From Sphaerolaimus hirsutus (lineage: Eukaryota > Nematoda > Chromadorea > Monhysterida > Sphaerolaimidae), in the NCBI GenBank assembly GCA_964036195.1, contig OZ038459.1, forward strand, positions 19,837,206 to 19,901,205: DNA of 64,000 bases, written 5' to 3'. The notes under the pieces are model-generated. The model saw only the letters and a list, made by a program, of their open reading frames with translations, did not search any database and was not told the DNA's origin. Position 1 is the stretch's first letter. Each line of letters opens with the position of its first letter. Below are positions 1 to 64,000 of the stretch, piece after piece. A program made the position numbers and the translations under genes.

Positions 1-127
1 GCTGGCGCCATGGCGCCATTCCCCTACAACAGGGGTAAAATTTGAGGGGGGGGGCGCCGCCCCCCCCGTTCGCCGGGCTCCGTATACAATCCGCCCCCCC
101 CGCTCAAAAATCCTGGCTACGTCCCTG
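1..127. mobile_element. Right end of a CAGGGACGTATC-type hAT-like MITE, cut by the window
   Basis: The stretch ends in TACGTCCCTG, the inverse of the CAGGGACG terminus of the complete copies at 3770-4211 and 9200-9588. It shares their G/C homopolymer core and GGCGCC words. The left end and TSD lie outside the window. It abuts the left arm of the palindromic element at 128-1044. Confidence 0.7.
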
Positions 128-1044
128 AACTATACATTCTCCTTAGGCGAATATGCATGTCAAATTGCAGAATCGTGCTTGCAGCTCAAGCGTTAAAGAC
201 GTTTGAAAACATTTTGCTGTTGTCGGAAGCTGTCGGACAGTCTCCCGACTAGGGTTGGCCGATGTTTTTTTTAAAACGTTTTTTAAATAAAAAAAACGTT
301 TTTTTAAAAAAAAAACATGACGTCCGAAATGTTTTTTTTTAAAAAAAAACGTCGGCCGAAATTTTTAGTACTAAGCACTAGGTATTTTGCAAAATTTTTG
401 CGCGCAAGCGCGCAATTTCACACACAAATTGACATTGGTGGTTGTTTTCATTAGTTTTGTTGCATTTTTAGTATCAAAACATCCATTTCTATGTGCTACC
501 ATGGGTGAATAAGCCGACATATGTTGCTGTAATATATAATATTGAGGTAATGTGCTTCCATGTACCTCCACAGTGTGTAACTTCACTCCCAAAGTAACAA
601 CCTCCTTTTATAACCTTGTTTGATCACCATTCCGTGCCAAACTTTACCTGAAGTCACGAACATTTGACTATAAGGCGATATACGAACGATATGTCGACGA
701 AAAATGGATATTTTTGACACAAATCACCACTTATAATGCTATCCCATGGCTCCACAGCCATTGTATGGTCATATTTAACATCACAGAGTATTGCCAGTGT
801 CTGATATACCTATATATGTTGACACTAGGACATTTCTGGGAGCTTTTAAAAAAAACGTTTTTTTTATTAAAAAAAACGTTTTTTTTTTTAAAACATCGAG
901 TTAAAAAAAAACGTTTTTTTTCCAACCCTACTCCCGACAGCTTCCGACAACAGCAATATGTTTCCCAACATCTATAACACCTGAACTTCAAGCACGATTC
1001 TGCAATTTGACATGCATATTCGCCTAAGGAGAATGTATAGTTGA
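128..1044. mobile_element. Palindromic MITE hosting a nested element
   Basis: The left arm (ACTATACATTCTCC..., from about 129) is the inverse of the right arm, which ends near 1044. The arms pair for well over 50 bp and continue into GCTGTTGTCGGAAGCTGTC words around the centre. A second element (250-930) has inserted at the centre. The TSD of the host was not resolved because its left edge was disturbed by the element at 1-127. Confidence 0.65.
250..930. mobile_element. TAGGGTTGG hAT-like MITE nested in the 128-1044 palindrome
   Basis: It starts TAGGGTTGG and ends CCAACCCTA. It is flanked by a perfect 8-bp TSD CTCCCGAC (242-249 and 931-938), the hAT hallmark. The ends are poly-A/poly-T and AAAAACG words. 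The middle is a non-palindromic core of about 500 bp that is shared in inverse orientation with 13647-14294 and more distantly with 3293-4432 and 6735-6990. No transposase is encoded. Confidence 0.85.
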
Positions 1045-1234
1045 CCACTTCTTCTCATGAATATGGAATTTTTAACTCAACTTATTGGACTTTTTAATGT
1101 TGTCGAGTCGTCAAAAAAAAATCCGTGTAAACGCGGCCTAATGTTTTTAGAAAGATCGAATTTCGATTATCAGAATCGGAAATTAATTATTCTTATTGAT
1201 TAGTCTAAACCAAATTTCCAAATTCCCCGCGCAG

Positions 1235-4200
1235 CCGTTTCAACCAGCTCGACTACTACGCCACGGAAATTTACGACTACGCCATTCGGTTGGCAGTGGC
1301 GCCAAAAGCCTGTCTTGGCGTCAGTTCGCTGGAGTTTTGGCGCGCAAAAGGCGCCTACGCCATGGAATTGGCAGAGCGAGGCAGACCGAATGAAGCCATG
1401 GCGTATTGCAGAAGTATTGCGAACGACTGTTTGAATGGCTTGGTGGAGGGTGCTGATTGGTTCAATAGCGTGACGGTCGTGTTGGACTTGTCGAAAAAGT
1501 GAGTGGATTCGGGTCTGTGCCGGTGCGCATGTAAACTCGGTGCGCATGTAGGCTCGGTGCCCATGTATTTCTACCCGGTGCCCATGTAGACCCGGTGCGC
1601 ATGTTGTCCAACAGTACATGCGCACCGGTCTACGTGGGCACCGGGTTTTTATGCATGGGGAGTAATGCACACCATACCCACGTAGGAATACAATGCAGTG
1701 TTGTTGAAATACTGTTATTTTTGGAAAACGTAAACATAATGTAAATACCTTTTCCGAATTTCAAGTATAAATGCTAAAACATATTTTTATGTCTAAAATA
1801 CCTAGGTAAACGTAAAATAAAACGTAAACATAAAACATAAATAAAACGAAAATTGGCGATTTTGACCGAAAATCGGACAAAATGTCGTGAAAATTCAAAT
1901 AGCTAGATACTTGGTCGATTGGGGGAGGGGGGGGGGGGTTCAGGTGATAGAAGCCAAAAAATTGCCCCCGGGATAGATAGAATGATAAATGATAGCTAGC
2001 TATAGTGATTGGGGGATTTTTGTGTGTCTCAAACATGTGTGACATGGAAATGTGTATTTTTGATTTTCACCTATTCAGATTGCAGCCAATGGCTGGTGAG
2101 GAAGCAGACTTGGCGTGGATTGGTCAACTGGAGAATTTTTTAGACAGTCAGCAATTGGGCGAAAATGTCCACAATGATGGCAGTGCCGGTAATTCGGCGG
2201 CTGTTAATAATGAACAAGGTTTTTTTGTGAATTTTATTATCGATGTGGTTACTTAATTTTACTTTTAAAATTTTTTTCAGCGCCGAACCAGCAATTGCAA
2301 CCTGTGATGTCGGAACAGAATATATCCAGCATGCACACCGCTGATACTGGCGTTCAGGTGTGTGGGACCTCACGTAATACAATTAGGGTTCAAACGATAT
2401 GACTTTTCGTTTTTTCGATATGTTTTTTCAAAATTTTCGATATCGATATTCGATATTTTTTTCTGAAACTCGATATTCGATATCGATATGATATGGAACC
2501 TCGATCGATCGATATTCGATATTCGATATTGAAAAATGGTCGATATTCGATATTTTCGATATTCGATATTGCGATATGCTTTTGGTATAGCAAGGCATAT
2601 TTCAAGTGGCAAATTGTATTTTCATGTGGTTGCACACATGTTTAATCATCTTTTTACTGAAATTTGAATGGTGCGAGTGATTTTACGAGCTTTACATGAC
2701 TCAATGGTAGAAAATAGAAGAAAAACATGATGAATCAAAGTGTATCAGACAAATAACAATTGGTAGATATTACAGTTCATCCTAACCTAATTGCTTAAGG
2801 GCATGTTGCAAAAAAAAGTATATCAGCGTTTTCTGGCTTCAGATTTAGCACTCCAACAACAATGACATTATAAATACTGTACTTTTACTCATCAAATACA
2901 ATACTATAAGCACATCGGATCAACCATAAACATCTCAAAATGAAAATGAAAAGTAAATTTGGGGACACAATACAGGTTCGATATATCGAAAAAAAATGGT
3001 CGATATTCGATATTTTTTCAAAATTTTCGATATCGATATTCGAAATTAAAAAATGGTCGATATCCGATATTCGATATTCGATACGATATATCGTTTGAAC
3101 CCTAAATACAATGAACACTACAGTAGGCAATGACTTTTAAAAAAGACCTTATGTTTTCATCACATAAAACATTATGGAATTTAACATTATTAAACACATT
3201 CACTTTCAGTTACAAACTGACTTACTGTAAACTGACTTGCCACTATACTCAAGAAGAAAGAGTTCCTTATAAAAGCGATTTTTAGACACAACTAGGGATG
3301 GAAAAAAGCGCTTTTTTAACGGCCCCGCTTTTTTTAAAAAAAACGCGCTTTTTTCGCTTGTTTTCAAAAAATGTCAGGACGTTCACTAAAAAGCTCCCAA
3401 ATATAGTTCTGTATCAATATATACAGGTATATCAGACAAGTGGCAGTACTTGTGATGATATATGTCCATAGAATGGCTGTGTAGCCATAGGATAGCATTA
3501 TGAGTGGCGATTTCTGCCAAAAAAAAACTTTTAATTTTGACTCATTATGTATATCGCCCTTTATGAATGTTTCGCGACTTCAAGTGAAGTGAGGCATGAA
3601 ATAGTGCTTATAAATAAGGCTATAAGAGAAGGCTAATACATTGAGTAATGTTTTACACTGTAGAAGTATGTGGTAGGACATTGGCTGGATATTCTATGCT
3701 ACACTAACATATCACGACTTATTATTACATGATAGCATACAGGAATAGAAGCAATGGAACTAAAAATGCCACGGACGTATCCAGGGGGGGGGGGCGGGGG
3801 GGGGCTGCAGCCCCCCCCCCCTTCCCGGGGTGAGACCTAAAAAGTCCCGGAAAATGCAACTTTTCATGTATATTTTTTTATGTTTCTCAAAAATTTTGCG
3901 CGCAAGCGCGCAATGTCTTCCCCATGCATTGTATTTTCAGCGGATCGGTCCCTAAAGATCCTCGGAAATGAGCATATTTTTGCTACTTTCGCTGTATATG
4001 TATGCATATTTACATACATATAAAGCGGTTCCTGGCGCTGGCGCCAACGCCAATAATGCCATGGTGTGGCGCCTTTGTATGGCGCTAGCGCCAAAACGCC
4101 TTTCCGTCCCTATATAGGGAAAAATTTTAGGGGGGGGGGCTGAGCCCCCCACGTTCGCCGGGCTCCGTAAACAAGCAGCCCCCCCGCTCAAAAATCCCTG

Positions 4201-7200
4201 ATACGTCCCTGAAAAATGCCACAAAAAAGATGAAAACAACCACCAGTGCAAATGCGCATGTGAAATCGCGCGCTTGCGCGCGAAAAATTGGAAAATACCT
4301 AGTGCATAAGTACTGAAAATTTTTGCCAGCGCTCTTTTTTTTAAAAAAGCGCTGGGACCCTTGCGCTTTTTTTATTAAAAAAGCGGCGTTTTTTTAAAAA
4401 AAAGCGCTTGAAAAAAGCGCTGGCCATCCCTAGACACAACCCTAATCAGACCAATACTATTATATTTGCGCATTGCACGCACATTTACAGCGCCCTGCGT
4501 ATGGTGAAAATCGACGCGCATCGACATTGTCGCAGCCGTCTGAAAGAAGCAACCACGATCGACAAATGAGCCACTCGTACAGCGCACACGATGATGATCA
4601 GAGAGCTCCTACTGTGAGTCGCTTTTGAACATTTTTGGGAACACTTTCAATTATTTTGAACCTCAAAGCAAGTTGTGTGACTTTTTCGGTGAAAAACGTT
4701 TTGTCACCATTATTTTGTGATTGGATATGAAAACATTTGTGAGACTTCAAAATTCAAACATTCTAAATGTGATGTGATTCAAATTCGACACTCAAAATTT
4801 TACACGGGGTTCATCATTTTTAGGCAAAATGTTTGTGGGTTTGTTTTACCTTAACTACTTTATTGTACTTAACATTTTCCCAAATCTAAACTGTCAAAAA
4901 ATTCAGTCTACGGAAGTTGTCTACAAACTTTCTGTTGTTTTTTTGGCGTCAAAATCTGAACATTACCCAATTTCGCACTACCCAACATGCGCAGGCGTCG
5001 CCTTCATGCACAATCGACACCATAGCTTCCACGCCGCAGCGCATGCCTCCACATGCAGCCTTGCATGCAGCGCAGCCAGGTGCCAGTCCCGGACCCTGTA
5101 AAATGCCCTGTAAAATGTCAAATGTCACGCAAAGTGTCAATAGTCATGCAAAATGTCCGGTAAAATGGCAAACGTACGTTTGTTATTTTACCGGGCATTT
5201 TACATTACTTTTGACATATTGCATGACATTTGACATTTTACGGGGCATTTTACAGGGTCTGGGACTGCCCCCAGATATCGATGCTCAAATGACGCCCGTG
5301 GTCCAGCAACATGCGTCTCAATTTTCCGCCCATGATCATGCAAATAATGACTTTTATACGCCGATCGCTGGGACAGTTGTTAAGGCGACAGGTGTGGATG
5401 CTGTGAAAATGCAGCGTAGTCCCGATACACCGGATAGTGTTTTCTATGGTTGGTTGGCAGATTATGTTCACTCAAATTTGCTCCGATTTTAACGCAAAAT
5501 CACTTAACTAAACATTTCTCGTTTGTATACTTTTATTTCTACAATTTTGGGCAATTTTTCAAAAAAAAAAACTTTGCGTTATACCTTTCAAAAAGCCAGT
5601 ATAACTGGGCCCGGACTTGAATTCATATCATAATCTCAGTTGCACACTCAATCTGTATTTCCATTCTTGAGTGTCGCCCCACATTCCAAAACCAAGTAAA
5701 TACTCAGAAAACCTCAATCTCCCCCAGGCAACAGCGGCCAACATCAGCGACACCAACCAAACCACCCACCCCCGGCCCCCCTGGCGGACCCCCCTCGCCC
5801 CAGACCCCCGCACCCCTACGCGCCCAGCCACGGGCCCCTCATAGAGCAGCCGAGCGACGACCCGCAGCAGAGAAACGAGCCGAATGTAGACGATTCCCCG
5901 CCGCACAGCGCAAAATTCGTGATTGGCAACGGCGCGGCGGCGGGGAATCACAATGGGGATGAGGGGGAAGAGAATGGCGAGGGGCGGGATGAGGGTGATG
6001 GGACTTGGTGAGGTTTCACGTGTTTTGTGGTTTTTTTGTTTGTCATTCTCATGTTGAATGGATCACATTTAACATTGGATGGATGGATCTGAAAAATCAG
6101 AAAGTCTCTCGAAAAATAAAATATGATTAAATCTCTCGGGGAAAAACGCAGAGAAATATAAATAAAAATGAACGATTTTTTATACTTTCTTCTAAAAAGT
6201 AAATATGATTAAATCTCTCCCGAAAAAAACAAACAAGAGAGAATATAAAAAATATACGATTTTCTATATTTCTTATATTTAAAAAATATTTTCCGAGATT
6301 TTTGGAACGCTATCTCCCTTCAAAGGGATTGCCAACTTATCCTTTCGGGTATTCAAGCATATAGGTATATTTTGTATTTTCTGCTCCCCACCCACTGTTC
6401 AATCCACTTTCAGTTTCTCCTACAACCTGCGCGGTCTATCAGTGGCGCAAAGTCCCCCGCAAGCGACCAGCACCCCCGATCCGTTTCTGCACGAATACAC
6501 GCCCGCCGGGGGTGCGCCGGCTCAGCACCAACAGAGGCGATTTCCACCCCTTCAGAAACAGGGTTGGTGAGATTTGGGTGGATGGGGATGAGCCTGTGCC
6601 TTTGTGCATGTTTACCCGCTGTGCATGTAATGGAGGCCTGCTGTGCATGCAGTCCCGCGGTGTGCATGTAGGGGGGGGGCAACATGAGCATCGGGCCTCC
6701 ATGCACAGCGGGCACCTACATGCGCGCCGGGTTTACAGTCACAAACATTCGACAAAAGGCGATATACGTAACACGTCGGCAAAAAATAAATATTGTTGAC
6801 AGAAATCACCACTTATAATGCTATCCCATGGCTCCACAGCCATTCTATGGCTATATTTGACATCGCAAAGTACTGGCAATTGTCTGATATACCTGTATAT
6901 GTTGACCCATAACCATATTTGGGAGCTTAAAAAACCGTTTTTTGAAAACAAACAAACAGGGTCGTTAATAACCATTTTTTGGCCATCTCTAAACCCTACC
7001 TACATCTCAGAGCCGCCCTCCCGGAACTCGGCGCCCCCAGTCGGTCCCGCACCGGCGGGACATAATCGCACCCCCCAATCGGCACCCCCGCCGTTACAAG
7101 GCACTCAAAACGATAGCCAGCAATCTAAAGGTCCCGCGCACAATCAATCTGCGTCGCAAACGGCTGAGAATTTGTCCCGCGGCAGCACTTCAAGACTGTT

Positions 7201-9943
7201 TGAGTGGGCCGGTAAAACTGCGAGAAAGTATTTGATTAAAGGCCCTAATCCGATGAATTTGCCTGATGATAGCAATCCGACTGTGCGTTTTGATTTGACG
7301 GATTTTTTGATGGGTTGTTGGTGAAATTTCATTGCCTGAACTTGATGAGATTTAACAGAGAAATCCGTCGTGATAGTCATGGTCACATTCCGAGGGCTCA
7401 CGAATTGATCACAATGTCCACTTATCGTATCGCATTCAAATAGGTTCTTTTTATTGTAGCTAGAGAACCCAATTAGTGAATAAAAAGTGGATAAAAATGG
7501 GCCAAAACTAGCTGAAAACCGCAAAAATATGTACCTAAATATAAATTCAAATCCGGTATTACCTCGAATTATCAGCTTGAATTGACCCCCCTCGAAATAT
7601 CCACAGGTCTGAGCGAGGAAATAAAAGAGCCCCCTTAAAACACCCCCACCCGAATTAAGTGTAAAGATAATGTCAAACACAAATATACCCTCCTCGAATA
7701 ACCCCCCCCCCGGAAATACCCCCTCAAAATTTGCCGGCGAATAGATATCTGGGGGTGGGGTGTTACCCCTTTCTCAACCCCCGACCTCACTTTAACTAAA
7801 CCTACCGTCATTTCCCAGATCCGCTACGACCCGAACGCAAAACGCTACATCGGCGAGGGGGTAGAAGAGGACGCTCATCACGGACGGCCGCCCCCCGCAT
7901 CCGATGACGTCAGCGCGGCCGAATTGAAGAATATGCATCATAAGGGCAGTTTGACCGCTGTTAGGAGGAGTGGGGGTTGGTTGGGGGGGGGGTTGGAGGG
8001 GATAGTGGGACAACTTTGAAAAATAATTCGTTATGTTTATGTAGAAATCGCGATTCAAAATGTAGGAATAGTTGTAGGGATAGGAAATGGGTTAATCCCC
8101 AAATCGCCCAGCTATCTGTCTATTCCTGAGATAATTTTTTTTGGCTACTATCCCTTGAATCCCCCACGCCCCAATCGCCCAGCTATCTGACTTTCAAGAC
8201 CGATTTTTGATGAATTTTGCCCCAATGTTTGCTCAAAATGGCCAATTTTTCTACCTTTTGCTCCTTTTCACCTCCAAGATCTGCAACGATTTTTACACTG
8301 GGGCCAGTTCCGCAAGTGGAGTAGTGAGAAGAAAAGTGGCAAATGCGAAGTGAATTGAGAAGAAAAATGGCAAACGCGAAGGGAAATTTCGTTTTCGTCA
8401 TTTCACTTCGTGGGGTGGGAGGAGGCAGCAGGTCCAAATGTATTTAGCCGATTTCTAGATCATTCGCTGGTACAAAATTTTGGATGATGATTAACCCCCC
8501 CCCCCCTCCGCTAACCCCGACTGCTGTGTGTCTGATTTTTGAAAAGTTTCTTTTTGTGGTTGGCGTTTATTTTGCCCATTTTCTTCCCATTTGCCACTTT
8601 TCTTCCCACTTCTCCACTTGCGGAACTGGCACCAGGTCTCCTAAAGTAAATTCGAAACCATCGCAAAAAGCCCCCCCCCCCCCCTCAGGTTTGCGCTACG
8701 CCCAATCGATGACGGATTCGGGCAGAATCCCGGGTCAAAACGATACGCAATCGAATCAACCTGCCGCCGCGCCGCCGCCGCCCCAAAATGACGCGATTCC
8801 TTCCAGTGATAAGGGCGATTCAAAAGTGCAGCAGCAGCAAAAAGTCGCGCCACCAATGATGCACCCCCCTTTGCCGGGACAGTTTTTTGGCTTCATGCCA
8901 CAGCCACCTGAACAGGGTGATGGTTTGTGCTGGTTTCAATTTTTTTTGTTTTTGTTTTCTCTCGAGAATTTATTTGTTGATGCTGAGTGTTTTTTCGTAA
9001 TAAAATTGATTTAAAAATGTGCAGATGGAAATGGCGAACCTACTCCAGATGAGTATGTCGCATCGGATCCTTTCAGTGTGAGTTTTTAGTGTGTGTGTTT
9101 TTTGTTTTTTTTTCACACTAAAATGACTTTTTTGCTCGAATTATCCTCCCGCTGAATTATCTTTTCGTCACACTTTTTTGAGGGGGTGGTTATTCAAGGC
9201 AGGGACGTATCCAGGATTTTAGAGCGGGGGGGGCTGCTTGTTTACGGGGGCCGGCGAACGGGGGGGGGCTCAGCCCCCCCCCCCTAAATTTTTTCCCCAT
9301 ATAGGGACGGAAAGGCGTTTTGGCGCCAGCGCCACACAAAGGCACCACGCCATGGCGCTATTGGCGTTGGCGCCAGCGCCAGGAACCGCTTTATATGTAT
9401 GTAAATATGCATACATATAGAGCGAAAGTCGCAAAAATGAGTTAATTTCCAAGGATATTGGTTTAGAGGGACCGATCCGCTGAAAATGCAATGCATGGGG
9501 AAGAAATTGCGCGCTTGCGCGAAAAAATTTTATGAAAGGTCGAAAGGTCGGCTGCAGCCCCCCCCCGCCCCCCCTGGATACGGCCTTGATTCAAGGGGGA
9601 ATTTTTTTCGTCAAAACTTTAGAACATATTTATAGCAATTCATTTAATGAAATATGCCTTATTAACAGCATAAGATGTCATTTTTGTTCAAATTATTGAC
9701 AACAAATTGGTCATATCCCTGAAGGCGGGGGGTATTTTTGAGGGGGGGAGGGTATTTTTTTCTCACTCGTCTATCAGGGGGATTATTCATATAAATACGG
9801 TATATTTACGATGTGAACGGCTGCAAAAACAGCCCACGCGATAAAATCGACTGCAATCAAAAATTCCTCATTTCCAGGTCGGCCTTCCACCAGAAGAGCT
9901 TTCATCGCAGAACAACCAAATTGCGGCCACCGCGCAGGGCTGA
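1235..9943 (+). CDS. Sec16: Sec16 homologue, C-terminal part (5' end outside window)
   Basis: Sec16 is the peripheral ER-membrane scaffold that organises ER exit sites and recruits Sec23/Sec13-Sec31 for COPII budding. Thirteen exons keep phase: 1235-1498, 2079-2218, 2281-2357, 4491-4613, 4995-5079, 5275-5391, 5728-6007, 6414-6562, 7011-7282, 7819-7975, 8689-8922, 9025-9077, 9878-9943 (TGA). The first encodes ATEIYDYAIRLA and later GAYAMELAERGRPNEAMAYC, matching the end of the Sec16 central alpha-solenoid that binds Sec13. A long Pro/Gln/Asn-rich disordered region follows, with an acidic stretch in exon 7. Exons 9-10 join to LPDDSNPTIRYDPNAKRYIG, the conserved C-terminal Sec16 motif (LPDD-NP-V-D in vertebrates). 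The last residues are AQG. Weakest points are the donor choices at 7975 and 8922, each picked by phase. The intron at 5080-5274 is a single MITE. Family assignment is from remembered family motifs; I am fairly sure. Confidence 0.87.
1515..1670. repeat. CGGTGCGCATGTA word array with inverted arm
   Basis: The words CGGTGCGCATGTA and CGGTGCCCATGTA recur about five times, then appear inverted (TACATGCGCACCG, TACGTGGGCACCG). The stretch is therefore an imperfect palindrome starting 16 bp after a Sec16 exon. Related arrays sit at 6595-6735 and 25975-26420. Confidence 0.7.
2384..3104. mobile_element. TAGGGTTCAAACG hAT-like MITE with CGATATTCGATAT words
   Basis: Termini are TAGGGTTCAAACG and its exact inverse. 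The perfect 8-bp TSD is AATACAAT (2376-2383, 3105-3112). The arms are built from repeats of CGATATTCGATAT; the centre is unique. It lies in Sec16 intron 3. The same 13-bp terminus with a completely different interior word occurs at 12232-12826. Confidence 0.92.
3293..4432. mobile_element. TAGGGATGG hAT-like MITE with a nested CAGGGACG element
   Basis: Termini TAGGGATGG / CCATCCCTA; perfect 8-bp TSD GACACAAC (3285-3292, 4433-4440). The arms consist of AAAAAGCGCTTTTT words. The core resembles that of 250-930. An independent element occupies 3770-4211, so this one is older. Both lie in Sec16 intron 3. Confidence 0.92.
3770..4211. mobile_element. CAGGGACGTATC-type hAT-like MITE (nested)
   Basis: Ends CACGGACGTATCC / ATACGTCCCTG with a perfect 8-bp TSD AAAAATGC (3762-3769, 4212-4219). 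The interior has long G and C runs near both ends and a GGCGCC-rich segment near 4030-4095. It is homologous to 9200-9588 and 1-127. Confidence 0.9.
5080..5274 (+). mobile_element. GTGCCA/TGCCCC MITE forming an entire Sec16 intron
   Basis: The element (5080-5271) plus one copy of its CAG target is exactly the intron between Sec16 exons 4995-5079 and 5275-5391. It begins GTGCCAGTCCCGGACCCTG, which supplies the GT donor. It ends GGGTCTGGGACTGCCCC followed by CAG, which supplies a C-rich acceptor. The second CAG is the last three bases of the upstream exon. The interior is a palindrome of CATTTTACA and TGACATTTGACA words. Splicing restores frame (phase 1) and gives codon GAT at the junction. Confidence 0.88.
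6595..6735. repeat. TGTGCATGTA word array in a Sec16 intron
   Basis: TGTGCATGT words in direct orientation give way to inverted copies (CATGCACAGC, CTACATGCGCG). The composition resembles 1515-1670. It directly abuts the truncated element at 6735-7000. Confidence 0.6.
6735..7000. mobile_element. Truncated TAGGGTTTAG-type relative of the 250-930 element
   Basis: The segment carries the conserved core of the 250-930 family (ATCACCACTTATAATGC...). It ends in GGCCATCTCTAAACCCTA, a recognisable right terminus. The left terminus is missing. It ends about 13 bp before the acceptor of the Sec16 exon at 7011. Confidence 0.6.
7545..7745. mobile_element. Degenerate CCGTATTTC-type MITE
   Basis: CCGGTATTACCTCGAATTATC at the left and C-rich TCGAAATA / CCCCC words through the segment match the TA-target family seen intact at 38034-38478. 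The ends are decayed and no TSD can be read. It lies in a Sec16 intron. Confidence 0.45.
8301..8632. mobile_element. GGGCCAGTTCC/GGAACTGGCAC MITE
   Basis: Termini GGGCCAGTTCCGCAAGTGGAG and CTCCACTTGCGGAACTGGCAC are inverse copies. The outer eight bases are those of the GTGCCA/TGCCCC family at 5080, but the interior words differ (AAATGGCAAATG, GAGAAGTGAA). Flanking triplets are CTG and CAG, so the TSD is imperfect. It lies in a Sec16 intron. Confidence 0.75.
9200..9588. mobile_element. CAGGGACGTATCC hAT-like MITE
   Basis: Termini CAGGGACGTATCCAGG / CCTGGATACGGCCTTG; perfect 8-bp TSD ATTCAAGG (9192-9199, 9589-9596). It sits inside a decayed CCGTATTTC-type element (about 9130-9805), within the last Sec16 intron. 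Confidence 0.9.
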
Positions 9944-11219
9944 GCATAACATTTCGACCACAATTGTATTTTTGAACTTGTTATGGTGCGGCGTTTTTAA
10001 ATATCTACATTTTCTTGTGTAGCCGAATACACATTTGTTGAATTTGAGCAATTTTGATACATAGGTACTTTCGTTGCAATCAAAGATTGGTGATTTTCAT
10101 GCTTCATAAATGATTACCTTTTTCTATTGCGATAGCGATTGCGTACAGATTTATTTTTTTATAATTTTGGTGTAGGATTTGGCATTTCCCTATAATTTCC
10201 TCATATCGTACTTGATTTATAAAAATGCAGTACACACCTTTTTATTGAATTTTTGGTAAATTTATTTTCTACAGGTGGCTGTTTTAAGAATTGAAGGTGG
10301 CTGTGTGGTATTTTTTAACTTTTGTACATCTACTCGTTCATATCTGATTTATATTGTCCTTTACTAATGTTGCTTTTCGCCAATATGATGCAAGAAAATT
10401 TCTTGTAAATTATGGCACGCGTCATTTTTTTGCAAATTGCTGTATGTAAAAAATTTTCGGTGGGATTTTTTCAATGGGCAGATTCTGGGGCAATTTTTTT
10501 GATTGGCAGTAGGTTTGGAAAAAAATTCAATGGTATCCTAATTTCGAGGGAAAAAATTGTCTTTTCAAAATCAGCTAAAACAGATGGTGAATACACGAAG
10601 AGTGATTTTTCACGCTTCAGGACCATATGGTACATTGCTGAAGTCTATACGCTATAATATGCGATATTGAGCAAAATGCTCATTGCTTTTGAAAAGATAT
10701 TAACAATTCCAGCTAAAAATCCCGAAGAAACTGTTTCGACACTTTTTTATAAAAAGAGTTTGTCAAAAATCCTTTTTTGAGCACGGGGAAGATAGTTTTG
10801 TTTTATAATTTTTAACATCAATCATTATAGGTGTGTAAAATGCTAAAAGAACAAAATTTTCTATTTGAAATATTTATGGTAATTTGTTTTCTGGGAATCG
10901 TTTGTATGATGCCATTTTTTCTATTTCCCGTGACGCTATCTGTGATTACGTGGGTTTCTCCATAATTTTGAGTTTAAATTATTCTAAATATTTTATTCCT
11001 GGGAATGAGGTGATTGTGAAATTAGGCACCCCTGTTTGATTTGTTGCGCTTCATTTTTGACTGTCTCCAACATAAAAACAAAAATTATCACTTGGCAGTT
11101 CGTCAACTGTTTGTTGTGCCGTGGCATGCATTGATGTGGTCGACCGCACTTTACCTTTTTTCCTTCTAATGTTTTCCTATTTAGTCCTAGGTATTTTCCT
11201 TATTCTTTCCTTTCAATAG
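9944..11219. other. Intergenic gap between Sec16 and CDK4/6
   Basis: AT-rich, non-repetitive sequence. It should hold the Sec16 3' UTR and the CDK4/6 promoter. I see no ORF with a recognisable domain, no RNA gene and no clear MITE ends. Confidence 0.6.
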
Positions 11220-14200
11220 ATGGCCCTCCCCAATTTGAATGGCGCCATGGAACAACAACAACAACAAAGAGTGGAGGAGCCATGGGTTTGTTTTTGTCTT
11301 CGTTTTTATATGCCTGTGTTGTCGTGGTCCTGTGTGGGTGTGGTTTAATGCTATTTCGTTCAGCATTTTGTCGGAAATTTAAAACAACTGCACCAGGTGC
11401 TCATAGTGGGGCACGGTCGTAAATAGTTGAAGCGCAAGCTGAAATCTTCGGACTTTGGGACTGTTTTGGCACTTGCAAAATGTCATTCATCTGAATGTTT
11501 CGTATTTCGTCTGCCCATTCAACCGTGAATTTTTCACATCGGTGACCATTTGCTCTTCGGAAAAATTCCTTTGATCTCGCCGAAGGCTTGTTTACTTCAT
11601 AGAATATGGCACAGCACAGTGGGCACTTGTGTCGCTTTCGTTCAAATATCACCATTCGATACCACCCTAATGTGTTTGGCACTCAGGCGAACGACCCCAA
11701 TCTGTACAGCGATGTGCGAGAATTGGGCAAGGGCGCCTACGGCACAGTGTGGGTCGCCAAACACAGGCTAGTCTCTGCGCACGTTCTGTACGCTTTAGTA
11801 TGGGCTCGCGCTGATTTATTTCTCACGTTGGAAGTGTGCCAGCGAAGCCAATTCGTGCAACTGTCGGTAAAGTGTAGAAAAATTTGTTGTTGAAACGTAA
11901 ACGTTAAAACCTTTCGAGGCTACAATTTTGCAAAGTGTAGTAACACCCAAGTATACAACTCAACTTTTCAAAAACCATTCTCCTTTACATTCAGGGTGAC
12001 CGGTGAAGAGGCTGCCAAAAAACGCGTCCGCGTCGCTTTGTCCGATGAAGGCGTGCCGCAGTCTGTGCTCAGGGAAATATCCGCGCTGAGACACTTGGAA
12101 AAGTATAGACACCCCAATGTGGTCAGATTATTGGGTCGGTTTTGGCTTTGTAATTTTGGTGATTGTGGGGTTTTTCGGCTGGATGAAACGTTTTTTTATA
12201 ATTTGAAAATTTCTTGTTCTTGACTGGTGGGTAGGGTTCAAACGGGATTGACTTTTCGGGATCGGGATCGGGATTCACTTTTTGAGATTTCGGGATCGGG
12301 ATCGGGATTGGGGTTTCGGGATCGGGATCGGGATTGGTATTTTGAGATTTCGGGATCGGGATCGGGATTGGCCGGGATTGGGGTCACGGGATCGGGATCG
12401 GGATTGACATTTTTTCGGGATCGGGATTGACATTTTTTCGGGATCGGGATTGGGGTCTAGGGATAGAGATTTTCGTCACTGTTCTGGCATTCACAGTTGT
12501 TCATAAAGGTCTCAAAACACTGTTGTATGCCAGAAAAGTGACATAAAATGGACGCTGGGGGTTTGCGTTCACATTTTTGCGTGCAAAAATGTCATTTTTT
12601 CACTTTTTATAATTTCCACTATTTTTTCCGGGATCGGGATCCCGGACTTGGGAGATTCTCGGGATCGGGATTTGAAAGTTTTCGGGATCGGGATCGGGAT
12701 TGGTATTTTTGGATTTCGGGATCGGGATCGGGATTGGGGTTTCGGGATCGGGATCGGGATCGGGACTGCTAAATCCCGGAATTTCACGGGATCCGGGATC
12801 GGGATCGGGATCCCGTTTGAACCCTACTGGTGGGTAAAATTTTTGAATAATCGCCACATATAGCTAGGTAGCTGGCCGATTTGGGGGTGCTTTGGTTCAG
12901 GGGAAAGTAGCCAAATAAAATTGTCTCCGGGATTGATAGAGATCTTATGAGCGATTTGGTGATAAGCTCCCACCCCCCATTCAAGACCCCCCCCCACCCC
13001 AATCACTGGGCTCATATCTAATTTGCGATCACGTCCCCAGGTTTGCACCACGGCCTGGCCAAGAACGACACTGAACTGTACATGGATTTGATATTCGAAA
13101 AGTGCGACTGGGACCTGCACACGTACCTCAGTACCATACCTTGTGATTTAGAGGAACAACATGTCCGGTTATTGGCTAGGTTAATCATGGGGCTCATCAT
13201 GTTACATTACTGATTTTTTGGGGGATCGTGATGTTGTGGCTACGCACAATTGTTTTCAAATTCGTATCGAATTGGTGTACTGAACGCTAGATGTTCAAAC
13301 GGGATTGACTTTTCGGGATCGGGTTTGCTTTTTTGTTTTCTGGATGGGGATCGGAATAAAGTTTTCGGAATCGTGTTCGGGATTCGTTTTCTGAGATTTC
13401 GGGATCGGGCTGTCAAATTCCGGGATTCGGGATCGGGATCCCGTTTGAAGACTACTGAATGTCCATTCCGCCAATTCACCACAGGCAATTATTCGGCGGC
13501 TTGGCTTTCCTGCACGAACATTGCATTGTGCACCGGGACGTGAAACCGCAAAATATTCTCATTAACAAGGATGGCAGTTTGAAAGTGGCCGACTTCGGTC
13601 TCGCTAGACTGTACTCGCTCTATGCGCAATTTACTACTGTTGTAAGTAGGGTTGGAAAAAAACGTTTTTTTTTAACTCGATGTTTAAAAAAAAAAAAACG
13701 TTTTTTTTTAAAAGCTCCCAGATATGACCTAGTGTCAACATATATAGGTATATCAGACACTGGCAATACTCTGTGATGTTAAATATGACCATATAATGGC
13801 TGTGGAGCCATGGGATAGCATTATAAGTGGTGATTTGTGTCCAAAATATCCATTTTTCGTCGACATATCGTTCGTATATCGCCTTTAGTCGAATGTTCGT
13901 GACTTCAGGTAAAGTTTGGCACAGAATGGTGATCAAACAAGGTTATAAAAGGAGGTTGTTACTTTGGGAGTGAAGTTACACACTGTGGAGGTACATGGAA
14001 GCACATTACCTCAATATTATATATTCCAGCAACATATGTCGGCTTATTCACCCATGGTAGCACATAGAAATGGATGTTTTGATACTAAAAATGCAACAAA
14101 ACCAATGAAAACAACCACCAATGTCAATTTGTGTGTGAAATTGCGCGCATGCGCGCAAAAATTTTGCAAAATACCTAGTGCTTAGTACTAAAAATTTTGG

Positions 14201-15629
14201 CCGATGTTTTTTTTAAAAAAAAAACATTTCGGACGTCATGTTTTTTTTAAAAAAAAAAACGTTTTTTTTTTTAAAAAAACATCGGCCAACCCTAGTTGTA
14301 AGTGTAAATCTTTTGGTACTTTTCGATTTTGTTGAATTCATTTAGCCTGAGAAAAGATTGTGTTAGGGAACAGATGACAATGTGCTCATGAACAGGGTTG
14401 GCAAAATCTCAGGAAAAAAAATATAATACAATTTTAATGAAAAGAACCTTACTAAAACCAACCATGCATGAACTCCTCCAATATTGGCCCTACACACTAA
14501 CGTAATTCCCACTGACACGAAAATGTCAATAAAATAAATCAGACAAGATTTTATTACTGAACCATTGACACTTTGGCTGACAATTGACAAATTTGTATGA
14601 CATTTGACACTTTACTTTACTCTTCACACTGTACGCGACTAGCCCCTGATATCCAACTTCCTTCACACCCAGGCAGTAACCCTGTGGTACCGATCTCCCG
14701 AGGTCCTGTTACAGACAAGTTACGGCCCCTCATGTGATGTCTGGTCTGCTGCATGCGTTCTAGCCGAGTTATATAGTCGAAGACCCCTGTTTCCGGCACA
14801 GTCCGAATTGGAGCAGATTTGCATGATTTTTGCGTCGGTTGTTTTTGTGGGGATTCGGGGTGGTGGGGGGGGGGTTGACTTTTGGTTGTTGTTTTTGACA
14901 AGTGACATGGTAGATAGCTGAAAAAATTCTGAGGGGATGCGGGGGTTAAAAATTGGCTTTTTCAACGTGTAGATAGCAGAAAAAGCAGAAAAATAAAGTG
15001 GCAGAAAAGGCAGAAACCTAAAAATAGGTACATATGTAAGGTGTTGGCAGTGCAATACAAGTCGAGTGGGTGTAGAGAGGGTTGACAATTAGTCACAGAT
15101 GTGAATATTGTTAAAAAGGACCTGGATAATAAAAATATACTCGACGGACGTCACACCTAGTATGCAAACCTACCGTAACCCATCTGAATAATGAGCCAAA
15201 AATTATTCAGTTGTTTGATAATAATATTTCGTCTTTACTATTGAATAATTGATTACGAAATTAATCACAAGATTTTATTCATTTATTTATGGTAGGATTC
15301 TGTACATTCTTTACGGTCCGCAGAGTATACTTTTAAAATATTTTTTTTGCAGACAAATCGGCCTTCCACCCCGCGACCACTGGCCCGAAGCGGCCGTGCT
15401 TCCATGGGAAAATTTTGCCGCGAAAAATTTCCAACCCCAACAATTGTCGCGCACCGTGCCAAGGGCTAGCACTGACGCATTGAATTTGCTGGCGGCGTGC
15501 CTACGATTTTTGCCAAATAGCCGCATTAGCGCTAGGGAAGCCATTAGCCAGGCTCCGTTTTTGGCTGGTTGCCAAAATCAGGGTCCTTGTTATGTTGTTG
15601 ACGCTTCCAATGGGAGTTTCATTGGGTGA
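11220..15629 (+). CDS. CDK4/6: Cyclin-dependent kinase 4/6
   Basis: This Ser/Thr kinase binds D-type cyclins and phosphorylates Rb to pass G1. Seven exons: 11220-11285, 11687-11766, 11995-12134, 13041-13179, 13485-13641, 14673-14833, 15353-15629, totalling 1020 nt (339 aa). The ATG is followed by a short tail with five Gln. Kinase landmarks are [15 protein letters not shown] (P-loop), the AAKK lysine, [13 protein letters not shown] (the PISTVRE helix, here PQSVLRE), [19 protein letters not shown], a T-loop ending [10 protein letters not shown], and then IGLPPRDHW, the segment that separates CDK4/6 from other CDKs. Length is close to human CDK4 (303 aa) plus the tail. Intron 2 must start with GC (AG|GCTAGT) to keep frame. 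Intron 5 opens directly into a hAT-like MITE. No clear poly(A) site is assigned. Confidence 0.95.
12232..12826. mobile_element. TAGGGTTCAAACG hAT-like MITE with CGGGATCGGGATC words
   Basis: Termini TAGGGTTCAAACGGG / CCCGTTTGAACCCTA; perfect 8-bp TSD CTGGTGGG (12224-12231, 12827-12834). The arms are arrays of GGGATCGGGATCGGGATT; the centre (about 12460-12610) is unique. It lies in CDK4/6 intron 3. Apparent Asp/Arg-rich ORFs here are translations of the array. Confidence 0.93.
13288..13454. mobile_element. Short, decayed copy of the GGGATC-word MITE
   Basis: TAGATGTTCAAACGGG at the left and CCCGTTTGAAGACTA at the right match the 12232-12826 ends with a few changes. Flanks CTGAACGC and CTGAATGT agree at 6 of 8 positions. 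It lies in CDK4/6 intron 4. Confidence 0.75.
13647..14294. mobile_element. TAGGGTTGG hAT-like MITE inserted at a splice donor
   Basis: Termini TAGGGTTGG / GGCCAACCCTA; perfect 8-bp TSD GTTGTAAG (13639-13646, 14295-14302). The TSD spans the end of CDK4/6 exon 5 and its donor (GTT|GTAAG), so the donor is duplicated on both sides. The element is an inverse-orientation relative of 250-930 with an AT-homopolymer word interior. Confidence 0.92.
15138..15327. mobile_element. TACTCGRCGGA TA-target MITE
   Basis: Ends TACTCGACGGACGTC / GGTCCGCAGAGTA, flanked by TA on both sides. It is 190 bp long. The same family, inverted and 189 bp long, is at 45291-45479. The right end is only about 25 bp upstream of the last CDK4/6 acceptor, in the polypyrimidine/branch-point zone. 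Confidence 0.75.
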
Positions 15630-16843
15630 AGTTGTTTACTGTGTCGCTGCCTGCAGTATACTTTTCTTTTTTTTAGTACACATCTTTCACGAGAGCACTT
15701 AAGTTTGCTGACTTCAAGTTTGCACTGCGAACACCATAGCTTTCACAATACGTTCGTGTACATTTTTTGATAATTTAGTGTAGATTGATCGAATGTATTG
15801 ATGATTATATTCATCAAAATATGGTAACATTCTCTGCAGATATTGCGGGAAGTATAAGGATGCTCATTTTTCTAATTTTCACTTATGTATTTACATTATG
15901 CGCATTCACTTTGAGCAGGAACGAAGTCTTGCCTCATTTTTTGGTCTCATTATTTTAAATACGCTTGTAGATTTCTGTATACCGTATTTGCTCGAATAGT
16001 GTGTACATTACATGCTTTCACGATCTCTCACCATGGTAATGACGTTAATTTTTATTTTTCGAAAATAAATTTGCCTATACGTAATGTGTTTATGATAATA
16101 TTTCCAACTTGCCGTTATACATACTTATAGGGTGCCTGATAAAAATTCAATGTGTAAACGACGCATAAAATACCTCAATTTTGCTGTTATTTTATGTCGC
16201 GTTTCTAATGAGACAAGTTCTCTTACGAACGGAGGTCTACTTTTGTAAGACGAACATTGTCGATTCACTCGATTTTCTGGTTCAAATGTCAGAAAATGTT
16301 CTTGAAAAAAAAACACATAAAAAAAACACAGATACAGTTGTCCCTCGAAAATTGTTGCAAAAAACATATTGCGGTATGTGCAATGTCAACGTAACACCAT
16401 GAAGTATATGTGTACCGTATTTCTTCTAATAGAACGGCATACCTCCAATAGAACGGCACCTCTTATAGAATGGTAGGTAAAAAAGTTGACAAAAAATAGA
16501 ATGGGCTCTTCTATTAGAAGAAATAGAATTAGAAGAAATTAGGTATACAATAATGCCTAGTGGTGTGTTACTCCTCAGCAAGCTTTGAATTGTGATCGTA
16601 ACCAGTTGACTTTTGTGTCAGTGTCAACTAGTGTGTGTAGGGCAATAGTACCACAGCAAAATTGCGTTATGTGCCGAAAGTTGGCAACTTCTTTTATATA
16701 TCGATATAATTTCATTTTTTTACTGAACATTCACATTCAGGATTTTGAGAAATTGAGTGTCAGTACACATGTCAGGCAATCTCGGCGTTAACAATGGCAG
16801 CCGCGGTAACTGGCGCTTTTGGCACTTGACGCAATGTGCCTAC
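15630..16843. other. Repeat-poor spacer with decayed MITE pieces
   Basis: It holds the CDK4/6 3' flank, a possible AATAAA near 16063, and solitary CCGTATTT-type ends near 15980 and 16413 (the latter followed by TCTAATAGAACGGC and its inverse, to about 16545). A GTCAACTAGTGTGTGTAGGGC end lies near 16645. No gene is seen. Confidence 0.5.
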
Positions 16844-18028
16844 CAACGATGGGTAAGTTCTCCAAAAAAAAACACTTTCTGTGTTTTGAGTTTTTCAAAA
16901 ATGAATACCTGTGTTTTGAGTTTTTTTCTCGAAAAAAACTTGAGTAACTCTGTTTTTATTTCTGTGTTTTTTGTAAAAACTCGAGTTTTTTGAGTTTTTT
17001 ACTAAAAAACTCAAGTTTTTCCAAAAAATTATGATTTACGGCATTTTGATGTGGAAACAGTGGTTTTCTTATAAAATATTGGTTTTGCACATGTTTTAGC
17101 CCCACATAACATCTGTGTATTCATTCAAGTGTCGAAAAAGTCCATACAAATGTCCACAATGAGGACATCCACATCACAACACCAGCATCAACAAAATGCC
17201 CAGAAATGACAATTTACGCAGTACTCCAAAATTCTTCAATGGATGTGCACTGTATGGAAGGCTACAGAATTGATTTTAACTACAACTACTGTATTACCTT
17301 GAGATGGGAGTTTATTATTTCACCAGCAAATTTTGACAGGGGGGCTTATTTGAGGGGGCAGGGGTTATTGTTTTGTCAGAAAATTTCATAAGGATCATGG
17401 TAAATAGTAGGCATTTACATACCCAAAACAGGTTATAAATGTACAAACAGGATATATTTGAAATAAACGTGTAGATAGCTGCACAATCTAGTACAGCATA
17501 TGTGTAGCTGTGATGCTAATTAGCAGTAATAAATACACCATATAAATATTTACATTTTACATGTACATCATCCCAGAGAGGGGGTATTTGGAGGGGGGGC
17601 TATTATTTTGCCATTCCATTTTGAGGGGGGTTTATTCGAGGTAATATGGTATACTGAAACATGTTGAAACTTAAATTGTCAATTCCATCAGGATATGTGC
17701 AATTGTGCATGCCATCTTTAATTTCTTCTTTGTTCCATAATAAAATATGAATACATTTATGTACATATTTTTCACAAATACTATACATGCATATCATATC
17801 TTGTTTAATTAGTTAGCTGAATTCATGTGCATTCAACCGCTACGCTGAAAAAAACACAAAAACTCAAAAAAACTTTTCTGTGTTTCCGTGTTTCTGTGTT
17901 CTCCAAAAAAAAACTCATTTGAGTTTTGAGTTTTTCAAAATTTGTGAGTTTCCGTGTTTCTGTGTAAAACAAAAACACAGAAACTCAATGAGTTTCTGTG
18001 TTCAATTTCTGTGTTCTTTCCATCGTTG
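16844..18028. mobile_element. CAACGATGG hAT-like MITE with GTGTTTTGAGTTTTT words
   Basis: Termini CAACGATGG / CCATCGTTG; perfect 8-bp TSD GTGCCTAC (16836-16843, 18029-18036). The arms are built from TGTGTTTTGAGTTTTTC-like words. The middle holds a decayed CCGTATTAC-type element (about 17289-17649). The target itself is the end of a CCTACACACAC-type element that resumes at 18029. Confidence 0.9.
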
Positions 18029-18272
18029 GTGCCTACACACACCAGCTTTCACCGTGACTTCGTGTGAAAACTGAAATTTTTTCAAGTGTAAATAAACGAA
18101 CACGGTTGAATGATTTAATGTAATTTAAATTTGAATTTAAATTAATGATAGTTAAAATTTGTAAATTTGTAAACTAAAACACATAGCATACAATAAGAGT
18201 AGGCTGGATGTCGCCATGTCGCCATTTCAGTTTTCACAAGTGTCACGGTGAAAACTAGTGTGTGTAAGGCCA
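18029..18272. mobile_element. CCTACACACACTAG-type palindromic element
   Basis: CCTACACACACCAGCTTTCACCGTGAC at the left mirrors GTCACGGTGAAAACTAGTGTGTGTAAGG at the right. Relatives with the same outer 15 bases occur at about 19027-19190, 26563-26735, 42113-42352, 53695-53912 and 56090-56297. The TSD was not resolved. Confidence 0.65.
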
Positions 18273-18699
18273 ATGTTCTTGATCAATTGACGTTTGGTAC
18301 TGCATGGTGCTTTAGCGCCTGGCGTTTTTGACACCACTAAACAAATGTAAATTTGTCCGACATTTTGCAAACTTTTGAAGTCTTTGGACCTAGTTGAATT
18401 TTCAGTTGCTCTGTGATGTGTATCCTGGTATGTGTCAAAACTACAAAGGGCAGTACACAATTAAAAAGTGTCTCAAGCGGTCAACTTTGTTCACACGTTG
18501 TTGTTGTAGATGAACGAATTGGAGAAACGACATCAAATGGTGCTAATATTTTACATGGGTTATTTATTTGCGTTTTTCTCGTTCGTCTTTAAGCCAAATT
18601 TGAGTAGACATTTGCATAAATACAGAGACGTCACAGCTGCAAAATATTCTCAAACAGCTCATCAAAATTACACTACACTCGAATATCCTCTTAAAAAAA

Positions 18700-19959
18700 T
18701 CACTTTCCACCCAGCGAGCCCAAAATCTTGATCACCCAACTCTGGTCCTCGCAGGAGCCCGTATTCCTGTGGCAGCCATTGCAATAGTTCTGGTGCATCT
18801 GGGCGCTGCCGCCGGGGTAGGTGCACGCGTCCGTGTTGGCCTTGCCGCCGGGCTTGCAGCACACGTAGCAGGTGCACGTGCGCGCCGGGCCTCGTTTCTG
18901 CCCGTTGATTGTGGGCACCACTTGACCCTGGGGGGGGGGGTTGTGAGTCTTGTGACCATTGGTCAGTTGATGGTGTTTTAGTGTGGTAGTGCTGTTGTTC
19001 GAGTTTTTGGCTTGGAGCTAGTGTTACAGGGCACACACACAAGTTGACATCGACACCAAATGTCAACTGTTTCCGATCCAAATTCAAAGCTTGCATTTGA
19101 ACGTTGTTCGTCGACTCATCAGCAGGCTTTGAATCGGGATCGGAACCAGTTGACACTGAGTGTCGATGTTAACTAGTGTGTGTAGGGCCGTAGTGCCTTT
19201 ACATGGCTAGTTTGCGCAGTTGTAATGATTGTTCATTCTGCTCAACTTAAGCACTCGTTTCTTTGAAGTTAAATGTTTCGAAACGGCATTTTCAAACTTC
19301 CATGTCTATGTTTCAATTCAAGTCTCACATGCCCACAGGTAGTGATGTAAAAGCGCCATTCTGGCGCTAGCGCCAAAGTGAAAAGTGATGCCATGGTGCT
19401 TTTGGCGCTTGGCGCTGTGGGTCAGAACAGGGCCATGGCGCTTGGCAGCAAAATTCTGGCGCCTTTCCATCACTACCCACAGGTTGAGCGACACCGTTTG
19501 CCATCGCATCATAAATTTCTACCATATTTCCTCGAAATACCCCCAACGGGCTTATTTTTTCACAGTGTAAATATTGAGGGGAGTAATTCGAGGGAGAATG
19601 TATTCGGAGGGAGGGGGGTATTATTTCGCCAGGATTTTTTCCTGTATGCGCTGTTTTTTCGTAACTCAGTAGAGTTACTATTTTAACATGTGCTATGCAT
19701 TACACAGATCACAAGTTTTGGGCAATTAGGTACATTCTCTTTACAGTTTACACTCTTTTCAGTTGAGGGCATTTCAAGGGGGTATTTGCCTATAAGCTCT
19801 CTCAGACCTGGGGTATTCCGAGGGGGTGTCGAGGAAATAAAAGTATTTACAAAAGTACAACGGAAGTTATACTACAAAACTAACGGGTGGGGCGTATGCG
19901 GTTTGCAGAGTGATGGCCGCCGCCACCACCAACAGGGTCAGCTTCAGGTACATGCTCAT
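18700..19959 (-). CDS. Small secreted eight-cysteine protein, copy 1
   Basis: Two exons, 19885-19959 and 18700-18927, join in phase 0 to a 100-aa protein. Exon 1 encodes MSMYLKLTLLVVAAAITLQT then AYAPP, a classic signal peptide. Exon 2 encodes the whole mature region: a basic start (GQKRGPARTC), cysteines spaced C-x-C-x2-C-C-x10-C-x11-C-x2-C-x6-C, and a Gly/Leu-rich tail ending SLGGK. I do not recognise the family; an extracellular, disulfide-rich protein (for example a host-defence or matrix peptide) is an inference only. The encoded protein matches copy 2 residue for residue in exon 2. The intron carries MITEs at 19027-19190 and 19340-19475. The acceptor is preceded by a long C run. Confidence 0.82.
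19027..19190. mobile_element. GGCCCTACACACACTAG-type palindrome in the copy 1 intron
   Basis: GGGCACACACACAAGTTGACATC pairs with GATGTTAACTAGTGTGTGTAGGGCC. The arms continue through ATTCAAAGC words. The same insertion is present in copy 2 (about 26563-26735), so it predates that duplication. Confidence 0.7.
19340..19475. mobile_element. TAGTGATG hAT-like MITE with GGCGCC words
   Basis: Termini TAGTGATG / CATCACTA; perfect 8-bp TSD CCCACAGG (19332-19339, 19476-19483). The interior is GGCGCTAGCGCC and GGCGCTTTTGGCGC words. An orthologous copy is at 26878-27014 in the duplicated gene. Confidence 0.92.
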
Positions 19960-20254
19960 GATTCTTGTGAAGGAAATATTTCACAATTTTGTGACTGCTT
20001 TGATAAATGCTGTATTTTGCTGCTCATTTTATACTACCCCATATCGCCCGCAGTCGACACACCTGTGATTTTTGCAAACACCGCTATATGACATGAAACC
20101 AATAGTTAAACCAATTTCTCAAACTAAACTACGGTAAAGTGGTGATTATAAAACCCACCGTGGCTTTACACAAGATAAAGTTTGAATTTAAGGTCAGGCT
20201 CGGGTGTGGAGCTTCACCTGTCAAATCTATTGGGCTAATTGAAATTTACCCCTG

Positions 20255-20370
20255 GGGGCAGTCCCAGACCCTGTAAAATGCTCTGTAAAATGTCAAATGT
20301 CATGCAAAGTGTCAAAAGTCATGGAAAATGCCTTGCAAAATGGCAACCGAGTTGCCAATTTTACCAAGTT
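20255..20370. mobile_element. GTGCCA/TGCCCC MITE, one arm deleted
   Basis: The left arm (CTGGGGGCAGTCCCAGACCCTG...) matches the complete orthologue at 27773-27949, but most of the right arm is missing. The sequence jumps from GAGTTGCCA to the flank TTTTACCAAGTTC. This is a deletion inside a hairpin-forming element. Confidence 0.75.
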
Positions 20371-20671
20371 CAAGCTTTTTATCATGAAAGCACTAGCATT
20401 ATGTCTCACCTATTTCGTTCTTCTTCTGCATTTGACGGTAACCACGTATTTGTTTATTTAAGTAAACTGTCTGTAGACATTTTTCTATTTAGATCAAAAA
20501 TGATCACACACATCTGAAAATGTCTAAATATCTCCTTTCTGTAGTTTTATCGATATGATTTTGTCTACATTGAAACACATGAAGCTGCTATCTGTATTCA
20601 GATTAGTGGTGGAATGGCGCCATAGCGCTGGCGCCCTTGGCGTCATGCGTCAACGTAAAAAGCGTCATGGT

Positions 20672-20895
20672 TAGTGATGGAAAAGCGCCATGGCGCTAGC
20701 GCTTGGCGCTAGTACCAAAGGAAAAAGCGCCATGGTGCTTTTGGTGCTTGGCGCTATTTTGCTGTGGCGCCATTGGCACTTGGCTTGGCGCCACACCCAT
20801 GAAAAGCGCCATTGGCGCCCGGCGCTGGGGTTCTGAAAAGCGCCATGGCGCTTTTGGCGCTTGGCGCCAAAGTCCTGGCGCTTTTTCCATCACTA
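20672..20895. mobile_element. TAGTGATGG hAT-like MITE nested in a relative
   Basis: Termini TAGTGATGG / CCATCACTA with GGCGCC/TTTTGGCGC words. Flanks GTCATGGT and GTCCTGGC agree at 6 of 8 positions. It lies within another GGCGCC-word element starting near 20605, whose orthologue is at 28266-28380. Confidence 0.75.
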
Positions 20896-20931
20896 GTCCT
20901 GGCGCATTTTGCGCTTGACAACATTTGAAGG

Positions 20932-21599
20932 TGTGCTTCTAAAAGTACCGATATACAAAAAATCGATTTTGAGATAATTGCGATTGAAAGTTTGGAGCAT
21001 GCAATACCCATACATGGGTATTGGGTATGGGAATTTTGGGTAAGGGTATTTCGGCCATATTGTTGGGTATCCACATGCATGGGTATAATCATTGATTGTA
21101 CACATAACACTAGCTATATAAAATTCAAGGAACAAATTGGTAATAGCGTGTAGATCGGTATTTTTTAAAGCACAAAATCAGAAGGCTGTAGATATTTTGT
21201 GCTTTTTTATAGTGGGTAAAAAGTACCTATAAGTACAAAATGAGTTTTTGCGCAACCGGACACAGATCTGACATCGGTACTTTTAGAAGCACAAAAAATA
21301 ATGTGCAGATCGGTACATTTAAAAGAACAATTTTGAAAAAAGTGTGTAGATCGGTACTTCTAAAATCGGTACTTCTAAAGACACAAAAGCTGAAAAAGCT
21401 TGTAGATCGGTACTTTTAAAATTTCAAAAACTGTATTTTGCGATTTTTTTGCTTTTTTCGATCCCCCATATCTCAAAAATGAATTTCGCACCCACCACAT
21501 ATTATATATATTTTTGAAGCGCATTTTTATGGGGACCCCAAAAATGGTCCTAACTCAAATTTGAAAAATTTGTAGATCGGTACTTTTAGAAGCACACCC
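20932..21599. mobile_element. GGTGTGCTTCTAAAAGTACC palindromic element
   Basis: The left end GGTGTGCTTCTAAAAGTACC mirrors the right end GGTACTTTTAGAAGCACACC. AGATCGGTACTTTTAGAAGCAC words repeat at least six times inside. A TACCCATACATGGGTA palindrome sits near 21005-21085. The TSD was not determined. Confidence 0.65.
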
Positions 21600-23225
21600 T
21601 TCATTTAGCTTTGGGGACATTGGCGCTTGGCGCTGAAAATTTGAACAGCGCCATGGCGCTTTTGGCTCTTGGCGCCAAAGTCCTTGTGCTTATTACATAA
21701 CTTCCAGACCTTAGGGAATGATCAGTAGATAGAATTCTGGCCTCAGAACTTTTCAATTCAAAACTGCAGTTGTTCAGGAATGCATAGCTAAACTGCTTAA
21801 AAGGCAGCAATATACGGTACATCTTTCCGGATGAAACACTTCATCATGACGTCATCACTTGAGTCAATTCTGGCGTTTAGCGTTTTTTTTCTTGTTCTTT
21901 TTGCGAAATGATTATTCACAAGTTTTCAGTTGGCCGTCTGCCAGCCAAAGACATAAATCATGTCTATTTGTAGAGTATCATGTCCGCCGAGTATACCTTA
22001 ACCTGCACTTAATACTTGTACAGATGGGTGCCAGAGCAGGCAGGCAGTCTTCACACCCATTGTACAAGTGAGTTCCAAGTTCCAGTTGAGACAACCAGCA
22101 GTGAGAACTCTGAGCGAGCAAGTGCCAGATTCTCAGGGCTGGGTGCCGAGGACGAGGAACATTCACGTTGGGTGCAGTTATTTCCAGTTCAAACCGTCGC
22201 CACTCGACATAGGCTTCACACTGTCAACATTTCCATTTCATTTGCACTCTTGAAGTGAGGGTAAAATGGGAAGGTGAAAGGAAAGGAAAATCAACTGAAC
22301 TAACTTAAAGAGCACACAACACTGTCTTAAATGCCCATAAAAGTGAGGTGGCGCTGCAGAGATGCATATTGATTGGCATCTCTTTCAGTGCCAAAATTCA
22401 AATTGTGCATGGGGCAAAAACATGTAAATACATGGTGGTGCAGGCACAACGGCCCCCCCTCTAAGTTCACTGACAACAAAATGAATAAAAACAAAAACAT
22501 GAAAACCACATAAAATGCTGAGAAAATGATTGTAAAACCCCCGAGTAATTTTGAACGAGTAAAGTTCAAACTTTGTTACCAAATAGTCAAAATCACATTG
22601 TCATACCATCCGATTTTGTACTTGCAGTTTTCTTGCATTTGTGGTCCCTTTCCATCCACTGACTGGAATATTTGCTGTCCTGGCTGGTGTGATTGTCTGG
22701 TGTTGTGCCAAATTTTATGGTTCCAGAAGATGCGGTTTATGGCTGGTGGTTGACTGTGTCTGGCGATGGCCTTGTAGTTGGTATGCATATGGCATATTTT
22801 CTGCTGCCCGAATTTATGGGTAAATACCATGTGCCTGGTGCACCTTCCTGTTCTCATTTGCGTTTACTGTATGGACATCCCATAGCAGGGTGGGGACTGT
22901 CAATTCCATGGTTTGTGTTTGCGCATTTGAGTGGGTGACTGGTTGTGCCATGTCTGTCAGCCACCAGGTGCAGGTACTTTTGGTTTGTGGGATCTAATTC
23001 ACTGTATCACTTTGGGTGCATGGATGCTTGTTTGTGCCGAATGGAATGCACTGCTTGAATAGGTATTCTTTTTGGACTTGACTTTTCCCAGTGGGCTACA
23101 AATCTTCTGCTTGTTTCTGCTTTTTGTCACACCATGGGCAAATTTTTGCGAAAGACGTTCTAGTTCACTTTGCATCATTTGAATGATATGCAGTTTGCCC
23201 CGCATGGCTGCCCTCCCGATTAGTA
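21600..23225. other. Gap without a recognisable gene
   Basis: Contains GGCGCC-word fragments (21610-21690), TATACTCGGCGGACA ends near 21990 and a TGGTGCACC-word stretch (22640-23040). Short ORFs exist on both strands but none has a domain, splice support or phase-consistent neighbours. Confidence 0.45.
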
Positions 23226-24048
23226 CTGTATTTCCTCGAAATACCCCCCTCAAAATACCCCCGTCTCGAAATAACCCCCTCAAAATGGGCACTATGAACT
23301 TAAACCCCCCTCGAAATACCCCCCCCCCCAATTTACGTATAGAGAATGTAATGTGGTTTGTGATCTGGGAAACGCAGAACACATGTTAAAAACAATCACT
23401 GTGTTATGTTAGAACTGGTAATATACTGTCTACCGTATTTCCTCGAAATACCCCCCCCCCTTGAAATACCCCCCCCCCCTCGTTTGACCCCCCCCCCTCT
23501 CGAGACCACTATGAAACAATCACCCCCCCCTCGAAATACCCCCCCCAAATTGAGTGTAAAGGGAACGTACATTACAATAACTGTAGTTTGTGTTCTGTGT
23601 ACTGCAGAACACACGTTAAAACAATGTCGGTGTCACGTTAGAACAGTGTACTTACCATCTACATACTAATATTAGTCTACAGAACCTTATAAATGGCGGT
23701 TTTTGTTGCATTTTTCGACGTCTGCGTACGTTTCAGACGACAATTTCGTACTTGGTTTTCAAAAATTTTCTTGTGAAACAATAACCCCCCCCCTCGAAAT
23801 ACCCCCCCCCCCTCGTTTAACCCCCCCCCTCTCGGGACCACTATGAAACAATCACCCCCCGGGGGGTATTTCGAGGAAATACGGTACGTACATATTTATG
23901 TCCATAGAGTGTTATAAATGGCGGTTTTTGTTGCATTTTTCAACATTTGTGTACGTTTCAAACAACAACAATTTTAAACCCCCCCCCCTCAAAATTCTCA
24001 CTCTGAAAAAATACCCCCCCCCCCCAGGGGTAATTCGAGGAAATACAG
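23226..24048. mobile_element. CTGTATTTCC TA-target MITE with a nested copy
   Basis: CTGTATTTCCTCGAAATAC at 23226 pairs with CGAGGAAATACAG ending 24048, flanked by TA. A second family member, CCGTATTTCC...GGAAATACGG at 23433-23884 with its own TA flanks, is inserted inside. Interiors are C-run and TCGAAATACCCCC words. Confidence 0.82.
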
Positions 24049-24880
24049 TAAGTGGTGAGCTTGGGGAAGGGATTCCATAAGTTTGACTACTGCGGGGAGT
24101 GTGTCCTTGTGCCATTTTCCATCAGGAGTTTGATGTCATTTACTTGCATGTCATATATTCTTAAGGGTTCCCAGATGTGTGGATGTGGCTGCCTGGTGTA
24201 TGGGTGAATTTCTTCCCTGATGTAAAATGAAAAAAAAATTGAATTTTTCAATTTGCTCTAGCTGTGGCTGATAACACTCAGTATTCGACACAATTAAGGT
24301 ATTGATTCATATATTATCCACAAAAAAATTGTAGACCTGTAGCATCATCCACACTCATGTAATTGATTTTACAACGTAATTTTACATCATCATTTTATGT
24401 AATATTCATGCTGAGCTGCAATCACAGCTTGACAGCAACTAAACATGTTTTATATCACCGATGACTGGTGTGAAGAACCGCTGGCAGAAACAGCAATAGC
24501 CGACTTTATTACTCATGTTTTGCAAGTTCGAGTGGGAAATCCGTCTAAAATTTTGTGGAAAAAATACCCATAGTTGAATTTGCAGTTCCACCCTATCGTG
24601 GGACGTGTCAAATCTATTTACATAAAATGGGGCAGTACACAATTTAAAAGTGTATTAAGCGGTCAACTTAGTTCACACGTTGTTGTTGTTGATGAACGAA
24701 TTGGAGAAACGACATCAAATGGTGCTAAAATTTTACATGGGTATTTTATTTGCGTTTTCGTCGTTCGTTTTAAAGCCAAATCTGAATATAAAACATTAGC
24801 ATAAATACAGAGAACGTCACAGCTACAAAATATCGCAAACAAATCATCAAAATTACACTACACTCGAATATCCTCTTAAA
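24049..24880. other. Gap ending in the peptide copy 2 3' flank
   Basis: No gene is seen up to about 24640. From there to 24880 the sequence is closely similar to 18460-18695, the 3' UTR side of copy 1, and more distantly to 29760-30000 beside copy 3. This marks the edge of the duplicated unit. Confidence 0.6.
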
Positions 24881-24884
24881 AAAA

Positions 24885-27477
24885 TCACTTTCCGCCGAGC
24901 GACCCCAAAATCTTGATCACCCAACTCTGGTCCTCGCAGGAGCCCGTATTCCTGTGGCAGCCATTGCAATAGTTCTGGTGCATCTGGGCGCTGCCGCCGG
25001 GGTAGGTGCACGCGTCCGTGTTGGCCTTGCCGCCGGGCTTGCAGCACACGTAGCAGGTGCACGTGCGCGCCGGGCCTCGTTTCTGCCCGTTGATTGTGGG
25101 CACCACTTGACCCTGGGGGGGGGGGGGCGAGTTGTGACTAGTGATGTAAAGGCACCGGTGCCCCGGTGCTGGCCACCGAAGGGCACCAGCACCGGTGCTG
25201 GTGCGGTGCCCTTGCAATTTTCAGAGGTGCCCTGCTGGTGCCGATTCCATTTTTTTCAGAATAGCACCGGTGCCGGTGCGGTGCGGTGCCCTTTTTTGAG
25301 GGTGCTTTTAGGTGCTGGCACCGGCCAGAAAAAGTGGGGCACCGGGAAAGGCACCGGCAGGGTTTCAAGGGTGTGAAATGCGGATAATTCCAATACATGT
25401 CTGTTCATTTAAAAAGTGATCCAACAAGTTCATGTTGAACACGTACCCACGGCCACTCTCATTGTTATTCTTCTAATAAACAACAAAACTAGTGATTTTA
25501 AAGAAAACAATGATTGATTCTGAGTTGGATGATAATGAAATCTATGTGTCAGAAAGGATCGATATTGTTAAAAATCTAACAAGCGGCCTGGCGCCTGTGA
25601 AAGCGCATGGCGCTGGTGCTGGCGCCAACCCAAAAAGCGCCATGACTATTTTGGCATCAAGTGCCATTTTGTTGTGGCACTATTGGTGCTCAGCGCCAAT
25701 GCGGTGTGTGCCATTCTGCCTTGGTGCCATCACTTTTGGCGCTGGGGGCAAGAAAAGCGCCAGGACACTTTTGGCTCTTTCCGCCGAAGTTCTGGCGCTT
25801 TAAATATCACTACATAAAGTTTTACCCGGTGCGGTGCCTTTCGGTGCTAGCACCGGCAGCCGGCCGGTGCCCCAGGGTGCCGGTGCTATGTTTTTCTGAA
25901 TGGCACCGGTGCCGGTGCGGTGCGGTGCCATTTTTTGGCCGGTGCCCCAGGGTGCCAGGGAGCCTGTAGCTGTACGCACAGAAACTCGGCACGCACAGAA
26001 GCCCGTTACGCACAGAAGTAAACTCGGTACGCACAGAAACGCCGAGTTTCTGTGCGTACCGAGTTTCCGTGTGTACAAAGTTTGTGTGATTTTTCACATT
26101 CTATTCTATTCCCTATGTAGCAGTAGTTGACACCCAAAATTTTGCCAACCGTTACATCTGTTTTCTACATATTTTACTTTCGCGATTGCGAATGTAAAAT
26201 ATGTAGAAAACAGCTGTAAAAGTTGATGAAATTTCAGGTGTCAACTACTTCAACACACATGAAAATCCTGAACTCAGATGGCTGACTGGGGACCCACCGC
26301 ACAGAAGCCCGCCACGCACAGGGCCCAGTTGTGTGCGTAACGGGCGTCTGTGCGTGGCGGGTTTTGATTCTGTGCGTCACGGGCGCGTGTGCGTAACGGG
26401 TTTCTGTGCGTAATGAGCCTGGCCCGGTGCCAGGTGCCATTTCCACGCGATGGGAAAGGTGCCGGTGCGGTGCGGTGCCATTTTTCCCGGTGCCTTTAAC
26501 ATCACTAGTTGTGACTATTGGGCATTTGATGGTGTTCGAGTTTTTTGCTTGGAGCTGGTGTTAAAAGGGCCCACACACACTAGTTGACATCGACACCAAA
26601 TGTCAACTGGTTCCGATCCTAATTCAAAGCTTGCATTTGAACGTCGTTCGTCGACTCGTCAGCAAGCCTTGAATTGGGATCGGAACCAGTTGACACTGAG
26701 TGTTGATGTCAACTAGTGTGTGTAGGGCCGTAGTGCCCTTACATCGCTAGTTTGCGCAGTAGTAATGATTATTCATTCTGCTCAACATAAGCACTCGTTT
26801 CTTTGACTTAATGTTTCGAAACGGCATTTTCAAGCTTCAATGTCTATGTTTCAATTCAAGTCTCACATGCCCGCAGGTAGTGATGTAAAAGCGCCATTCT
26901 GGCGCTAGCGCCAAAGTGAACAGTGATGCCATGGTGCTTTTGGCGCTTGGCGCTGTGGGTCAGAAAAAGCGCCATGGCGCTTGGCGGCAAAATTCTGGCA
27001 CCTTTCCATCTCTACCCACAGGTTTAGCGACACCGTTTGCCCTCGCATCATAAATTTCTACCATATTTCGTCGAAATACCCCAAATGGACTGATTTTTTC
27101 ACAGGGCAAATATTGAGGGGAGTAGTTCGAGGGAGAAGGTATTCGGAGGGAGGGGGGTATTATTTCGCCAAGATTTTTTCCTGTAGGCGCTGTTTTTTCG
27201 TAACTCAGTAGAGTCACAAGATCACAAGTTTTGGGCAATTACCTAGGTACATTCTCTTTAAAGTTTACACTCATTTCGGTTGAAGGCATTTCAAGGGGGT
27301 ATTTTTTTCCCCATAAGCTCTCTCAGACCTGGGGTATTTCAAGGGGGTGTCAAGGGAATACTAAATACAAAACTACAACGGAAGTTATACTACAAAACTA
27401 ACGGGTGGGGCGTATGCGGTTTGCAGAGTGATGGCCGCCGCCACCACCAACAGGGTCAGCTTCAGGTACATGCTCAT
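24885..27477 (-). CDS. Small secreted eight-cysteine protein, copy 2
   Basis: Exons 27403-27477 and 24885-25112, phase 0, 100 aa. The signal-peptide exon and the mature-region exon encode the same protein as copy 1. The 2.3-kb intron is longer than that of copy 1 mainly because a TAGTGATG element (25139-26507) inserted 26 bp upstream of the acceptor after duplication. UTRs, intron and flanks are also duplicated, with identical older MITE insertions, so the event copied genomic DNA rather than mRNA. Function is unknown. Confidence 0.82.
25139..26507. mobile_element. TAGTGATG hAT-like MITE with GGCACCGG words, recent insertion
   Basis: Termini TAGTGATGTAAAGGCACCGG / CCGGTGCC...ACATCACTA; perfect 8-bp TSD GTTGTGAC (25131-25138, 26508-26515). 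Copy 1 of the gene has the uninterrupted site (TTGTGACCATTGG near 18950). The interior is GGCACCGGTGC words plus two further inserts: GGCGCC words at about 25585-25811 and an array of ACGCACAGAAACTCGG-like words at 25975-26420. Confidence 0.93.
26563..26735. mobile_element. GGCCCTACACACACTAG-type palindrome in the copy 2 intron
   Basis: GGGCCCACACACACTAGTTGACATC pairs with GATGTCAACTAGTGTGTGTAGGGCC. It is orthologous to 19027-19190 and marks a shared, pre-duplication insertion. Confidence 0.68.
26878..27014. mobile_element. TAGTGATG hAT-like MITE, orthologue of 19340-19475
   Basis: Termini TAGTGATG / CATCTCTA; flanks CCCGCAGG and CCCACAGG (one change from the perfect TSD in copy 1). It shares position and interior with 19340-19475, so the insertion is older than the gene duplication. 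Confidence 0.88.
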
Positions 27478-27772
27478 GATTCTTGTGATTAAAATATTTC
27501 ACAATTGTGTCACTGTTTTGATAAATGCTGTATTTTGCCGCTCATTTTATACTACCCCATATTGCCCGCAGTCGACACACCTGTGATTTTTGCAAACACC
27601 GCTATATGACATGAAACCAATAATTAAACCAATTTCTCAAACTAAACTACGGTAAAGTGGTGATTATAAAACCCACCGTGGCTTTACACAATATCAAGTT
27701 CGAATTTAAGGTCAGGCTCGGGTGTGGAGCTCCACCTGTCAAATCTATCGGGCTAATTGAAATTTACCCCTG

Positions 27773-27949
27773 GGGGCAGTCCCAGACCCTGTAAAATGCC
27801 CTGTAAAATGTCAAATGTCATGCAAAGTGTCAAAAGTCATGGAAAATGCCCTGTAAAATGGCAACCGAGTTGCCATTTTGCAGGGCATTTTCCAAGACTT
27901 TTGACACTTTGCATGACATTTGACATTTTACAGGGTCCTGGAGTGGCAC
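27773..27949 (-). mobile_element. GTGCCA/TGCCCC MITE, complete copy upstream of peptide copy 2
   Basis: On the - strand it reads GTGCCACTCCAGGACCCTG ... GGGTCTGGGACTGCCCC, with CAG on both sides (plus-strand CTG at 27770-27772 and 27950-27952). The arms are CATTTTACA/TGACATTTGACA words. The target triplet has the CWG form. Confidence 0.85.
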
Positions 27950-28265
27950 CTGGGGGTTTACCAAGTTCAAGCTTTTTATCATGAAAGCACTAGCATTACG
28001 TCTCACCTATTTCGTTCTTCTTCTGCATTTTACGGTAACCACGTATTTGTTTATTTAAGTAAACTGTCTGTAGACATTTTTCTCTTTAGGTAGATCGAAA
28101 ATGATCGCACGCATTTGAAAACGCTTTCGGTGCAATCTGCTTCCTATGCAAACATGTGAAAATTTTATTCTTATCTACAGTCTAAATGTCTCCTTTCTGT
28201 AGTTTTATCGATGTGATTTTGTCTACCCATCTTGAAACACATGAAGCTGCTATCTGTATACAGAT

Positions 28266-28380
28266 TAGTAATGGAATCCGCCATGGCGCTGGCGCCCTTT
28301 TTCTGTGGAGCCCTTGGCGCCTGTCGCGCTGTTTCCGGATGGCGCCATGGCGACCTTTTTTCTGGCGTTTTCCATCACTA
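28266..28380. mobile_element. TAGTAATGG hAT-like MITE with GGCGCC words
   Basis: TAGTAATGG / CCATCACTA ends with a GGCGCC interior. The flanking 8-mers match at only 5 of 8 positions. An orthologous but interrupted copy begins near 20605. Confidence 0.65.
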
Positions 28381-28546
28381 AGTCAGACATAGCGATATAA
28401 AAGCGCCATTGCGCTGGCGCCCGGCGCTAGCGTCAAAGCAAAAACGCCAAGGCGCTTTTGGCGCTTGGCGCCATGCCAAAGAAATGAGCCATGGCGCTTT
28501 TGGCGCTATTTTTAGTGGTGCTATGAACACTAGCACTGGAAAAGAG

Positions 28547-28721
28547 TAACAATGGCAAACCCCCCGGGAAAAGTATTAAAATTTTTTATTGTTAAAAAAA
28601 TGAATTTTCGAACTTTTTTGAAAATAAAATCGATTTTAAGTGTGTTTTTTTTCCAGTGGTGAAATTTTCTTGAAAATTGTGAAAATGTTTTCAAATTTTT
28701 GAATCTTTTTTAACATCGTTA
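28547..28721. mobile_element. TAACRATGG hAT-like MITE
   Basis: Ends TAACAATGGC / AACATCGTTA; TSD GAAAAGAG (28539-28546) against GAAAAGGG (28722-28729), 7 of 8. The interior is AT-rich with TTTTCGAA-type words like the larger relative at 47055-47562. Confidence 0.8.
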
Positions 28722-29527
28722 GAAAAGGGTATACTGGACAGACAAAACGCTATACAATGACTGCTACCATATTTTGATGAATAAGGTCACATCTAAAACT
28801 GAACCAAATTCACCCAAAGTAGAAGCAATTTGATAAATATGATGATAAAAAATAAATGTTTGTTCTTTTATTCAGATTGGATACGGTAGAATTCATTGTA
28901 AGGCGTAATGTCGCCGGAGTATACCCACTTTAACATATTTCAAAAAAGGACTCGCTTTTACATTTACTGGGGAAAAGGTACTCAATTTTACAAATTTCCT
29001 AAAGAAATGTATTTTGCTCATATGTACTCATGACATGAGTATTGGTAAAAGAAGTGTTTTACATCTCCTGTACTCAGAGTCAGGGTTGAGTAAATAAAAA
29101 GTATTTTACATATACTCCAAAAAAGGTTCATCGATTTTAACAACTCTGGTATTGCTGATGATTGCAAATGGCAGATGGCTGCACCCCAAAGAAGTGCAAC
29201 TTGAACCTCATTCATAAAGGTGGACAAAAAGTGCACAGAGTACAGTCTGTGCTGTGGTTGAGTCAATGTTGTGAGAGAAACCAGCAGCCCTTGAAAAAAG
29301 CATGCTGCAATTCAGTGGACAAGTATTTAATTGCGAGGTTTCCCAGCTTGGCTGTCAACTTTCACATTACCTAGGGCAAAATTTTTCCATTTCAAAGTTA
29401 TCTCAAGATTGTTTTTCCAGCATTTTTTCAACATTATCCGAAACCGCATTTTAGTTTATTTTACCCTGGCATTTTTGTTATACTTCACTCAAAACAACGC
29501 CTTTGCTCTCATATTTACCGGTTTAAT

Positions 29528-29653
29528 TTGTTTTGTGTGGCTTTTTCGTTCTGTATCCAAATTATATTTATGAAACCTGAAATTGTGAACTTGTTTTGTG
29601 TGGCTTTTTCGTTCTGCATCCAAATTATATTTATGAAACCTGAAATTGTGAAC
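29528..29653. repeat. 63-bp tandem duplication
   Basis: Two consecutive 63-bp units beginning TTGTTTTGTGTGGC and ending CTGAAATTGTGAAC differ at a single visible base (TGTATCC against TGCATCC). No function is evident. Confidence 0.85.
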
Positions 29654-30004
29654 TTGTGTGGATTGGAGTTATTCACAGCGTGCAAAAACATAACCAGGGG
29701 AAGCCGCTTTGCAGTCTCTCTGTATCGTGTGATGCGTCAATTCCAGCAAAAATAGAAAAGTGCATCGCAGTGTTTTAGCGGTCAAATTGGTCCACAAATA
29801 CACGTTATCTTTGTTGTCAATGAACGAATTGAAAAAAACACATCAAATAGTATTGATACACGTGTAAACATGTACCTATATTTCATTTACGTTTGCATCG
29901 TACGCCGTGAAGCTTAATGTGAATAAAAAAACATTACATAATTAAAATACAGAGAATGTCGCAGTTAAAAATACGTAATCATCACAAACGGATCATTAAA
30001 TTTA

Positions 30005-30103
30005 CCGTATTACCTCGAAATACCCCCAGGGGGTTTATTATCTCGCCAGCAAATTTTCTGGGGGGATGGGTAATTCGAGGGGGGCTCATTCGAGGTAATA
30101 CGG
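30005..30103. mobile_element. CCGTATTAC TA-target MITE, 99 bp
   Basis: CCGTATTACCTCGAAATAC at the left and CGAGGTAATACGG at the right, flanked by TA (30003-30004, 30104-30105). A miniature of the family, 30 bp downstream of peptide copy 3. Confidence 0.88.
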
Positions 30104-30133
30104 TAGACTAAACGTGACTATCCCGCAAAAAAA

Positions 30134-32102
30134 TCACTTTCCGCCGCCTAGCGAGCCCAAAATCGTGATCACCCAGCTCTGTTCCTCGCAGGTCTCCGTA
30201 TTCCTACTGCAGTTTTTGCAATAGTTCCTGTGGTTCCTGGCGCCGCCGGGGTAGGAGCACACGTCGCCGTTGGGCGCGCCGCCGGGCCCGCTGCAGCAAA
30301 TGTAGCACGTGCACGGGCCCGCCGGGCCTGGTTTCTGGCCTTTGATTTTGGGGTGGACTAGTCCCTGTGGGGGGGGGGGGGGTTGTTAAAAGTACCTAAC
30401 TTTTTTCAAAGTATACGTAAACGTAGAGTATTTCTTTTTTACTCACCCTCTGAATACAGAAAACGTAAAGTCATTTTTTACTTTTACTCATGAGTAAACA
30501 TGAGTAAAATACTTTTCCCTTCAGAAAACGTATTTTTGAGTATTTTTGGAAAATTTTGGCCTGATTTTCACTCAAAATCACTCATTTTCATACCTTTTTG
30601 ACCATTTTGACCCTCAAGTTCACAAGTAGGTACATGTGTTATGTGCCTATTTTAGCAATTTTTTCCTATCTTTCGCTTATTCTCCCTCTTTTTTTCCCAT
30701 CTATGCCCTGAAAAAGCCTATAAAAAGCCTATCTGAAATATGTATTCTGTACTCAACTACTTTCAAAAAGAATATGTAAAAGCGAGTACCACTACTTTTT
30801 TCAAAGTATACATAAATGTATTTACTCAATACTCGAGTATACGTACTTTTTGAGTAAACGTAAATATGTTTTAACAACTGTGGGGGGGGGGGGGTTGGTG
30901 AGTGGACCAGGGGGTACTCACCCGGACCCTGTAAAAGACCGTGTCAAATGTCATGTGTCATGTAAAAGGGCAAAAAGACATTGTAAGCGTGTCAAATGTC
31001 AGTTAAAAGGCCCTGAAAAGTGTCATGTGTATCCTAATCTTATTTTATTGTATCCAATTTTTTTTTACAAAATCCAAATCTTGTGTTTTGTATCCAAATC
31101 TTATGTCAGAAAGTAAGATAAGATAAAATAAGATAGTACCGTATTTCTTCGATCATATTGACCGCCAATGTATTGTTTCATAAGCGGTTTTGGGGGGTCA
31201 ATGTAATCGAGCACGGCAATGTAAACGAGCACGGCAATATATTTTTCAGATCGTATTCATGATTTAAGTGCAATTAGTGACATAAATGCAAATCATTGTC
31301 ATTTTGTGACATAACACTGCACAATACCGTATGAGTAGATAGCGAAAGCAAAACATAGGCAGAACAGACGCTGTGCATATGTATGGCGGCGAACATCAAG
31401 ACATAAATCGGATCATGCAACGCCAATTTTTTTCATACGGCAATGTATTCGAGCACGGCGATGTATTTTTCAGATGCTCGATAGACCCGCCAAAGTAATC
31501 GAGCAAGCCAATGTAATCGAACACGTCAATAAGATCGAAGAAATACGGTATATCAAATATGTCCACCGACAAAGATGGTTGAATGATCAATATCTCGACA
31601 ACCACTGCAGATTTTTCAAAAATATTGAACACAATATAGACACGAGTGCATTCTTTCCACATGTCAAATTTGATAACTGTAGCTTTTGTATAATTGAATT
31701 TGTGGCGATGTTGAATTTGTCCAAATCTTATGTTTTGTATCCAATACAGATTTGAATACATATTTACATACAAAGGCATAACATTTGGATATGATACAAT
31801 AAGAATAGGATACACATGTCACTTTACAGGATATTTTAGACACTTGACTTGACACTTTACAAGGCTTTCTACATCACACATGACATTTTACAGTGTGTTT
31901 TACCCTTTACATAGGTCTTTTACAGGGTCAGAGCTGCCCGCTGAAGGGACCGGATCTTCTGACCATTGGTCGTGTCAATGTATTCTAGAAGTGCTGTTCA
32001 AGGTGTTACTTTGGAGAAAATGTGAAAACTGACCATTTGTGCGTTGGCTGTGTCCAGAATGACTGCCGCCGCCACCGCCAACAGGGTCAGCTTCAGGTAC
32101 AT
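30134..32102 (-). CDS. Small secreted eight-cysteine protein, copy 3 (diverged)
   Basis: Exons 32034-32102 and 30134-30364, phase 0, 99 aa. Exon 1 gives a signal peptide MYLKLTLLAVAAAV... ending near ANA-QM; the upstream Met of copies 1 and 2 is absent. Exon 2 keeps the cysteines and the surrounding CTCY-CC, YPGG, NYC-C, C-E-QSWVI-ILGSLGG positions, but many others changed. Cysteine four is followed by SGPGGAPNGDV. Conservation of cysteines amid divergence supports selection on a disulfide fold. The intron contains elements at about 30380-30890 and 30911-31940. Confidence 0.8.
30380..30885. mobile_element. GTTGTTAAAAGTAC element with ACGTAAACG words
   Basis: GTTGTTAAAAGTACCTAAC at the left and TATGTTTTAACAAC at the right. 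The interior repeats TACGTAAACGTA and TACTCGAGTA words in both orientations. It is inserted in the G run beside the copy 3 acceptor, so the TSD is hidden in poly-G. Relatives are at 41359-42831 and 59705-60185. Confidence 0.65.
30911..31940. mobile_element. GTGCCA/TGCCCC-related element with nested TA-target MITE
   Basis: CCGGACCCTGTAAAAGACC at the left mirrors GGTCTTTTACAGGGTC at the right, with TGTCATGTGTCATG words. The extreme ends are altered (GGGGTACT, GCTGCCCG). At 31139-31548 a CCGTATTTCTTCGATC...GATCGAAGAAATACGG element with TA flanks is inserted. Confidence 0.7.
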
Positions 32103-32327
32103 GCTCAAAGTTCTTGGTATATTTGCAACATTTCACAATCCGTCTACTATTATTTGATCGGTACTGTATTCGCTGCCCATTTTATACCATACCCCATGTT
32201 TCCCGCAGTGGGCAACACCTGTGATTTTTGCAAACAACCATTAAATCACATGCCACCAAGAATGCGTCCCGTGGCTCAAACTAAAATACTGTAAAGTGTC
32301 GATTAAACCGACATAGTCAAGCACCAG

Positions 32328-32565
32328 GTGCCAGTTCCGGAAATTGAAAAGTGAAGTGGGAAAAGGTGAAGTGAATTGAGACGAAAATTGGCAAAAATGA
32401 AGTGAAAGGGCAAGTAAATTGGCAAAAGCGAAGTAAAAAAAGTAATTAAAAAAATAATGATTTCCCTTCGCTTTTGCCAATTTCTTTCTCAATTCACTTC
32501 TCATTTCTCATTTCACTTCGCATTTGCCATTTCACTTCTCACTTCTCAATTTGCGGAACTGGCCC
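32328..32565 (+). mobile_element. GTGCCAGTTCC/GGAACTGGCCC MITE
   Basis: Starts GTGCCAGTTCCGG and ends TTGCGGAACTGGCCC, with CAG on both sides (32325-32327, 32566-32568). The interior is GAAGTGAAATGGC-type words. It has the same terminus and target form as the intron-forming family but a different interior. Confidence 0.82.
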
Positions 32566-32844
32566 CAGGGCTAGGCTCCACACAATTTTTATTCTTGCCA
32601 CTCATTAGACACGTTGCGCCTCCTGTCAAATCTATTGAGCCAATTGAACCATGTTCAAAGTTTTTAATCATGAAAATACTAGCATTATTTCTCACCTACC
32701 ATTTCATTCTCTCTGGCCTTCTTTTTCATGGTATTTCATTCTTGATCCGCCCTTTACGGTGACCGCGTATTTGTTTAAGTAGGAAAACTGTAGACATTTC
32801 TGGGATCAAAAATGACCACACACGCACTTTAAAAACGCTTTCAC

Positions 32845-32984
32845 TAGGGTTGGGAATCCGACCCGACCCTTCCCGACCCGACCCGAACCCGATACCCGCA
32901 CACTTTTTGGAACCGATACCCGAAATTTTTAGGACCCGATACCCGAACCTGAAAATTTTGAAATTCCCAACCTAGCTTTCTCTG
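32845..32984. mobile_element. TAGGGTTGGG hAT-like MITE with CCCGACCC words
   Basis: Ends TAGGGTTGGGAA / TTCCCAACCTA; flanks GCTTTCAC and GCTTTCTC agree at 7 of 8. The duplicated region near 28115-28140 (ACGCTTTCGGTGCAATCTG) is the empty site. Interior words are CCCGACCCGA and GATACCCGAA. Confidence 0.85.
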
Positions 32985-33129
32985 CAATCTGTTTCCTATG
33001 CAAACATGTGAAGATTGTCTGAACCTGCACTTAATACCAAAAACCCCCCGATAAATCAATTTTTCTAAATTTTACTAAATTGTCGTTTGAAACGTACGCA
33101 GACGTCGAAAAATACCACTAAAACCGCAA

Positions 33130-33779
33130 TGTAAGCACCTTCCCGGTCAGATCTAGCACCCTGTTCTGAGTTTCACTGCGGATTTACTATCTCTCACTGA
33201 GGTGGGAGTAGGAAGCTGAAAATCTGGGGGTATATAGGTAGTTGTTACCCCCCTCTATGCCTCATAAATGGCGGAGGCTACAGTGACTCACTACAGGGCG
33301 GGTTGTTGTATATGAAACATTTTTTTTGGCTTTTTCAGTGTCCCGCACACGCACAGGTCCGGCACCACTTGATTGCTTACACTGTGGGCGCCGTATCTCC
33401 AGCTGTGTGTGGGTTAGAAGGCTTAAATTTGGGATCAAATAGACAAAACCCACCCCTACTATACACCGATGTGGGTGGCTACCGGCGACTCACTGTAGCA
33501 CCAGTCGCTGTGTTTCAATCTTGTATTTTATTGAAGTGTCCCATTAATTTCCGCACACTTCTGTTCCAAAAAGGTCGTAAAAACAAACAGTGAATGATCC
33601 CAACCCCATGGATTCCTTATCACGATCCTGAAAACTAAAAAATACAGTGCCAAACCGATCCCAATAAGTTACCCCGTTTGAACCATAATCGTGTGGTACA
33701 CCCACCTCCCCCCTAAGGTTCAGACAACAAATTCACACTGAGCAATTTGTTGTTAGATACTTTTTGTTAAGCCGGAATT
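33130..33779. other. Gap with partial palindromic elements
   Basis: Holds a half element related to 61022-61310 (GCACCTTCCCGGTCA near 33130) and an arm (about 33290-33365) that recurs inverted near 35450-35530. No gene is seen. Confidence 0.4.
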
Positions 33780-34532
33780 ACAGCTCAGCGGCGTTTGACG
33801 TGAAATGATTACGTCGTAAAATTGATTACATCAAAATGGACAAAGGTACAGCATTGAAATTTCAGAATTAGATAGTTCTAGTAATTGTGTGTAATGTCCC
33901 AAACAAATTTGATCAAATAATCATTATTTAAGTAGTTATTAATTTACTGTCGAAATTTACACATTCTACGTCAACATTTCACGTCAAACATTTTACGTCA
34001 TCAAAAAATTTTGACGGTAAATTAATAACTACTTAAATAATGATTATTTGATAAATTTTTTTTGGGACATTACCGTATTTCTCCGTGTAAAGGACCCCCC
34101 CCCGTGCACAACACCCGGGTGTTATACAGCTGCATAGCACCCTGGGGTGCTATGCCAGGTTTCAAAAAGATCACCCAATTTGAATTACTTAAATATGTGG
34201 CGTGACACGCGCCACTCATTGTAATTCCGCGGCACACATTTTTCCATTGAATTGATGCACACTGGGAATAAAAAAATTGGATTTTTGTGTTTCCGTGTAT
34301 AACACCCCCTGACCTAACACCCTGGTGTTATACAAGGTTTAAAAAAAGGTTGCTGCAAAGTGTCTCAATTTTGTATAGCACCCGGGTGCTTTACACGGAG
34401 AAATACGGTACACCCAATTACTAGAACTATCTAATTCTGAAATTTCAATGCTGTAGCTTTGTCCATTTTGATGTAATCAATTTTACGACGTAATCATTTC
34501 ACATCAAACGCCGCTGAGCTGTAATTCCGGCT
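33780..34532. mobile_element. AGCCGGAATTACAGCTC palindrome with nested TA-target MITE
   Basis: Outer ends AGCCGGAATTACAGCTC / GAGCTGTAATTCCGGCT with TTA on both sides, a 3-bp TSD. The arms pair for over 150 bp. A CCGTATTTCTCCGTGTAAAG...TTTACACGGAGAAATACGG element (34073-34408, TA TSD) is inserted near the centre. Confidence 0.82.
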
Positions 34533-34905
34533 TTAGATATTTTACTTGAAATGTTGATTTACAGTGATTTACGGGGGAGGGTTAAAGGCTTAAAGTTGTG
34601 TAAAAAACATCCTCTAAAATGCCTCCTTTACAAAATTTACGTGGGGAAAAGTTTATGACATCATAATGACATTATTTCATTTCATTCAGGGGTTCATTTT
34701 TACAACTTTTAATGTTTTTTTTCAAATCCTTAGCTTTACATGCAGTGCAGTTATACTGCTTTTTCTCATGTAATGGCTGTTTTTCGATTGATGTCTGACG
34801 TCTGTTATTTAGAATATGCAGACTTGAAATGAAATGAAATTGTTATTTAGAATATGCGACGGGAACTATAGTGTGTCACTGTCGGTCGCCCTGCTGGTTT
34901 TTGTG

Positions 34906-35350
34906 CTGCGATCACAGCTCGGACGTAAAATTCGACGCAGTGCAAAATAGTTTTTGGGCGTAAAATGGATTACAGGTGAATGGATAAAGATATGGCATTG
35001 TAATTTCAGTGAAAGAAAGCACATACGCAGAAGTTTTTTGTGTCCAAAGCTCATCAGTTTATTTTAATTGTAGTAGAAGTTATGAATTTTGGCACAAATT
35101 TTTTTTAATTTTACGCCGGTAGTTGTGTAAAATTACAGCGTAAAATTAAACAAATTTTTGCCAAAATTCATAACTTCTACTACAATTAAAATAAACTGAT
35201 GAGCTTTGGACACAAGAAACTTCTGCATATGCGCTTTCTTTCACTGAAATTACAATGCCATATCTTTATCCATTCACCTGTAATCAATTTTACGCCCAAA
35301 AACAATTTTGCGCTGAGTCGAATTTTACACCGAGCTGTAATCGCAGCATT
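34906..35350. mobile_element. TGCTGCGATCACAGCTC palindromic element
   Basis: TGCTGCGATCACAGCTCGG mirrors CGAGCTGTAATCGCAGCA. The long arms include AATTTTACGCC words and are nearly perfect inverse copies around 35105-35150. The outer motif resembles that of 33780-34532. Confidence 0.7.
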
Positions 35351-35671
35351 AGTGGGGATGGGTGTTTTCTACACTGCCCCAAAATTTCTGCTTTCTACTG
35401 CCCCCAAAACTGGAGGTATGGCATCCGTAGTGTAAAAAATATAGTGGGTGCCGGAACTGAGTGGGACACTGAAAAAGCCAAAAAAATTCTATATACGGCG
35501 ACCCAGCCTGTAGTGAGTCGCCGCGGCCCTGCCCATCCGTGAGAAGAGGGCATTTTTGCTTTTGCGCTGAGTCTACGTGGTCGGTTACGGGATGGTGGAA
35601 GCGTTAATCAGCGGGGTTCGAGTCTCCATGCAGTTTTTGAATGAGTTTTCAAATTGGAACCATGAAAACTA

Positions 35672-36125
35672 CCGTATTTCCTCGAAATACCCCCCCCCTC
35701 GAAATACCCCCCCCCCTCGAAATACCCCCCTCAAAATGGACACTATGAACTTATAAACCCCCCCCCCCTCGAAATACCCCCCCCCCAAATTTAGTGTATA
35801 GAGAACGTAAATGACAAAGGCTGCGGTTTGTCATCTGGGTAATGAAAAACAAACGTTAAAAACGATGACTCTGTTATGTGAGAACAGTGATTATAAATAC
35901 GTCTACACACTTATACAAGTCTTTAGAGTCTTATAAATAACGATTTTTGTTGCATTTTCGACGTCTGCGTACGTTTCAGACGACAATTAAGTACTTGGTT
36001 TTCAAAAAATTTCTGGCGAAATAATAAACCCCCCCCCTCGAAATACCCCCCCCCTCGTTTAACCCCCCCTCAAAATTCTCACTCTGAAACAATAAACCCC
36101 CCGGGGGTATTTCGAGGAAATACGG
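35672..36125. mobile_element. CCGTATTTCC TA-target MITE
   Basis: CCGTATTTCCTCGAAATAC / GTATTTCGAGGAAATACGG with TA flanks (35670-35671, 36126-36127). The C-run/TCGAAATA arms and unique core match 38034-38478, its closest relative here. Confidence 0.92.
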
Positions 36126-36653
36126 TAGCTTGTGTGGCCACAATAAGAGCCCCATTGAAATTGGAGGGTACCTAATTTTCGATGCATATTTTTTTGCACA
36201 TTCAGTGTACTCACATATTTATCAAAGGATACAATATTTGTCTTAGCGGCATTAAATTTATTATTAGAATCGACTTAATAAAGCTTGGATACGGGTAAAA
36301 AATGGCAGCATCCAACAATAGAAATCAGACTAGAAGAAAAAAAACATAAAAAGAGAGCCGATATTTCTGTAATTAGGTAAATAACATGCTTAATTTAAAA
36401 GTGCACCGAAAGCAAAAGACAAAGTATTTAGTGTTGCGGCAATTGTGCGAACGGAATGTTTGTGTGAGTAATTGGAAAAATCCTCGACAAGTATCGCAGC
36501 AAGCAATTGAAAAATAAAAAATAGGAATGCCTTGAATTTAGATAAAATTGCAAAAAATAATCATGAATCGCCTTGCTTTAAAAAGAAACTATGCAAATGC
36601 TCTATCTCGAACTGCATGAGCGACGCAATAATATGAAATACCAAATATTTATA

Positions 36654-36769
36654 CCGTATTTCCTCGAATTATCCCCCCGCCTCTAAATACCCCCAGGTCT
36701 GAGCGAGCTGAGCTTCGGGAAGTTTTCCTCACTCGTCTAGCCAAGGGGGAATTATTCGAGTAAATACGG
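36654..36769. mobile_element. CCGTATTTCC TA-target MITE, 116 bp
   Basis: CCGTATTTCCTCGAATTATC / GATAATTCGAGTAAATACGG-type ends flanked by TA. It lies about 130 bp past the beta-tubulin stop codon, possibly inside the 3' UTR. Confidence 0.85.
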
Positions 36770-36897
36770 TATATATAACAGAGCAAAAACACTGCGAGTA
36801 TTATTCCGCACAATTCAAGTACGAACTCCAACTACCCCGACAAAATGTCGGGCTGCCCGACAAAAACCTGTTAGGTCAAAATCATCCACCCCTCAAA

Positions 36898-50990
<14,093 letters not shown>

Positions 50991-51774
50991 GATTTTTGAT
51001 TATGCCGAAAAATAATTTATAGGTTGATAAACAAAAGGTTCCTCTGGGGTAGCTTTCAAAATCGGCCTCTCTCAGTTTATTGCAGCCTACAAAATGTGGA
51101 CGAGCGGCAGTGAGCGAACGCGGGGAATGTGCAATGCGATTTATTTGAAAACAAACTGAACGCATTGGCAATGCATGCGAACATCCGGTGGCCACGGCTT
51201 TCCATGAATATCATAGCGGTGGGCGGAGTCAACTCCAATTTGTACAACTCTACTTAGAGAAACTGGTTTACTGGTTTACAAGTAGATGCGGTCCAAATTG
51301 AAGGATTTGCATCAATTTTGCAGCGTGCAAGCAGAAAAGTGCAAGGCAAAGTTTTATTTGGTCCAATCTGAGAATCGGTAGCTGAAAAAAGCTAAAAATA
51401 CAGCTGGGGAACTTTTTGAAAAAGTTCAGCATGTCAAAACGTAGTCTGGACATTTCAAATGCATGAGACAACGGGTTTGCTATTTTTATGACGGTCCCAT
51501 TTCTGCTGTTATAGATGAGGTCTGGAAATGCATGGATACGTGTCTGGGTGCGGTCCGAATAAAAACATAATGGTGATTTTTTCAAATTGTGGAGTATAAA
51601 AACCGATGGGTTAGGCACAATTTCTGCTGTTTTTACTTGAACCTGTAAATAGCGCAAAACTAGCAACATTAATAAGTGTTATGAGTGGTGGCACCCCCGG
51701 AGTAAATAATGTTATAAATATGAGGTCAAAATAACATAAGCAGCAATACACAAGTGATAATAAAAATATATGTA
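50991..51774. promoter_or_regulatory. Beta-tubulin 5' flank (promoter location inferred)
   Basis: This lies upstream of the beta-tubulin ATG on the - strand. The first 260 bp are GC-richer and free of MITE words, as expected for a promoter/5' UTR. I cannot point to a TATA box or defined factor site. A 133-codon ORF (51268-51669, - strand) has no recognisable domain. Confidence 0.3.
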
Positions 51775-52147
51775 CTGTATTTCTCTGAGTATAAGGCTTG
51801 GGGCACTATACAAATTTGAGGGCTTTTTTCAAACACTTTCCAATTCATTGATGTGCATTGATTGTGACTTATGTATCAAATATGTTTGTTATTGTCATTT
51901 ATATTTATGAACAGTCTCCCCCTTGAACCAGATGTGTGCACCAGATGCGTGCCACAATGCACTGCCTTCAGATTTTTACATCTTTATGCAACAGGTGCCA
52001 GCATGTGAAAATTCAGTCCCTTTGTGCCAAGCACTTAAACCCCTTTGTGTGCCCATTTTTTTGTGCCCAGCACTTTGCACTGAGCTTTTTGCAATGTATA
52101 ATGCCAGGAACACTATGATCAGGATGCTTATAGTCTGAGAAATACAG
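51775..52147. mobile_element. CTGTATTTCTC TA-target MITE
   Basis: CTGTATTTCTCTGAGTATAAG / CTTATAGTCTGAGAAATACAG with TA flanks. The interior uses TTTGTGCCCAGCACTT words. The family terminus is combined with yet another interior. Confidence 0.85.
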
Positions 52148-52180
52148 TACTTGTTAGAGAAAGAGTGCAAAATTGCGCTT

Positions 52181-52251
52181 GCCTCAGGCGGGAATCGAAC
52201 CTGCACCTCTCGTATAGAACACGAGTGCCCTAACCACTAGACTACAGAGGC
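52181..52251 (-). tRNA. tRNA-Arg (UCU)-like gene
   Basis: The 71-nt cloverleaf has a 7-bp acceptor (GCCTCTG/CTGAGGC, one T-T mismatch), a D arm with A box TAGTCTAGTGGTTAGG, a perfect 5-bp anticodon stem CTCGT/ACGAG with loop GTTCTAT (anticodon TCT), a 4-nt variable loop, and a T arm with exact B box GGTTCGATTCC (one A-C mismatch). There is no intron. A TTTT lies 10 nt downstream. The two mismatches leave open a tRNA pseudogene or SINE head. Confidence 0.62.
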
Positions 52252-52559
52252 GGCTGGGCTCCTCACTATTAGGGGCTGACATGCTGTGTCGGCAATGCCC
52301 TTAACATTAGGGCTTATTATTCATTGTTTTTCTGTTAACCTTAATTGCAATATTGCAATAATTGCACAAAGCATTTGATATTAGCAATAGCATAATGACA
52401 ACTATGAGTATATTTTATGACGCAAAATTTTCAATTATCACAAAACAAAGCACATTATCTTCTGGGGCATTCATGGGGCATTGCCTCTGTTTCAGGGAAG
52501 CATGCAGTACCACTGAACGTGTGATATAAAAATACTCATTGCTGGGTTTGTTTGAACAG

Positions 52560-53017
52560 GTGCCAGTTCCGCAAGTGGAAAAGTTAAGAATTAAGAGTTG
52601 AGTAAAATGATAAATGATAAGTTAAGAGTAAAGTTAAAAGTTAAGAGTTGAGTAAAATCACTTGTCGTTTTATTCAACTCTTAACTCTTAACTTTACTCA
52701 TAAGTTGTCATTTGTCATTTTACTCAACTCTTAAGTTTTAACTCTTAACTTTTTCCACTTGCGGAACTGGCCCAAGGTGCCAGTTCTGCAAAATGAGACG
52801 TGAGAAGTGAAATGGCAAAGGCAAAGTAAAAGCGCAAAAGCAAAGTGAAATGGCAAGTGAATTGGCAAGTGAATGGCAAAAATGAAGAGAAATTACTTTT
52901 TCTTTTTCTTTTTTTTACTTTCCTTTTGCTAATTCACTTGCCGTTTCACTTCGTCTTTGCGCCTTTACTTCACATTTGCCATTTCACTTCTCACTTCTCA
53001 TTTAGTGAAACTGGCCC
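52560..53017 (+). mobile_element. Two GTGCCAGTTCC MITEs in tandem
   Basis: 52560-52773 and 52777-53017 each start GTGCCAGTTC and end ACTGGCCC. The boundary triplets run CAG, AAG, CAG, suggesting one CAG target hit twice. Interiors differ: GTTAAGAGTTGAGTAAAATG words in the first, GAAGTGAAATGGCAAA words in the second. They lie 450 bp upstream of the AK1 start. Confidence 0.8.
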
Positions 53018-53473
53018 CAGATGTCTAAATCGAAAGGGGGCGCCAGCGCGAAGAATAACAGCGGATGCATAGCGATAATTCCAGCAAAATCTGGACGCGT
53101 GGCACTACATACATCTAGGTCAGTGAAGAGTATTGTTGCGGCTGTTGGAACGCATTAAAAAGGCTTTTAGCATTTAGAACTTCTGTTATTCCGGACGTTC
53201 AGCTGGTATATTTTTACACCAGATTGCCTCCAACTTTAGAGGATTCGCTCTATTTCTCGCTTTTTTTCTAGCTCGGAAGCATTTTTTATTGCCGCTGTAG
53301 AAGTGCGTTGAATATTGGAGATCCTTAAATAATCTTATGAAATGCCAATTTCAGGCAGACTGTACAAACATCGCTGGGACACTCATTTGAAGAATTGTAG
53401 AAGGTGCTACTTCCTAACTTTCTGCTGTCTAAAATTCCTCAGTTTTTCACTGTGACGAGATCACGATAGAACC

Positions 53474-56400
53474 ATGGTGGGTTTGTTTGATGAAACAACA
53501 GAAAAATGTCCTGAGTTGTCATAAATATTTATACTGTTCAGGCACCAATTGAACGCAAGAAGCTGGACCTGGCGCCCCTCAAGAAGGCCAATGCCCCAAT
53601 TTTCTTCATCATGGGTTTGTTTGTGACATAAAGATGCCGTTTTGTTAATTGTACATTGCAATCACTTTGCACTTCAAATTAAAATCAAATGCGTAAAACC
53701 CCACACATACCAGTTGACACCACAAATTTGAGTTAACTGAATGTCGTTAAAACACGAAAACAGAAGAAAAAACAAGAATCACACTAAACGGAAACAATGA
53801 AAATCACGCTATAAAATCAATATTGCTCTATCACATAGGAAAGTTGAAATCACAATAAACCAAAATTGAGTTGACACAAATTTTGAAGTCAACTAGTGTG
53901 TGGACGCTCAAACTGATAGTTATCTAAAAAAGCCTCTCAAAAACACACCCAAAACCGCACCCCCATTGTCATTTGTCATTTGTCAAGGCGGCCCCGGCAG
54001 TGGCAAGGGCACCCAATGCGAGCGTCTTGTCAAAGAATACGGCCTGACCCATTTGTCATCTGGGGACCTGCTCAGAGCTGATGTAGCCAGCGGTTCACCC
54101 AGGGGTGCCCAGCTGCAGGAGGTCATGACTAAGGGAGAACTAGTGCCTTTGGTTTGTTTGTGGGAGTGTTGATTGGGATTGGTGGAATGATGTGTCTTTT
54201 GATTGGATTGGAGATTAGGGGGCACTAACAGACCCTGTCAAATGTCAAATGTCATGTAAAGTGTCAAACGTCATGTAAAATGCCATGGGAAATGGCAAAC
54301 TTGGCTTTTGTCACTTTGCGTGACATTTTACATTTTACAGGGCATTTTACATAACTTTTGACACTTTGCACAGCATTTTACATTTTACAACACTTATTGC
54401 ATAACTTTTGACACTTTGCATGACATTTGACATTTTACAGGGTATATTACATGACTTTTGACACTTTGCATAACATTTTACATTTCACTAGCCATTTTAC
54501 AGGTAATTTTACATTACTTTTGACACTTTCCATGAACTTCTACATTTTACATTGTCTGGGAGTGGCACTAGAGCTCATTGTTACCCCCTTCTTCAAATTT
54601 GTCTGGTCAAATTTCTAATCACATTTCTAATAGGCTACCAAATGTCTCACCTAAACCCCACCCTTTTCCAGGAAGTCGTCCTAGACCTGATCGCAGAAGC
54701 CATGTTGAATGCAGTTGCCAAGGGCAGCCATGGCTTTCTAATTGATGGCTACCCCAGAGAGGTGCAGCAAGGCATCCAGTTTGAGGAGGAGATTATGCCC
54801 TGCAAACTGGCCATCTACTTTGATGTGAAGGAGCAGACTTTGGTGGATAGGTTGTTGGGCAGGGCCAAGACTAGTGGCAGGGTGGGTTGGGGTTGGGGGT
54901 GGTGGAAATTGTTAATTCTATTGAAAAAACTTGAGGAAAGAAAACTCTCAGAAAAAAATTGGTAGATTTCGAAAAAAAATCTGAAAGTATTATTTATATC
55001 TGCATCATTAAATCTCGCGCAAGTCTCTCGCACAAGCATCGCCAGTCTGAGTCAAGCAGTAATTTTTGGACGATGTTTCCGACTTCCATTGAAAATTTAC
55101 AAGGGATCTGAAACTTTACTTGTCAACTCGCACTTTGATCGTTTAACTTGACATTTTACCACTCAAAACAATGCAATTTTTCAATTACATTGTACTCAAC
55201 ACTGTCTGAAATAGACACTCTAAACAAAAAAAATTCTACCAAATTTTTACAGGCTGACGACAACTTGGAAACCATCAAAAAGCGCCTGCACACTTTCTAC
55301 ACTGCCACCGAGCCAGTGGTCGCCCACTATGAGAAGCAGGGCAAGGCGGCTAGGGTTTGTTTATTTGAATTTTTTTGGAATTTTAAGTGTCTGAGAAACA
55401 TGAAGGCGGAGCCTAATTTTGGGTTTTCCTTTTTGTATTTCGAAGTGTAGAAGACTATTTGATATATTTTGTGTACCGTATTCCCTCGAATTACCCCCGA
55501 GGGTTTATTTTTTAATAGTTGAAATGTTGAGGGAATATTTCGGGGAAATACGGTAAATATTTTCCCTTGTAAAGCGGCAGCAGACCCGGACATCCTGTTT
55601 CCCAATGCTCTCAGTGTTTCCTGTGTGCAACAAATTCAAAATGTTATCATCTATTTATGATGATGATATGACATCTGTTACATCTGCATTTGTCTCTACG
55701 CTCCACTACGCAAGAGCCAATGTGCTGACTCATTAATTATGCTGTGAATGCACTCATTGGAGCAATTTTTCATCAGAGTGTACCCTTTCATCACACAAGT
55801 TATTCATTTGTACTGGAAACATGCCCTGTTTAGCGGAATTGACTTTTCACTTCCCGGTGCTTCCTATTCACAGTTTACAATCTCAAATTACAGACAAATA
55901 TCTCCAGGCAACCAAACATCTGTTCAGATTTCCCACAGCAATATAGTAAAAACATAGTGCCTCCAAAGTGCAAATTTCCCACCGAAACCGAACTTTTGTT
56001 TACCGAACTCCGCTAGTGTTGATCCTTAGCAACAGCTGCTAACTTCTATGGCGGCACCGGTAAACAGCACGTAGCATATCGGTTTATATATAGTGGCTAC
56101 ACAGACTAGTTTTCAACCGAAACTTTGAAAACTGATAAATACACTTTGAATGTATTTGAGTTGACAGGAATGAGTTGTTATTAATGTCCGTCAACTGTAG
56201 TTGACGGTAACCTCATTTCGGTAACTGAAATGCGTTCAAAGCTGTTTTAAATATGAGTTTTCAGAGTTATTGTTGAAAACTAGTGTGTCTAGAGCCTTTA
56301 CATACACATACCGACCTTAGTAAATACACAACACCAATGCAGCGCTGCACTAGGATACTTGAATTATTTTAGTTGAATAAATGTACACAGCAGGGACAGT

Positions 56401-56582
56401 GTAGCAAATCTGCAACGTCAGTAGATATTGCCATAGTTGCATCACTTAGCTAATGAAAAAAAGTGCCTCTCATTACAAAAAAGTGATTAAGTGTTTCATT
56501 TTTACAGATCCCAGCTGAGGGAAGCATTGATGACGTGTGGGCGGCAACCAAAAAGATTATGGATGGTGTTTTCAAGAAATAA
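53474..56582 (+). CDS. AK1: Adenylate kinase 1 (short, cytosolic type)
   Basis: AK1 catalyses ATP + AMP = 2 ADP and buffers cytosolic adenine nucleotides. Six exons: 53474-53476 (ATG only), 53542-53614, 53988-54151, 54672-54881, 55253-55354, 56508-56582, totalling 627 nt (208 aa). The Met codon is followed at once by GTGGGT, and splicing yields [11 protein letters not shown] in frame; this start is inferred. [14 protein letters not shown] is the P-loop. [14 protein letters not shown] contacts [17 protein letters not shown] is the AK signature with the catalytic Asp-Arg. The LID is short ([20 protein letters not shown]), as in AK1 rather than AK2. The C-terminus is helical and ends FKK. AATAAA lies 141 nt after the stop. 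The gene converges with the BPI-family gene. Confidence 0.97.
53695..53912. mobile_element. CCACACATACCAGTTGACA-type palindrome
   Basis: CCACACATACCAGTTGACACC mirrors GTCAACTAGTGTGTGG. It is related to the CCTACACACACTAG family and lies in AK1 intron 2. Confidence 0.6.
54219..54568 (-). mobile_element. GTGCCA/TGCCCC MITE in AK1 intron 3
   Basis: On the - strand GTGCCACTCCCAG ... TTAGTGCCCC with CTA on both sides (plus-strand TAG 54216-54218 and 54569-54571). CATTTTACA/TGACACTTTGCA words. It is antisense to AK1 and sits inside a larger normal intron, so it is not itself the intron. Confidence 0.83.
55476..55553. mobile_element. CCGTATTCCC TA-target MITE, 78 bp
   Basis: CCGTATTCCCTCGAATTACC / ATTTCGGGGAAATACGG, TA flanks (55474-55475, 55554-55555). 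The shortest copy in the window; AK1 intron 5. Confidence 0.85.
55560..56507. other. Rest of AK1 intron 5
   Basis: A CTACACAGACTAGTTTTCAACCG / GTTGAAAACTAGTGTGTC palindrome spans about 56090-56297. The remainder is unique AT-rich sequence with no further gene seen. Confidence 0.5.
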
Positions 56583-56722
56583 AGTGATCATGGACTACAA
56601 AGGGATTCTTTTCAAGAAAATCTGGAATGTGGTGTCATAATTGAATGAATTGTGTGACAGTATTGCCTCATGACACACTTAGGGACCGAGTTTCATTGTT
56701 TTGTGACATTTGTGGTCATAGA

Positions 56723-56728
56723 AATAAA
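56723..56728 (+). terminator. AK1 poly(A) signal AATAAA
   Basis: A canonical hexamer 141 nt past the AK1 stop codon in AT-rich 3' flank. It fits a short 3' UTR and lies 500 bp before the end of the convergent BPI-family gene. Confidence 0.65.
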
Positions 56729-57225
56729 TACATTTAGGCACCTTCTAATTTCTACGCACATTTTTACAGACAATACACAATTTTTGATCAGTGTCTAGTC
56801 ATTTTATGCTCAGATATTGATGTATCAGCACTTATTTGCATAATCAGAGTTACATTATTCACATGATTCAAAAATTTAAGGTGATTTTTTCAAACAGTGC
56901 AATTCTGCAACATACAAATGGAAGAATAAAAACACTTCACTGCCAGTTCCTGTGCATTTTGCTGCAACGCAACGCAATAATTTTTTTCAATTTCGACCAA
57001 TGGAATTTTCACTGCAAATGGCGTCGAATGTAAAAGGTGACCATTTTATAGCAGTTATGTTTTTAGACAACAAGATCTAAACACATCACACAAATACAAG
57101 TGCGCAAAGGTATTCAGACAACATTTTACATTTCTAAAACGTTTTTCTGATCAGATGCCTTGTTCAACAAGGAAAATATCACTTTCAAACACAATTCATT
57201 TCAGCCACAAATCAGTTGCTTAATT

Positions 57226-60200
57226 TCACTCCTCCAATCTATATGCATACCACTGCTTATAAACCACATCTGTTTCAACTTCGACAGCATCTCTAAGCAA
57301 CTGCAAATTTGATCTGAGTGTCTTCACACCTGCTACCACTGGGATTGGTATGCCTTTGTGCAGGTATTTGTTAATTGAATCCTCAAAGTATGGCTTGGCC
57401 ATGCCTTCTATGAATTGGAATCCCTCCTCTTGTATGTCTCCAATGTTTGACTGCACTAGCTGTAATCGATTGAGGAATTTTCACTGGTTTACTAAAGAGC
57501 ATCAGAAGAAAAATGGAACACTTCCAAGGGACAGTCCCATGAAAAGTGTGTAGTAAAATGTCAAATGTCAATTGATGAAAGAAATGATTTTATTAGTGAA
57601 CTTTGTCATGTCTTGCAGTTTGACAAATTTCTGTGGCATTTTACATGACATTTCCCTTCACACAGTGCAGACTGCAACCTAGCTGCCAATTAACCTCAAT
57701 TTTGAATGTTTCTGCTTTTAGTGAGCCAGTAATTGCACTGTGCTGCATTGACAGCTGCAATCTGTTGTCCAATTTGACTGTACTTCTGACCAGCAGTTGA
57801 TTAGTGACATTCCAGGGGTGCAGATACAGGTCAGCTGTCAGATTCATGGCTAACTGGGCACCTGAAGGCACATAGTGCGTTTTTTGGATCATGCAGTAAG
57901 GTAAATTGTTTTTGATTGTGCATGTGCCACTCCCAGACCCTGTAAAAGACCCTGTAAAGTGTCAAAGACCCTGTAAAATGTCATGTGTCATGTAAAAGAC
58001 CCTGAATAGTGTCATGTGTATCCAAATCTTATTTGATCATATCCAAATTTGATTTCCATTTTACAGGGTCCTTGACACTTTACATGGTCTTTTCAAGGGT
58101 TTGGGTGTGCCCCCATGTGGGTACTTATGCTGCACCTTGATCTGTTGCTAAAGCCACTGGTGGGTCAGTTGTATACATTATTACATCAATGTAACTGTTT
58201 GGATAACTTTCTGTCAATTGTGGGATCACTGCACCAATGCACATTAGAAAACATTCCGTTGAGAGGTATGGCCCCATTGTGGCAGATGAGTCCTGAGATT
58301 TTTATGTAAAAATATAGAAAATTAATTATGATATGTATACATCCATGATAAAATTATGATGATCCATGATCCATAAAAATTACCTTATCCATGATGAATT
58401 TCAGTTTATTGTGCTTGTGTGCAGAATACAGGAAGGTGTTCAGAATGAAATCAGGGAGCACTCCCAGACCTTGTAAAAAGCCTTGTAAAATGTCAAATGT
58501 CATGCAAAGTGTCAAAAGTCATGGAAAATGCCCTGCAACATGGGAACTCGGTTCCATGACTTTTGACACTTTGCATGACATTTGACATTTTACAAGGCTT
58601 TTACAGGGTCTGGGAGTGGCACCAGTTGCCCAAAGAACAAGCATATGTGTTGTGTTCGCAGCACCATGTGGGGATGGCAAAAGTTTCGGTTCCAATGGTG
58701 TCCTTTCATTGGCATATGTAATCTGAAGTGTTAGTGTTGCTGGAAAATGTCAACATTTGTTACTGCAAATTTAAATGCCACTTACTTCAGCAAATAAATC
58801 TGTCTCTAGATAGTCTTCAGCAATCATTGGGTCTGATGTCATTGCATAGTTCAGGTAAAAATTGTCACCAAGTGATACATTTTGCGGCAATGTTCTCAAC
58901 TTTTCATTTGCATAGTCAACTGCAACACCTTGTACGGCATCGCACACCTTGTCATGCAGCAATGCTAAAATCGATTTATCATTTTGGTTGTAAAAACTTT
59001 TACAGGCCAATGCACACATTTAATTTACCCCTCCCCCAACTCACATTTGATCGTTTTTGAAATGGGTCCACTGAATAGATTCAAAATACTCGGTATAAGG
59101 CCCCCGCTAAATGTGACATCGATTCTGCCCAGTGAAGATGTGCAGTGGGTCAGCTTTACCTGTGGCAGTCCTGTTATTGTCCTGTTAACATAACCGCCCA
59201 CGGAAACAGACAAGTCGTGCGCCACGATGTTGATTGAACCATCCCCATATATTCTGAAGACTACTTTGTACCAGGCGTTCCAATCACCTAAATATTGCAA
59301 TCACAATGTTAGACGCTTAGAATGTCACAATGCAGTTTAGCTTAGATCACAATGTCACAATGTCACAAGCTTAGAAAAAATGCTTTGACAACGACAATGG
59401 TCATGCACAAAAGGTTTTCTACCAAAACTCAAAAATCTTTGAAAATTTATAGATACCATATTCCCCCGAAATACCTCCATTGATTAACACCCCCTAAAAA
59501 TTTGCACTCTGAAAAATAAACCCGGGGAGTATTTAGTGGAAATGCCTTTGACGCTTTTGAATTCACAGGAATAAGTGTCCATCAACCACCTACTGTTGAG
59601 GGAGATAAAAATAAACGATTTTGGTAAAATCAAATGTATTCAAAGCTGATGTATGTTTTCCAACTTTTTTGAAATTTCGGCTTTAGTGTATAGGTAGGCA
59701 CAACCAGAGTTGTCAAAAGTACCGAACTTTTGAAAGTATACGTAAACGGAAAGAATTTTTTTACTTGCCTCCTGTGTACCGGAAACATTAGTAAAAAACT
59801 TTTGTTGACTTTTATCGTGAGTGAACGTGCTTTTCCCCTGGCAAACGAAAATGTGAGTATTTTTGAGAAGAGCCACCCTAATTTTCATTAAAAACTACTA
59901 ATTTTTATTTTTGTTACCTTTTTAAGCGCTTTTTGGCTATGGTAAATATGAGCTTATAAATCCATTTTCGATTATTTTCCACTATTTTTCGCATTTTCGG
60001 ATCCTTTTTCCCTTCTATGCCTTCAAAAATCACCATAAAAGACTATCTGAAATACGTTTTCTGTACTCGAGTACTTTGAAAGAGTATACATAAAACTTTT
60101 TCAGAGGAAACGTAAATATATTTACTGTGTGTACTCGAGTATACGTATTTATCCAGTAAAAGTTATACATATTAAAACAACTATGCGCCCAACATGAACT

Positions 60201-62090
60201 TTTTACCTTCAATGACAACTGCGCCATCTGTTGCACTCCAAATGAACGTGTCCGGGGGTGTCAACTGGTAGGTGAATTTTGGCACATCTATGTGCGCCAA
60301 TTTTATATTTTTGACATAAATCTCTCCATGGCCAGGGCCGTCATCGATTTTCGCTCGCAGCGGTGGCAATTTCGCTGAATGCAACTCTGTTTTGACCAGG
60401 GGGCGGTCCCAAGCCCTGTAGAGTGTAAAGTAAAGTGACAAATGTAAAGTCAAATGCAAAGTCAAATGTCAAATTTAAAGTAAAGTGTCAAATGTAAAGT
60501 CAGGTGTCAATTGTCATGCAAAGTGTCAATCGTAAAGTCTAATGTAAAGTCAGGTGTCAATTGTCATGCAAAGTGTCAATCGTAAAGTCTAATGTAAAGT
60601 AAAGTGTCAATTGTGTATCCAAATATTCTTTTTCGTATCCAAATCTTATGTTTTTGTATCCAAATCTTATTTTTGCGCTATTAAATTTGGATACAAAAAT
60701 AATATTTGGATACACAATTGACACTTTACTTTACATTTGACTTTACATTTTTCACTTTGCATGACAATTAACATTTGACTTTGCATTTGACTTAGCATTT
60801 GACACTTTACTTTACACTTTACAGGGCTTGGGATTGCCACCAGATGTTCTCCAAGTCTTGATGCATAATCCAGGCCATGATTAGTTAGCCTCACTCTCAA
60901 ACCTGACGGTGTTTTGGGGATTATACTTTTTGACTGAATGGAACTTACATAATTTTTCAAGATCAGACATATTTATTTTCACACTGGTTATATTTACATT
61001 GTAAACAAATACATACATCTAAACACCTTCCCGGTCACGTCCGGCAGCCATTTTTTGATGTTACTTCTTATATCCTATCCCCAGTTCTAGAGCGCCCCAG
61101 AAGCTGAAAGTTGGGGGAGATATTGGCGCAACCCCCCTCTACTTCGCATGAATTGGGGGGGTCGCGGCGACCCCCCCAATTCATGCGAAGTAGAGGGGGG
61201 TTGCGACAATATCTCCCCCAACTTTCAGCCTCTGGGGCGCTCTAGAACTGGGGATAGGATATAAGAAGTAACATCAAAAAATGGCTGCCGGACGTGACCG
61301 GGAAGGTGTTTATAAGTAGAGTCACTATTCCGCAAGTGTAAATACCGTATATCCTTGAATAAGACCCCCCCTTGAATAATACCCCCCCCCCCCCTTGAAT
61401 AACACCCCCCTGTTGGCCAGGTGAGGAAAAAATAACGCCCCCCCCCTTGAATAACTCCCCCCTCTTGAATAAGTCCCCCCTCTGGGTAAAACGATCGATG
61501 AGCAACACACGAAAATGAAAACGAGACAAACAGAAAAATAAAGCATGTCTGGGCTGATTCATCGAATGCAATCGAATGAGGTTTGGTGTGTGAAACGACA
61601 AATACAAAAGAATGTTAGCCTATGATATTTTTAGGTTTAGATGATTGAACACGAATTTTAGGATGGATACGTTGTTTTGTTAGTGTTGAACTGGTCATTT
61701 TCTGCATTAGATGTGTTGACGGAATGCATACAAACAATGAATAAAGTGAAAGTTTTCCTGGAAGTTATGAGGAAAAAATAACTCCCCCCCTTGAATAGTA
61801 CCCCCCTTGAATAACTCCCCCCTCCAAAACCTCTGACGAAATAATAACGCCCCTGGGGTCTTATTCAAGGATATACGGTAGGTATTTAAGATACCTACAT
61901 AGAATAAATACAGATTTTACATTTTGTTATTCAAGCTTAAACTTCAAGCACAAGCAACAAATATTGTAATTTTAAAAAGCAAACCAGCAGGTGAAGCAGC
62001 TCTTGCAACATTTTCACTGAACACGTCAGCCTGTGCAAATATCCGTTGGAATATACAAAATGCCAGAAACAATACCAGTGTCAATCGCAT
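57226..62090 (-). CDS. BPI: BPI/LBP-family lipid-binding protein
   Basis: The family (BPI, LBP, CETP, PLTP) are secreted, boomerang-shaped proteins binding LPS or lipids. Exons: 62010-62090 (end uncertain), 60841-60933, 60207-60396, 59029-59287, 58786-58996, 58623-58722, 58384-58451, 58136-58292, 57695-57861, 57226-57459; about 519 aa. It starts with a signal peptide MRLTLVLFLAFCIF. GLRVRLTNHGLDYASRLGEH matches the first mature segment of BPI. TSSLGRIDVTFSGGLI and a conserved Cys pair follow, then LVQSNIGDIQEE and KGIPIPVVAGV, typical of the C-terminal barrel. Two introns (60397-60840 and 58452-58622) are single MITEs and end TG, not AG. The junction at about 59028-58997 needs a 32-nt intron and is doubtful. 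LPS binding is an inference from family. Confidence 0.88.
57924..58113 (+). mobile_element. GTGCCA/TGCCCC MITE in BPI-family intron 8
   Basis: GTGCCACTCCCAGACCCTG ... GGGTTTGGGTGTGCCCC with CAT on both sides (57921-57923, 58114-58116). It is antisense to the gene and lies within a larger GT-AG intron. Confidence 0.82.
58452..58622 (-). mobile_element. GTGCCA/TGCCCC MITE forming an entire BPI-family intron (GT-TG)
   Basis: On the - strand the exon ends ...GCAACTG, then GTGCCACTCCCAGACCC ... GGTCTGGGAGTGCTCC, CTG, then ATTTCATTCTG. Removing 171 nt from GT through CTG rebuilds codon GAT and the segment LWATDFILNTF, which aligns without gap to the LGLSDYFFNTA region of human BPI. CTG occurs on both sides as the TSD. 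No AG lies at the element edge. Confidence 0.85.
59705..60185. mobile_element. CAGAGTTGTC hAT-like MITE
   Basis: CAGAGTTGTCAAAAGTACC / TATTAAAACAACTATG; flanks GGCACAAC and CGCCCAAC agree at 6 of 8. Interior ACGTAAACG and TACTCGAGTA words as at 30380-30885. The right end is 21 bp from the end of BPI-family exon 3, beside its donor. Confidence 0.72.
60397..60840 (-). mobile_element. GTGGCA/CGCCCC MITE forming an entire BPI-family intron (GT-TG)
   Basis: On the - strand, GAACATCTG is followed by GTGGCAATCCCAAGCCCTG ... CAGGGCTTGGGACCGCCCC, CTG, then GTCAAAACAGAG. Excising 444 nt gives GLDYASRLGEHLVKTELHSA, gap-free against human BPI. Canonical AG sites nearby (CTACAG, AACAG) put the next exon out of frame. 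The interior is a palindrome of AAAGTGTCAAATGTA words. Confidence 0.86.
61022..61310. mobile_element. AACACCTTCCCGGTCA near-perfect palindrome
   Basis: Two arms of about 144 bp are inverse copies with only a few mismatches, meeting at GGGGGGTCGCGGCGACCCCC (near 61167). Ends AACACC/GGTGTT are flanked by TA. Such symmetry implies very recent origin or ongoing arm correction. BPI-family intron 1. Confidence 0.85.
61345..61878. mobile_element. CCGTATATCC TA-target MITE (unfilled relative of 37725-38692)
   Basis: CCGTATATCCTTGAATAAGAC / GTCTTATTCAAGGATATACGG with TA flanks. It is colinear with the beta-tubulin intron copy and preserves the empty TA (61668-61669) that is filled there by a 445-bp element. 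Confidence 0.93.
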
Positions 62091-62634
62091 GGCTGCTTAG
62101 AGCTGACAGATTTTAAAATCAAATTCTTGTCGCGGGAAAACCTGAAAACTTCCGTTTCTCGTGATAAGACAACAAAAAAGTGATTGCTAAAATTCGACCG
62201 GATGCGGTAACATTGCTGAAGCGAGCTTTTTATTCAAAATTTTATTATTCTTTCGGATGCGTCAGACTTCATAACGGGCTGGTTTTAGTGGGCCCACTTC
62301 GATACACGGTGGACCATAGATCGCGTTACATTTTTTATTGACATATTTACATTAATTCACAGTGTTTACACATTTACATCTAAAACAAAACATGCACAGA
62401 ATAATTTACGAAAGTATCCTTGAACGATTCTGGTATGTAAATACAGTTAGGACTGCAAAAAACTAGTGATTATCTGCTGTTTTGATCTGTTGCCACAGAA
62501 ATCCTATACTAGAGAATTATGTTTACGTTTTAAAACCAACATCTGTCCAACCAGCATGGATTTTGTATGGAATGACTGTCAAAATTGTGAAAACATGTAA
62601 ATACAGAGTGAAATCCAGTGGACCACCCGACCAG
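62091..62634. promoter_or_regulatory. BPI-family 5' flank (promoter location inferred)
   Basis: Unique AT-rich sequence upstream of the BPI-family ATG on the - strand. No specific promoter element is claimed; position is the only basis. Confidence 0.3.
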
Positions 62635-62826
62635 GTGCCAATCCCAGACCCTGTAAAAAGCCCTGTAAAATGTCAAGTGTCATGCAAAATGTCAAATGCC
62701 ATGGAAAATGCCCTGAAAAATGGCAAACGTACGTTTGCCATTTTGCAGGGCATTTTCCACGACTTTTGACACTTTGCATAACATTTGACATTTTACAGGG
62801 TTTTTTACAAGGTCTGGGAGTGCCCC
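62635..62826 (+). mobile_element. GTGCCA/TGCCCC MITE, textbook copy
   Basis: GTGCCAATCCCAGACCCTG ... GGTCTGGGAGTGCCCC with CAG on both sides (62632-62634, 62827-62829). Near-perfect palindrome of CATTTTACA words centred on AAACGTACGTTT. Intergenic, so a good reference copy for the intron-forming family. Confidence 0.88.
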
Positions 62827-62829
62827 CAG

Positions 62830-64000
62830 AGGACTCAAACTTTTTTGTTCGACTCAAACTTTTATTTACCCTTAATTTAACTTTATTCCCTTTATTATTT
62901 GGTAAGGAAATGCGATGCAACCACCCTACATCTAATGCATATTAGACATGAAAGAAAACAACTGCGCGTCACAAGGCATTTTCAAGCGCCAACACCGGTA
63001 CCGTGTTATTTATGAGCCCATTAACGATGGCAAACTAAATATCTGAAAAAAGTTTTTTTGTTTTCAAATTTTTTTATTAGAGTGTGTTTTCTAATTTTCA
63101 AATGTTTTTCGAATACACTATTTCCTCGAAATACCTCCATAAATATGGTAGTTTCAGGATTTTAGAATTTTGAACACTGGCATTACAATTTTTAATATTT
63201 TTGATACGTTCCAAACATATTGATTTGCTTTAAAAAGTCGATTTTTCCCATGGTGGACCATTTCTATTGTGTATAGCTAGAACATTTTGAGCATAAAAAT
63301 GTAAAAAATTGCTAAATGAAAGTGTTTTTCGATGTTAAGGTTTTGCTCTGATGACGAATGAAATTTTTTTCAAGCCATCGTAAAGCGGGAATTAGAGCTT
63401 AGATACCTATATTTGTCTTCCAAATAAATTGTCTGGTTGTTGTTAAGTATAAATCATAGAATTTAGTACTGAATGCCAATGTATTTATGTGGATAGGGAC
63501 TTTTTACTGAACGAGATCATTTTTACTAATGTTGAGATCATATTTATCCAATCGGAATTCAATGTAGAACGACATTTCGTCACATAACATCCAAGTAAAG
63601 AAAAAACGAAAATATATATACAGATATACATAAGTAAATATAAATTTAGCTTATTACATATTTACAAAAAATATACCGTATTACCTCCGATTGTAGGGAT
63701 ACCTCCAATAAATGGTACCCTTGAATAAAAGGTGCAAGTTTGGCTTTTTTGAACATACAAAATGAAAAATATTAATAGGCATACCTCAAATAGAACGTAT
63801 ACTCCGGTTACTTTACACCCTGCACGCGTGGTTCCCGCTGGAAGTGTGCCAACGATGGTTAACGCGTCCGAGTTTCATAAAAAGATGAGAAAGTTGATTG
63901 TTGTTATAATGTTATTCATTAACACATTCACATCGATGAATTTTTGTCATATTTTTACGGAAATCGCATAATCATTGGCACGCTTCCAACACGAGACATA
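62830..64000. other. Right edge of window, no gene seen
   Basis: It contains a left end of the TAACGATGGCAAA family at about 63019, a CCGTATTACCTCCGATTG end at 63675 and otherwise unique AT-rich DNA. Short ORFs show no recognisable domain. Confidence 0.5.

Follow-up and report, generated by a model that had tools for sequence, protein, structure and literature searches.

A CWG-targeting hairpin MITE family as a probable animal Introner, with proposed GT-AG or GT-TG introns according to the target base

In the nematode Sphaerolaimus hirsutus, a family of non-autonomous hairpin MITEs with CWG targets of the PIF/Harbinger-NuwaI kind probably works as an Introner. Judging from the sequence, copies inserted at CAG would be removed as GT...AG introns and copies inserted at CTG as GT...TG introns. 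The family, designated Family A, is that of seven hairpin elements listed in an earlier sequence-only reading of a stretch of 64,000 nt of contig OZ038459.1, referred to below as the window.

All seven elements were found in the window, each between identical flanking triplets and each with the GTGSCA terminus previously described. The other terminus proposed at that time, TGCCCC, holds for only five of the seven, the exceptions being TGCTCC at 58455 and CGCCCC at 60400. The end sequence of the family, GGGGCANTCCC, adjoins the CWG target. Three elements lie in exons of modelled genes, all in sense orientation. The first (5080..5271, plus strand) lies within a Sec16-like coding exon between two CAG triplets (5077-5079 and 5272-5274), and its exact excision yields GT...CAG. 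The other two, at 58455..58622 and 60400..60840 (both minus strand, the latter 441 bp long), split different coding exons of a BPI/LBP-family gene; their target site duplication (TSD) in GT orientation is CTG, and exact excision yields GT...TG in both cases. The 58455 copy, the only one folded, forms a long hairpin with a folding energy of -120.8 kcal/mol (z -21.5). Two antisense copies are located within GT-AG introns, one of adenylate kinase (54219..54568, minus strand, TSD CTA) and one of the BPI/LBP-family gene (57924..58113, plus strand, TSD CAT). The last two, at 27773..27949 (minus strand) and at 62635..62826 (plus strand, upstream of the BPI/LBP-family gene), are flanked by CAG and lie in no recognised gene. 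Three further copies were absent from the earlier list: a Family A-like element in sense orientation in beta-tubulin intron 1 (50726..50900, minus strand), whose flanks (ATG/TGA) form no clean 3-bp TSD, a degraded copy at 39329, and a truncated sister of the 27773 copy at 20255. The latter is not independent of the 27773 copy, since both belong to one segmental duplication (19032-20138 and 26572-27656, about 92-95% identity in the listed pieces), which adjoins 20255 and 27773. The intronic copies at 54219, 57924 and 50726 prove nothing on the birth of introns.

The host genes were modelled along with two others used as splice-site controls. The BPI/LBP/CETP-family gene (57226..60933, minus strand) has nine modelled exons, its N-terminal end lying outside the model, and its protein matches PDB entry 1ewf (E 1.2e-25), PF02886 (4.9e-31) and PF01273 (1.2e-19); as the query of a protein search, the same protein gave no match at 0.001 among 7923 candidates. 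The partial Sec16-like gene (1236..8915, plus strand, PF12931 1.7e-5) also has nine modelled exons. The controls are a beta-tubulin gene of 8 exons (36898..50990, minus strand), in which 7 of 7 introns are GT-AG, and a partial adenylate kinase gene (53542..56579, plus strand, PF00406 8.3e-51), in which 4 of 4 modelled introns are GT-AG. Over the four genes, GT-AG ends are found in 25 of 27 modelled introns, the 5080 element being counted among the 25; exon ends were homology-guided in the tubulin, adenylate kinase and BPI models, and the Sec16-like gene has a less certain linker region and exons picked with GT-AG in mind. The non-GT-AG introns are exactly two, the CTG elements at 58455 and 60400.

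The window also carries a second hairpin family, Family B, with the related ends GTGCCA and GGGCCA. Its members are found at 8301..8632 (minus strand, flanks CTG/CAG), at the 3' terminus of an intron of the Sec16-like gene; at 32328..32565 (plus strand, TSD CAG/CAG); at 45783..46187 (minus strand, CAG/TAG), within tubulin intron 1 and carrying tandem repeats of 31 bp internally; and at 52560-52773 and 52777-53017 (plus strand), where two elements stand head to tail and share one triplet in the order CAG-element-AAG-element-CAG. In GT orientation, the 3' flank of Family B ends in AG in 5 of 5 window copies and in 0 of 3 copies elsewhere (CAA, CTG, CTG). Another repeat family, made of TACCGTATTTCCTCGAAATACCCCC-type units, occupies 23259-24053, 35668-38483 and 61341-61870. 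A near-perfect inverted repeat (61014-61318, arms of 152 nt, 97% complementary) lies upstream of the modelled BPI-family gene, and a tRNA-Arg(TCT) is located at 52180-52251 on the minus strand.

The whole genome (348.5 Mb, 762 contigs) was scanned for Family A. The exact 27-base left end was found 978 times with CTG and 1161 times with CAG, and 0 times with a reversed-pattern control. Exact left GT-ends preceded by any triplet not starting with T number 2493 genome-wide; the first 100 of them listed, tallied by hand with this T-initial exclusion, carry CTG (44), CAG (40), CCG (5), CGG (5), CAT (3), ATG (2) and CTT (1). The choice of target triplet is thus clearly non-random. A short-pattern count aimed at older copies gave 1644 right ends with CTG, and no match to a 39-base sequence was obtained in viral contigs scanned for exact identity. 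A set of 84 copies was then drawn from the fetched loci L001-L078 and the window, 79 of them in the fetched loci, L001 being the 5080 copy of the window. The copy caller accepts a left end only with GT and no more than 3 mismatches over 24 bases, and diverged copies such as 60400 escape it; the right end was located by the terminal repeat alone, without use of the TSD. In this set, 70 copies measure 110-197 bp (peak at 189-192) and 14 measure 227-437 bp. The left/right TSD pairs are CAG/CAG in 27, CTG/CTG in 21, CTG/CAG in 11 and CAG/CTG in 2, the other 23 falling in smaller classes. Among the 45 copies outside the window with a matched CAG or CTG TSD, the target context is C(31/45)-CWG-G(24/45). 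The asymmetric, splice-ready ends of the sequence-only reading were recovered as well: one terminus is GTGCCA, the other GGGGCA, and the GT adjoins the left TSD. At the second terminal position, the GGGG end has G in 79 of 84 copies, and the GTG end has the T that the caller requires. Matched-triplet ends 0.6-4.0 kb apart were also encountered in the fetched loci (at least 17 pairs listed, in one strand orientation, with at least two pairs duplicated across overlapping loci); they look as if adjacent copies had been paired by chance.

The orientation of the copies was assessed on their joined flanks with a codon score, in which the true frame is told apart from the other five. Of 79 copies, 29 were classified as sense, 3 as antisense, 8 as ambiguous and 39 as noncoding-like, with class thresholds set by the authors and a score trained in part on the copies themselves (11 of 15 training sequences). 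The excess of sense over antisense (p=2.6e-6) agrees with the bias anticipated for exonic copies. The score placed the 5080 copy in the noncoding-like class, whereas the gene model places it in an exon. With a simpler score, 24 of the 84 copies were clearly sense and 4 clearly antisense, 20 being ambiguous and 36 noncoding-like.

Removal of the elements restores conserved coding sequence. Once the element and one CTG are taken out, the BPI-family protein aligns gap-free with BPI (1ewf) at both junctions. The repeated CTG permits several equivalent cuts in the BPI-family copies, none of them GT-AG, and the cut starting with GT ends in TG. Pfam matches at 0.001 were obtained with 3 of 10 proteins in a first set, 7 of 10 being without match, and with 6 of 7 proteins in a second set, two of these six being window genes and one repeating L022. 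A CTG/CTG copy at L016 interrupts an OSCP1 domain (PF10188, 4.4e-17; residues 7-48 on profile positions 48-89, junction at residue 36). A second copy of that locus, CAG/CAG, has its junction inside a PF10188 match of 50 residues on 50 positions; this OSCP1 gene, with one family member of each type, constitutes a natural paired comparison. The CTG/CTG copy at L022 lies in a chondroitin N-acetylgalactosaminyltransferase domain (CHGN, PF05679, 5.9e-16), where residues 25-128 cover profile positions 410-512 (104 on 103) with the junction at residue 66. Further matches were obtained at L061 (left CTG, right CAG; 7tm_2, 92 residues on 102 positions, not gap-free), at L002 (CAG/CAG; 7tm_1, 61 residues on 62 positions) and at L074 (CAG/CAG), where a FAT4-like cadherin match stops one residue short of the junction. 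Insertion followed by excision would therefore leave the mRNA unchanged at the BPI, CHGN and both OSCP1 junctions, which lie within colinear or near-colinear matches. Family A is a repeated family with copies interrupting coding exons as intron-like inserts and, given the sense bias of its exonic copies and the exact restoration of the exons, it behaves at the sequence level as an Introner.

Retention of the elements would have other consequences. The 5080 copy, if retained, is in frame and without stop; the 58455 copy would introduce one in-frame stop and the 60400 copy at least 8 stops in every frame. At least one in-frame stop arises on retention in 40 of 41 exonic-like copies, the exception being the 5080 copy, and in 11 of 11 exonic-like CTG/CTG copies. 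Frame-preserving retention is ruled out as a general explanation by these stops in 58455, 60400 and the 40 copies. Another scenario considered, in which a GT...CAG intron is reverse-spliced into CTG, leaves the CWG on the left side unexplained.

The sequence-only reading held that the target dictates the intron class. This is correct for exact excision, which gives GT-AG at CAG and GT-TG at CTG; it does not hold as a fixed rule, since AG now stands at the end of 5 of the 13 CTG insertions in the exonic-sense class. The acceptor was counted as the dinucleotide that follows the C run at the element end. Among exonic-sense insertions, those at CTG have AG in 5 and TG in 8, and those at CAG have AG in 15 and TG in 0 (Fisher p=0.013); with the ambiguous copies included, the counts are 8 AG and 11 TG for CTG, 17 AG and 0 TG for CAG (p=0.0033). 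The corresponding noncoding-like counts are 5 AG and 8 TG for CTG, 11 AG and 3 TG for CAG (p=0.42). Genome-wide, exact ends show a CAG:CTG ratio of 1161:978 on the left (54.3% CAG) and 945:645 on the right (59.4% CAG; p=0.0019). Loci L001-L008 originated from a query carrying a right CAG; without them, the asymmetry is 10/31 vs 3/25 over all copies (p=0.11) and 7/18 vs 0/11 over sense and ambiguous copies (p=0.026). Exact ends paired by coordinate on one contig gave CTG/CTG 10, CTG/CAG 4, CAG/CAG 12 and CAG/CTG 2 (p=0.65). The exonic-sense counts suggest that GT-TG introns may be born at CTG and later become GT-AG. On the same reading, a mismatched TSD would record a conversion from non-canonical to canonical, since the change hits the intronic TSD copy only. 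An exonic bias to CAG, also anticipated, was not borne out: the left-end CAG:CTG ratio of all copies (1.19) lies below the 125:89 (1.40) of the coding supply, in a loose test that sets all copies against the triplets available on the coding strands of the four genes modelled in the window.

The mismatched TSDs may instead have been made at integration, by imprecise joining at CWG, and selection would then only act as a filter, a view that we hold to be possible but doubtful. T-A swapped TSDs occur in 5 of 13 and 3 of 14 noncoding-like copies with left CTG or CAG (3 of 11 and 3 of 13 without L001-L008) and, at 5 and 3, exceed the other changes (3); part of the TSD mismatch may accordingly arise at insertion. 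Mismatched TSDs also occur in six more noncoding-like copies with other left triplets. Integration errors alone would however account poorly for the one-sided direction among exonic copies (5, or 8 with the ambiguous ones, vs 0) and for the significant left-right difference in the genome-wide counts. Of the changed right TSDs of the noncoding-like copies with left CTG or CAG, these swaps make up 8 of 11; they affect the middle base and are not transitions, even in copies outside recognised exons. The CTG/CAG copies are not clearly older than the CTG/CTG copies by median nearest-neighbour identity (0.883 vs 0.878), and their mean end mismatches are 1.91 vs 1.43, a difference given without significance test.

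It is less likely, and in our opinion improbable, that Family A is an Introner whose CTG copies are spliced as GT-AG at nearby AGs of the element or the exon, with few codons changed and TG never used. Canonical in-frame options that alter the protein do exist in the window: at 58455, an AG inside the element end adds 9 nt; at 60400, GTAAAG with an exonic AG adds 6 nt, and the first GT with an exonic AG removes 12 nt. Among the exonic-like CTG/CTG copies, 9 of 11 have GT-AG options changing at most 30 nt when shifted donors are allowed, but the remaining two (L020 and L038) have no in-frame alternative of that size in the range scanned. The options moreover vary from copy to copy and often need donors that lie 10-13 nt upstream or 18-44 nt inside the element, and in 8 of the 12 CTG/TG copies that are sense or ambiguous (counting the one in the window), a C stands at the position at which a terminal AG needs G. 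The colinearity of the BPI-family protein with BPI at exact excision also stands against splicing at nearby AGs, which furthermore predicts no AG excess at the right TSD.

Still less credible is the possibility that insertion of the CTG copies in exons is recent and disruptive, so that they mark broken or polymorphic alleles rather than introns. The CTG/CTG copy in OSCP1 has zero mismatches at both 24-base ends and is for this reason probably young, and the in-frame stops on retention in all exonic-like CTG/CTG copies would fit disruption. CTG-sided ends are nevertheless almost as common as CAG-sided ones (978 vs 1161), the 60400 copy is diverged although its gene, as far as modelled, is otherwise open, and mere gene disruption would not predict a sense bias. 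That these are ordinary MITEs falling in exons by chance is very hard to believe: 54219, 57924 and 50726 do lie inside introns and 39 of the 79 sampled copies are noncoding-like, but 29 sense copies were found vs 3 antisense and conserved sequence is restored exactly.

The reading of Family A as an Introner can be formulated as the following mechanism. In one terminal repeat of a NuwaI-like MITE, position 2 would have become T, as the contrast of GTG with GGG implies. In a sense insertion at CWG, the left TSD would then be followed immediately by the GT 5' splice site of the element, and the final dinucleotide of the right TSD would serve as the 3' splice site, AG from CAG and TG from CTG. Removal of the element and one TSD would restore the exon exactly with either target. 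The TG acceptor would be tolerated in at least some genes and tend toward replacement by AG, and the left TSD copy, remaining exonic, would record the original target. We infer the use of TG by the spliceosome, its later selective replacement by AG and the mobilization of the family by a NuwaI-type transposase. The full proposal, in which the target base decides which of two intron classes arises from a single animal transposon family, TG is tolerated and then converted in the intronic TSD copy only, and the G-to-T change at position 2 was the enabling step, is given an even chance of being right.

Several components of this proposal have known counterparts. The NuwaI group of the PHIS (PIF/Harbinger-ISL2EU-Spy) superfamily has CWG TSDs, termini usually starting with GGG and reports from animals only, according to the available part of PMC4482050. 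The PIF/Harbinger-type affiliation first proposed from the CWG targets fits this group, with which Family A shares the CWG target duplication and an animal host; GGG is present at one of its two ends. The FAT4-like cadherin, 7tm_1, 7tm_2, CHGN, OSCP1 and BPI matches indicate that the host is an animal. Unlike NuwaI, the element is here a hairpin MITE whose other end begins with GTG, and intron creation is unmentioned in the available part of PMC4482050. DNA-transposon Introners that carry their own 5' splice site and take the 3' splice site from the TSD were described by Gozashti et al. 2022 (PMC9860276), where the accessible text places Introners in two animal groups and names copepods. The Chrysochromulina Introners of that work divide the splice sites between element and TSD in the same way, with a 4-bp TSD and no TIR, whereas Family A has a 3-bp CWG TSD, a full-length hairpin and a target base that alters the acceptor. 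GT-TG splice sites were reported for the introner elements IE-B and IE-D of Micromonas (25 and 6 members; PMC3879977, as far as available), which are likewise repeat introns with a TG end; in that case both classes are given as GT-TG, whereas here a single family would end in AG or TG according to the site. In Amoebophrya introners, the intron is likewise folded by inverted repeats, with direct repeats across the splice sites and non-canonical ends, but over 60% of introns are non-canonical without clear signature (PMC7789003, in the portion available), as opposed to a fixed GT donor and otherwise GT-AG introns in four genes here. Fritillaria borealis is an animal with many non-GT-AG introns; 95% of its introns escape GT/AG (PMC13326754, partial text), whereas here only the element-derived ones do so in four modelled genes. 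Introners, TSD-borrowed acceptors and GT-TG introners are therefore already published, and what appears to be new is the proposed origin of two intron classes from one family by target base. No CWG/NuwaI introner or target-base rule was found in the literature, searched by title or abstract start with few subscription papers.

How new introns originate and gain efficiency is an old open question. Family A probably offers hundreds of sister insertions as a controlled contrast, AG vs TG acceptor with a similar body and the same donor; the figure is extrapolated from the exonic-sense fractions outside L001-L008 (13/33 CTG-left and 10/26 CAG-left) and the genome totals of 978 and 1161. The flanking exon keeps the target base as a record of the starting state, and what a non-canonical acceptor costs, and how fast it is replaced, would thereby become directly measurable. 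The proposed mechanism would also tie the Introners of one animal to a named group of CWG-target transposons and could explain how insertions come to be pre-adapted to 3' splice sites.
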